Below, piece after piece: positions 1 through 43,199 of a stretch of 43,199 nt of DNA. Where the stretch lies: positions 1 to 43,199 of the IMG/VR virus record IMGVR_UViG_3300032046_003483; one strand, written 5' to 3'. Below the pieces are notes generated by a model. It worked only from the letters and a program-made list of their open reading frames with translations, had not been told where the DNA came from and did not search any database. The translations under genes were made by a program, and so were the position numbers. Each line of letters opens with the position of its first letter. The first letter of the stretch is position 1. This stretch comes from a virus.

Positions 1-1
1 C

Positions 2-457
2 TCTCTATTGGGACAGATTAAAGATAGGAAACTCTATTATTATAAAGATACGGATGGCACTTATACTTGGGAATTGTGGGCAAGGGAGTTCTACGGATCT
101 CGGAGAACAGCAGAGCGTTATATCGACCTCTACCATATATTTATCCAATACTACAAATACAAGACTTCAGAATTAGAGGACATACACTACTCGCGCTTAG
201 CCCTTGCAGTTCCACTATTAAAAGGGGGTGATGTAAAAGACAGGAAGAAGGTGGATGAGCTGGTAGGTATGGCGCGTTCCGCTCCTTCTGATTCAGAGTT
301 TAAAAAGATGTTAAGAGTCAGAGATATGCCTCTGTCAGACCTGCAGGAGTGCACCCATATCATAGAATTCTGGGCAATATGCAAGGTCTGCCAATCGAGG
401 CATAGAATTCCAAAGGTCGAAATAAACAAAGCTGAAGAAATAGAAAAGAAATTCTAA
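2..457 (+). CDS. Hypothetical phage protein, 5' end cut by window edge
   Basis: The frame is open to the left edge, so the gene starts outside the window; the first in-frame start here is a TTG at position 8, which has no visible ribosome site. The visible ~150 residues are mostly helical and charged, with an aromatic N-terminal part (segment LYYYKDTDGTYTW) and a region resembling the helical proteins phages and plasmids carry near replication genes. One CxxC followed by H (CKVCQSRH) lies near the C-terminus, half a zinc site at most. It heads a + strand run of small genes ending in a nuclease and a RusA-like resolvase, so an early DNA-metabolism role is possible. I do not recognise the family. 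Confidence 0.6.
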   Translation, partial: SLLGQIKDRKLYYYKDTDGTYTWELWAREFYGSRRTAERYIDLYHIFIQYYKYKTSELEDIHYSRLALAVPLLKGGDVKDRKKVDELVGMARSAPSDSEFKKMLRVRDMPLSDLQECTHIIEFWAICKVCQSRHRIPKVEINKAEEIEKKF

Positions 458-458
458 T

Positions 459-641
459 ATGTTCTGGAATAAACCTAAACCACAACCACCCCATAAGCAT
501 TATTGGATAAAAGAAATGAGGACTTGGAATTATAGCAAAGAAAATAAGCCCTCGTGGAGATGTAGAGATTGTAGGGAGTGGGAAGAAGATATTAAAAAAA
601 ATAAAATAAAAACAAATGAAAGATCAAAATTGGAATCTTAA
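459..641 (+). CDS. Small basic CxxC protein, hypothetical
   Basis: A 60-residue protein rich in Lys, Trp and Pro, with a single CRDC motif near residue 35 and an early His-Lys-His. One CxxC plus nearby His residues could make a small zinc knuckle, but this is not proven. The start lies one base after the preceding stop and the last 26 bases overlap the next gene, which is normal for a compact phage operon. No family recognised. Confidence 0.55.
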   Translation: MFWNKPKPQPPHKHYWIKEMRTWNYSKENKPSWRCRDCREWEEDIKKNKIKTNERSKLES

Positions 642-858
642 GGAGAAAAGAGAATTATTCTGCAAGTGCGTTAATAGTTATATTATAAAGTGCGGAGCTG
701 AGAAAGACCCGATCATAGAAGAGGTGTTGAAGGTATGCAAAAAAGCAATAGACTACGCCTTTAGTTATGCTCCACCGGAAGTAGAAGAACAGGCAACCGA
801 GTTTAATTTCCCCAATGCGAAGGGAAATAAAAACGACAATAAAGATGATAACATATAA
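616..858 (+). CDS. Hypothetical protein, 80 aa
   Basis: Small, mixed-charge, helical-looking protein with four Cys residues in its first half (FCKC and later single Cys) and a very polar Asn/Asp/Lys tail. It overlaps the preceding gene by 26 bases and probably the next one by 14. No recognisable domain; the function is unknown. Confidence 0.55.
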   Translation: MKDQNWNLKEKRELFCKCVNSYIIKCGAEKDPIIEEVLKVCKKAIDYAFSYAPPEVEEQATEFNFPNAKGNKNDNKDDNI

Positions 859-1039
859 ACTAAAGATATATTGCATATTAAACGAAATAGAGTGTGAAAT
901 ATTGAGCATACGCTTCAAACAAGAAAATGAGTTAAGTCTGGATAGCGTAAAAGAGCTGATAGACCATATTAAGGGAAAAAAAGAAAATGAACCTCAAGGA
1001 ACTGCTAAAAAAATATGTAAATCGGGAAAGTGCGCATAA
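845..1039 (+). CDS. Hypothetical protein, about 64 aa
   Basis: I chose the ATG at 845, which leaves a 14-base overlap with the preceding gene; an earlier in-frame ATG at 815 would add ten basic residues and a larger overlap. The protein has a short beta-like start (MITYKLKIYCI), a helical middle and a Lys-rich end with two Cys. The end overlaps the start of the nuclease gene by about 50 bases. Function unknown. Confidence 0.45.
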   Translation: MITYKLKIYCILNEIECEILSIRFKQENELSLDSVKELIDHIKGKKENEPQGTAKKICKSGKCA

Positions 1040-1517
1040 AAGAGAAGTAGGGCGTTATTGGGTCTCTGATTTATGGGCAATAATGACGGGAGAATTACTC
1101 CCCGAGAATTTCCTTAAGGACGCAAAGAAAAACCTGCTATCTTGTTCTCATATCCAGAGAGGCATTGAAAAGGAGGACACTCTTAAGAAAATTCTTGATT
1201 ACAACGAAATTAAGTATGAATATCAGGAGAAGAAAGAGCTTAAGATAGACGATTTCGTTCTTGTAGCCATAGCTGATTTCTCCTTAGAAGATCGCATATT
1301 GGAACTGAAAGCACCTATGATATTGCCGGGTAGTATTAAGGAATGGCACAGACCGCAACTGGAAGCCCAGCATCGTCTATTTAATAAACCCGTGTATGTG
1401 GGGTATGTAAAAGAATGGAATAATCCCTTGTTCTATGAATACAGACCCTGCCCTATGTTATGGGAAATAATTCAAAGAGAATTAAGGAAGTTCCATCGGG
1501 AACTTAAGAAATTATGA
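987..1517 (+). CDS. RecB/Cas4-like PD-(D/E)XK nuclease
   Basis: 176 residues. The core signature of the PD-(D/E)XK fold is visible: a metal-binding Asp at residue 97 (ADFSLED), then E106-L-K108 in ILELKAP, and downstream the QLEAQ segment (residues 124-128) that corresponds to the QxxxY/Q helix of RecB- and Cas4-type exonucleases. An upstream HIQRGIEKED segment supplies the usual N-terminal His/Glu helix. It lacks the four-Cys iron-sulphur cluster of full Cas4. In phages such single-domain nucleases act in recombination or DNA-end processing; the RusA-like resolvase two genes downstream fits that. The exact substrate is inference. Confidence 0.75.
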   Translation: MNLKELLKKYVNRESAHKREVGRYWVSDLWAIMTGELLPENFLKDAKKNLLSCSHIQRGIEKEDTLKKILDYNEIKYEYQEKKELKIDDFVLVAIADFSLEDRILELKAPMILPGSIKEWHRPQLEAQHRLFNKPVYVGYVKEWNNPLFYEYRPCPMLWEIIQRELRKFHRELKKL

Positions 1518-1723
1518 ATAACAATAACCATACAAGACCAGAAGATATGGAAAATGTCTTCAAGAGGGAGAAATTTGAGGTTATAATGCCTTTCCGTGCC
1601 AATAACAATATCTGGAATCAGGAGAGATATAACTTTGAATCGATTAACACGGAAGAAGGAAAGCTGATTATAATAACCGAGAAGAAAGAAAAGGAATCAG
1701 CAAGTGATAAGAAAGAATTGTAA
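1514..1723 (+). CDS. Hypothetical protein, 69 aa
   Basis: Starts with an ATGA overlap with the nuclease stop, so it is probably translationally coupled to it. Polar and highly charged, with an Asn-rich N-terminus and a Lys/Glu tail; no motif recognised. Its place between a nuclease and a resolvase suggests an accessory to DNA processing, but nothing in the sequence proves it. Confidence 0.5.
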   Translation: MNNNNHTRPEDMENVFKREKFEVIMPFRANNNIWNQERYNFESINTEEGKLIIITEKKEKESASDKKEL

Positions 1724-1740
1724 AGTAAATTGTAAAGCGT

Positions 1741-2073
1741 ATGAATATAAATGTAAAAGTAGATATTAAACCCTTATCCGTAAATCAAATTTGGCAGGGT
1801 CGCCGTTTCAAGACCGGAGCGTATAAGGTATTTGAGCAGGAGATGCTCCTGCGCCTGCCCAAGAAAAAGAGAATAGACGGACAGGTTGCTGTCAATCTAA
1901 CCTTTGCCCTGCAGAAGCCGAATAACTGCGACTTAGACAACTTCATCAAGCCGATACTGGATATTATTACCAAGAAAGGGTATATCTATGATGACAGAAG
2001 GGTTTATTTATTGCAGGCGCAGAAAGTATTAGGCAAGGAGAATAATATTAAGATAGAGATAATGCAGTTATAA
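1741..2073 (+). CDS. rusA: RusA-like Holliday junction resolvase
   Basis: 110 residues, the usual length of phage RusA. The family's N-terminal PLSVNQIWQGRRFKT segment is clear. The acidic catalytic core is present: D64-x-D66-N67 with K70, D74, and a following DD pair at 84-85. RusA enzymes are dimeric, magnesium-dependent endonucleases that resolve four-way DNA junctions made in replication and recombination, often before packaging. It is the last gene of the + strand run and is followed by a terminator hairpin. Confidence 0.88.
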   Translation: MNINVKVDIKPLSVNQIWQGRRFKTGAYKVFEQEMLLRLPKKKRIDGQVAVNLTFALQKPNNCDLDNFIKPILDIITKKGYIYDDRRVYLLQAQKVLGKENNIKIEIMQL

Positions 2074-2087
2074 AACCTGCTTTCCCA

Positions 2088-2124
2088 AACACAAAAACCC
2101 TCGATAAAACGGGGGTTTTGTGTT
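2088..2124. terminator. Bidirectional intrinsic terminator between converging operons
   Basis: Inverted arms AACACAAAAACCC and GGGGGTTTTGTGTT enclose a ten-base AT-rich loop, with T-rich 3' arms on both strands. It lies 15 bases after the RusA stop and beyond the last minus-strand gene, exactly where two converging operons should end. Confidence 0.75.
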
Positions 2125-2256
2125 ATCCAGATTACCCATAACCGTATAGGGAAATTTGTGGCAATAGAGCCTAAAAAGAATGTTCCGGGTCTTTTATAAG
2201 AAGACTACCCGTAAAAAATATAGTTCCCTAGGGGTCAGGTATAGCCCAGAAAAAGA

Positions 2257-2367
2257 CTACCAATCGTCAGGAGAGGGATCGAAACCCTCACTCTCATCCT
2301 CCTCCTCATCTTCCTCCTCTTCTGTTTTTTCCTCCGGATCTAAGACCGGAGTTGCTGTTTTTGGCAT
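2257..2367 (-). CDS. Possible small acidic protein, 36 aa
   Basis: Begins four bases after the lysozyme stop. It encodes a short, extremely acidic peptide: PEEKTEEEEDEEEDESEG, then a DPSPDDW end. It would be the last minus-strand gene. No Shine-Dalgarno sequence is obvious, and two dyads lie inside the frame (CTCCGG/CCGGAG at 2331-2350 and GAGAGGG with CCCTCACTC near 2272-2296), so the stretch could instead be a structured 3' region. An opposite-strand Ser-run frame here looks like its shadow. Confidence 0.4.
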   Translation of the reverse strand: MPKTATPVLDPEEKTEEEEDEEEDESEGFDPSPDDW

Positions 2368-2371
2368 AATA

Positions 2372-2838
2372 TTAATTTAAACATTTATAATATGTGCTCC
2401 ATAAGTGACCATTTCCCGATTTAATCTGCTTTACAGTATATGCCATAGAACATTCCAAGTCTGTTGCACAATTATATGACATATAATGCGCAACTATGTG
2501 TATCTGAAACCAACCAATCGCTAAGCCGTGGTCTCCTGTCGCATAAGGATTAAAGTTGCTTTCATATTTACACATACAATAGAGTAGTTTCGCATATTCA
2601 GGGTATTTGCCTTCAGCCAGCTCCATAAAATCGCCAATAGGTGGTACATATTCAGGGTATTTGCCTTCAGCCAGCTCCATAAAATCGCCAATAGGTGGTA
2701 CATATTCAGCTTTCAGGAATAACTCATTATAATTCACGCTAACTGAAGGTTGTGGGGCTTTGGCGGTCAGGGAATTACCCAGTAAGAGCACAAGGAAAAT
2801 AACTGGGAGTATAACCGCGTAGCCTATTCTTTTCCCAT
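2372..2838 (-). CDS. Exported lysozyme/lytic transglycosylase, needs -1 frameshift
   Basis: The C-terminal domain is SLT/lysozyme-like: catalytic Glu in CKYESNFNP, then GDHGLAIGWFQIH, and a GHLWSTYYKC end, with several Cys that suggest an oxidising compartment. The uninterrupted frame only reaches a GTG at 2791 inside a hydrophobic stretch. An ATG at 2838, two bases after the holin-like gene's stop, encodes M-G-K and then hits TAG. A one-base slip back on GGGAAAA (2830-2836) joins it in frame to RIGYAVILPVIFLVLLLG, a textbook signal peptide ending near NSLTAKA. This could be programmed frameshifting, a real mutation, or an assembly indel. The mature protein carries a perfect 54-base duplication (18 residues, EYVPPIGDF...). 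Confidence 0.72.
2593..2709 (-). repeat. Perfect 54-bp tandem duplication inside the lysozyme
   Basis: Two identical 54-base copies (2593-2646 and 2647-2700) plus nine bases of a third copy. It is in frame and adds a second copy of EYVPPIGDFMELAEGKYP between the signal peptide and the catalytic domain. The perfect identity points to a recent event or an assembly artefact. Confidence 0.9.
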
Positions 2839-2840
2839 TT

Positions 2841-3011
2841 TTACTTTACGAATTTATCAACTGTTCTTATGACAGTGAAGCCACCAAGGATTACTACCAA
2901 TGAATTAGAAACTTCGGGGGTTAATACAGCCTCAGATTCTAATAACTTAACTAAAGCTATGGCTACCAATGCCCAGAAACGAGTTGATGTTAGAAAAGTT
3001 AATTTTGTCAT
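2841..3011 (-). CDS. Holin-like small membrane protein, 56 aa
   Basis: A short protein with a first hydrophobic segment (FWALVAIALVKLLES), a short polar turn, and a second segment (NSLVVILGGFTVIRTV) ending in a Lys-rich tail (VDKFVK). This two-segment plan with a charged end is typical of phage holins. It lies two bases upstream of the lysozyme ATG, the classic holin-endolysin arrangement. An AAAGAG ribosome site precedes the start. It was identified by context and membrane pattern, not by a family I can name. Confidence 0.65.
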   Translation of the reverse strand: MTKLTFLTSTRFWALVAIALVKLLESEAVLTPEVSNSLVVILGGFTVIRTVDKFVK

Positions 3012-3259
3012 TTATCGCTCTTTGAACTGAAGGTATCGCTTAATGGGTACTTCAGTTCAAGTTATCGTTATTTACTGCGACCTTTAATCATTATTTCCAT
3101 AGTCAGGGGAGGACGACTTATCCTGCCGTTTGTTCCTCCCCTGCCACTCTGTGCCCTACAATGGGACTTTTTGGCAGGTTAGGATAATCGCCTGTCAGCT
3201 AATCCGTAGTTGCCCTGTTTCGCCGAGTGGAAGTTCCACAGGATAGTCGGATAGCAATG
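3012..3259 (-). other. 248-base non-coding, dyad-rich leader before the holin
   Basis: I find no convincing gene here. The region holds several inverted repeats: CAGGGGAGGA (3104-3113) with TCCTCCCCTG (3134-3143); TTGAACTGAAG (3022-3032) with CTTCAGTTCAA (3050-3060); TGCCA/TGGCA at 3142-3146 and 3172-3176; and the dyad GTGGAAGTTCCAC near 3228-3240. A copy of the TAAAGGTCG motif lies at 3078-3086. It may be a structured leader that times lysis, or a small RNA. Confidence 0.5.
3078..3086 (-). promoter_or_regulatory. TAAAGGTCG leader motif, copy 1
   Basis: The minus strand reads TAAAGGTCG, 66 bases upstream of the holin-like start and inside the dyad-rich leader. It is the farthest left of seven copies in non-coding or gene-edge positions. 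Confidence 0.45.
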
Positions 3260-3430
3260 TTATAATCCGAACTCTTTTTGAAGTTCTTTTTCTTTCTTGT
3301 CTGTTTCGATTCTAATCTTGCTTAATCTATCCCGAAATTCTTTTTCACAATCTTTGCATAATTCCGCCCCTTCATATCGGATATAATTATCTGTTTCTTT
3401 TTTACATTTATCGCACTGTGTTTTTGTCAT
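3260..3430 (-). CDS. Small four-Cys zinc-ribbon protein, 56 aa
   Basis: Two CxxC pairs, C6/C9 (CDKC) and C25/C28 (CKDC), 16 residues apart, form a simple zinc ribbon. A long, highly charged Lys/Glu helix follows. The gene starts four bases after the M23 peptidase stop on the same strand. Phage ribbons of this size may bind RNA polymerase, DNA or ribosomes; which applies here cannot be seen. Confidence 0.65.
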   Translation of the reverse strand: MTKTQCDKCKKETDNYIRYEGAELCKDCEKEFRDRLSKIRIETDKKEKELQKEFGL

Positions 3431-3434
3431 ATTT

Positions 3435-3995
3435 TTATTTAAATATATTCTTCATTGTTAAAAGTATATTCCTAATTGCCGTGATAATATTGTAATTAAC
3501 TGGCAAGTTCCAATCTATCCAAGGCACGCAATCAAAATAATCCCTTGTACCCTTTGAATTAACCTTGAATACTTCCCAGTGCAGATGTGTTCCCTTTTTT
3601 GTTTTAGTCCTTTCTTCTAATGGAACAAATGCACCGCCAGAATAGACTAATCCTGAATTACCCATCTGTGCCACAATTTCCCCCCGTCTTACTATCTGCC
3701 CGATTTTTACTGGAAATACTGGCAGGCAGTGCCAGAATAAATGCATAACGCCCGAACTTTCCTGTGAAATCATACAAATCCCGTAGCCCTTCCGCAGTTC
3801 GTCATAGGTGGTGGTAATGGTTTTGCCGTCAACAATATTCTCTATTAAAACATCTTCTGGGGCTACTAAAAAAGTCCCGTAAGAAGAATAAAAATCTGTT
3901 CCCGTATGTCCCACTTTATGGGCTAAATCTATTGCCCCGAAAGGACAGGATATTTGGTTTTTATTTGCTGATTTATATGGTTTTGTAAATTTCAT
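3435..3995 (-). CDS. M23-family peptidoglycan endopeptidase
   Basis: 186 residues. The zinc ligands of LytM/M23 enzymes are visible: H30-x-G-x-D34 in HTGTDF, and the H137-L-H139 pair in GTHLHWEV. The fold elements between them (GQIVRRGEIVAQMGNSG) match the family. M23 enzymes cut peptide cross-links or stem bonds in peptidoglycan. No signal peptide is visible, so release would need the holin, or the enzyme may be virion-borne. The hydrophobic C-terminal helix could bind membrane. With the lysozyme this makes two wall hydrolases of different bond specificity. Confidence 0.85.
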   Translation of the reverse strand: MKFTKPYKSANKNQISCPFGAIDLAHKVGHTGTDFYSSYGTFLVAPEDVLIENIVDGKTITTTYDELRKGYGICMISQESSGVMHLFWHCLPVFPVKIGQIVRRGEIVAQMGNSGLVYSGGAFVPLEERTKTKKGTHLHWEVFKVNSKGTRDYFDCVPWIDWNLPVNYNIITAIRNILLTMKNIFK

Positions 3996-3999
3996 ATCT

Positions 4000-4260
4000 T
4001 ATTGGTTAGAGATTTTATTAGTTGTTATCCATAGCCAAAGCCATAGCCATCGCCAGAGCCATAGCCAGAGCCATTGCCAGAGCCATCGCCATAGCCATAG
4101 CTAGAGCCAAAGCCAGAGCCATCGCCATAGCCATAGCCATAGCCAGAGCCATAGCCATAGCCAAAGCCATAGCCATCGCCATAGCCAAAGCCATAGCCAT
4201 CGCCAGAGCCATCGCCATAGCCATAGTAAATTTTGTTATCTTCTATCATTTTTTTTTAGT
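4000..4260 (-). repeat. Duplicated block A with (GGCTAT)n hexamer array
   Basis: This block and the one at 4662-4952 share the same 3' flank (minus strand AACTAATAAAATCTCTAACC), the same 5' start region, and a degenerate hexamer array whose units are GGC followed by TAT, GAT, TCT or TTT. The variant triplets are nearly all single-base changes of TAT. The two blocks are direct repeats bracketing a DUF6948-like gene. Confidence 0.85.
4025..4249 (-). CDS. Gly/Tyr/Asp/Ser repeat protein A, 74 aa
   Basis: A nine-residue leader (MIEDNKIYY) is followed almost entirely by G-X dipeptides, where X is Y, D, S, F or once N. The repeated DNA unit is a hexamer, so slippage changes length without breaking the frame. 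All three minus-strand-compatible frames stay partly open because of the repeat. I chose this one because it has the same non-repetitive leader as copy B and starts six bases after the DUF6948-like stop with GGAAG just upstream. Gly-Tyr repeats of this kind are flexible and self-associating in other proteins; the role here is unknown. Confidence 0.65.
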   Translation of the reverse strand: MIEDNKIYYGYGDGSGDGYGFGYGDGYGFGYGYGSGYGYGYGDGSGFGSSYGYGDGSGNGSGYGSGDGYGFGYG

Positions 4261-4624
4261 TCTTCCAAATAGGCACACTTTCTATATTTCCTCGTGCTTC
4301 TTCGGAAGCATAAATTATTTCTATTACCTCGGTTAAGTCAATTTCGTTGACGGGCATAGCGAACTTACAATTACCTGGTTCTTTTGTCCCTTCCATTGCT
4401 AATTGGGACAAGGAAGCCGCACCATACCATTGCCATATTCTTCGGGCATTTAAAAGTTTAACCTCTTTACCGTCACGGCTTTTAAGATAGCCAGCGAATA
4501 CTCCAGCAGAATAAGTGCGGACTACTACATAATCCAACCCATTTACTTTTTTTGCTGGTGTAAAATCATCTTTTTTAATATACTCCTCATTGTCTATTTT
4601 TATTATTTTTGGTGAATCTTTCAT
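4256..4624 (-). CDS. DUF6948-like phage protein
   Basis: 122 residues with a pattern I associate with DUF6948: an early IDNEEYIKKDD segment, then VVVRTYSAGVFAGYL, RRIWQWYGAASLSQLAMEG and CKFAMPV, ending in IPIWKN-like residues (VPIWKN). The family is common in phages and has no established function. The gene is bracketed by two nearly identical Gly/Tyr-repeat genes, which suggests they work with it or that the three move as a unit. A TAAAGGTCG motif lies 29 bases before the start. Confidence 0.7.
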   Translation of the reverse strand: MKDSPKIIKIDNEEYIKKDDFTPAKKVNGLDYVVVRTYSAGVFAGYLKSRDGKEVKLLNARRIWQWYGAASLSQLAMEGTKEPGNCKFAMPVNEIDLTEVIEIIYASEEARGNIESVPIWKN

Positions 4625-4653
4625 AAAATTTTTATTGTTTATTTATTATTATC

Positions 4654-4662
4654 CGACCTTTA
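4654..4662 (-). promoter_or_regulatory. TAAAGGTCG leader motif, copy 2
   Basis: TAAAGGTCGG on the minus strand, 29 bases before the DUF6948-like start, followed by the A/T-rich stretch GATAATAATAAATAAAC. It touches the 3' flank of duplicated block B. Confidence 0.5.
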
Positions 4663-4952
4663 TTGGTTAGAGATTTTATTAGTTGTTATCCATAGCCAAA
4701 GCCATAGCCATCGCCATAGCCAAAGCCAGAGCCAAAGCCATCGCCATAGCCAGAGCCAGAGCCATAGCCATAGCCAGAGCCAGAGCCATAGCCAGAGCCA
4801 TCGCCATAGCCATAGCCAAAGCCAGAGCCAGAGCCAAAGCCAGAGCCAAAGCCATAGCCATCGCCATAGCCATCGCCATAGCCATAGCCAGAGCCAGAGC
4901 CATAGCCATAGCCATAGTAAATTTTGTTATCTTCTATCATTTTTTTTTAGTG
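4662..4952 (-). repeat. Duplicated block B with (GGCTAT)n hexamer array
   Basis: Second copy of the block at 4000-4260. Its hexamer array is longer and orders the variants differently, so the two arrays have drifted or slipped since duplication while the flanks stayed identical. Confidence 0.85.
4686..4940 (-). CDS. Gly/Tyr/Asp/Ser repeat protein B, 84 aa
   Basis: Paralogue of the 74-residue protein: identical MIEDNKIYYGYG start, then G-X dipeptides with X being Y, S, D or F, and the same GYGFGYG end. It has five more G-X units than copy A. The upstream TAAAAAAAAATG context is shared with copy A. There is no signal peptide, no Cys and hardly any Lys outside the leader, so the product would be a flexible, Tyr-rich chain. 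Confidence 0.65.
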   Translation of the reverse strand: MIEDNKIYYGYGYGSGSGYGYGDGYGDGYGFGSGFGSGSGFGYGYGDGSGYGSGSGYGYGSGSGYGDGFGSGFGYGDGYGFGYG

Positions 4953-4953
4953 G

Positions 4954-4987
4954 TTGTATAGATTTAGGTTTCATTTGTATAGATTTA
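4954..4987. repeat. Direct repeat TTGTATAGATTTA, two copies
   Basis: Thirteen identical bases at 4954-4966 and 4975-4987, starts 21 bases apart, two helical turns. The second overlaps the stop of the 30-residue frame. It may be a protein-binding pair or chance in AT-rich DNA. Confidence 0.4.
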
Positions 4988-5077
4988 ATTAAAAGGGTCA
5001 TTAGCTTCCATCCTTTTTACCTCTTTTTCCCATTCGGCCTTTTCTAATTCTGTTGGTTCTTCTTTTTTTTCTTTCAT
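4985..5077 (-). CDS. Micro-protein, 30 aa, highly charged
   Basis: A Lys/Glu-rich helical peptide (MKEKKEEPTELEKAEWEKEV followed by KRMEANDPFN). Its ATG overlaps the stop of the preceding 54-residue gene as ATGA. That overlap and the lack of stops are the main support. Function unknown. Confidence 0.45.
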   Translation of the reverse strand: MKEKKEEPTELEKAEWEKEVKRMEANDPFN

Positions 5078-5238
5078 AAGTTTTGTGGGGGGGCGGTTTT
5101 ACTCCTCCGCCCCCCCTTTTTTGCTGTCAGGTGTTTGCACCCGACCTTAGTGCAGTAGGTATTGACCTTCTTGCGGGACGGATAGTTCCGCTTCTTAAGG
5201 CAATACCATACCTTCTCGTGGTGTCGTCTCTTTTTCAA
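5074..5238 (-). CDS. Small basic Cys protein, 54 aa, TTG start
   Basis: Starts at TTG within TTGA overlapping the stop of the 76-residue gene; a strong GGGAGGAGG ribosome site sits just before it, so the unusual start is well supported. The peptide is very basic (KKRRHHEK start), with C13 and then YCTKVGCKH at 28-36, giving three Cys and a His that could hold zinc. The C-terminus is GGRRSK then TAPPQNL. The frame contains a GC-rich hairpin that looks like a + strand terminator. Confidence 0.55.
   Translation of the reverse strand: MKKRRHHEKVWYCLKKRNYPSRKKVNTYCTKVGCKHLTAKKGGRRSKTAPPQNL
5087..5122 (+). terminator. Terminator-like hairpin on + strand, inside a micro-gene
   Basis: A perfect ten-base stem GGGGGGGCGG/CCGCCCCCCC with a ten-base loop is followed by six T on the + strand. 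It looks like a strong intrinsic terminator, but no + strand gene reads into it. It may end an antisense transcript, or reflect the Gly/Arg/Pro coding of the micro-gene across it. Confidence 0.45.
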
Positions 5239-5465
5239 GGCCTCCTCCCTATAGCCTTCCCATCAAGGTTGACCCACGCATCTACGAAGTGGAATTCCAC
5301 CTCTCTTTCTCCGGTCTTTTGCACGGCTATGACCATCTGGCAGTCAGGCTGGAAATGCTTGAACCGCATTATCTTCTTGGTGGTCTCTATGGCGAGATCC
5401 TCTTCGAGTTCAAGCACTATAACCTCGGTACATCCTCTTGCCGGTAGCAACCATATGCTCTCCAT
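5235..5465 (-). CDS. Hypothetical protein, 76 aa
   Basis: The start overlaps the phosphoesterase stop (TGATG) and the stop overlaps the next micro-gene, so it is locked into a coupled chain. The sequence has an alternating hydrophobic pattern suggesting beta strands (VIVLELEED, QMVIAVQ, EVEFHFVDAWV) and a basic tail. No family recognised. Confidence 0.55.
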   Translation of the reverse strand: MESIWLLPARGCTEVIVLELEEDLAIETTKKIMRFKHFQPDCQMVIAVQKTGEREVEFHFVDAWVNLDGKAIGRRP

Positions 5466-6505
5466 CAGAAGTCTCCTTTTACCGGGACGTAGAAGAACCG
5501 CCAGTCGGGCTGGAAGTGGGCTATCCCCTTCACGTCAGGGAAGATAGTGAGTATCAAGAAGCCGATGTCGGGTGAGAGTCCTTTCGCCCTCATATACTGC
5601 GTCTGCGTCTGGAAGCAGGGAAGCTGGAAACCAGCCACGCTGCGGTAAGACGGCAGTTCACAGGACACGTGATAGTGTCCTAACAGCAAGAGGTTGGGCT
5701 TTTCCCCGGCAGGGAACTGCTCGATAATCTTCTGCATCCGGTAGGATCGGGCGTATGCGTTGCCTTGGTCTCCGTGCATCAAATACACGAGTATCCGGCC
5801 AAAGGTCAGCCACGCTCCCGATATGCCGAGATGCTTTATGTCCTTCCGCCTGTCTGCTATGGCGGCCAGAACATCATATCCCTCTGACTTATAGAAGGAA
5901 TAGTCGTGTGAACCACCGATGATGTGAGTGGTGATTCCTTCCACTTTGGGGTAGTTCTCTACGGCGTATTCCACCATAGCGTCTGCCCCGTGAACGAACA
6001 TCTCGAACTGCTGTCCCCTGTAGAGGTGTCCGTTTCCCTCAACAAGGTCTCCCGCGTGGAGAACGTCCCTTATGCCTTCCGCCTTGAATATGGCGTAGGC
6101 TTCGTGCAGAAGCGTCCTCTGCTGGTGGACAGAACCCAAATGGGTGTCTGACACTATGCCCAGCTTGAAGGGCTTCAATGAACGAGGGAACTTGTATCGC
6201 AGGTTGATACCGACTTCCCTCTGGCTTGATATGAACCCTCTCCTTGAGAGTTCCTCCAACAGTTCCTGCGTGTTGGTCTTGGCGAGATCCATCGGGTCAA
6301 CCTCCTTTCTTTCCCGGTTTGTCCGGGATACTGTCTTGCTTATAAAAGAACTATCTTTATGTAAGTTGAGCATCCGTGCCCTCTGTTCTATAGACCGGAG
6401 AGTATGCCTCTCCAATTCGGGCATTGATGCCAAATCCCTATTAGTATTAGTAGAGTAATCCTCTTCTAATATTTTATCTTCCCTTTTTGTCCACTTGCTT
6501 GCCAT
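5465..6505 (-). CDS. Calcineurin-like metallophosphoesterase with N-terminal DNA-binding-like domain
   Basis: The five metallophosphoesterase motifs are in order: SDTH (119-122), HAGD (150-153), GSHD (198-201, usual form GNHD), HGD (244-246) and GHYH (276-279). These bind two metals and hydrolyse phosphate esters or phosphodiesters. Residues 1-50 (SKWTKREDKILEEDY... TLRSIEQRARMLNL) resemble a Myb/SANT-type helix-turn-helix, so the enzyme may be directed to DNA. Its start overlaps the DUF1599-like gene by 32 bases. The phage substrate is unknown; nucleotide or nucleic-acid processing is the usual assumption. Confidence 0.82.
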   Translation of the reverse strand: MASKWTKREDKILEEDYSTNTNRDLASMPELERHTLRSIEQRARMLNLHKDSSFISKTVSRTNRERKEVDPMDLAKTNTQELLEELSRRGFISSQREVGINLRYKFPRSLKPFKLGIVSDTHLGSVHQQRTLLHEAYAIFKAEGIRDVLHAGDLVEGNGHLYRGQQFEMFVHGADAMVEYAVENYPKVEGITTHIIGGSHDYSFYKSEGYDVLAAIADRRKDIKHLGISGAWLTFGRILVYLMHGDQGNAYARSYRMQKIIEQFPAGEKPNLLLLGHYHVSCELPSYRSVAGFQLPCFQTQTQYMRAKGLSPDIGFLILTIFPDVKGIAHFQPDWRFFYVPVKGDF

Positions 6506-6803
6506 TTTTTTCCTTTAATAAGCATATGGCTATCAAGGAATAAACAGCCAGATCTTTAAGGGTATCCTCAACGGTTTCCTCCTTAACCTCTGCATACCCC
6601 TTTGACATTAAATTTGATAAGCGAGCATATTTATCAGAGATACGGACGCAACAACCCACAAAGGGACTAACTCCCATTTGTTCGCACATCTTAAAGTTTC
6701 CGAGAGGATCTTTAACTGTGCGATAGTCCGCGTTCTTCCTATTGTGGAGATCTTCTATCTCCCGTAAGAGTTTATAAAAATAGGGATGACCCGTTTGTTT
6801 CAT
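6474..6803 (-). CDS. DUF1599/MazG-like protein, probable nucleotide-related
   Basis: 109 helical residues. The visible pattern is HNRKNADYR, DPLGNF, a VRISDKYARL helix, and E-x4-DTLKDLAVY, which fits the DUF1599 (nucleotide-modification-associated) or MazG-like fold in which Glu/Asp clusters bind magnesium and a nucleotide. Such phage proteins may clean up or modify the nucleotide pool. The ATG forms an ATGA overlap with the membrane micro-gene upstream. Confidence 0.6.
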   Translation of the reverse strand: MKQTGHPYFYKLLREIEDLHNRKNADYRTVKDPLGNFKMCEQMGVSPFVGCCVRISDKYARLSNLMSKGYAEVKEETVEDTLKDLAVYSLIAICLLKEKNGKQVDKKGR

Positions 6804-6907
6804 TTTTTTAATATGTATAAAAGAATAAAAGCGCTAAGAATATAAATAAGAATCACCATTGTGGTTCTTTGTGCAAAATACTTTGCGTTTATGTCTTTCT
6901 TTTTCAT
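6800..6907 (-). CDS. Single-span membrane micro-protein, 35 aa
   Basis: A Lys-rich start (MKKKDINAKY) is followed by one hydrophobic span (TMVILIYILSAFILLYIL) and ends KK. The ATGA overlap with the next gene supports it. It starts only about five bases after the predicted transcription start of the promoter at 6919-6948, so its mRNA would be almost leaderless; GGGG lies within the -10/start interval. Confidence 0.5.
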   Translation of the reverse strand: MKKKDINAKYFAQRTTMVILIYILSAFILLYILKK

Positions 6908-6918
6908 CTTATTACCCC

Positions 6919-6948
6919 ATTTTACCAATAAAGAAAGAGGGTTGTCAA
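6919..6948 (-). promoter_or_regulatory. Strong sigma70-type promoter
   Basis: The minus strand has TTGACA (6943-6948), an 18-base spacer and TAAAAT (6919-6924). The -35 is a perfect match and the -10 matches five of six bases. It would start transcription near 6912 and drive the genes from 6907 leftwards, including the phosphoesterase, the repeat genes and perhaps lysis. Confidence 0.65.
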
Positions 6949-6951
6949 GGG

Positions 6952-7131
6952 CTATTTTGATTTCACACGATAGGTTTTAAATACCCAGCCGATAATAGTT
7001 CCTATTGCTACCATCGCTGCACCAAACATTATTCCATCAACTCCTTTGAGTAAGGCGACAATTTCCAAGATAAGAACACCCAAAATTCCAAGTGCAGCTA
7101 CTTCTAATTCAGTATCTATGATTGGTTTCAT
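6952..7131 (-). CDS. Two-span small membrane protein, 59 aa, holin candidate
   Basis: Two hydrophobic spans (VAALGILGVLILEIVALL and GAAMVAIGTIIGWVF) are separated by KGVDGIMF, with a basic tail (KTYRVKSK). The ATG overlaps the stop of the 881-residue gene as ATGA. By shape this is a second holin candidate or a small virion membrane protein; it lies far from the lysozyme, so the 2841-3011 gene is the better holin. Confidence 0.55.
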   Translation of the reverse strand: MKPIIDTELEVAALGILGVLILEIVALLKGVDGIMFGAAMVAIGTIIGWVFKTYRVKSK

Positions 7132-9773
7132 TGTTCAAGTTCCAGTTTCATCCCTCCCTTCTTCCAATCCAGATCTTCTTTCTTCTCTTGTAGAGTCTCA
7201 AGAACACTCTGTTCTTCCTGCGTTTCCTCGTATTTAGAAGGGAATAACCATTTATGTGGATATGTAGCTAGGGGGCCGACTAGGCTAAGCATCTGACGCG
7301 CCCTACTTGGCGTAATTTTGCCTTCCCCTAAGCTTTTTGTTATAGCAGTAACAGCTTGAGTAGCTGAACCAAGAGCTGGCCCGATTAAAGACTCTGCCAG
7401 CCTGTCATATTTAGCACTCTGATATAGGTCAGTTAAGATACCAGCTCCACCTACCGACATTATATCTTCTAAGTATCTGTCTAAAAATTTTGTAGGTCGC
7501 TTCTCTTGGGTAATTAAACTACGGATATCGCGGGTAATTTCTCCCGTCATTGGAAATATTAAACCTAGAACCATTAGAGTACGAAACATCTTAGTCGGAT
7601 CTCCGGTAGCTATATCACGGGATATTTGGTTCTTAAGGAATAGGGTCTGGTTATAGGCAAAACTTTTAAATTGGAAAGCCAATCTTCCAAAGTCAGAGTT
7701 GTAGAAAGCTGGGAAATCTGCCGGTCTATATCTAAATTGGGTAAAGTTGGATACTTTCTGTCCTGCCCTTAATAGTTCTAATTCCGTCAGATAACCCCTA
7801 CTCATAGCTTCTTCGGCATTAATGCCCACTTCTGTAAGCCTTTGCTTTAACACTCGGCTATCCGGTTTCTTTAATAACATCTTAAAACTCTTTTGGGTAT
7901 ATGCGATACCGGCATTAGAAGCCACGATTCTATTAACTCTTTCTGTTAATTGAAAACCGCTATATTTAAGGAATAAACGAGCGAAGCGCTGTTCACCTCC
8001 AACTCCCAATTCAATGGTCTGTTGGATTACACTATCTATAGTAGCTCCTGATTTAACAGCGGTAGACCTACCCATTTTTGTAAAGACGGATGATATTCCT
8101 TTTGCGAAAGAAGGAAGGTCGGTAGCCAATAAGGTATTAACATTCTGTCCTAGGTTAATAATTTGAGTAAAGGCAAGTTTAGGAGTTTGGAGAGTACGGA
8201 TAATTAGAGAGGCACGCCCAAAGCCGGTAGTATGTTGTGCTTCTTTAGTCAAGATATTCACCAACTCGCCTACCTCTTTTGCCGTATCTTCTCCCATCTT
8301 TCTTCTTATAGTGCCTATCCGTGTAGCTATTTCTTCTCCACTTATTCCAAAAGTTTTAACCGTTTCCAGTCTATCTATAGAACCAAGAACCCATTTAGTT
8401 ATAGCTCTCTGAGGATTAGTGTCATAGAAAGGAAAATCAAACTCACGGGCATATTCTAAATGTCCGAACTTTGAGAAAAGGGATCTCTTAAAATACCTTA
8501 TGACTTTTCCCCACGCTTCATCTTTTGTCTTTGCTTGTCCCGTCTTAATCATATTGTCTACGAAAGTATTAGTTGCTGTTTTCCTTCCATTTAATTCAAC
8601 TATTTGAATCCAACCATCAAGAACTTTTCCCGCTTCTTCTGTATCTTTAAAACGGCCTATACGAACAGACCCTTCAAGTATTTCTTGCCTAATAGCTCCT
8701 TTCTTTAGAACCGCAGGCTGAAATACATCACGGGGATAATAATTTTCCTTGGGGGTAAAAGGGACTTTTTGTCCTTTTGCCAGACGAATCTGTAATTTAG
8801 TTTCCGAAGCTTCTTGTGCAAATCCCTTTCTTAATTTATCAATAAAGTCAAAAGATGTTTTTGCTTCGTTAGTAACAGCAGTCTTTGCCCGTCCCTCTAG
8901 TAAGTCAACAACATTATCGCTTTCTCTTTTTGTTAATTTATAAAAGCCGGTATCTTCAAGCGTATTTAAAACCTGACCGGTTCGTAAAAGTTTCTCTTCA
9001 TCTGCTAATAAGAATTTATTTATAATATCCTTGCCCTCCTGACCATAGTGGGTTTCCAAACGAGACCTTACACTAATCATAGTTTTTCCGATCGACGTCT
9101 CGCCTAATCTTTGTCCAGCTTGTGCAACTTTCTTTCCTACTCTTTTTAATATAAAACCCGCGCCTTTTCCCACCGCAGGGATAGCAAATTCAGCTCCTGC
9201 CCCTATTACTGCCCCAAGTCCGACAGAGGTTACGGCATTATTCCAATCCCACTCGTCTTGGCGCATAGCAGTCGCTCCGCCAAATGCTCCTCCGATAAGA
9301 ATACCTCGAGCAGCTTTCGCTAACCAAGGCAATCCTTTTAAACCCCTGATAATAGGTATCGGTGCTGCCAATAAAACAGTTTCTGCTATATCACCGGCAA
9401 CTTGACGAGCATTACGAGGAGGCATAACAACTGAAATTGTCGGTACTTCCTCTTTATCAAAGTTTTCATATTGAATACGCAAGGGATCACTAACGGGCAT
9501 CTTATCAAGAGAAGCACGCAAACGCTTTTCGGTAGCCAACATCGTTTCTTCCGACCGGACAGCTTCTCTATAAGCTGGAGTTAAACGAAAGCCAGCCATC
9601 GCTACCCCTTTCGGAGCTTCAATAATGGATTCAAAGATGGATTTGCCAACCCCTTTTATTTTTTCTCCTGTTGTTTTTTGTGGCTTGAACTCAATATCAA
9701 TAAGACCGGTATCTCCGTAGCCGGTAATTTCAGGCGCATAATTAAGTTCGAGCGCTTTGTCGAAATTAGCCAT
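7128..9773 (-). CDS. Large internal virion protein, probable DNA-ejection protein
   Basis: 881 residues, among the largest products here, placed after the connector and fibre genes where podoviruses keep ejection proteins. The N-terminal third has Gly/Ala-rich amphipathic stretches (ARGILIGGAFGGATAM, VGLGAVIGAGAEFAIPAVG) that could insert in membrane; the rest is long charged helices. A segment near residue 690 (FRYRPADFPAFYNSDFG, then FQFKSFAYNQ) resembles the LPD38-type domain seen in phage polyvalent or internal proteins. The role, forming a conduit for DNA entry, is inferred from position and composition. Confidence 0.6.
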   Translation of the reverse strand: MANFDKALELNYAPEITGYGDTGLIDIEFKPQKTTGEKIKGVGKSIFESIIEAPKGVAMAGFRLTPAYREAVRSEETMLATEKRLRASLDKMPVSDPLRIQYENFDKEEVPTISVVMPPRNARQVAGDIAETVLLAAPIPIIRGLKGLPWLAKAARGILIGGAFGGATAMRQDEWDWNNAVTSVGLGAVIGAGAEFAIPAVGKGAGFILKRVGKKVAQAGQRLGETSIGKTMISVRSRLETHYGQEGKDIINKFLLADEEKLLRTGQVLNTLEDTGFYKLTKRESDNVVDLLEGRAKTAVTNEAKTSFDFIDKLRKGFAQEASETKLQIRLAKGQKVPFTPKENYYPRDVFQPAVLKKGAIRQEILEGSVRIGRFKDTEEAGKVLDGWIQIVELNGRKTATNTFVDNMIKTGQAKTKDEAWGKVIRYFKRSLFSKFGHLEYAREFDFPFYDTNPQRAITKWVLGSIDRLETVKTFGISGEEIATRIGTIRRKMGEDTAKEVGELVNILTKEAQHTTGFGRASLIIRTLQTPKLAFTQIINLGQNVNTLLATDLPSFAKGISSVFTKMGRSTAVKSGATIDSVIQQTIELGVGGEQRFARLFLKYSGFQLTERVNRIVASNAGIAYTQKSFKMLLKKPDSRVLKQRLTEVGINAEEAMSRGYLTELELLRAGQKVSNFTQFRYRPADFPAFYNSDFGRLAFQFKSFAYNQTLFLKNQISRDIATGDPTKMFRTLMVLGLIFPMTGEITRDIRSLITQEKRPTKFLDRYLEDIMSVGGAGILTDLYQSAKYDRLAESLIGPALGSATQAVTAITKSLGEGKITPSRARQMLSLVGPLATYPHKWLFPSKYEETQEEQSVLETLQEKKEDLDWKKGGMKLELEQ

Positions 9774-9798
9774 AGTTTTTTAATCCTATTAGTTTTAA

Positions 9799-11529
9799 TT
9801 AAAAGATAGCTTCCATTGCTTCTTTAATCTCGTCATACCTGTCAGGGTATTTTGCCTGCAGTTCTTTGATAGCTTGTTTTTTATTCTTTCCTGCATTTAC
9901 TTCAGCTGCTTTCTTATTAAAGTCTTTGCGGTATTGTTCGGTATCACTTACATCCGGAGTCTTAACCTTTAGATTAGCCGGCAGTTTTGCTATTTCCCAA
10001 GAACCCATAAACGCTTCCGGCGGATAAGCAGCTTTAAATTCACTTTCATTTCCCTCATTAGCTATCCACGTTCTTAATGATTCCACATATGTCCCAGCAG
10101 ATATTAAACCGTCATCTCCTGTCCTACCTTGGATAAATGTGTCAACTAGATCCATTCTATCTGCAGAGGTAATCTTACCTTCTGTATCCTTAAATCCTTT
10201 TCCTATAGCTCCTAGATTTTCTCTGTAGAATTCAGCTCCAGATACTGGATCAGAAACCACCTTTGTAATATTGCCATAAGCATCTTCAAAGAACTTAATA
10301 TCAGCATCTTTCTCTTCCTGCGGTGCTTCATACATAAGGCGTAGAGCACCAGTACCTTTATCATATTCAAATATATTTCCACCAGAACTGACTGTTTGGT
10401 AGTCCGGCTGTTCCATCTTCTCTCTTTCCATTGTCTTCTCCATCTTGCCAGTGTAAGGATTCACCACATATCCCATTGCTTTTAATGCTTCGCTTTGGGC
10501 TTTTTGTTGGGCAGCGATTGCTGATTCTCTTCTCTTCTGTTCCTGTGTGGCAGCGTTAATAATTGCTCCAGCTAGAGCACGGCTTATTCCTGACATCTTT
10601 GATAGGGATTCTGCTGCCAGACCTTTTTCTGCTTCTGTCCTGATGCCGGAGAAAGTCATTCCCCTCTTTGCTAGGTTCTGTTGCAAAGTCTTTAGAGCTT
10701 CTGCTGCATTTCTTTCAATATCTGCCTTGCCTGCTGCTGCCGCTTCTTCTGATAATTCCAGACCCGGAGTTGTAAATTCTCCGGAGGTAATCTCATTTAT
10801 AATATCCGTAATATCAGTAGAATCCATCTGGACATTCTCGGTATCGGGGGTAAGTTTTGTTGTTGTATCCTCAATGGTAGGTATCTCTTTGGTTTCATCA
10901 GTAATAAGTTTTGGAGGAGTTATGCCTTGCTCTCTTAGATAAGTAGCTGCTGATTCAACAGAAGTTGTACCAGTAACGGGCATACCCGCATCCTTTGCCA
11001 TTTGTAAGGTCTGAACTTGAGGAGCAATTTGTGCTGTCTGTTGTGTCGCTTTCGCAACTCCTGCGGCTATCTCTTCAAAAGTGGACATCGCTTTCCATTG
11101 TTCTGCCGTTCCCCTCCATTCTCTTAGTTTTGTATCTAAACCCTGCGTTCGGTACAAGTCTTTAACCTGTAATTCTGTCATCCCCGGATGTGCTGTAAGA
11201 TAGGTCTGTCCTGCCCCTATAGCTGAAGTTGCTGGAGTTCCAACTGAAACAGGAGTATAAGGAATACCTGTCTGCTGCGAGGCTGCTGCTCCGAGAGTAT
11301 TGCCTTGAGTTATAAGTTGCTGGGTATATGCTGCAGAACCTAAACCCGAAGAAGGTGCAGCTGATACTGCTGCCGGAGCTGCTGCCGCTGGAGCTGCAGC
11401 TGAAGCCGCAACTGAACCTGACAACGCTTGTCCTGCTAATGCCGCCTGGCTTGAAGTAATCCCTCCTCTCGCGACTGATTGGGATATTGCTTGTGAAACT
11501 AATGCTTGTTGAGCCGCTGTTAATGCCAT
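9799..11529 (-). CDS. Internal virion protein candidate, Ala-rich
   Basis: 576 residues. The first ~110 residues are Ala/Ser/Gln-rich and of low complexity, the middle is Thr/Glu-rich, and residues ~270-370 form a long predicted helix (AAGKADIERNAAEALKTLQQ; QEQKRRESAIAAQQKAQSEA). The C-terminus is charged with YPDRYDEIKEAMEAIF. It sits 25 bases upstream of the 881-residue gene, as paired ejection proteins do. No named family could be assigned. Confidence 0.5.
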   Translation of the reverse strand: MALTAAQQALVSQAISQSVARGGITSSQAALAGQALSGSVAASAAAPAAAAPAAVSAAPSSGLGSAAYTQQLITQGNTLGAAASQQTGIPYTPVSVGTPATSAIGAGQTYLTAHPGMTELQVKDLYRTQGLDTKLREWRGTAEQWKAMSTFEEIAAGVAKATQQTAQIAPQVQTLQMAKDAGMPVTGTTSVESAATYLREQGITPPKLITDETKEIPTIEDTTTKLTPDTENVQMDSTDITDIINEITSGEFTTPGLELSEEAAAAGKADIERNAAEALKTLQQNLAKRGMTFSGIRTEAEKGLAAESLSKMSGISRALAGAIINAATQEQKRRESAIAAQQKAQSEALKAMGYVVNPYTGKMEKTMEREKMEQPDYQTVSSGGNIFEYDKGTGALRLMYEAPQEEKDADIKFFEDAYGNITKVVSDPVSGAEFYRENLGAIGKGFKDTEGKITSADRMDLVDTFIQGRTGDDGLISAGTYVESLRTWIANEGNESEFKAAYPPEAFMGSWEIAKLPANLKVKTPDVSDTEQYRKDFNKKAAEVNAGKNKKQAIKELQAKYPDRYDEIKEAMEAIF

Positions 11530-11542
11530 ATTGTTATTTAAT

Positions 11543-11743
11543 TTATTTTATAATTTGTTCCAAGTTAATTTCTGTTATTAATCCCAGTTTATTTGTAAAC
11601 CATTGGGATATTTTTGTTTTTAATTGCTCTTGTTGTATTAAAGTTAATTCATTATCAATTTCAAATATTACTTTATCTAATCCTGGAATATACAAATGTC
11701 CTGATGTATGTAAATTAAAACTAACTCTAAATATGTATGTCAT
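11543..11743 (-). CDS. Small hypothetical protein, 66 aa
   Basis: ATGA overlap with the Gly-rich fibre gene upstream. The sequence has beta strands at the start (TYIFRVSFNLH, HLYIPGLDKVIFEI) and a helical end (QQEQLKTKISQWFTNKLG). It could be a small chaperone or baseplate part for the fibre, but nothing specific is visible. Confidence 0.5.
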   Translation of the reverse strand: MTYIFRVSFNLHTSGHLYIPGLDKVIFEIDNELTLIQQEQLKTKISQWFTNKLGLITEINLEQIIK

Positions 11744-13428
11744 ACATTTAATTCAATTAATTTGCCAACAGTACCAATGACTCCATCGCTTCCTGTTGCT
11801 CCGTAATCTCCGTAATAATCCTGACCTCCAATTCCTCCAATCCCTTTAGCTCCTGCAGTAATATCGGTAGTCCCAGCTCCTGTTTTAGAAGCGTAAATAA
11901 GAATAATGATTCCCCCATTTCCACCGCCACCGCCTCCACCTCCACCTGACCCTCCGTGATTTCCTAATGAAGAATAATTCTCCCCAACTGTTCCATCAGC
12001 TCCTGCACCTCCTTTTGCTTCTATTGAACCATTATTTACCAGAGTTCTGGCAAAGATTTCTACTATTCCACCTCCTGAACCTGCACCTCCTCCGTTTCCT
12101 CCGTGTCCACCTCCATTGCCGTGTCCACCTCCTCCACCTCCACCAGCTGCAGCATTTGATTTTATTATATCGCCTGCTGGGAGACCGTCATAAAGCATAT
12201 AAGCAGCTACAGAATTTCTCGGATAATTATAAACTGTGCCAGTAACAGTTCCGCCTGCACCAGCTCCTCCTGCAGCATAAGCGCCAGCTCCTCCTGCACC
12301 ACCTGAACTTCCATTACTTCCTAATCCTTTAGCAAGTGAAGCTCCAGTAAAACCTATCTGACCAGTATAATTTCCCCAATGTTCACCTCCTGCACCTCCA
12401 TTTGCCCCTACTAATGCCCCATAAAGAGAACCTGATGCTAAGACATCTCCACCTGTTGTCCCTGAACCTGCAATTCCATTCCTCGCTATAGTTCCGTTAT
12501 TTGTTAGAGTTCCTTTTACAAATATTCTGAATCCTGAAGGATTAAGTGTCTTTCCTGAATTTATTGTTAAATTATTATAAAATTTATCTACTGTTAAATT
12601 TGTATCTACACTAATAGTTACATCACTATCAGAACCATCTCCGAATATATCTTGTTGCGCAAATAACGAACCTTTAATATATAAATCTGTTCCATCCCAA
12701 GTAACACTATTATCTAATGTTCCATCACCTATTGAAAATTTATAAGCACTAGTTGAATATCCGAGAAAGAATCCTGCTCCTGTATTATAAGCTGTTTGTC
12801 CTCCTCTTAAATAACCTGCAGAATCTACTATTAAAGTTCCTGTAGTAGTAGTAATGGCGGATAACGAGTTCACATTCATCTCGTTAGCCGTAATAATATT
12901 GGCTGCTATCATATCTGCACCACTGATATATGTACCGACTCCTCCTGCACCACCAAACACCTGATAGGTAGCGTCCTTGCCGGCAGCAGCATTATTCTGC
13001 GCTACCCCTATAATAATCTTTCCAACGCCCATAGCCGTAGTAGCTGTAGTAGTTACCTGTAAAGCAACTTTTGATTTATTAACATCAAAATAAATATATG
13101 TTAGGGCAGCCATATTGCCCGTATCTCCAGCACCTATCGCGAAAGCGGTTCCATCATTTAATGTTAAAGTACCCAAAGCCCAAGCTACAGTGTCCTGATC
13201 TGACGCAGAGAAAACCATTGTGTGCGTCCATCCTCGCAAGTTCCATTCCATCTTTGAAGCAGGGATGCTTCTCTCGGGTATCTGGTCAACCGTTACCGGT
13301 TGGGTATTAACACCACCTTGTATCGCTTCTGCGGTTGGATTTACTTCTCCCCTTGAATTCAAAAGAGAATCATCTGCGTTAAGATAATCATCATAACCCT
13401 CTTGGTCGTATGTTTTTATATCACTCAT
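11740..13428 (-). CDS. Tail fibre/adhesin with Gly-rich C-terminal domain
   Basis: 562 residues. The N-terminus (to ~180) contains RGWTHTMVFSASD... and TYIYFDVNKSKVAL, a pattern common in virion-attached fibre parts. A beta-rich segment follows (TLIVDSAGYLRGGQ, VTWDGTDLYIKGSLF). From about residue 350 the chain is dominated by Gly runs (GGAGGAGAYAAGGAGAGG, GGGGGGGHGNGGGHGGNGGG), as in phage adhesins built of polyglycine-type helices, where loops between Gly strands contact the receptor. It overlaps the hub gene by four bases. The host-contact role is inferred. Confidence 0.7.
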   Translation of the reverse strand: MSDIKTYDQEGYDDYLNADDSLLNSRGEVNPTAEAIQGGVNTQPVTVDQIPERSIPASKMEWNLRGWTHTMVFSASDQDTVAWALGTLTLNDGTAFAIGAGDTGNMAALTYIYFDVNKSKVALQVTTTATTAMGVGKIIIGVAQNNAAAGKDATYQVFGGAGGVGTYISGADMIAANIITANEMNVNSLSAITTTTGTLIVDSAGYLRGGQTAYNTGAGFFLGYSTSAYKFSIGDGTLDNSVTWDGTDLYIKGSLFAQQDIFGDGSDSDVTISVDTNLTVDKFYNNLTINSGKTLNPSGFRIFVKGTLTNNGTIARNGIAGSGTTGGDVLASGSLYGALVGANGGAGGEHWGNYTGQIGFTGASLAKGLGSNGSSGGAGGAGAYAAGGAGAGGTVTGTVYNYPRNSVAAYMLYDGLPAGDIIKSNAAAGGGGGGGHGNGGGHGGNGGGAGSGGGIVEIFARTLVNNGSIEAKGGAGADGTVGENYSSLGNHGGSGGGGGGGGGNGGIIILIYASKTGAGTTDITAGAKGIGGIGGQDYYGDYGATGSDGVIGTVGKLIELNV

Positions 13429-14867
13429 TTAGATATTACCCTCCTTGTTTCTTGTTCCCCTTTTACTTCAACCGAGAACCCTTCTATTTGCGATTGAGTT
13501 TGGGAGTTATCAGTTATAGAGAATTGTATTGTCTTTGCCCTGCCGCTTAATGCTCCTTCCGTAATGCGTTGCTTCAAATCCTTCCAAGGTTTCCAGTCTC
13601 CTCTGTCTATCCGATAATTAACCCTTGCTCCAGTTCCTTTCTGGGCAAGAAACCATAGGTTCTGTAATTGGGAAGTCTTTGGAAAATCAAACAGAGGATA
13701 TTCTTTTGTTATAATTCTACCATTAATGTTAGCAATTGTAGTTCCGTTATAATCAGCAGTTCCCGTTCCTTTGCGATATACATAACCATCATCATCCCCT
13801 AAGTAGATAGTATCATAAATCTCCGTAGTGCCAGTTGTTAATCTTCGAAAGCGCGCCATAGCCGTAATTGCAAAAGGATAAGTTTCAAAATGCCAACCCT
13901 TAATAGAGAGAGTATAAACTAGCATTACTTTTGAATAAGCCACACCACCTACGGTTACATCCCCAATATACAAACAGTAATGGTCATCATCAACTTCTGC
14001 GCGAGTGGAAGTCCAAGAAGTTACGGCATCTATAAACCCCTGCACTTTCTTTGATATTTTTAAAGGTTTTCCATAGCCGGTATAAGCATAGACTCCATAC
14101 TCATTAGCAAAGAAACAAATACCCTGTGTTTGCTTAACAGTTCTTCCTTCAGGTGTCCCAACCTCAATTAGTTTATCAGGTTCAACTTGTCCGAAAGTCC
14201 AATTATAAATTGCTTTTGTTTTGAAGATAAGCATTTTCGTACCGAACGGTTCTCCCCAAGTTATCTCATCATTATCATCAGGGTTAATATCAGCATAATC
14301 TGTAGTTGGAGCCCAAGTTATAGCTAAGGGCGTTCCAGAGGGTAAAGGAGACCAATAGATACGGGAAGGGTACGCGGTAGAAGAAGCGTCATTTAAAGCA
14401 TAGACCCTATCTTCCCATTGGCAAACATATTTTGGTTTTAAAGTAGCAAGGCAATTAGTTGTTCCCCAAGTAGATAGGTCAGCAGAAGAAGCCATTGCGG
14501 AGTTCCCTCCGTCCGTATGGAAAACATAATCTATAAAGGTGGCAAAATATCCCTGTGCTCCATCTGTTAAGCCAGTCGCCAGAGAATTAGCCCAAGCATT
14601 AGTTGTAATCTTTTTTATAAAAGTGCTGACCCTAACTAAGAGATTAGTATAGTCTGTTCCTATATTATCAGCAAAGAAATAGAGGCCAGTTATCGCCTTA
14701 TCATTAACCGTCTGTCCTATCAGGTTGGCAATCCCTGCTCTCTTTGTCAGAGAACCTAAGTTATCCATATGGTAATTCTGGACTAATTCGCACTCATTGT
14801 CAGCTATAAATAGAGGGGAAGTCTTTTGATTCATCCCTCCCGATAAATTATACTTGTCTATTTTCAT
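13425..14867 (-). CDS. P22-gp10-like hub/nozzle protein
   Basis: 480 residues with the opening typical of podovirus DNA-stabilisation or tail-hub proteins: LSGGMNQKTSPLFIADNECE, an NLGSLTKRAG segment at ~35-44, and many repeating beta blades (KYVCQWEDRVYAL, RIYWSPLPSGTP, TKMLIFKTKAIYNW, GVYAYTG, DTIYLGDDDGYVYRKG). This suggests a propeller-like ring below the portal and adaptor. It lies between the adaptor and the Gly-rich fibre genes, the order expected for a short tail assembled outward. Confidence 0.65.
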   Translation of the reverse strand: MKIDKYNLSGGMNQKTSPLFIADNECELVQNYHMDNLGSLTKRAGIANLIGQTVNDKAITGLYFFADNIGTDYTNLLVRVSTFIKKITTNAWANSLATGLTDGAQGYFATFIDYVFHTDGGNSAMASSADLSTWGTTNCLATLKPKYVCQWEDRVYALNDASSTAYPSRIYWSPLPSGTPLAITWAPTTDYADINPDDNDEITWGEPFGTKMLIFKTKAIYNWTFGQVEPDKLIEVGTPEGRTVKQTQGICFFANEYGVYAYTGYGKPLKISKKVQGFIDAVTSWTSTRAEVDDDHYCLYIGDVTVGGVAYSKVMLVYTLSIKGWHFETYPFAITAMARFRRLTTGTTEIYDTIYLGDDDGYVYRKGTGTADYNGTTIANINGRIITKEYPLFDFPKTSQLQNLWFLAQKGTGARVNYRIDRGDWKPWKDLKQRITEGALSGRAKTIQFSITDNSQTQSQIEGFSVEVKGEQETRRVISK

Positions 14868-14892
14868 ATATTAGTGGGCATCAATGCTCTTT

Positions 14893-16263
14893 TTATACTA
14901 ATCCTGTCGGGTAATCGTTGGGATCTCGGTACACTCCCAAGTCCGACACATTGGATTCGTAGTTTGTAACCCTGCCAAACTCACTCTTAATTTTAGGTTC
15001 ATCAACCTTTCTTAATTGAGCCAATGCTCTATCAGATTTTGTAAGTAATCTGTCGTGCAATACGTCTTCATTCTTTCTAAGGGCAAGTTCAGACGCAGCC
15101 TTATAGGCCAAAATAGATGGTTCAGTAATGTCGGTCTCATCTGTTTCGTCATCTAAGTCTACTGGTTCTTCTTGGAATAAGTAGATAAAATCTCTCTTAG
15201 TTACAGCAGCTGCGGTTAAATGGGTGGCAGCAGTAGTCCCTTCATCTCCCCGGGTACAACCCGTAAAAGTGGTAGACGTTAAACCGGTATAGGAAATAAC
15301 TTCTGAATCAACTATAAGACGGCCTTGTTCATCAAAGTCGGAAGTAGAAGCTACGGTAACTGTGGTAGCCGCAGCAGTTAAAGCACCATTGAGAGTAGTT
15401 GCATCAGCCGAATCTTCCGGGTAAGGATAAACCCTTGCCTTGTTTCTCCACATACAAATATGGGTAGGGTCACCAGTTGTGAAAGTGTCCCATCTTAAAT
15501 TATTCCATCTATTAACCCCTATCACTGCTAAAGGTTGAGTGTCAAAAGAAGCTGAGAAGAGAGTGAAAGAATCAGAAGCTAATGTATATTCGTATTGGTT
15601 TGCCACAGAAGAAAAACTCTTGGTTTTCTCGTAGAAACTCCACATCCTGTCGTGAGCCACCTCTTTCTGGGCTATATTTATCTCATCATTAATTTCCTCA
15701 TTAGTAAAAGGGGAGTTTAACTCATCTGTTTCATTGAGTAAACGGCGAACTTTGTTCCTGATACTTCTTAGCATCTTTGCCGTATATCCCGTATAAGGGA
15801 TAGCATCGGATACAGCAGAGAAAGTGCCGGCATTACTATCTTTGAAGCGAAGAAACCCGTAACCTGTAGTATTTGTAGTATCCTCAAGATACGTATAAAT
15901 CTCGGTTGGGTCTACGTTAAAAGGACTACCAGATAGTTGGGCATCAGTTGTTGCAGGAGCAGTAGTTGTGGCAGCATGCCAAAAGGCAACCTGATCGTAA
16001 TCAAGTTTAGTTACTGGGGTATCTTCATCGTGCGCGTAAGTTGCCGCAACAATGGTCATAGAAGTCCCTGCAGTTACCGCACCACTGATTCTTTTAATCT
16101 CTGCCCTACCTTCTCCTATCTTTCCAAGCAACACAAAATCATTCGCGGTAAAACCCGAATTGTCTTTGACGGTCAATGTCGTTCCTGTGGCAGCCAAAGA
16201 TGCCGTTAGATATGTTGTTGGCTGATCTTGTATTAAGATCCTATTATCTGCACGTAGTAACAT
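14893..16263 (-). CDS. Head-tail adaptor with inserted beta domains
   Basis: 456 residues, long for an adaptor. The core is recognisable at ~165-215 as MLRSIRNKVRRLLNET followed by FTNEEINDEINIAQKEVA and later ILAYKAASELALRKNED, the helical plan of gp6/gp4-type adaptors. Two similar beta modules are inserted: LTASLAATGTTLTVKDNSGF near the N-terminus and LNGALTAAATTVTVASTSDF near residue 290, the latter followed by IVDSEVISYTGLTSTTFTGC. The two modules look like duplicates. The protein probably joins the portal to the hub. Confidence 0.65.
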   Translation of the reverse strand: MLLRADNRILIQDQPTTYLTASLAATGTTLTVKDNSGFTANDFVLLGKIGEGRAEIKRISGAVTAGTSMTIVAATYAHDEDTPVTKLDYDQVAFWHAATTTAPATTDAQLSGSPFNVDPTEIYTYLEDTTNTTGYGFLRFKDSNAGTFSAVSDAIPYTGYTAKMLRSIRNKVRRLLNETDELNSPFTNEEINDEINIAQKEVAHDRMWSFYEKTKSFSSVANQYEYTLASDSFTLFSASFDTQPLAVIGVNRWNNLRWDTFTTGDPTHICMWRNKARVYPYPEDSADATTLNGALTAAATTVTVASTSDFDEQGRLIVDSEVISYTGLTSTTFTGCTRGDEGTTAATHLTAAAVTKRDFIYLFQEEPVDLDDETDETDITEPSILAYKAASELALRKNEDVLHDRLLTKSDRALAQLRKVDEPKIKSEFGRVTNYESNVSDLGVYRDPNDYPTGLV

Positions 16264-16276
16264 ATTGTTTTCTCCA

Positions 16277-19200
16277 TTATGATTTAATATTTATCTCTAA
16301 ATGGGTTTTTCGTATATGCCCATTCATTTTAGGTTTAAATGTCTGGCTAATATCCATCTCTGCTTTCTTTGATTTACCATTCATATGTGGTTTAAATGTT
16401 TTCTTAATATCCATAAAAGGATGGAAATCTGCTACGTCTAGGTGTGGTTCTACTAAATAAGCTGGGCCGGGTGGCGGTGAGGTACAAGTTGAAGTAGATG
16501 TACTAGTTGAAGACGAGGTAGAAGTAGAAGTTGTAGTTGAAGTGCTGGTAGTAGAAGAAGAAGTGGTACTAGTAGATGTAGATGTACTACTCGATGAGGT
16601 TGCTGACGTAGTGGTGGACGTTGACGTAGAAGTACTACTAGACGAAGTTGCCGAAGTGGTAGTAGATGTTGAGGTGGAGGTACTGCTAGAAGTACTTGTG
16701 GTTGAGGTGGACGTAGAAGTACTAGTTGACGTTGACGTACTGCTTGAGGTCGTAGAGGTACTGGTAGAAGTGGAAGTAGACGTAGATGTTGACGTGCTAG
16801 AAGATGTTGTTGATGTGCTAGTAGATGTAGATGTTGATGTCGAAGTTGATGTAGATGTCGAAGATGTACTAGTTGACGTTGAAGTACTAGTGGTGGTAGA
16901 GGTTGAAGTTGATGTAGAAGAAGATGATGTGGCGCTTGTGGTACTAGAGCTAGGAGGTTCTGGCCCTGTAGTCGTACTTGTTGATGTACTGGTAGACGTA
17001 GAAGAAGTACTAGTTGCTGAAGTAGTAGTACTGGTGGATGTAGAAGAACTTGAGGTCGTACTTGTTGAGGTAGATGTACTTGAAGTAGAAGTAACTGAGG
17101 TAGTACTCGTAGACGTAGACGTAGAAGTACTAGTAGAACTACTCGTACTGGAACTCGTAGTTGAGGTGGAAGTACTCGTAGAAGTACTTGTAGATGTGCT
17201 GGAAGATGTACTAGAAGATGTTGTTGAAGTCGAAGTAGAGGTAGACGTACTAGTTGAGGTTGAACTCGTAGAGGTAGCTGAAGTCGTGGTTGAAGTACTC
17301 GTTGAAGTAGATGTAGAGGTAGATGTTGAACTGGTAGTTGTAGATGTACTCGTGGAAGATGTGGTTGAGGTAGAGGTAGAAGTACTGGTAGAACTGGAAC
17401 TACTGGATGTTGTAGAAGTTTGACTAGTGGTAGTTGAAGTTGAAGTGCTAGATGAAGTACTAGTTGTTGTGGGAGGAGTAAGATAACTAGTATCAATATA
17501 GTCAAAATAAGTATAATCTGTAGTGAAAGCAGTTGTATAAAGAATAAGCTCAGTAATGGTTTCTCCAACTTCAGAACCTAATCCATAATAATTCGTCCAC
17601 GTTCCACCATCAATATTACACCTGTAGTGATCATCAGGAACATCAAAGTCAATTCCTATTAAATGCCACTCACCAACTTGCCAAGTACCGATTGTAATAT
17701 CCTTATAAGTATCATTATCCCATAAGTAAGCATTACCATCACTATCTAGTCTGATACTAATATATGCACAAGCCTCACTTCCATATATAGATATACCAGC
17801 ATCACTCGCGCCAGACTTATCATTTTTTTTAATTGCTATATAAACAATACCCTCAGCATATCCGTCTAGTACTCGTTTGTAAGTTGTTGCTGAACCAGAA
17901 ACAACCCTAACACACTTTGTTCCTTCAAAGGTTGGAGTATATGTTCCAACCGTCATATTCCCGTTACTTAACCGGTCAACCCACGAATCCTGTCCTGCTA
18001 GATCTGCATTATTTAAAGTATTAAAGTTCTGTTCATAATCCCACACCGCAACTAATGGAGAGGTAGTCGTAGATGTACTGGTACTACTAGAAGAAGATGA
18101 ACTTGTAGATGTACTTGTTGTTGTACTTGTAGAAGTTGTTGAAGAACTAGTAGAAGTTGCACTCGTGGTTGTAGAAGTACTAGTCGAGGTTGAGGAGGAA
18201 GAAGTAGACGTGCTAGTAGAACTACTCGAAGTTGAAGTACTAGTAGATGAAGTGGAGGTAGCCGATGTGGTTGACGTAGAGGTGCTAGTAGAAGTTGAGG
18301 TTGAGGTTGAACTACTAGTAGTGCTAGTTGAGGTACTGGTAGAAGTGCTTGTACTACTTGAACTCGTAGATGTATGACTCGTTGTAGTGGAAGTGGAAGT
18401 GCTCGTAGAACTAGATGTAGACGTTGAGGTGCTGGTGGAAGTTGTACTTGTACTAGTACTTGTAGATGTACTTGTAGAAGTAGAAGAACTAGTAGAAGAA
18501 CTAGTAGTAGATGTGCTAGTGCTTGTACTAGTGCTCGTAGATGTGGAAGTAGAACTTGATGTAGTCGAAGTAGAAGTACTTGTTGAGGTACTCGTGCTAG
18601 ATGAACTGGTAGAAGTATGACTTGTAGTTGTTGATGTGCTTGTGCTTGTAGATGTACTCGTGGATGTAGAAGAAGTGGAAGTAGAAGTGGAAGTACTTGT
18701 AGATGTACTACTTGTAGTAGAAGTGGAAGTACTTGAAGAGGTGGTTGAAGTAGAAGTAGAAGTCGAAGTGGAAGTACTGGTTGATGTAGAGGAGGTAGTT
18801 GTTGAAGTAGAAGTAGTAGAAGATGAAGAAGTTGTTGGCCCACTCTCCACAGTCGTAAACTTATTATATCCCTCTGAGGCGTCCCCTAAACTCCACGCAC
18901 CCCAAGTATTCGTTCCTAAAGCGTCTTTGGCTCTTACTCTCCAATAGTAATCTGTATTATTTACTAAACCTGCCGCCGCCTGAACTGAATAAGTTATCTG
19001 ATTTCCTGAAGGAAAAGGAGAAGGAGAGCCTGTACCTGAGAAATAAGAGGGAGATTCGGTAGAGGAAAGTTTATCAAGGACAGCTGGGCCATTATACTGA
19101 TAGATATTTCCTTGATTTACCATACTTATATAAAGCTTAGTACCATCTGGTTTAAAATAAGCACCATAAGTACTTGTACCCTGACTTGATAAGTTCAAGA

Positions 19201-20686
19201 ATATTGAATCGTAAGTAGCAGTATCAACACCCCAAGCAGTTGAAAGAGAATACTGGTAAAACTTTCTATTTGCTCTTCCAGGAATATACATCTTTGTTCC
19301 GTCTGAATTAAAGAGAACAATATTTATGTAAGTATCTTGAGTACCTGTATAACTTTTATTGTCATAGGTAACACCGCTTGCCACACTCCAAGCAGTAGAT
19401 AATGAATACTGGTAAACAATATTAACAGATCCAGATACATACATTTTAGTACCATCTGATTTGAAAGTAAGACCAAAAGGAGTTGTAGTTTGAGTTGCAA
19501 CACTATAAGAAGCTGTGTCATAACTAGCAGTACTAACATCCCAAGCAGTACCAAGCGTATATTGGTAAACAGTATCATTCGTTTGTCCGAGGACAAACAT
19601 CTTGAGTCCATTAGATTTAAAAGCAATTCCAAAAGGTTCTGTATCTTGAGTTACAGTAAAACTTTTAGAAGCATAACTTGCTGTAGACAAATCCCAAGCA
19701 GTTGTTAATGTATACTGATAAACAGTATCATTCGCATTTCCCATAATATACAATTTCGTTCCGTCATCGCTAAGTGCGAAATGATAAGGAAATTCGTCCT
19801 GACCTCCTGTATCTAAAGTTTTACTTGCATATGTCATGCTACTTACATCTGAAAATGCCACACCACTACTAAAATCAGTAGTTGTATCAATTTGTACCTC
19901 ATATTCCACTTCATCTGAACTGTCGTCTGTTCCTGTAAAAAGTAAATCAGGGGTTATGCTTACTCCTGTGGCGTTATTGTCGGGGGTATCAATGGTTGTT
20001 GTCGGGGGGGTTGCTGATGAATGTCTTATTTCAAATCCAATCGTTCCTGCTTCATCATTGGCGGCAACCATAGCTCCACCCGTAATAGTTCCTGGGTTGG
20101 CAGTAGGAGTAGCGGTGTTTAAGTAAAGTACAATTCCCTGCGGCCCCCAAGTGTTATTTGAGTATTCAACGTGCCCTCCCCAAGTGCCGCCAGTCATTCC
20201 TGCGATAGCTTCCTCGGTATTATTATCGTCTTGGCACATACAAGCGACCGCTAAAGCACCTGGTAGGGTTGTTGTTACTGTCGGACCTTGAGGGTCGGTA
20301 TCGTGAGCAGTAGTTGAAAAACTGGCAGAGGGAACGCATTGAGCAATCGTGCCAGAAACACGGCCTGTAAATCTATAAATACGCCCTGCTCGGCCTTCAG
20401 TTCCGCCTGCTGTTCCAAATCCGATAGTAGTTCCGTCTTCATCTCCGATTGCGATTTTCCCGAATACCCAATGCCTTGCTGTTGCGGCAGTAGAACCTAC
20501 ATTTGCTGGGCCATATAAAGCCGTCCAGTTAGCGGGCGTTGATGGGCCTGTGGCTGTGCCAGTATAAATAACATGAGCAATAAGAATATCACCCGCAGTT
20601 ATTGTTGCAGGGCATACTACATCTAATGAAGCAAGATTGGTTTCCGTTCCCGCTCCTGCTCCCGCTGAATCGTATGCTATTGCCAT
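16277..20686 (-). CDS. Giant fibre with two mucin-like Ser/Thr tracts
   Basis: 1469 residues. Order: an N-terminal beta domain (1-225); an Ig/FN-like piece; five propeller-like repeats of roughly 50 residues (~280-525; pattern SDGTKMYV...NDTVYQYTLGTAWD); an FN3-like segment (YYWRVRAKDALGTNTWGAWS); Ser/Thr tract 1 (~617-877); a lectin/laminin-G-like globular domain (~878-1070; starts VAVWDYEQNFNTLNNADLAG); Ser/Thr tract 2 (~1072-1402); and a basic tail with repeats of FKPHMNG/FKPKMNG. The tracts are almost only S and T, with no basic residues, and look like acceptors for O-glycans. The 15-gene sugar cassette begins 147 bases upstream. The role as a host-contact fibre is inferred. Confidence 0.75.
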   Translation of the reverse strand: MAIAYDSAGAGAGTETNLASLDVVCPATITAGDILIAHVIYTGTATGPSTPANWTALYGPANVGSTAATARHWVFGKIAIGDEDGTTIGFGTAGGTEGRAGRIYRFTGRVSGTIAQCVPSASFSTTAHDTDPQGPTVTTTLPGALAVACMCQDDNNTEEAIAGMTGGTWGGHVEYSNNTWGPQGIVLYLNTATPTANPGTITGGAMVAANDEAGTIGFEIRHSSATPPTTTIDTPDNNATGVSITPDLLFTGTDDSSDEVEYEVQIDTTTDFSSGVAFSDVSSMTYASKTLDTGGQDEFPYHFALSDDGTKLYIMGNANDTVYQYTLTTAWDLSTASYASKSFTVTQDTEPFGIAFKSNGLKMFVLGQTNDTVYQYTLGTAWDVSTASYDTASYSVATQTTTPFGLTFKSDGTKMYVSGSVNIVYQYSLSTAWSVASGVTYDNKSYTGTQDTYINIVLFNSDGTKMYIPGRANRKFYQYSLSTAWGVDTATYDSIFLNLSSQGTSTYGAYFKPDGTKLYISMVNQGNIYQYNGPAVLDKLSSTESPSYFSGTGSPSPFPSGNQITYSVQAAAGLVNNTDYYWRVRAKDALGTNTWGAWSLGDASEGYNKFTTVESGPTTSSSSTTSTSTTTSSTSTSTSTSTSTSTSTTSSSTSTSTTSSTSTSTSTSTSTSSTSTSTSTSTSTSTTTSHTSTSSSSTSTSTSTSTSTTSSSTSTSTSTSTSTSTSTTSSSTSSSTSTSTSTSTSTSTTSTSTSTSTSSSTSTSTSTTTSHTSTSSSSTSTSTSTSTSTTSSSTSTSTSTSTSTSTTSATSTSSTSTSTSSSSTSTSTSSSSTSTSTSTTTSATSTSSSTTSTSTTTSTSTSSSSSSSTSTSTTTSPLVAVWDYEQNFNTLNNADLAGQDSWVDRLSNGNMTVGTYTPTFEGTKCVRVVSGSATTYKRVLDGYAEGIVYIAIKKNDKSGASDAGISIYGSEACAYISIRLDSDGNAYLWDNDTYKDITIGTWQVGEWHLIGIDFDVPDDHYRCNIDGGTWTNYYGLGSEVGETITELILYTTAFTTDYTYFDYIDTSYLTPPTTTSTSSSTSTSTTTSQTSTTSSSSSSTSTSTSTSTTSSTSTSTTTSSTSTSTSTSTSTSTTTSATSTSSTSTSTSTSTSTSTTSSSTSSSTSTSTSTSTSTSTTSSSTSSSTSTSTSTSTSTTSVTSTSSTSTSTSTTSSSSTSTSTTTSATSTSSTSTSTSTSTTTGPEPPSSSTTSATSSSSTSTSTSTTTSTSTSTSTSSTSTSTSTSTSTSTSTSTTSSSTSTSTSTSTSTSTSTTSSSTSTSTSTSTSTSTTSTSSSTSTSTSTTTSATSSSSTSTSTSTTTSATSSSSTSTSTSTTSSSTTSTSTTTSTSTSSSTSTSTSTCTSPPPGPAYLVEPHLDVADFHPFMDIKKTFKPHMNGKSKKAEMDISQTFKPKMNGHIRKTHLEINIKS
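16478..17470 (-). repeat. Ser/Thr-coding degenerate repeat, tract 2
   Basis: About 330 codons of Ser and Thr only, interrupted by rare residues such as the GPEPP patch and a few Ala, Val or Gln. Ser is written with both AGY and TCN codons and Thr with several ACN codons, so this is not a simple recent DNA repeat. Confidence 0.85.
18056..18835 (-). repeat. Ser/Thr-coding degenerate repeat, tract 1
   Basis: About 260 codons of Ser/Thr with occasional His or Ala (TTSHTSTSSSS occurs twice). Mixed synonymous codons, as in tract 2. The two tracts flank the lectin-like domain of the same fibre. Confidence 0.85.
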
Positions 20687-20833
20687 ATTATTTTATTTAA
20701 CTTAAAAGCATTATTCACTATTGAGTATTTCTCGTCTATTTCGTTTGATATATTGATTGGTATTTTAACCATATTAGCGGGCATTAAAGCCCGTTTTAAA
20801 AGAGCTGGGCTTTAGCCCTAAATCATCTTATTT
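20687..20833 (-). other. Intergenic between cassette and giant fibre, with hairpins
   Basis: 147 bases without a gene. Two dyads lie near the cassette's 3' end: GGGCTTTAGCCC (20807-20818) and CGGGC/GCCCG (20778-20793, followed by TTTT on the + strand). They may end or attenuate the cassette transcript before the fibre gene. The remaining ~90 bases are AT-rich; I see no clear promoter. Confidence 0.45.
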
Positions 20834-21706
20834 TTATAATAAATTCCGGATTCCTTCTTTTATATTAACCTTTGGTTGCCAGTCCAATAAACTTTGAGCT
20901 TTCTGATTGATACCCGATATGTGTTCTGCATCTCCTTTTCTCTTGGGCAGGTATGTTTTTTCTCCACCTATTATATCTGCTATCTCATTTACAGATGTAC
21001 TCTTTTGTGTACATACATTGATAATCTCATTATGCACTTTACTTTCCATCGCCTTAATACAAGCTGAAACTATATCATCCACGTACACAAAATCTCGCGT
21101 CTGTGTACCATCTCCATAAATGGGTAGTTTCTTTCCCTCCTTCTTCAATTTAATAAACTTTGAAATCACAAGAGAATAAGGACTATCCGGATCAGAACGA
21201 GTGCCATAAACATTAAAGAAACGAAGGCATAACGTGTGTAAGCCCAATGTCTTGTCATATCTTTCCATTAAATGCTCTGCTTCTAGTTTGTGTTGAGCGT
21301 ACGGACTTTCAGGTTTAGGTGGTGTCTCTTCTGTAGCATTTTGGGCATCTCCATATATCGCACAGGAAGAAGAAAATATCACCTTCCTAACTTTAGCCAA
21401 TAAGGATTCGTGTAAAATTCTATCAGTCCCCAGAACATTTATCCTTCTGGATTTCTCCGGGTCTTTGACTGAGGCCGGAACTGATGCTAGTGCTGCCAGA
21501 TGAAATACATAGTCTACCGGTTCTTTAAATTTATAATCTATAATATCGTCAGTTGCAACATATGATCCTACAAGTAGATTCCCCATTTTACCCGTACTGA
21601 AATCATCTACAACTAGCACTCTATGACCGAGAGTGATAAGTCGTTCTGCAAGGTGAGAACCTATGAATCCTCCACCTCCGGAAATAAGAATTTTATATTT
21701 TGCCAT
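20834..21706 (-). CDS. NAD-dependent sugar epimerase, WbpP/GalE-like
   Basis: 290 residues, an extended short-chain dehydrogenase. The Rossmann motif is SGGGGFIGSHLAE; the catalytic residues are S113/S114 (FSSSCAIYGD), Y136 and K140 (SPYAQHK). The segments AALASVPASVKDP and FFNVYGTRSDPDSPYS are typical of UDP-GlcNAc/UDP-Glc 4-epimerases such as WbpP. If so it would make UDP-GalNAc or UDP-Gal, a donor for the GT27-like enzyme in this cassette; the substrate is inferred. It is the last gene of the cassette and overlaps the dehydrogenase by 14 bases. Confidence 0.78.
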   Translation of the reverse strand: MAKYKILISGGGGFIGSHLAERLITLGHRVLVVDDFSTGKMGNLLVGSYVATDDIIDYKFKEPVDYVFHLAALASVPASVKDPEKSRRINVLGTDRILHESLLAKVRKVIFSSSCAIYGDAQNATEETPPKPESPYAQHKLEAEHLMERYDKTLGLHTLCLRFFNVYGTRSDPDSPYSLVISKFIKLKKEGKKLPIYGDGTQTRDFVYVDDIVSACIKAMESKVHNEIINVCTQKSTSVNEIADIIGGEKTYLPKRKGDAEHISGINQKAQSLLDWQPKVNIKEGIRNLL

Positions 21707-22484
21707 CTCGAAATTCTAAATTAGAATTCCATATTTGTTTTAAAAACTTCGGATTATATCCCGCTTTCTCGCAGCTTTTAATAAAACCCATTAAATCTTT
21801 CGGTAGGCATTTTCCAGAGAATCCTGCAGCCGAAGGAAATACTGCTGTGTGCATTTTGTCAACGCGTGGGTCAAGTGCCCAACCGTCTCGTGCTTCCCAA
21901 TAGTTAGCCCCGAAGGCATCGCAGGCTCGCCTCATCTCGTTGGCAAATGTAACCTTCATCGCAAAATACACGTTTTCCATATACTTTGCGACTTCAGCAT
22001 CTATTGCCGACATCTGGCGATAATGTTTGGTTGGGCCAGCAATCGGCACAATAATATCTAAAACATAGGTGCAATCTTCTTCTGTTCCCCCGAGAATAAA
22101 CCAAGGGCATTTCTTCTCGTCATTGTGAAAATCCCAAGCAGTGTAGTACTTGCTCTCTCCCAGATACTCTGGAGAGAAAACGATTCTCTTATTGTACTTC
22201 TTTATTAAACGGGCAGTAGTGCCCGGTGATACTGTGGAACGAATCCATATTGGCACTTTAATCCATTTCACGCAGTCTTCTACTATTGAAACATCACACG
22301 TTCCATCCTTAAGCATTGGGGTTGGGACACAGACAACTGCTAGGTCGCATTGATTGACCTCTTCTTTTGTGTCCGACCTATCTCCTAGTGCCGGATCGTA
22401 TTGGACTATCTTATAATGGTCTTTGAAGAAATTAACCATTCCCTTACCTACGTAACCTACGCCTACGATTCCGATTCTTCGCAT
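21693..22484 (-). CDS. UDP-hexose dehydrogenase-like, short form
   Basis: 263 residues against about 400-430 for usual UDP-glucose/UDP-ManNAc dehydrogenases. The NAD site (GIVGVGYVGKGM), the VPTPM segment, STVSPGTT and the catalytic Cys C226 in GFSGKCLPKD are present. The C-terminal UDP-binding domain is missing, so nucleotide-sugar recognition must differ or need a partner. It would oxidise C6 of a sugar nucleotide to a uronate. Because all catalytic parts are present, I read it as a compact phage form rather than a broken gene. Confidence 0.75.
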   Translation of the reverse strand: MRRIGIVGVGYVGKGMVNFFKDHYKIVQYDPALGDRSDTKEEVNQCDLAVVCVPTPMLKDGTCDVSIVEDCVKWIKVPIWIRSTVSPGTTARLIKKYNKRIVFSPEYLGESKYYTAWDFHNDEKKCPWFILGGTEEDCTYVLDIIVPIAGPTKHYRQMSAIDAEVAKYMENVYFAMKVTFANEMRRACDAFGANYWEARDGWALDPRVDKMHTAVFPSAAGFSGKCLPKDLMGFIKSCEKAGYNPKFLKQIWNSNLEFRDGKI

Positions 22485-23068
22485 AGTATTTTTAACACTT
22501 CAGCTATCTCCTTCCTTTGGGAAGGGTGCCAAAAGTGAAAGTTAATGTGATTAAACGGTGAAGTTTGTTTCTCTTTATAATAATAACTTTTAAGCCATAG
22601 GTCTCCGTCTCTCTTGGTGTTGGGTATGTCATACTTGATACCCATCCTGTCACATACTCTCTGTCCCCACTCTGGAGCTTTCTTCCTGCCAAAGGTTACA
22701 TACCAAGTAGATACTTTAACGCCAAAGGTTTTCTCTATCTTGTCTCGCGCCAACCTTAGTTCTCTTTCTCCGCGTTCCTCCGTCAGGTCGCAGTAAAAAT
22801 AATGCCTAGATCCGTGTAGTTCTATAATGTACCGATGCTGATTCTTTTTAATATATTCAACCCATTCAGGATAAACATCTATCCCCTCAGATAGTATCGC
22901 CAGAATACAGGGATAGTTATATTTCTTAAAGGGTTTATCTGCCTCTAAGAATAGTTCAAATGCAGTCTTCCCACCTTCTCTATAGGGTTCCAGATACTTT
23001 CTCCCCTGCTTTGTCCAGAGGGTATTTTGTAAAACATCATCATCACGTATTTGGATTGAGGTATTCAT
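22463..23068 (-). CDS. Polysaccharide-deacetylase-like (CE4) enzyme
   Basis: 201 residues. The N-terminal acidic cluster RDDDV (8-12) and the later H85-x3-H89 pair (ELHGSRH) correspond to the Asp-His-His metal site of NodB-type deacetylases. YPEWVEYIKKN and the WYVTFGRKKAPEWGQ segment also fit the fold. These enzymes remove acetyl groups from N-acetylated sugars. In this cassette it could deacetylate a HexNAc on a glycan. It overlaps neighbours by 22 and 26 bases. Confidence 0.6.
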   Translation of the reverse strand: MNTSIQIRDDDVLQNTLWTKQGRKYLEPYREGGKTAFELFLEADKPFKKYNYPCILAILSEGIDVYPEWVEYIKKNQHRYIIELHGSRHYFYCDLTEERGERELRLARDKIEKTFGVKVSTWYVTFGRKKAPEWGQRVCDRMGIKYDIPNTKRDGDLWLKSYYYKEKQTSPFNHINFHFWHPSQRKEIAEVLKILCEESES

Positions 23069-23783
23069 AAATATAACTAAAGTTAAGTACTCCTTTTGGA
23101 CTTTGGATATGCCCGTCAGATTCCCGTGCTAAATTATAATTCATATAACTCTTTCTTCTTACAAGGTCTAAAGTGTCTCCCTTGTAGACGGCATAGAACT
23201 TACTTACGTTGTCACTTACAATCTCAGCTCGCAGTAATCTTCTTCTCCAGTCAGAACAAGCCCAAGCATATCTTCCGGCAAAGCGTTCATCACATCCTTT
23301 CAGCTTGATATAAACAGAACGCCTAACCATATTAGTATCCTTGTGATAAACCCTCTCTTTTATGCTAACCCATTCTTCCCTCGGCTTATTCAAGACATCT
23401 TCCAGAGGCATTAGGTCTCTTTTCTCTGCACAGATTCTTCCTACTTCCGGTCTCTCTTCAAAACGTGCTAATGCTTTCTCGTAGAAATCTGGGAAGGGTA
23501 TCTGGTCATTATCTTCTATACAAACGAAGTCTCCGGTTGAAATCCAGAAAGCTAAGTTTCTAGCTCCCGTGTAATTCCACTCAATATTCTCATTAACCCG
23601 TGCATAGTGGATAGGACACTTCCTAGGTAACGCCTTAATCATATCAAGTAGGTCAGGTGTCCCACTATCATTTACAACTACTATCTCGTCTGGGATTCTT
23701 GTTGAGTTCATACACTCTCTTATGTGGACTATAGAAACTGGGTGCTGATTATAGCAGGTTATTAAAGTTGACAGTTTAGGCAT
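23043..23783 (-). CDS. Family 2 glycosyltransferase
   Basis: 246 residues with a GT-A fold start (LSTLITCYNQHP), nucleotide-binding VVNDSG, a GARNLAFWISTGDF segment and an acidic metal motif EDNDQ in place of a plain DxD. A late DERFAGRYAWACSDWRRRL segment resembles the acceptor or catalytic ED/W region. It would add one sugar in glycan extension; donor and acceptor are unknown. Confidence 0.75.
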   Translation of the reverse strand: MPKLSTLITCYNQHPVSIVHIRECMNSTRIPDEIVVVNDSGTPDLLDMIKALPRKCPIHYARVNENIEWNYTGARNLAFWISTGDFVCIEDNDQIPFPDFYEKALARFEERPEVGRICAEKRDLMPLEDVLNKPREEWVSIKERVYHKDTNMVRRSVYIKLKGCDERFAGRYAWACSDWRRRLLRAEIVSDNVSKFYAVYKGDTLDLVRRKSYMNYNLARESDGHIQSPKGVLNFSYIYEYLNPNT

Positions 23784-24490
23784 ATCTCTTTTCCGTTAAT
23801 TAGTTTTTTTATAATATCAGGTTGCTTACCCTTTTTCCCCTCATAGCCAGAATAACAACTATCTTTCGTTCCAAGGTTTCCCGCATATGGTGGAGCGGGG
23901 AAAACAATTACCGAATATCCACGTCGGGAAATCTGTCTTGACCATATTGTTCCCGCCTTAACATCTTCTTCAAAAAGACCTATTGCATCAGCGTCTTCTT
24001 TTCTCATTACCCAACAGGAAGAACCTGCCATAGCATTTGTTTCATACGTAATACCATTAACCTCCACAGGGTCTCTCTCGTATTTCGGGTATCTATGTTG
24101 GGTATCGGTTCTCAAGGGGGTAACTAAATGTTTCTGTCCGATAGTTGCTTTTAAAATATCTATACACTTCTCCAACCAACCATTTTGAAATGTTATATCA
24201 TTATCGGTAATACAAATATACTTTCCCTGTGATATTGCCAAACCCTGATTCCTTGCGTGTCCGAACCAGAGATTGCTGGAGTTTCTGATATAATAAGTAA
24301 TCCGATTTTCCTCCGCTTCTTTTAAAAAGAACGTAGAATCCTCCAGACTCCCTCCATTATCAATCACTATCATTTCCACGGGTAAGTGCTTAACCGTTTC
24401 ATACAGATTCTTGAAACACTGCATTCCCAGTTCAGAACGGCTTTTATTTCTGGCGTGATGTATGAATATTATTGAGATTATATCTTCCAT
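23762..24490 (-). CDS. Family 2 glycosyltransferase
   Basis: 242 residues. GT2 features are IISIIFIHHARNKS, MIVIDNGGS, the GHARNQGLAISQGKYICITDND stretch (split here as GHARNQGLAISQ and ITDND) with DND as the metal motif, and GSSCWVMRKEDADAIG. It overlaps the next GT gene by 22 bases and touches the FkbM-type methyltransferase by one base. The C-terminus ends CLNCQL, two Cys that could be structural. Confidence 0.75.
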   Translation of the reverse strand: MEDIISIIFIHHARNKSRSELGMQCFKNLYETVKHLPVEMIVIDNGGSLEDSTFFLKEAEENRITYYIRNSSNLWFGHARNQGLAISQGKYICITDNDITFQNGWLEKCIDILKATIGQKHLVTPLRTDTQHRYPKYERDPVEVNGITYETNAMAGSSCWVMRKEDADAIGLFEEDVKAGTIWSRQISRRGYSVIVFPAPPYAGNLGTKDSCYSGYEGKKGKQPDIIKKLINGKEICLNCQL

Positions 24491-25101
24491 TATCTTTCAA
24501 ATAAATACCAATATTTAAATTCTTCTGTTATTTTATATCCTTTTGCTTTTAGATTATCCAGAAGGCTATTGTGGAACTCCACGTTGTCGTGAAATCCGGT
24601 CATCGGTTTCATTTTTGTACTATCTTCAAGAAATATCCTCTTTGGAAGAACGTTTGTCATTCCTTCGAATAATGCCAGTTCCGCACCATTAACATCCACC
24701 TTTAGAAAGTCTACCCTATTTATATTTAGCATACCAATTAAATCGTCATAGGTAATTGCGAGCATTGGTCTTACTATGGTTGGCCCATCTTCAAATGATT
24801 TCATCCACCAAGAAGAATATGATTCACAATAATTGCCCACGTATATCTTTGAAATTCCTCCCTTATTACTGAAACCGGCGAATACGGGAACGATATTTTT
24901 ATATTGGTTTTGGAGGATAGATCCCAAAATAACAAGATAGTTCTCGTAGACTGGTTCAACCGCAACAACCATTCCTTTCTTAGCAATATCAGCAAATACT
25001 GCAGATATTTTTCCAATACACGCACCCGCATCTACAATAACATCCTCTTCCTTAACACTCCTGAATATTCTATATCTCCACTCTGTAGATTCTTTATTCA
25101 T
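24490..25101 (-). CDS. FkbM-family SAM methyltransferase
   Basis: 203 residues with the FkbM plan: DVIVDAGACIGKIS (SAM site), VVAVEPVYENY, and the diagnostic RVDFLKVDVNGAELALFEG. FkbM enzymes methylate sugar hydroxyls in polyketides, lipids and surface glycans. Here it would O-methylate a sugar of the cassette's glycan. The start of the next gene is coupled by a one-base overlap. Confidence 0.8.
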   Translation of the reverse strand: MNKESTEWRYRIFRSVKEEDVIVDAGACIGKISAVFADIAKKGMVVAVEPVYENYLVILGSILQNQYKNIVPVFAGFSNKGGISKIYVGNYCESYSSWWMKSFEDGPTIVRPMLAITYDDLIGMLNINRVDFLKVDVNGAELALFEGMTNVLPKRIFLEDSTKMKPMTGFHDNVEFHNSLLDNLKAKGYKITEEFKYWYLFER

Positions 25102-26006
25102 TGTAGTAATGTCTTTTGATATTCCAGATATGCTTCTTTATCCCATTCACCCTTCTTCATCCACTTTCTTTTTTTATTAACAGGATAGACTGGCCCGCCA
25201 ACTTTGAACTTTCTCCACGCTATAGAGTGTGGTAGATACTTCTCGGCAACCTGCCTCAATAGGTATTTACCGCAATCGATGTTGTGAATCTTCTCATTCT
25301 CTTTTAGTCCATACATAAACTTATCCAGTTCCTTATTGTCCTGATAGGGTCTCCTATTGGTAATACCGAAATACTTAGCTATATTATTTGACATATCATC
25401 CATATCTTTCCGCATCAATTTAATATTCACCGCACCTACTGCCTGATATACTTCCTTTCCCCGAATCACCTTTTTAATATCCCTTGGATCTTGTCCGGTA
25501 GCGTTCGCTAAAGTTTCTTCTAGTGGTGGCAGTATCTTTTCTATCAATGGTTTATATGGTTTAAAAGTCTCAAAGTCAAAGATGCGATACAGGTGAGTTA
25601 TAATCATATCTCGCGCGTACCCGCACATAGTTTCATCTGGCCCATCCCCTAGCACCACCTCTTTTACTCCGAACTCTTTTAGGGCGCGGTACATAGAGAA
25701 TAAAGGAAAAATGTTGAAGTGGGGGATAGGTCGTCCTATTGCCTTAACCGCCAATTTCATATCTTCATCAAAATTAGATTCAATCAGTTTAACCACAATA
25801 TGCGGTATTCTGAGGTATTTTGCTACAATCTTGGAATATCTGGTTTCGTTATATTTCTCTCCTCCGGGCAATCTGACAGATATAGCGAACTTGGGTTTTA
25901 TAAGTGCTGCCAATAAACTACTGTCTACCCCTCCCGATAAGGTTATTGGCAATCCTTGATATGGTTTTACTGCCTCTATTATAAGTTCCTCAAGTTTTTT
26001 TAACAT
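25098..26006 (-). CDS. Asparagine-synthase-like ATP-dependent amidating enzyme
   Basis: 302 residues. The PP-loop SGGVDSS (24-30) and the GDGPDETMCGY segment (120-130) mark the synthetase half of AsnB. The glutamine-hydrolysing N-terminal domain is absent, so it would use free ammonia or a separate partner. In surface-glycan clusters such proteins can amidate uronic acids; with a UDP-hexose dehydrogenase-like gene nearby, making a uronamide sugar is a reasonable guess, not a proof. It overlaps both neighbours by a few bases. Confidence 0.72.
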   Translation of the reverse strand: MLKKLEELIIEAVKPYQGLPITLSGGVDSSLLAALIKPKFAISVRLPGGEKYNETRYSKIVAKYLRIPHIVVKLIESNFDEDMKLAVKAIGRPIPHFNIFPLFSMYRALKEFGVKEVVLGDGPDETMCGYARDMIITHLYRIFDFETFKPYKPLIEKILPPLEETLANATGQDPRDIKKVIRGKEVYQAVGAVNIKLMRKDMDDMSNNIAKYFGITNRRPYQDNKELDKFMYGLKENEKIHNIDCGKYLLRQVAEKYLPHSIAWRKFKVGGPVYPVNKKRKWMKKGEWDKEAYLEYQKTLLQ

Positions 26007-26665
26007 AGAAAGTTCACGGGTTTATCTAACTTTGTCTTAACGGGTTCACACTTCGGGATATACTTTGCAAACTCAATATCTTTCCTGAAACTATATCCTT
26101 TCACAGCAGAAAGGTGATAGAAAAAATAAGGTAATTTTTTAACCTGCGGATTAGTTTTCCAGTATAGGGGTCTACCATTTTTGTCTGTCGGGACATCACT
26201 TGGATAAGGTTTCTCTACCCTTAATCCATCTCTTCTTTGGAACTTAGAATAAGATTTCCTATTCCAGTATTCTGAATTATCGTAGTATTCGCTATCTAAT
26301 AACTGACAAGGAGATACGGAATAAGCCAGTATATTCGGATCTCTATCAAGTTCTTTAAGGCATAATTCTAATTGTTCTCTTGGCCAGTAGTCATCATCGT
26401 CAAGATGCATAACCCACTCAGTATCAGATAGTCGTATCTGTTCGTTTCTAATATCTGTTAGGTCTGCCAGTTTTTCCACCTTTTCTTGTGAAAGAATTAC
26501 TTTGGCATTTCTCCTCATAAAGTCATATAGTGCCTCTCTTGTGCCGTCATCTGACTTCATAGAAAGAGTTACTATCATCCTGTCCGTGTAAGGTGCAACC
26601 TGTTCCAATACTTTAATGATATAAGGCATTCCGTTGCGGACAATCGTATTTGAAGTTATAGTCAT
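26000..26665 (-). CDS. Family 2 glycosyltransferase, short
   Basis: 221 residues with the opening SNTIVRNGMPYI, an LADLTDIRNEQI helix and a clear metal motif HLDDDDYW. This matches the small GT2 enzymes of surface-glycan clusters. The C-terminus is long and charged and lacks membrane spans, so it is probably a soluble cytoplasmic transferase. Confidence 0.72.
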   Translation of the reverse strand: MTITSNTIVRNGMPYIIKVLEQVAPYTDRMIVTLSMKSDDGTREALYDFMRRNAKVILSQEKVEKLADLTDIRNEQIRLSDTEWVMHLDDDDYWPREQLELCLKELDRDPNILAYSVSPCQLLDSEYYDNSEYWNRKSYSKFQRRDGLRVEKPYPSDVPTDKNGRPLYWKTNPQVKKLPYFFYHLSAVKGYSFRKDIEFAKYIPKCEPVKTKLDKPVNFLC

Positions 26666-27144
26666 TTCCTTAATGCCTTAACCAGTAAATTAGGCAATAC
26701 ACCCTTCCTTCCTATCCTCTTTTCTATTGAAATAATATTGTATCCTATTCTGGGTAATATATCTCTGAACTTTGCCTCATACCATCCGTCTCTATGATAG
26801 GCGTGTTCAGCCTCCTGAGAACCGAAAGCGTGTCTGGTCATCCAGTACGGGTCTTTATAAAAGTTATTGCATATCCCCTCGAAGTCTGGAACTTCTATTA
26901 TCAATAACCCTCCTATTTTCAACCACTGCCTCCACTGTTTTAAAAGTCTCTTGGCTTGTTTCCTGCCAAAGTGTTCAAAGATAAAGTGGGAACGAATTTC
27001 ATCTACGGATTGTTTCGGGTAATTAAGGGTTCTGAAATCGGCTATAATATCCGCTTTCGGATGTTCTATATCTACATTTATATATCCTTCCAATATTCTA
27101 TACCCGCAACCGAGATGCAATTTAATAGGTGATTTTTCTGGCAT
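26662..27144 (-). CDS. Class I SAM methyltransferase, small
   Basis: 160 residues. The SAM site LHLGCGYRILEGYINVDIE is followed by DIIADFRTLNYP, HFIFEHFGR and LKIGGLLIIEVPDFEG, the usual predicted-SAM-methyltransferase layout in O-antigen clusters. It is coupled to the GT2 gene by an ATGA-type overlap. The target is probably a sugar, by context only. Confidence 0.75.
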   Translation of the reverse strand: MPEKSPIKLHLGCGYRILEGYINVDIEHPKADIIADFRTLNYPKQSVDEIRSHFIFEHFGRKQAKRLLKQWRQWLKIGGLLIIEVPDFEGICNNFYKDPYWMTRHAFGSQEAEHAYHRDGWYEAKFRDILPRIGYNIISIEKRIGRKGVLPNLLVKALRK

Positions 27145-27559
27145 TGTCTACTAGTTTTGAAGATGATTGCAATTTTTCTCCTCCGACCTTTGTTACTATC
27201 TTAATATTAAATAATTTACAGGCATCTAATTCTTTTTGTGGCAAATTAGATATATCCCTGTCTCCCCCCTTGGCAAGTATGTCTGGCTTTAAAAAAGTTA
27301 GAGTTTCAGCTATTGTTTCGTCTGTATCTATACATTCCACAACAGAATCTATACATTTTAAGCTTTCAAGAATTTCTTTTCTCTCTAGATACGGCATAAA
27401 TACATATCCTTTTTTCTCTTTTAAAAATCTGTCTGAATTTAAAATTACAACCAATTTATCTCCTAGTTCTTTAGCTGCCTTAAAGTGCCGGATATGTCCA
27501 ACGTGTAGGGGATCATAACCTCCCGAGACAACTACCAATTTTTCGAATGTCTTTATCAT
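27122..27559 (-). CDS. Sugar/alditol-phosphate nucleotidyltransferase, HldE-C/TagD-like
   Basis: 145 residues. The nucleotidyltransferase signature GGYDPLHVGH (13-22) contains the HxGH active site, and DILAKGGDRD the second motif. Similar domains make ADP-heptose (HldE C-terminal part) or CDP-glycerol (TagD). No kinase domain is attached, so an acceptor phosphate must come from the host or another path. It activates an unusual building block for the glycan. Confidence 0.75.
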   Translation of the reverse strand: MIKTFEKLVVVSGGYDPLHVGHIRHFKAAKELGDKLVVILNSDRFLKEKKGYVFMPYLERKEILESLKCIDSVVECIDTDETIAETLTFLKPDILAKGGDRDISNLPQKELDACKLFNIKIVTKVGGEKLQSSSKLVDNARKITY

Positions 27560-28553
27560 TTAAATCTTGGTGAATTGGCACAAATAATCCGCTTCTCCCA
27601 ACTTCTTCTGCTATCGGGAAGTCTCCTAATTTATACCCTAAATGTGAGTAGACTTTTTCTTGGGTAGGAAGAGAACTGAATAACTTGCGGGCTTCAATGC
27701 CCTCACTTTCAAGTTCAATTAGTTTCTCATCCCTTTCCTTTTCTGACCCATACATCACGGGATAACAATGTGGTGATTCAGCCTCCCATTTATTTCCAGT
27801 AATCGCATTTAACTTTGCAACATTTTCTATCCTCTTTTTAATTACCCGATCAGCCTCATCAATTACTGCATCTCCCACTGCTGCTATGAGATTACTCATC
27901 TTTCCGTTAAAACCGAATATATCAAAATGGAATTTATCTAGAATTGTATTTCCCTTCCTGCCGTGATTCCTTATCTGTTTTGCGAGTTCCGCCAGTTCGT
28001 CATCATTAGTCACTATCATTCCTCCCTCTCCGGTACTAATAGTATGTGAAGGATAGAAAGAATAAGTTCCGAAGTCTCCTCGTGGGGTTATTCCAAATGC
28101 CTCACAGCAATCCTCAATAATCCCTACGCCCAATTCTATCAGAGCATCAATGCCACACTTCTTTCCCAGTAGATGAGCCGGCATTATGGCTAAGGTATCT
28201 TCGTTAATCTTTTCTTCTACCAATTCGGTATCTATCTGGAAATTTCTATCAATATCCACAAATATTGGTTTCAATCCATTAATCACTATCGCTTGGGGAT
28301 GTGCTATGAAGGTTAGTGCGGGAACTATAACTTCCCTCTTGGTAGGATATTTTTCATATAAAGCAGCCAATGCGACTATGTTTGCCATACTTCCATTACA
28401 GGTAGATATGGCGTGTTTCATCCCGACATATCTGGTTACCTTATCCTCAAATTCTTTAACAAACCTTCCGTTAGCTAATCTACCCTCGTCTAAACAATTT
28501 TTGATATTTTCTCTAACTTTTTCGTTTATAATGGTAGTGGCTAGGGAAATCAT
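27513..28553 (-). CDS. ColD/RfbH-type PLP sugar 3-dehydratase (DegT family)
   Basis: 346 residues from the ATG at 28553, which forms an ATGA overlap with the upstream dehydratase; an earlier in-frame start at 28619 would overlap by 70 bases. The fold is DegT/DnrJ/EryC1, but where aminotransferases have the PLP-binding Lys this protein reads SFYPSH-TISTGEGGM with His at 170. A His here is the mark of 3-dehydratases such as ColD and RfbH/E1, which remove the 3-hydroxyl from a 4-keto-6-deoxy nucleotide sugar. Following a Gmd-like gene, it suggests a 3,6-dideoxy sugar; the exact product is inference. Confidence 0.75.
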   Translation of the reverse strand: MISLATTIINEKVRENIKNCLDEGRLANGRFVKEFEDKVTRYVGMKHAISTCNGSMANIVALAALYEKYPTKREVIVPALTFIAHPQAIVINGLKPIFVDIDRNFQIDTELVEEKINEDTLAIMPAHLLGKKCGIDALIELGVGIIEDCCEAFGITPRGDFGTYSFYPSHTISTGEGGMIVTNDDELAELAKQIRNHGRKGNTILDKFHFDIFGFNGKMSNLIAAVGDAVIDEADRVIKKRIENVAKLNAITGNKWEAESPHCYPVMYGSEKERDEKLIELESEGIEARKLFSSLPTQEKVYSHLGYKLGDFPIAEEVGRSGLFVPIHQDLNDKDIRKIGSCLGRL

Positions 28554-29518
28554 AATCTTTCTCGCCAAAAGTCCAATAGGTCTTTCAACGATTCTTTTAA
28601 AGGAACTTTGGGATACCAACCAAGAACTTTGTTTGCTTTCTTGGCATCAACAAAAGAGAAAGGTGTATCTACCGGTCGCAGTCTCTTGGGGTCAACTTCT
28701 GTCTTAATAGTTTTAATAGTAGAAAGACTTATCATAATATTAAGGAGATCCTTTATCTTGGTTAATTTTCCACTACCTAGACAAAATACTTCACCCCATT
28801 TCTCACTTCTTAAAGACATAACGTATCCGCGAACCGTATCTTTTGCATCTATGAAATCTCTAGAACTTTCCAAATTACCGTGTCTAATAATAGGTTCTCT
28901 CAACCCTTTTTCCATTTCGGTTATCTGTCTAGCAAAAGAAGAATCAACAAACTGGTCGCCCCTACCAGAACCAGTAATATTTGCTGCTCTGGTAATTACT
29001 ACGGGCATATTAAAAGATTTAGCATAGAACCTGCTAATTAAATCTTGGGCGTATTTGGAAATCCCATAATGTGTATTTGGTGCGGGAACAGTCTCTTCTG
29101 TTTGTGCTCCCTCTATCTCCCCATAAACCTCTGAAGTAGAAGTAACCAATATGTGGGGTATTTTTGGTAACCTTTTGGCTGCCTCAAATAAATTAACCGT
29201 TCCACATACATTGGTATTATATGTTTCCAATGGAGAATCCCAAGACGCTTTTACAAAAGTCTGGGCTGCCAAATGATAAATCTCGTCTGGTTGAACTTCA
29301 TTTAAAACTTTCTCTACTGAAATAAAATCTGTCAGTTCTATCAGGCGTAAAGTCAATTTAGATTCTATATCTCGGATAGTATATAAATCATTTCTCCCCG
29401 GAACTCTGATAGTTCCGTGAACCTCGTTTCCTTCATTAACTAAATATCTAGCCAAATGGGAAGCAGCGAAACCATTTACTCCTGTTATTAAAATTTTAAG
29501 TTTGGATGATTCTTTCAT
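28550..29518 (-). CDS. GDP-mannose 4,6-dehydratase-like enzyme
   Basis: 322 residues. NAD(P) site TGVNGFAASHLARYL; the arginine in HGTIRVPGR that favours NADP; AAQTFVKASWDSPLETYNTN; catalytic STSEVYG and YGISK; and SSRDFIDAKDTVRGY. This is the Gmd/Rmd pattern. It would convert GDP-mannose to GDP-4-keto-6-deoxymannose, the substrate a ColD-type enzyme needs, and that enzyme is encoded directly downstream with a 4-base overlap. A GDP-sugar reductase is also possible from the sequence alone. Confidence 0.78.
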   Translation of the reverse strand: MKESSKLKILITGVNGFAASHLARYLVNEGNEVHGTIRVPGRNDLYTIRDIESKLTLRLIELTDFISVEKVLNEVQPDEIYHLAAQTFVKASWDSPLETYNTNVCGTVNLFEAAKRLPKIPHILVTSTSEVYGEIEGAQTEETVPAPNTHYGISKYAQDLISRFYAKSFNMPVVITRAANITGSGRGDQFVDSSFARQITEMEKGLREPIIRHGNLESSRDFIDAKDTVRGYVMSLRSEKWGEVFCLGSGKLTKIKDLLNIMISLSTIKTIKTEVDPKRLRPVDTPFSFVDAKKANKVLGWYPKVPLKESLKDLLDFWRERL

Positions 29519-30683
29519 CTTTCATTTCCTCTTTAGGATGCCACCCTCGTTTATAAATAAACTCAGGTAAGCGTTCTTCTATAAAGGTTGCTAACTTCTT
29601 TTGCAACTCTGATTTATTATAAAGTTCTTCTGCTGGAGTTCCTTTGATTAGGTGAAGCCAAGTGTCGTGGAAGATTAACATTGACCCGTTGTGTTTTCCG
29701 TGTTTGGCATCGTTCAATACATCCCAAGGTCTTTCCAATAGAATATCGTCTACACTCTTAACAGCCTTCTTGGAAATGTATTTCCTATCCTCTTTGGTTA
29801 CTCTTTTTGCTTCAGTCATTAAACGTTCCATCGTAGCTAGATTCCCTCTCCTCAACCAATTCAAATATGCCCTTTCTGTCCACCCTTCCATTCCGAGTGC
29901 GGTTCCTATCGCTAAAACATTGAATACATAATCATCGTGATTATAGGAATATCCCCTAGGCGCGCATAAGTGATAACCTATTGCCTGCGGGTCTACACAT
30001 ACGGTTGATCCAAACATCCACCATTTCATATCAATATAGAATTCACCTCCTCCATAACATCTGGTGTATGCCGGGTATCCGTCAAACTTAAGGAATTGTT
30101 CTCTCAGGACTCCCAAACAACAATGTCCTTGCATTGGAACATAGAAATAATCATCCTCTGTAAGTCTGTAATTATTCCAAGTACCTTTTATTTCCTCTCC
30201 CAATTTAATCGTGTATTGGTATCCCATCGAAATACCGGGAGGATATGCTCCTAACCATCCTATCGTTCCGTGAACTAGTCCTCCGGTTTCATCTATGGCG
30301 CGTATCATTCTCTGGAAATATCCTCTCTTATAAGACATATGCCCATCTGAGAAAAACAGGTATTTTCCCCGTGCCAGTAGTGCTCCCTTGTTTCTGGTAG
30401 AGTGGTTTCCAGCTATCGGGTCATATATTACCCGTAACATCCTATTCCAGTAGATTCCCCTTGGCATCAGGTAGTCTACCGTTCCTCCACCAGCTCTCTT
30501 ATCTTTAGGTTGCCCATACCAGTCATTACAACAATTAGCGCATATGATAATCTCAAACTCATTAGGTTTTAAAAAGGTTTCCAGATCGTTTATAATTGAT
30601 TGTATTGTAAAGGCGATCTGCGGAAACTCATTACGCGCGGGTATTACTACGGAAACTAATGGCGGTGTGTGTTGAGTACTCAT
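29496..30683 (-). CDS. GT27-like glycosyltransferase, candidate polypeptide O-GalNAc initiator
   Basis: 395 residues with a GT-A fold (VSVVIPARNE). The metal motif is D113-G-H115 (FFSDGHMSY), not DxD. A GGGE segment at 211-214 (RCYGGGEFYIDMKWWMFG) and H238 in AIGYH follow. In animal GALNTs the manganese ligands are D-x-H plus a distant His about 135 residues on, with a WGGE segment shortly before it; here the spacing is 125. The preceding GVLREQFLKFDGYP and the later EGWTERAYLNW also line up with GALNT features. The C-terminal ricin-type lectin domain is absent. GALNTs put the first GalNAc on Ser/Thr of mucin tracts. This is motif comparison by eye; a generic GT2 enzyme is the alternative. 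Confidence 0.65.
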   Translation of the reverse strand: MSTQHTPPLVSVVIPARNEFPQIAFTIQSIINDLETFLKPNEFEIIICANCCNDWYGQPKDKRAGGGTVDYLMPRGIYWNRMLRVIYDPIAGNHSTRNKGALLARGKYLFFSDGHMSYKRGYFQRMIRAIDETGGLVHGTIGWLGAYPPGISMGYQYTIKLGEEIKGTWNNYRLTEDDYFYVPMQGHCCLGVLREQFLKFDGYPAYTRCYGGGEFYIDMKWWMFGSTVCVDPQAIGYHLCAPRGYSYNHDDYVFNVLAIGTALGMEGWTERAYLNWLRRGNLATMERLMTEAKRVTKEDRKYISKKAVKSVDDILLERPWDVLNDAKHGKHNGSMLIFHDTWLHLIKGTPAEELYNKSELQKKLATFIEERLPEFIYKRGWHPKEEMKDERIIQT

Positions 30684-31456
30684 AAAAGTGGTACTTCACA
30701 TTGAAATAACATATGCGGTTCTAGGGTATTTAGTTCTTGCGGTCTTCCGTCTTGGTCTCTGAATAAGACATATTTAAAATGCTTGGTCAAAAGAGCATAC
30801 ATCTCTTGGGGAGACCACTCTCTAACGTGTCTTCTATTGGCAGGTCTCTTTTGAGACTTTCCGTTAGAAACGAGTTGGTTTCTGTTAGGACTGGAGATAT
30901 AACAGATAGTTGAATTGGGTGGCTCAAGATAGTTTCCTGACTTGTCCTTCTTACATAACTTCTTAATGAAGTTAAGAACTAGATTATAGTCTGCGATATG
31001 TTCTATAACCTCTATACAGACTACTATGTCAAACGCCATTATCTCTCTTGTATCAGTCTTAATATCAACTACATCAAAGGTAAGTTGCGGGCCATAATAG
31101 ATATTATTCTTGTGGCGAGTGAACATCTCTTGAGCAAAACGTACGGATGGTTCTGCTATATCTATCCCCCAAGCGAAGTCTGCTTCTTGAGACAGTATAT
31201 TAGTTCCAATCCCGCTTCCGCAACCAATATCTATAATCTTCGGCTTCCAGATAAACTTTGGATACTGGGGATGTGCCTTAACAACATCGATAACACTATC
31301 CCTAATATATTCATACATACTCCTCGTGGATGGATAAAGTACTGCCGACTTCGTTCTTCGAAACATATCCATATTACGAAGCCATTGAGCCTCCTCGTGA
31401 TAATCTCTCTCATCGTGTTCAGTATAACCTTCTTCTAAAATTGATGGATCTGCCAT
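30680..31456 (-). CDS. Class I SAM methyltransferase
   Basis: About 258 residues from the ATG at 31456, one base after the GT4 stop; a start at 31486 would overlap that gene. The SAM site is IIDIGCGSGIGTNIL, then WGIDIAEPSVRFAQE, DIVVCIEVIEHIADY and a YISSPNR segment. It is of the Bin3/UbiG-like sugar or small-molecule methyltransferase type common in surface-glycan clusters. It is coupled to the GT27-like gene by an ATGA overlap. The target is inferred to be the glycan. Confidence 0.75.
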   Translation of the reverse strand: MADPSILEEGYTEHDERDYHEEAQWLRNMDMFRRTKSAVLYPSTRSMYEYIRDSVIDVVKAHPQYPKFIWKPKIIDIGCGSGIGTNILSQEADFAWGIDIAEPSVRFAQEMFTRHKNNIYYGPQLTFDVVDIKTDTREIMAFDIVVCIEVIEHIADYNLVLNFIKKLCKKDKSGNYLEPPNSTICYISSPNRNQLVSNGKSQKRPANRRHVREWSPQEMYALLTKHFKYVLFRDQDGRPQELNTLEPHMLFQCEVPLL

Positions 31457-31457
31457 A

Positions 31458-32726
31458 TTAAAAATCCTCATAAAGTAAAGGTTCAAGTTGGTTCTTAAAG
31501 ACCCAATCGTAATTGAACTTTTGCATCAAATGAGTAAATGCGTTTAGTGGTTTATTTTTATTTATCTCGCTCAGAATTACGAAGGCGACATCGTGATACC
31601 ATTTCTCTTCGTCATCGTAATTAACATTTTCCAGTAGTGAACCGAACTTGAAGTATAGGGCGTTCTTGCCGAAGAAATCTCTTAACGGTTGGAAACTCTC
31701 ATTCAAAACCAATAAACATTTTGAAAGAGCTGCCTCCAATAATATTAACGGACAGTTCTCTGATATTGTCGGGAATATGAACAGGTTAGATAAACGGAAC
31801 AGGTCTCTGACTACTTCCCTTGGAACGCCCTGTTCGTATGTAGGCGCATCCTCTAAGGATGTAAATATCATTTCCCGTTCTGTCAGTCCTTGTTCTTTTC
31901 CGTAATTGATAAGTTTTGCTATTGCATCTTTTTCGTTCTGTGCGTTGGCGTGAGCATTGGGACATATAAACCTGACTGATTTACCCTGTTCTTTTAGTTT
32001 TGCCAAAACCTTTATTACTTTGTCTGGCTTCTTCCCGTCAAACCTAGTTGATGAGATGGGATATACATCTATAATATCAGCATCTAACAGACTGTATTTG
32101 TCTATCAGTTTCGTTACTAGAGGATGCAGGTCATAGAAACTCCTGATGTCTAAGGGATTATAGACTACTCTTACGTCATCTAACACACCAGAATACATCT
32201 CTGCCAGTCTCAATGCATCATAGTCGTTCATATAGATCAACTTAGAATGTGGCATTGTCTTGTACCGGCAGTCGTATGGACTCTGTAGGTTTGCTGGTCT
32301 TAGGGAGGGAGCCGAGTGAACCCAATGAAGCCATTTGCATTTTAGGTTCGATTCCCTCATCCCGACATTGTAATTTAAGAACCATCCTTGGAATATCCAG
32401 TCGTGGGTTAAGGCAACATCTATATCCTGCATATGTTCTTCGAGTGCCTTCTTGGTTCCCTCAACCTGTTCCCTGAAGTCTTTACTTAGGGGTTGGTTGT
32501 GCATATAGTCTACAAGAAGGAATCGAGGGATTACTTTCCTAATCTCGACTCCTTCCGGGACGCTGTCATCTCCATCGAAGTTATCGTGGACAAAGAGAAC
32601 CGTATCGTAGCCGTGTTTAACCAAAGCTAAGAGTTGGTTCTCAACGACAGATGTTAGACTATAGGCTCTACTCCACGTATAGAACGTAGTTAGAACCCCA
32701 ATTTTCTTTTTCTTCGTTACCTCCAT
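31458..32726 (-). CDS. Family 4 (group 1) glycosyltransferase
   Basis: 422 residues with a GT-B fold: N-terminal KIGVLTTFYTWSRAYSLT, a middle VYPISSTRFDGKKPDKVIKV, and the C-terminal FPTISENCPLILLEAALSK, which holds the E-x7-E-type motif that binds the donor. No membrane span. It is the first gene of the cassette, 11 bases after the short Ser/Thr-repeat gene. It probably extends the glycan with an alpha-linked sugar. Confidence 0.8.
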   Translation of the reverse strand: MEVTKKKKIGVLTTFYTWSRAYSLTSVVENQLLALVKHGYDTVLFVHDNFDGDDSVPEGVEIRKVIPRFLLVDYMHNQPLSKDFREQVEGTKKALEEHMQDIDVALTHDWIFQGWFLNYNVGMRESNLKCKWLHWVHSAPSLRPANLQSPYDCRYKTMPHSKLIYMNDYDALRLAEMYSGVLDDVRVVYNPLDIRSFYDLHPLVTKLIDKYSLLDADIIDVYPISSTRFDGKKPDKVIKVLAKLKEQGKSVRFICPNAHANAQNEKDAIAKLINYGKEQGLTEREMIFTSLEDAPTYEQGVPREVVRDLFRLSNLFIFPTISENCPLILLEAALSKCLLVLNESFQPLRDFFGKNALYFKFGSLLENVNYDDEEKWYHDVAFVILSEINKNKPLNAFTHLMQKFNYDWVFKNQLEPLLYEDF

Positions 32727-32737
32727 AGAAGTTTATT

Positions 32738-33316
32738 TTACGGTCTTGCCTCAGTTGTTGTAGTGGATGAACTAGTAGACGTACTGGAACTAGTTGATGT
32801 TGAAGTAGATGTGGTACTGGATGTAGTAGTAGATGTAGTAGTGCTAGATGTGGTAGATGTAGTAGTAGATGTAGAAGATGTACTCGTAGCGGAAGTTGTA
32901 CTAGTGGTAGATGTACTGGTTGAACTACTTGTAGATGTAGTTGTACTGCTAGTTGTAGAAGATGTAAGGTTTGTTGTAGTTGTGGTGGTAGAAGTAGAAC
33001 TTGAAGTAGAAGTACTAGTAGAAGTTGTAGTGCTGGTAGAAGTGCTAGAAGAAGTAGTAGAAGTACTTGTTGATGATGTCGTACTTGTAGTGGTTGAAGT
33101 TGATGATGTTGTACTTGTGGTAGTAGAAGTAGAAGTTGTCGTACTGGTAGTTGTACTAGAAGTAGAAGTTGAAGTACTGGTAGAAGTAGAAGTAGTGCTA
33201 GTAGAAGTAGAAGTAGTGGTTGAGCTTGAAGTAGACGTAGACGTTGAGGTAGACGTAGAACTGGTTGTTGAGAATGTCAGCAACGTTCCTAGATATGATA
33301 ATCCTAAATTTGGCAT
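32738..33316 (-). CDS. Small mucin-like Ser/Thr repeat protein
   Basis: 192 residues. A hydrophobic start (MPNLGLSYLGTLLTF) is followed by about 170 residues of Ser and Thr with hardly any other residue (an NL and two Ala), and the end is TTTTEARP. It lies four bases after a small structural gene and 11 bases before the cassette's first gene. It has no room for an enzymatic domain. It is a likely glycan acceptor, perhaps tethered to the capsid or tail by its N-terminus. The opposite-strand Val/Glu frame is a shadow. Confidence 0.65.
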   Translation of the reverse strand: MPNLGLSYLGTLLTFSTTSSTSTSTSTSTSSSTTTSTSTSTTSTSTSTSTSTSSTTTSTTTSTSTTTSTTSSTSTTTSTTSSTSTSTTSSSTSTSTTTSTSTSTSSSTSTTTTTTNLTSSTTSSTTTSTSSSTSTSTTSTTSATSTSSTSTTTSTTSSTTTSTTTSSTTSTSTSTSSSTSTSSSTTTTEARP

Positions 33317-33320
33317 AGTT

Positions 33321-33650
33321 TTAAGAGATTTCTGTCACCCTCAAGCGCTTCGCCCCCCCAGTGCTTGAAATGGCATAAACCGTTATTCTATCTCCTACTG
33401 GTAACCACAGAACCTGTCCATCACCAATCTTTATTCCAGCCTTGGCTAGTATGGCCGCGGTAATAGTTGTTCCCTCTGCAGATTCAGAACCGATAAAAAC
33501 CTTAGTTGTGCCGGCAACAGCTGATTGTATAACCAACCATTTCCGTCCCCTAAGGTTATCGGATCCTACTCGGACAGCAGTAGCAGTTGTTGAATTAACA
33601 GCTACTGTCCCGCTAATCATTGCGATATAGGCTGTAGGTAAAAAATCCAT
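33321..33650 (-). CDS. Small beta-rich virion protein, decoration/fibre-base candidate
   Basis: 109 residues with alternating strands: YIAMISGTVAVNSTTATAV, KWLVIQSAVAGTTKVFIGS, GQVLWLPVGDRITVYAIS and GAKRLRVTEI. This resembles small phage head-surface or fibre-foot proteins. It lies directly before the small Ser/Thr protein, so it may be the partner that holds it on the virion. A GGAGG ribosome site precedes the start, and a TAAAGGTCG motif lies 30 bases upstream. Confidence 0.5.
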   Translation of the reverse strand: MDFLPTAYIAMISGTVAVNSTTATAVRVGSDNLRGRKWLVIQSAVAGTTKVFIGSESAEGTTITAAILAKAGIKIGDGQVLWLPVGDRITVYAISSTGGAKRLRVTEIS

Positions 33651-33672
33651 TGTTATTCCTCCAATCTTTGTG

Positions 33673-34116
33673 TTATCTTTCGACCTTTAATTTATTTTTT
33701 TTCCAATGACCTCTTATTCGTAAAACCTCTCTTTGGTCTTCTAAAGTTTTTCTACGATGACAATTAGGACATAGGGTCGTTAAATTATCAAGGTCATATT
33801 GTAATTCAGGAAAAAGACTTACTGGTTTTATATGGTCGACATCCATTATGTCTGGTTCTCTAAATTTACAAACCTGACAAATATAATTATCTCGCTCAAG
33901 AATATACGCTCTACATCCCGTTCTGCTTTTATACCCCTTTCTTAAATAAAAATTTCTTATTTTTTTACCGTTTTCTCTCTTCCATTTTTCTGACCATTTT
34001 ATCCCCTTCCTGCTTGGTAATATTATTCCTTTTCGTTTCCGAATTTGTAAAATTTTTTCTCTCACTTCAGAAGTCCACTTACATCCCTTTTTGAACTGAC
34101 CTAATTTATTTCTCAT
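33673..34116 (-). CDS. HNH homing-type endonuclease
   Basis: 147 residues. A basic N-terminal half has short repeated K/R-G-x-K/W segments (FKKGCKW, SRKGIKW), as in NUMOD-type DNA-binding parts. The HNH core is complete: C80/C83 (CQVC), D94-H95 (DVDHIKP), N111 and C116/C119 with H120 (CPNCHRR). Such genes are selfish elements that sit between phage genes and cut alleles lacking them. The last codons (LKVER) overlap a TAAAGGTCG motif, as if insertion left the downstream gene's leader intact. Confidence 0.85.
   Translation of the reverse strand: MRNKLGQFKKGCKWTSEVREKILQIRKRKGIILPSRKGIKWSEKWKRENGKKIRNFYLRKGYKSRTGCRAYILERDNYICQVCKFREPDIMDVDHIKPVSLFPELQYDLDNLTTLCPNCHRRKTLEDQREVLRIRGHWKKNKLKVER
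33681..33689 (-). promoter_or_regulatory. TAAAGGTCG leader motif, copy 3
   Basis: TAAAGGTCG on the minus strand, 30 bases before the start at 33650. It lies inside the last codons of the HNH gene rather than in free intergenic DNA. Confidence 0.45.
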
Positions 34117-34241
34117 TAAGAATTAAAATTCCAATCAAAATCTCAATAGGGAAACCTAGTTTAGCCTAGGAGGAATTGGCCTCTCTATGTTTCCCAACTC
34201 AGACTTCGATTGAAGCCTGAGCAAGATAAATCGACCTTTAT
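34117..34241 (-). ncRNA. Structured leader before the HNH gene
   Basis: A 125-base gap without a gene. An outer stem GGGAAA (34149-34154)/TTTCCC (34190-34195) encloses two small hairpins (CCTAG/CTAGG at 34155-34170; GAGG/CCTC at 34170-34183), like a three-way junction. A second hairpin CTCAGACTTC/GAAGCCTGAG lies at 34198-34221, followed by a TAAAGGTCG motif. It may be an RNA switch, a processing site, or the edge of the mobile element. Confidence 0.45.
34232..34240 (-). promoter_or_regulatory. TAAAGGTCG leader motif, copy 4
   Basis: 115 bases before the HNH start and two bases past the stop of the 107-residue gene; the structured leader follows it. If the HNH element was inserted here, this copy and the one at 33681 would be duplicates flanking it. 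Confidence 0.45.
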
Positions 34242-34565
34242 TTATTTCTTTCCTCCTTTTTTTATTGGGACTTCCTCCTTAATTGTCCCAACCCCCCTCG
34301 TTGAATCTATAATCTCAAACTGATGAGATAAAATTTCCTCCTCTAATTCCTGTCTGCTAGGATCGTCAAATTCCTTGCCGTGCTTTTGCAAGACCTCCCT
34401 TGCAACACTCAAGGCAGCAGCTTTGGCGATTGTTGCTGGCAATAGAATTATTCCTTTTGCTTCAATTACATATTCTTCTCCCTCATTATCTGCAGGAGAT
34501 GAACAAGTAATTATTACATCCTCACTTAGAGGATTATAGACCGCTTTTAATTCGTAGAAATTCAT
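34242..34565 (-). CDS. Hypothetical virion-region protein, 107 aa
   Basis: It starts with beta strands (LKAVYNPLSEDVIITCSSP, EEYVIEAKGIILLP), then a helix (IAKAAALSVAREVLQKHG), then an acidic/basic tail ending KKGGKK. It lies after the decoration-like gene, where phages often keep a small head-completion or structural protein. No family recognised. Confidence 0.5.
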   Translation of the reverse strand: MNFYELKAVYNPLSEDVIITCSSPADNEGEEYVIEAKGIILLPATIAKAAALSVAREVLQKHGKEFDDPSRQELEEEILSHQFEIIDSTRGVGTIKEEVPIKKGGKK

Positions 34566-34672
34566 ATTCTTTTTTATTATTTAAATCCTCCGACCTTTTA
34601 TTTTTAATTGCAAACCTATCTCCCCTTCTCCTCCAGCCACAAGCGAAAGGGAGATCAAGTTTGGAATCAACG
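34566..34672 (-). other. Short gap with a weak hairpin
   Basis: 107 bases between two structural genes. ATCTCCC/GGGAGAT arms (about 34617-34655) could form a hairpin that lowers read-through. A leader motif copy lies at its 5' end. I see no gene here. Confidence 0.35.
34591..34599 (-). promoter_or_regulatory. TAAAGGTCG-like leader motif, copy 5
   Basis: AAAAGGTCG on the minus strand (TAAAAGGTCGGAGGA in context), 25 bases before the start at 34565. It is followed by TTTAAATAATAA, also present after copy 7. Confidence 0.45.
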
Positions 34673-35140
34673 CTAGTCTATTGCTACGTTGCAAACAAAT
34701 GGATAATTAAGTTCCACTGTTGCAATACCTGCAGCGTCCACACTTCGCGAAAATGCACCTATAATCATCTCGTTAGCAGTATCAGCATCATCTGCTGTTC
34801 CTGCAGTACCAGTGGTGAATAGGGCTACATCCGCCTCGATATCAGCTACAACGGCTATTTCATTTTTGCCGTATATCTGAAACCAACCGTATGAACTGGC
34901 AACGATAGCAGCCATAGCAATAGCCACTCTACCAACACAGTTGGTGGTTAAACGAGTGGTTGCTAAAGCTTCATCGAAACTAACCCAAGTACCTGCAGCA
35001 ACAGAGGCTACACCTGCTAAATAGATATACTCATTTCCATCCACATCAAAGGCTCGTGTGCCTAATTTGTGTTGGGCGGTAGTATCTATTAAAGATGTAT
35101 CTCCAGCGAAGATTTGTGATCTTCCAGATAAAGTTGCCAT
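34673..35140 (-). CDS. Head decoration/stabilising protein candidate
   Basis: 155 residues, Ala/Thr-rich and beta-patterned: GTRAFDVDGNEYIYLAGVAS, GTWVSFDEAL, VGRVAIAMAAIVASSYGWFQ, IEADVALFTTGTAGTADDA. This composition is usual for capsid decoration proteins that bind the outer shell. It follows the major capsid gene by four bases, the usual site for such a protein. Confidence 0.6.
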   Translation of the reverse strand: MATLSGRSQIFAGDTSLIDTTAQHKLGTRAFDVDGNEYIYLAGVASVAAGTWVSFDEALATTRLTTNCVGRVAIAMAAIVASSYGWFQIYGKNEIAVVADIEADVALFTTGTAGTADDADTANEMIIGAFSRSVDAAGIATVELNYPFVCNVAID

Positions 35141-35144
35141 AGTA

Positions 35145-36161
35145 TTAGGATTTACCAGTCATATAGGCGTGTGTTCGGCGAGAATCGCCGACTAGTTGTC
35201 CATAGAGCAAGAATTGTCCGACCGAAGCGTCCTGATTGGTAGGTTCTTTCAAACCTGTCCAAGCGAAACCGAATTGGTTTCCGCCTGCTGGATACTTAGG
35301 ATGATCTAAACGAGCAAACCATAAGTGCTTTTCGTTCAACAGATAAACTCTACCTGCTGTACACTTTTCATCCGCAACTATAGGAACTCCCCTAAAGAAT
35401 AGAGTATCAAACCCTATATCTCCTGTCTGACCCGTTCCGCCATTTCTGTTAATGCCGAAAGCGGTCATCTTCGGGTATCCTTGTACCTGCGTATGATAGT
35501 TAATGGTTGCTTGTAAGAGACCTTCGTAAGTGTTCCAGATAGCCTTTGTCATTATAATCAAGGTTGGAATATCACTCCCGACTTTTGCTGAATTGTAAGC
35601 GCTAGCTAGATTGGCTACACTAATTGCACCCGTGTTGGATGTCAGAGTCGAAACCCACGTGGTGTAGGTTGTAGACCCGTTCAATCCGCCCCAAGATGCT
35701 GTAGTATTACCATCATCAACGGCTGCGTCTAATCCAGTAATGTCTTTTGAGCTATTTCCTGAACCGTCTGAGTATAATTGAGTACCTAATCCATTAGCCA
35801 TATCGTCTGCTACAGATGACATTTCTGTTGCTAATAAATCGAGGACAGCAGCATCGCCTTTATTGACGGCCTGTTGTATTCCCGAAATAACAACTGAAAA
35901 GTAGTTCTGCGTTGGACTAAATTGGGCTAACACTCTGGTATTCATCTGGGTTGTTGACAGTGTGTCAAAACCGGCATATGAACCTCCAGAAGTAGATGAT
36001 TGGTACTTGATTGGGACATTCAAGACGTGTCCTGAACCCCAAGGTCTTGAGTTTTGCCCCAAGAACCTCATACAAAGTACGTTCCCTCTCAAAATATTGT
36101 CAACGACTTTCGGTACGAACTTATCCTGCGTGATTGTCGTTACAAACGCACTAAATGCCAT
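35145..36161 (-). CDS. Major capsid protein, probable HK97 fold
   Basis: 338 residues, an appropriate size. The N-terminal arm (VTTITQDKFVPKVVDNI), an RFLGQNSRPWGSGHVLNVP strand, a long helix segment (AVLDLLATEMSSVADDMANG) and a late DTLFFRGVPIVADEKCTAG with KHLWFARLDHP fit N4-gp56/HK97-type coat proteins. It is placed between scaffold and decoration genes. A strong GGAGGTAA ribosome site before the start fits very high expression, and a leader motif copy lies 25 bases upstream. Confidence 0.8.
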   Translation of the reverse strand: MAFSAFVTTITQDKFVPKVVDNILRGNVLCMRFLGQNSRPWGSGHVLNVPIKYQSSTSGGSYAGFDTLSTTQMNTRVLAQFSPTQNYFSVVISGIQQAVNKGDAAVLDLLATEMSSVADDMANGLGTQLYSDGSGNSSKDITGLDAAVDDGNTTASWGGLNGSTTYTTWVSTLTSNTGAISVANLASAYNSAKVGSDIPTLIIMTKAIWNTYEGLLQATINYHTQVQGYPKMTAFGINRNGGTGQTGDIGFDTLFFRGVPIVADEKCTAGRVYLLNEKHLWFARLDHPKYPAGGNQFGFAWTGLKEPTNQDASVGQFLLYGQLVGDSRRTHAYMTGKS

Positions 36162-36186
36162 TTTATTACCTCCGAAATCTTAATTC

Positions 36187-36195
36187 CGACCTTTC
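36187..36195 (-). promoter_or_regulatory. TAAAGGTCG-like leader motif, copy 6
   Basis: GAAAGGTCGG on the minus strand, 25 bases before the capsid gene start, between it and the scaffold stop. Confidence 0.45.
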
Positions 36196-36202
36196 CTAGA
36201 GG

Positions 36203-36754
36203 TTAGTCCTGAATTTCCTTTTTTGCATCATTAAGAATATCCCACATATTTTTATCCTGCACATTGTAGGTTTCTTTACGTGGAACATCTCCAGTCCTTG
36301 CAGAAGAAGGTGTTTTTTTCTTTGGAATTGCGGGTGCAGACTGGACTCTTTCATAGAGTTGATAAGCCTTGTGATAGTCTATATTACCTTCAATATCGAA
36401 GGTGGGATAATCGTCAAGGAATTTTTTGAACTCATCACGTTTAAAGGATCCGTGGATTTGTTCTAGCTCATCGAGCTTCCTTGCTTCTTCCCGCAATAAT
36501 TTCATCGCGGAAGACTCCCGTTCCTTCTCATACCTAGATATCACTTCCCGCAATTTCTTTTCCTCTTCAGGAATTTCTGCCTCTTTCGCTTTCTCCCTTG
36601 ATTCCAATTCTTTAGCTAGACGGATTCCTTCCTCTTGGGAAGCCTGCCATTTTGCTTTGGGAATTGTAATCGTTTCCTCCACTGGTGCCGTCTCTTCGGA
36701 GGTTTCCTTTGATGGGGTCTCTTCGGAGGTTTGGTCTTGTTGTTCGTTTTCCAT
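36203..36754 (-). CDS. Scaffolding protein candidate
   Basis: About 183 residues from the ATG at 36754 (a GGACGG site eight bases before it favours this start; another in-frame ATG lies at 36778). It is acidic and Glu/Lys-rich with a disordered start (QDQTSEETPSKETSEE), long helices (LAKELESREKAKEAEIPEEE) and a short C-terminal helical hook (MWDILNDAKKEIQD). This is the usual build of scaffolds, which guide capsid assembly and leave before packaging. It lies directly before the capsid gene. Confidence 0.72.
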   Translation of the reverse strand: MENEQQDQTSEETPSKETSEETAPVEETITIPKAKWQASQEEGIRLAKELESREKAKEAEIPEEEKKLREVISRYEKERESSAMKLLREEARKLDELEQIHGSFKRDEFKKFLDDYPTFDIEGNIDYHKAYQLYERVQSAPAIPKKKTPSSARTGDVPRKETYNVQDKNMWDILNDAKKEIQD

Positions 36755-36819
36755 TTTGATACCGTCCGATACGAGCATTGATGCCCGTTTCGGGTTTGGA
36801 TTTACTCTTATTATTTAAA

Positions 36820-36828
36820 CGACCTTTA
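36820..36828 (-). promoter_or_regulatory. TAAAGGTCG leader motif, copy 7
   Basis: TAAAGGTCG on the minus strand, 65 bases before the chosen scaffold start (41 before the alternative one), followed by TTTAAATAATAAG. Confidence 0.45.
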
Positions 36829-36834
36829 TCATTT

Positions 36835-37221
36835 TTAAAAAATTGCTATACAACTTGGAAATGGTGCTGAATTTTTCTGATCATTAAATTTTAATCTTCC
36901 TCTAATAAATCTGACTTCTTTTGCTTTCATTACATAATCGTGCCACCAGATTGTATCTGTCCTTGAAGGGATAAGAAACACCACCAATTTACCTTTTAAC
37001 CATTCTTCAAATCCCTTTTTAATCCATTTTCCGATTTCTCTACCATAAGGAGGATTAACAAAGTTTCTTTTACCCCATTCAATTTCCAAACCATTGAAAG
37101 GCGGATTGGGAGGACAGGGATCAAAATCAAAATTAAATTCCTTGTTTAATTCCTCGTAAAGATATTTAGGAGTTTTCCAATCCAATCTTTGGCTTGAAAA
37201 CATCACCTTGATATCTTTCAT
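36835..37221 (-). CDS. Phage DNA N6-adenine methyltransferase (Dam-like)
   Basis: 128 residues. DWKTPKYLYEELNKEFNFDF and DPCPPNP open the domain, the catalytic NPPY lies at 56-59 (FVNPPYGREIGKWI), and LVVFLIPSRTDTIWWH and an APFPSCIAIF end follow; this is the layout of the small phage Dam family. It would methylate adenines in phage DNA, usually to evade restriction or mark replicated DNA. It overlaps the next methyltransferase gene by four bases. Confidence 0.82.
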   Translation of the reverse strand: MKDIKVMFSSQRLDWKTPKYLYEELNKEFNFDFDPCPPNPPFNGLEIEWGKRNFVNPPYGREIGKWIKKGFEEWLKGKLVVFLIPSRTDTIWWHDYVMKAKEVRFIRGRLKFNDQKNSAPFPSCIAIF

Positions 37222-37751
37222 TTCTTTTTTACTTTTATCAAATATCCTATTTCTCCCCCATAGTTCACAACCTTGCTTTCCTCATCGCACCACTGTTTTA
37301 GGTGCTGTAAATCTTTGGCCATACGGGGAGTTATCTCTAAAATACGGAATCCTGTTTCTTCCATCAGTTTCCTGATTCCCTTTGATGTATATCTTAAATA
37401 ATCTTTGTCTTTTGGTGAATGATGCGGAAATAAGAAATGGAAAGAAATGTATAAAAGTCCGTCATCTTTAAGCCATTTCCTCATATTCCTCAAGGTCTGT
37501 ACCGGATTCCAGATATATTCCATTACCTCAAGACAGAAGATAGTTCCAAATTGTGGGACATCATTTACCGGATAATTTATATCCCTGATATAATCAGCAT
37601 CGTTCTGAATATCCAGAACCTTATAATCGGAAACCTGCCAGCTCTTCGTCCTGTCGGTTACCAGTCGTCCCGCACCTCCCACATCTAGAACAGTTCCAGA
37701 TACATCTATCTTACGCAACCAATCCTCCAGTTGTTGCCTTACATTTGACAT
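37218..37751 (-). CDS. Class I SAM methyltransferase
   Basis: 177 residues. The SAM site VLDVGGAGR (21-29) is followed by YKVLDIQNDADYIRDI, TIFCLEVMEYIWNPVQTLRN and LKDDGLLYISFHFLFP, the pattern of predicted SAM-dependent methyltransferases. It lies outside the sugar cassette, next to Dam, in the head-gene region. The substrate is unknown; a sugar or DNA-linked role cannot be told apart from sequence alone. Confidence 0.72.
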   Translation of the reverse strand: MSNVRQQLEDWLRKIDVSGTVLDVGGAGRLVTDRTKSWQVSDYKVLDIQNDADYIRDINYPVNDVPQFGTIFCLEVMEYIWNPVQTLRNMRKWLKDDGLLYISFHFLFPHHSPKDKDYLRYTSKGIRKLMEETGFRILEITPRMAKDLQHLKQWCDEESKVVNYGGEIGYLIKVKKK

Positions 37752-37894
37752 TATTTCTTCTTTGGATTATGGTGAACCTCCCCAGAATACGATTTTCCAC
37801 CCTTATAACAAACGTGAATATAAGTCCCTTTCTTGGGTTTAATAGTGCGAACCCTTCCTCCTGATTTTACGCACGCTTCAAATTGTGCCGGCAT
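37751..37894 (-). CDS. Small basic phage protein, 47 aa
   Basis: I start at the ATG at 37894, four bases after the preceding stop; a longer frame from 37960 would overlap that gene by 62 bases. The sequence is MPAQFEACVKSGGRVRTIKP followed by a YIHVCYKGGKSYSGEVH segment and a KKK end. Proteins of this pattern, with two Cys and a basic tail, are widespread small phage proteins of unknown function. Confidence 0.6.
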   Translation of the reverse strand: MPAQFEACVKSGGRVRTIKPKKGTYIHVCYKGGKSYSGEVHHNPKKK

Positions 37895-37898
37895 TGTT

Positions 37899-38240
37899 TT
37901 ATCGCATCTCTCTCGGTACTTTAAAACCCGGATGGCTTTCTTGGTACTTCTGAGATGCATCTCTTATTTTTCTTAAATTCTCAGCTCTAAACCTAAGTTC
38001 GTTTTTATCTGAATTATCAAAATTGACATTCTTACTTAAAGCTGCACCTATCACTCCACCAGTAACTTTGGCTGCCTTAAATGGTGCACTAAAGACTTGT
38101 TTTGTAGCTGATGGCAATTCTCCAAGAAATGCTTTTGTCATCCCACCAAAACTAGACGTATATTTTGCCTTTGCTCCCGCCTTTAATGATTCCTGTTTAG
38201 CCTGTAATAATTTAAATCTTTTAGGTAATGAGTAAATCAT
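37899..38240 (-). CDS. Hypothetical protein, 113 aa
   Basis: The ATG overlaps the portal stop by four bases. A basic helical start (KRFKLLQAKQESLKAGAKAK) is followed by a Gly/Ala-rich segment (AAKVTGGVIGAALSKN) that could touch membrane, and a charged end. It may be a head-completion or minor virion protein by place in the operon; no family recognised. Confidence 0.5.
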   Translation of the reverse strand: MIYSLPKRFKLLQAKQESLKAGAKAKYTSSFGGMTKAFLGELPSATKQVFSAPFKAAKVTGGVIGAALSKNVNFDNSDKNELRFRAENLRKIRDASQKYQESHPGFKVPREMR

Positions 38241-39922
38241 TTTGTTATTTTACCCTCCATTTTACCTACCTCCCTCTGTGGGGAAGGTAGTGGTTGTGTC
38301 TGCCGACCTTGTCCTCCCGTTGGTTGCTGACCAACTGTACCCTGTATTTGGGCCTCCATTTTTAATTGATTCATTCTCCAAGCTTGTAGTCTCTGGGCTG
38401 CCTCTTCCGGATTGGAAAATTTGAGTCTCTCAAATAGAGTTACGGGATCTAAAGCTCCCATTCCCCATAATTCCACAGCTTCTCTTCTCTTTGAAAGTTC
38501 ATCTGTAGGAAGAGTAGTTCCAGATTTTATAATAACCTTGATACCCTCCTCAATCATATCTTTCATCAGTTTGACGAAGGTAATACCGGTTTCTCCATAA
38601 GCCCTGAAGGTTCTCTTGGATGCATAATTTAATTTCATCAACTGGGTGAACCAGTTTCCAAGTTCCGCAACACATCTTTCAAATTCCCGTACGATAAGGT
38701 CAATTCTGCCAAGGTCTGCCTGTTTGAGTAATAATCTTCCACCAAGAGTTTCCTGCGACTGTCTTTCTCCCCGTGTAGTTGAGTGCGTCCCAAAGATATT
38801 ATCAAAGGCGTTTTCTGCCATTAACTTTAATTCTTGGATATATGCCGGAAGAGGAGGCGGAGGATCGCGCCTCAAAAGGTTGGGGTTGGCCACTCCTGAC
38901 CCATATATTAAGAGTCCCGGAGCATTGGTGATTTTCGTCCTGACCTCCTCTTCGGACAAACCGATCTGATTGTCTACAAACCATTGGGCATTTCCAGTTT
39001 TATTTGCATTATTTATTACTAAACGGGCAGAAACATTGATTGTATCCTGAATGGGAATTGTTTGTTGTATTAAGTCTGTTTCCCCGACTACCGAATTTCC
39101 GAGTCTAAAAACGGAAGCTATAATATACGGAATCTTCGGATACATAAAATGATTCTTTTTCTTATTATTAAAATCGTAATGCGGGTTTTCCTGCTTGTCA
39201 ATTATTATTGAACCGTACTTCCAGAAGACCATATCTTTCGTCCACACTTCCCAGATAGTCCAGATGCCTGCAACTTTCTCCAGTAGATTGGGGTCAAACT
39301 CCTGACCTCCGTGAGTAAGAAACTCTTTAAATTTTTCTTCTCCCCATATCTCTTTAAATTCCTCGGAAGTAATATCCATCTGTTCCATTATATATGGTAA
39401 TTCTGTCGCAACCTTCGGGAAATATAATCTCTGGGGTCTGATAGTTTTTAAACCTACATCGTCTTCCCTTTCGTCCCAATAAACCTTCCAGCAACCATAC
39501 CTATAAATAAGCATATGCCTGACAAGCATTTCCCCGTTAGTCCTGACATCTTTTGTCTCGTAGTGTATCCCAAGAACTTTCTGAAGTGCATCGGCATATT
39601 CAACCGAAGTATCGGATTCTTCCGGAGGTTCTGCAATAAACTGCGGAGGATTGGCAGTTATAATGGGAACTATAGTTTCAATTCCCATAAATATCTGGTT
39701 CTGAACAGTATTGGACATATCGGCAGGTACTCGTTCCATAAAGGTCTGTTTGCCTTTATAATAATCTTCATTCTGTTTCCAGATTCTTTCAAGCTCAGTA
39801 TGATACCTTTTACTTTCTTGAAACCAAGCCGAAGCTATGGAAATCAAATTGGCATCCGGAGTATCCATAGTCGGAGCTTTATATGCTTTTGGAAAATCCT
39901 CGTGTATAAATTCTGCACTCAT
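38237..39922 (-). CDS. Portal protein
   Basis: 561 residues. Features of podovirus-type portals are visible: a helical start ([20 protein letters not shown]), [19 protein letters not shown], the [15 protein letters not shown] strand segment, [20 protein letters not shown], then the long stem helix ([38 protein letters not shown]) and a Gln/Pro-rich C-terminal tail. It forms the dodecameric DNA gate at one capsid vertex. It lies between terminase and scaffold genes, as expected. Its ATG overlaps the stop of an HNH fragment. Confidence 0.85.
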
Positions 39923-40020
39923 TTTTTTATTTTAGTTAAATTATGACAATCCTTACAAAGAGAAATACCATTATCAACATTAAATCTTAGTTTTGGATAT
40001 TTTGTCCAACCTTTAAATAG
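39919..40020 (-). pseudogene. C-terminal remnant of an HNH endonuclease
   Basis: In the gap between the zinc-ribbon gene and portal, the minus strand encodes 33 residues reading [18 protein letters not shown] then [15 protein letters not shown] and a stop. These are the last strand and zinc knuckle (C-x2-C-H) of an HNH homing endonuclease. There is no start and no N-terminal half, and the preceding in-frame codon is the neighbour's stop. It looks like debris from a past insertion. Confidence 0.7.
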
Positions 40021-40416
40021 TTAATCCCCCCTTAAAACCTCCCTTTCTATTGTCCGCCTTTCGGCAGCCCCAGATCTTATATGTTTTTGAGTTGGATCGA
40101 ATCGTTCCAACCAATATTTCTTCTCCAATTCTCCCTTTTTCCTTTGTTCCATTTTCTCATATTCTTTTTTCTTCTCAGCCGTCAGTTTATCCGGATCATA
40201 TTTATAAATCAATCCGAAGAAAGGAGAATCGGGTTGCACTAAGTCGAATTCAAAATCTTTCAATTTAAACTCGTATCCGCAGGTAAAACACTCTCCGCGA
40301 AACCAAGTACACCATCTGTTTGACCCGCGAAAGACAATTAAACTCTCCTCGCAATTAGGACATTGCATCTTAACTTTTCCGTTAAATTTGCCTATGACCT
40401 TTGTTTTCTTTTTCAT
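40021..40416 (-). CDS. Zinc-ribbon protein between terminase and portal
   Basis: 131 residues from the ATG at 40416, which forms an ATGA overlap with the terL stop; a start five codons earlier is also open. A zinc ribbon is made by C19-x2-C22 (CPNC) and C43-x2-C46 (CFTCGYEF) with W/C between them. The rest is a highly charged helix rich in Lys/Glu. It may help packaging or regulate late genes; the location beside terL suggests the former. Confidence 0.65.
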   Translation of the reverse strand: MKKKTKVIGKFNGKVKMQCPNCEESLIVFRGSNRWCTWFRGECFTCGYEFKLKDFEFDLVQPDSPFFGLIYKYDPDKLTAEKKKEYEKMEQRKKGELEKKYWLERFDPTQKHIRSGAAERRTIEREVLRGD

Positions 40417-41936
40417 TGTCCTATCCGCCAATCAGTTCCCCGATCGGCAAACAATTCCTCAATGGATGCTAAACAGGGCATCGTATTGTCTTTAACTTCA
40501 AAGCCCCGGATCTCCTGTGGTAGTTTCGGACTTTCTATCATCACCCTCAATGGTGCATATTTTTTAATCATCATCATACACCAGACACAGGAATCAACAG
40601 AATCATCGTGGCTTCCTGTCGGGAACAAAGATAACTCGTCAATCAGATCGGGGGTCTTTAGGTAGACCAAACCTTGTTCCCAGTAATGAATAACAGACAA
40701 AGCACGGGTGTATTTGTCTTTTGGCGACCTTCTCTGCTTTTCTTTACCGGTGTACTTTCCGAGAGTAATTGGTTCTACGGGAATAACAACACCTTGGTTT
40801 CTAGCTTCTCTTAATAAGACTTGGCGTATAATTGACTGGAAGGCAATTTCCTCTATTCCGAAACGAATGGGTTTATGTTTAAGGTAGAACTTGATTATTC
40901 TATCAATTAAATCCCACGTTCCCCAGCGCCCTTTTAATGTTTCAATCTCATATATCTTTTCATCAGTACCGACTCCCATACAGGTCATTGATGAATAATC
41001 TGCTCTCTCTTTAATTGATGCTGCGGGGTCTAGAGCTGCAAACTTAATCTTAATCTCCGGCAAGGTTTCATATCTGAGAACCCAGTCCGGTCTCCATAGA
41101 CATATATCAGACGATATGGGATTATTCTGAAATTCAGATTCAAAGGCATATGTGCCTATCTCCAGTTTCCTCTGTAGCAACGCCTTGGCTGAATAACGTG
41201 CCTCCCACAAACTCTTGCCATCTGTCAGAGCCACATACTTTCTGGTAGTCCATCCTCCGAATTGCTCTTTCTTATTAATAATCTCTCCCAGTAGAGCTAA
41301 AGGATGGAGCATTGTGCCTATAACAATCAGTTGTTGATCTGGTTTCAAGACATTCAGTAACGCTCCCAAGAACCACTCTTTTAAGAATTTGCGCTGGTCT
41401 TCCGAACGAACCATCTCTTCGTCTTCCAGATCATCACAGATAACTATACTCGGACGCAAACCACGGACTTGGCATCCCCTACCTCTTGCCCGAATCTGAG
41501 AGTATGTCCTTTCCCCCTTCTGGATTATTAGATGATTGGCCGTCCATCTCTTTGAGTCTTTATCTCCCCACTGCAGTATAGCACCAAAGTCGGATTTGAT
41601 TCGGTCATTAGACTCAAGTTCGAATTTTATTTTCCTGACCCAGTCTTCTGCGAGAGAGGAACTCTGAGAAATCGTCAGTATGTCCGCGTTCTCTTGATAT
41701 AGCAAACAGTGCAGTCCGTAGATCAACTGGGTGATGGTTGACTTCGCAAAACCACGGGGAGCTGCAATACACAGTCTATTTTCTGTTCCGAGGAGATTAT
41801 AAATCTCCTTGTGGAAATACGGGGTAGCATCTTCTAGGATATGCGGTAGGTAGTAGCCAGCAAAAAATTCGAGACTACCTCTTGCCTTGTCCCTTCTTTG
41901 TTTTCGGAATAGAGCAGAGGCGAGGATCGAATTCAT
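40413..41936 (-). CDS. terL: Terminase large subunit
   Basis: 507 residues. The ATPase Walker A is APRGFAKST (59-67) and Walker B is SIVICDDLED (163-172), with the following Glu for catalysis. The RNase-H-like nuclease is seen at FAALDPAAS (~295) and HDDSVDS (~445), with IGTML as the coupling segment between. TerL docks on portal, pumps DNA into the prohead and cuts it. Genes for a probable small subunit and portal lie on either side. Confidence 0.92.
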   Translation of the reverse strand: MNSILASALFRKQRRDKARGSLEFFAGYYLPHILEDATPYFHKEIYNLLGTENRLCIAAPRGFAKSTITQLIYGLHCLLYQENADILTISQSSSLAEDWVRKIKFELESNDRIKSDFGAILQWGDKDSKRWTANHLIIQKGERTYSQIRARGRGCQVRGLRPSIVICDDLEDEEMVRSEDQRKFLKEWFLGALLNVLKPDQQLIVIGTMLHPLALLGEIINKKEQFGGWTTRKYVALTDGKSLWEARYSAKALLQRKLEIGTYAFESEFQNNPISSDICLWRPDWVLRYETLPEIKIKFAALDPAASIKERADYSSMTCMGVGTDEKIYEIETLKGRWGTWDLIDRIIKFYLKHKPIRFGIEEIAFQSIIRQVLLREARNQGVVIPVEPITLGKYTGKEKQRRSPKDKYTRALSVIHYWEQGLVYLKTPDLIDELSLFPTGSHDDSVDSCVWCMMMIKKYAPLRVMIESPKLPQEIRGFEVKDNTMPCLASIEELFADRGTDWRIGQ

Positions 41937-42217
41937 TTTGTTTTCTTATTCTTTGAATCTTCCTCCAGATCTTTTATATCATCAACTATGGTCATCAACT
42001 GCCCTTCGAGCCACTCTTTCTGGCCCGTCTGGGCGTCAACGCCCTTCTGGATTTCGAGCAACTTCTGTTCTCCTGCTGTGAGTTTGACCCTCTCCAAATG
42101 CCGGAGGAGGAAGTCTGTCCAAGTGAGTTGTTTTTTGAGTTCCCCCTCGAAATCTCTGAGGTATTTCTTCCTCTCATCTTTATTCACCAGCGATAGGTTT
42201 TTTATTAACATCGACAT
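41933..42217 (-). CDS. Small coiled-coil protein beside terminase, 94 aa
   Basis: ATGA overlap with terL and a 38-base overlap with the small-subunit gene. The sequence is almost all helix with heptad-like spacing (TWTDFLLRHLERVKLTAGEQ, LEGQLMTIVDDIKDLEED) and a Lys tail. It may be an accessory packaging factor. No family recognised. Confidence 0.55.
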   Translation of the reverse strand: MSMLIKNLSLVNKDERKKYLRDFEGELKKQLTWTDFLLRHLERVKLTAGEQKLLEIQKGVDAQTGQKEWLEGQLMTIVDDIKDLEEDSKNKKTK

Positions 42218-42692
42218 TTTGTAGATCTTGATTAACTTCTTTTAAATACTCTTTGAGCATTTGTACGAATTCGGCCTTTGGCATATTTTCTAATTGCACG
42301 TCAATATTCAAATTTCTTGATTCTGTCTGTTGAGCGGGAAAGTAGTTTTTGATTTTTGCCCCGGCTTCCCAGTATTTGAAACGGGCCATCAGATCCGGAA
42401 TCTTCGTCAGGACAACTTCGCCTTTGTGGGAAGCAACAACATTCGCATCCAGTCCTTCTTTTAATCTGCGCATCATATACGCATCCGTTATATTCTGTTC
42501 TTCCATCAGTTTCTCAACTTCCTGTATAACTTCCGGATTATGCGCATTTTTAAATCCGAGGACGGCTGCCATACCACGGCTCTTTGAATCCGGATACGCG
42601 GCGACTGCTGCTTGAGTAGCGTTCCCATTATTTACGACAAACTCCTGCGCCCACTTCTTTTGCTTCAGACTTAGTTTCTTTCTACCTGCCAT
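42180..42692 (-). CDS. terS: Terminase small subunit
   Basis: 170 residues. The N-terminal helix-turn-helix, LSLKQKKWAQEFVVNNGNAT with QAAVAAYPDS after it, is the Terminase_2-type DNA-binding domain. A central helical oligomerisation part and a charged C-terminus follow. TerS recognises the packaging start and stimulates TerL. It lies upstream of terL with one small gene between. Confidence 0.82.
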   Translation of the reverse strand: MAGRKKLSLKQKKWAQEFVVNNGNATQAAVAAYPDSKSRGMAAVLGFKNAHNPEVIQEVEKLMEEQNITDAYMMRRLKEGLDANVVASHKGEVVLTKIPDLMARFKYWEAGAKIKNYFPAQQTESRNLNIDVQLENMPKAEFVQMLKEYLKEVNQDLQNVDVNKKPIAGE

Positions 42693-42786
42693 TTGTTCTA
42701 TTGAATAAGAAGTCCCACAATGCGAAAGAACCCAGTATCACTATTGGGGCAATCGCCATAAGACCTAAACAAGTTACGTTATCCAT
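42682..42786 (-). CDS. Single-span membrane micro-protein, 34 aa
   Basis: Hydrophobic span LGLMAIAPIVILGSFALWDF with a polar, basic end (NRTNGR). It overlaps the terS start by 11 bases and the preceding gene's stop by eight bases, both in different frames, which supports a compact operon. Function unknown. Confidence 0.45.
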   Translation of the reverse strand: MDNVTCLGLMAIAPIVILGSFALWDFLFNRTNGR

Positions 42787-42997
42787 TTTCTTGTAGAGCC
42801 TCTTCTGCCTGTTTCTTCTGCGAACTCAACAGATGTGTTTCGTTCGTGTCCCAGACAGACAGGGAAGTTTTAATATAAGTATATGTTGCTTCTTCCCCTT
42901 TTACTTTAATACCAAACAATGCTTTGTATATTCTGTCAAGAAAGTTTAGGATTGAAAAAAATATCATATATTGGGGAAGGGTAATTAGTATAATCAC
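42779..42997 (-). CDS. Small hypothetical protein with hydrophobic start, 72 aa
   Basis: A hydrophobic N-terminus (MIILITLPQYMIFFSILNFL) is followed by a charged, helical second half (HLLSSQKKQAEEALQENG). An internal Met at residue 11 is a possible alternative start. It is the first gene of the late minus-strand run. It may be membrane-bound; function unknown. Confidence 0.45.
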   Translation of the reverse strand: MIILITLPQYMIFFSILNFLDRIYKALFGIKVKGEEATYTYIKTSLSVWDTNETHLLSSQKKQAEEALQENG

Positions 42998-43145
42998 TAA
43001 TAAATAAATACGGCATAGGGGGGTCTATTAATAAGGAAACGGACAATATGCGCCTTTATTTCCTACATAGCATTTTTTTGGGAATGAGTCAAGCCCTGCA
43101 CGATAGCCGGCAATAGCTCTGCACCCCATATGCATACCAACACAG
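42998..43145 (-). other. Leader region of the packaging operon
   Basis: 148 bases with no gene, holding the candidate promoter at 43064-43092 and AT-rich DNA downstream of it. Confidence 0.5.
43064..43092 (-). promoter_or_regulatory. Candidate sigma70-type promoter for packaging genes
   Basis: The minus strand has TTGACT (43087-43092), a 17-base spacer, and TATGTA (43064-43069) preceded by TGC, an extended -10 pattern. The -35 matches five of six bases; the -10 is weaker. Confidence 0.4.
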
Positions 43146-43199
43146 TAGTATAGCATAGTGTAGTGTAGTGTAGTATAGCATAGGTAGTGTAGTGTAGTG
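43146..43199. repeat. TAG-pentamer tandem array at window edge
   Basis: Pentamers TAGTA, TAGCA and TAGTG repeat in a fixed order. A 25-base block (TAGTA-TAGCA-TAGTG-TAGTG-TAGTG) occurs twice, the second time with one base missing. The array runs off the window end. Confidence 0.8.

Follow-up and report, generated by a model that had tools for sequence, protein, structure and literature searches.

A phage locus joining sugar genes to Ser/Thr-tract proteins: a probable O-glycosylation system for virion proteins

The locus described here probably encodes an O-glycosylation system that a phage directs at its own virion proteins. It lies in IMG/VR record IMGVR_UViG_3300032046_003483, the whole of which (43,199 bases) was analysed and is referred to as the window. 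This reading draws on the gene content of the locus, on a constraint that keeps Ser and Thr at the protein level, on the GT27 fold of one enzyme and on the co-occurrence of enzymes and Ser/Thr tracts across related genomes. The term 'mucin-type' (O-GalNAc), applied to the linkage by the first-pass annotation, is kept as a proposed label only.

Layout of the locus and its sugar genes

Fifteen minus-strand ORFs (20834-32726), overlapping at 14 of 14 junctions by 1-70 bp, are placed between the capsid genes (portal and major head protein) and the neck and tail genes. An ORF for a 192-aa Ser/Thr protein flanks them on one side and one for a 1469-aa Ser/Thr protein on the other; 11 bp separate the end of the small Ser/Thr ORF from the first sugar gene, and 147 bp the last sugar gene from the start of the large Ser/Thr ORF. 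The first-pass annotation had this arrangement right in coordinates, order and overlaps. A Megablast search with the locus as query gave no match among named phages. The cassette was annotated from Pfam, NCBIfam and PDB searches, and the features of the region are as follows.

35145-36161, minus: major capsid protein, query for the control set (PHROG major head protein, 2.6e-52)
33321-33650, minus: 109-aa small structural-module protein, encoded ahead of the small Ser/Thr gene in relatives
32738-33316, minus: small Ser/Thr protein, 192 aa, proposed acceptor, adjoining the capsid genes; 15-residue head MPNLGLSYLGTLLTF, then 173 Ser/Thr residues, then EARP (relatives have a gene of this family at the matching position behind the capsid genes)
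31458-32726, minus: GT4-like glycosyltransferase, 422 aa, E-x7-E motif, the enzyme most widely conserved alongside Ser/Thr tracts and a candidate initiator (Pfam Glycos_transf_1, 4e-5; family A5/A7; co-occurrence with tracts)
30680-31486, minus: class I SAM methyltransferase, 268 aa, completing the core triad (occurs with the GT4-like and GT27-like genes in relatives)
29496-30683, minus: GT27-like glycosyltransferase, 395 aa, GT-A fold, D113-x-H115, GGGE 211-214, H238; candidate polypeptide O-glycosyltransferase (PDB profile, AF2 model, Foldseek)
28550-29518, minus: GDP-mannose 4,6-dehydratase/reductase-like enzyme (Pfam GDP_Man_Dehyd, 1.7e-70; best in PDB GDP-6-deoxy-D-lyxo-4-hexulose reductase, 4e-56)
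27513-28619, minus: DegT-family sugar aminotransferase, perosamine-synthase-like (best in PDB perosamine synthetase 3bn1, E 1.8e-47)
27122-27559, minus: cytidylyl/adenylyltransferase, RfaE domain II-like (domain search)
26662-27144, minus: SAM methyltransferase (domain search)
26000-26665, minus: GT2 glycosyltransferase (domain search)
25098-26006, minus: asparagine-synthase-like amidotransferase (domain search)
24490-25101, minus: FkbM-family methyltransferase (domain search)
23762-24490, minus: GT2 glycosyltransferase (domain search)
23043-23783, minus: GT2 glycosyltransferase (domain search)
22463-23068, minus: polysaccharide-deacetylase-like protein, weak match (domain search)
21693-22484, minus: short UDP-sugar dehydrogenase-like protein (domain search)
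20834-21706, minus: NDP-sugar epimerase/dehydratase, GalE-like (domain search)
16277-20686, minus: large Ser/Thr protein, 1469 aa, with N-terminal domains, tract 618-876, a second domain, tract 1073-1400 and a C-terminal tail with a conserved motif; proposed to be a glycosylated stalk or fibre

Besides the two core glycosyltransferases, the cassette thus comprises three of the GT2 type, three methyltransferases, sugar-nucleotide enzymes, one amidotransferase and one weak match to a deacetylase. All 15 had been taken for sugar genes; four of them, i.e., the three methyltransferases and the asparagine-synthase-like amidotransferase, are rather glycan-modifying. The dehydratase/reductase and the aminotransferase, taken as a pair, match GDP-6-deoxyhexose enzymes and perosamine synthetase, and the glycan plausibly includes a perosamine-like sugar. 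Moreover, none of the 15 proteins has a convincing membrane segment (highest 19-residue hydropathy, 1.61), and the usual O-antigen-type, lipid-linked export is therefore not encoded in the cassette; neither a flippase nor a polymerase nor a lipid-linked priming transferase was detected among them.

Outside the cassette, the record contains two (CCATAG)n hexamer arrays (4018-4249 and 4679-4940), whose minus strand encodes repeat peptides rich in Gly and Tyr, with an overlapping Met/Ala/Leu frame. It also has a direct repeat of 54 bp and, at its end, a tandem repeat of 24 bp (positions 2593-2709 and 43145-43199).

Composition and constraint of the Ser/Thr tracts

The tract of the small protein spans residues 16-188, and those of the large protein cover residues 618-876, where 255 of 259 are Ser or Thr, and 1073-1400 (about 328 residues); the Ser/Thr content across the ORFs of the window is 16%. 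The first-pass annotation described the tracts as only Ser and Thr, and they are nearly pure, the description being true to about 97-99%. Chance is an inadequate source for them, because no mixed Ser/Thr tract of at least 20 aa occurred in 42 random viral loci (387 kb). Each long tract draws on almost the full set of Ser and Thr codons, with both the AGY and the TCN blocks of Ser in use, which rules out an origin of the tracts as DNA repeats. In three pairs of close relatives we further counted 48 codon differences within the tracts—41 synonymous, 6 Ser/Thr swaps and 1 leaving the class. Random single changes would be expected to be synonymous in about 30% of cases, to swap Ser and Thr in about 10% and to leave the class in about 59%, such that Ser/Thr was kept in 47 of 48 differences against some 41% expected (P ~1e-17). 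Varied codon use, together with these 47 differences, indicates that the constraint acts on the protein and on its hydroxyl residues.

Within the capsid group of the window, the small Ser/Thr proteins have a short head (e.g., M-A-E-F or M-P-N-L) and are encoded directly behind the capsid genes. The large ones start with differing N-terminal domains, followed by the tract and, in 20 of 23 proteins, by a conserved C-terminal tail that follows the pattern P-x-L-[DE]-I-x(3-4)-P-I-L-[DE]-I. A varied N-terminal domain, a tract and a shared tail suggest stalks with a tip domain and a common anchor. At 49-192 aa, the small Ser/Thr proteins also offer compact substrates for trying new polypeptide glycosyltransferases.

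Enzymes and tracts in related genomes

Searches with the GT27-like enzyme gave 17 viral contigs, and the GT4-like, methyltransferase and GT27-like genes recur together as a triad in relatives. Ser/Thr tracts were present in every one of the 17 records of at least 25 kb that carry a close GT4-like gene and were read whole (G000-G005, G007-G009, G011, G012, G015, G016, G018 and G066-G068), about 15 of which are distinct, since G007/G008 and G015/G016 are near duplicates. Three further records with tracts and no GT4-like gene (G021, G022 and L083) were left out of this count because the contigs measure only 15-20 kb. A control set was drawn by capsid protein alone: tracts were absent from all four IMG/VR capsid relatives lacking GT4-like and GT27-like genes (G014, G017, G019 and G020; 23-41 kb), and six named phages with related capsids had neither a tract (0/6) nor a GT4-like enzyme (0/6). 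On the capsid tree, the tract-free relatives belong mainly to one outgroup clade and the minimum is three presence/absence changes, so the counts are not independent events and the co-occurrence evidence extends to few independent changes. A query with the neck protein found no relatives. The contig L007 has an identical capsid gene and stops just before the Ser/Thr region, probably at an assembly break.

We also sampled in the reverse direction, blind to the enzymes, with the DNA pattern (WCN)18 for Ser/Thr codons (80 loci sampled, 32 records checked). Most matches were poly-Ser or poly-Thr and served as a contrast; a GT4-like homolog was found in three of four records with mixed Ser/Thr tracts and in none of the 28 others. 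Two of the records retrieved in this way differ in capsid type and share the gene order, namely a capsid gene, two to three small Ser/Thr genes, the GT4-like gene and sugar genes. The pattern is hence common to at least two capsid types, and it extends to larger, distant genomes. A GT4-like profile reached 186 viral stretches, 80 of which were kept, and tracts were seen in 37 of 74 new GT4-like loci within the 4-21 kb fetched. Among nine distant GT4-like records read whole, two had strict tracts, four had looser Thr/Ser-rich ones and three had none. A sugar cassette without a Ser/Thr gene, which the first-pass annotation named as evidence that would count against it, appears in no close relative of at least 25 kb, but it does appear in three distant records (G071, G072 and G075; 31-48 kb, possibly incomplete fragments), which carry a distant GT4-like gene and no Ser/Thr-rich tract.

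The proposal that the acceptor genes border the enzymes as a rule was not upheld, as the triad lies elsewhere in the genome in G004, G009, G011 and G012. In such cases the Ser/Thr genes hold their position behind the capsid and neck genes, and the variable sugar genes stay between the small and the large Ser/Thr genes. The glycan genes themselves differ between relatives.

Candidate initiators, alternative readings and known systems

GT27 enzymes start O-glycans on mucin-like tracts. For the GT27-like enzyme of the window, a single-sequence search gave a weak result; a 19-row profile against PDB placed GalNAc-transferases on top (E 8e-6). An initial model built from 5 sequences was poor (pLDDT 50) and was set aside, and a second AF2 model reached a pLDDT of 85.6. 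In a Foldseek comparison of this model with PDB, the best 50 matches were all polypeptide GalNAc-transferases (best E 8e-16; TMq 0.49-0.61), in support of the earlier assignment of the 29496-30683 product to a GT27-like class. D113, H115, GGGE 211-214 and H238, invariant in the family alignment, line up with the metal ligands and the GGE region of GalNAc-transferases. The C-terminal ricin-type lectin domain that is usual in animal GalNAc-transferases is not catalytic; a Pfam scan detected none in the 395-aa phage enzyme, whose modelled C-terminus is helical. Given this missing domain alongside the match in fold and ligands, we call the enzyme GT27-like. The model shows a GT-A fold with GalNAc-transferase metal ligands; a fold match of this kind does not by itself establish a polypeptide acceptor.

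No match to the GT27-like profile was obtained in bacterial genomes, and the Tunturi_4 phage has a distant GT27-like gene and no tracts. Three loci carry intein-like inserts of about 300 aa at one common site of the GT27-like enzyme (L019:1979-4096, L020:8597-10639 and L021:8645-10648). A single in-frame TGA lies inside the GT27-like match of G066 (G066:C1:14602-15720), and another inside the GT4-like match of G006 (G006:C1:14395-15657).

The GT4-like gene partners tracts across more genomes than the GT27-like gene does, and G035 and G036 combine it with Ser/Thr tracts where the GT27-like profile finds nothing. The GT4-like enzyme may consequently be an initiator, judging from its wider association with tracts: the fold favours the GT27-like enzyme in this role, and the breadth of co-occurrence favours the GT4-like one. 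A variant of the main reading, in which the GT4-like enzyme initiates on the polypeptide, with a subsequent sugar added by the GT27-like enzyme to a glycan that is not mucin-type, is a serious possibility that falls somewhat short of probable. It would resemble GtfA/GtfB, as enzymes of the GtfA type are known to initiate on serine-rich repeat proteins (PMC5207161, PMC6973325), yet the GT4-like profile reached no GtfA in PDB at E up to 1 and the GT27 fold is the one classically associated with polypeptide initiators.

Outside viral contigs, the GT4-like profile found only six loci in bacterial genomes, and tblastn with the GT4-like enzyme of the window and two distant homologs found none in 50,697 phage records. 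L309, a phage-like region in a Deltaproteobacteria MAG, combines a GT4-like and a GT27-like gene with one for a Ser/Thr-tract protein, which hints at a host; in L313, an Anaerolineales MAG, genes resembling a phage-tail-like particle adjoin the GT4-like gene. In Paenibacillus (L312 and L314) the gene adjoins one whose product is a repeat protein some 1,650 aa long, a case not counted as support because a clear Ser/Thr tract is missing from this neighbour.

Serotype conversion by phages is firmly documented, and the cassette has sugar-nucleotide, perosamine-like and GT2 genes of a type associated with O-antigens. The glycan genes could accordingly act on the host surface, either converting the serotype or masking receptors against superinfection, with the Ser/Thr tracts as plain flexible linkers that lie beside them by chance. 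We regard this as unlikely, for the cassette lacks the flippase, polymerase, lipid-linked priming transferase and clear membrane segments noted above, the tracts accompany the GT4-like gene in different capsid types, also where the genes are far apart, and the enzyme fold matches GT27. Modification of another target such as phage DNA, often the substrate of phage glycosyltransferases (PMC12619734), with the tracts as unmodified spacers or phosphorylated segments, is very improbable, as it would leave unexplained both the co-occurrence with hydroxyl-only tracts and the match to polypeptide GalNAc-transferases.

Glycosylation of the phage's own virion proteins, the core idea of the first-pass annotation, is strongly supported by the GT27 fold, the recurrence in relatives and the lack of tracts in genomes without the enzymes; the bordering arrangement, the sole emphasis on the GT27-like enzyme and the term 'mucin-type' call for revision. 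In the mechanism that we propose, the acceptors would be the Ser/Thr tracts of the small capsid-neighbour protein and of the large neck/tail-neighbour proteins. In the host cytoplasm, before assembly, the core triad (GT4-like, methyltransferase and GT27-like) would initiate a glycan on the side-chain hydroxyls and extend it; the variable set of sugar-nucleotide enzymes and additional transferases would then elaborate it into a genome-specific structure. A heavily substituted tract could form a stiff stalk bearing the N-terminal domain, with the conserved C-terminal tail as virion anchor, and may serve adsorption, shielding or spacing.

The triad and the putative Ser/Thr acceptor proteins recur in many uncultured phage lineages. 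We advance, tentatively and at not quite an even chance, the broader idea of a widespread class of phages of uncultured bacteria with true mucin-like bottle-brush stalks, in which a GT27-fold initiator, a new GT4-type one or both act on dedicated Ser/Thr-only virion proteins and the modular glycan set varies. If true, mucin-like coats would be a common phage strategy and a GT27-fold enzyme would operate in viruses of bacteria.

Compared with animal and Toxoplasma GT27 enzymes, the phage enzyme shares the fold, the D-x-H and third-His metal ligands and the GGE region, but it has neither a lectin domain nor a membrane anchor, is 14-18% identical and has a predicted transferase activity. Serine-rich repeat adhesins are encoded with their own intracellular GtfA/GtfB enzymes (PMC5207161, PMC6973325); a Ser-rich acceptor adjoins glycosyltransferase genes in both systems, whereas those acceptors are bacterial surface adhesins with accessory Sec export, and a sequence link to GtfA was not found here. 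In contrast to the phage serotype-conversion (Gtr) cassette, neither a membrane flippase GtrA nor a polytopic transferase is present among the 15 proteins. No phage GT27 or Ser/Thr-tract system was found in the open-access literature, the scope of this search, which misses most subscription papers. The nearest system is mycobacteriophage virion glycosylation, reportedly treated by Freeman et al. (2023, Cell Host Microbe). Virion protein glycosylation by phages is known from some actinobacteriophages, and mycobacteriophage-encoded glycosyltransferases decorate the phages' own capsid and tail proteins, as stated in PMC12619734 and PMC13313380, the first of which places the glycans at the C-termini of capsid and tail tube subunits. 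Both systems involve phage-encoded glycosyltransferases, with acceptors on the phage's own virion proteins proposed here; the capsid and major tail protein of Che8 have no Ser/Thr tract, whereas the proposed acceptors in our locus are dedicated proteins with tracts of tens to hundreds of Ser/Thr residues.
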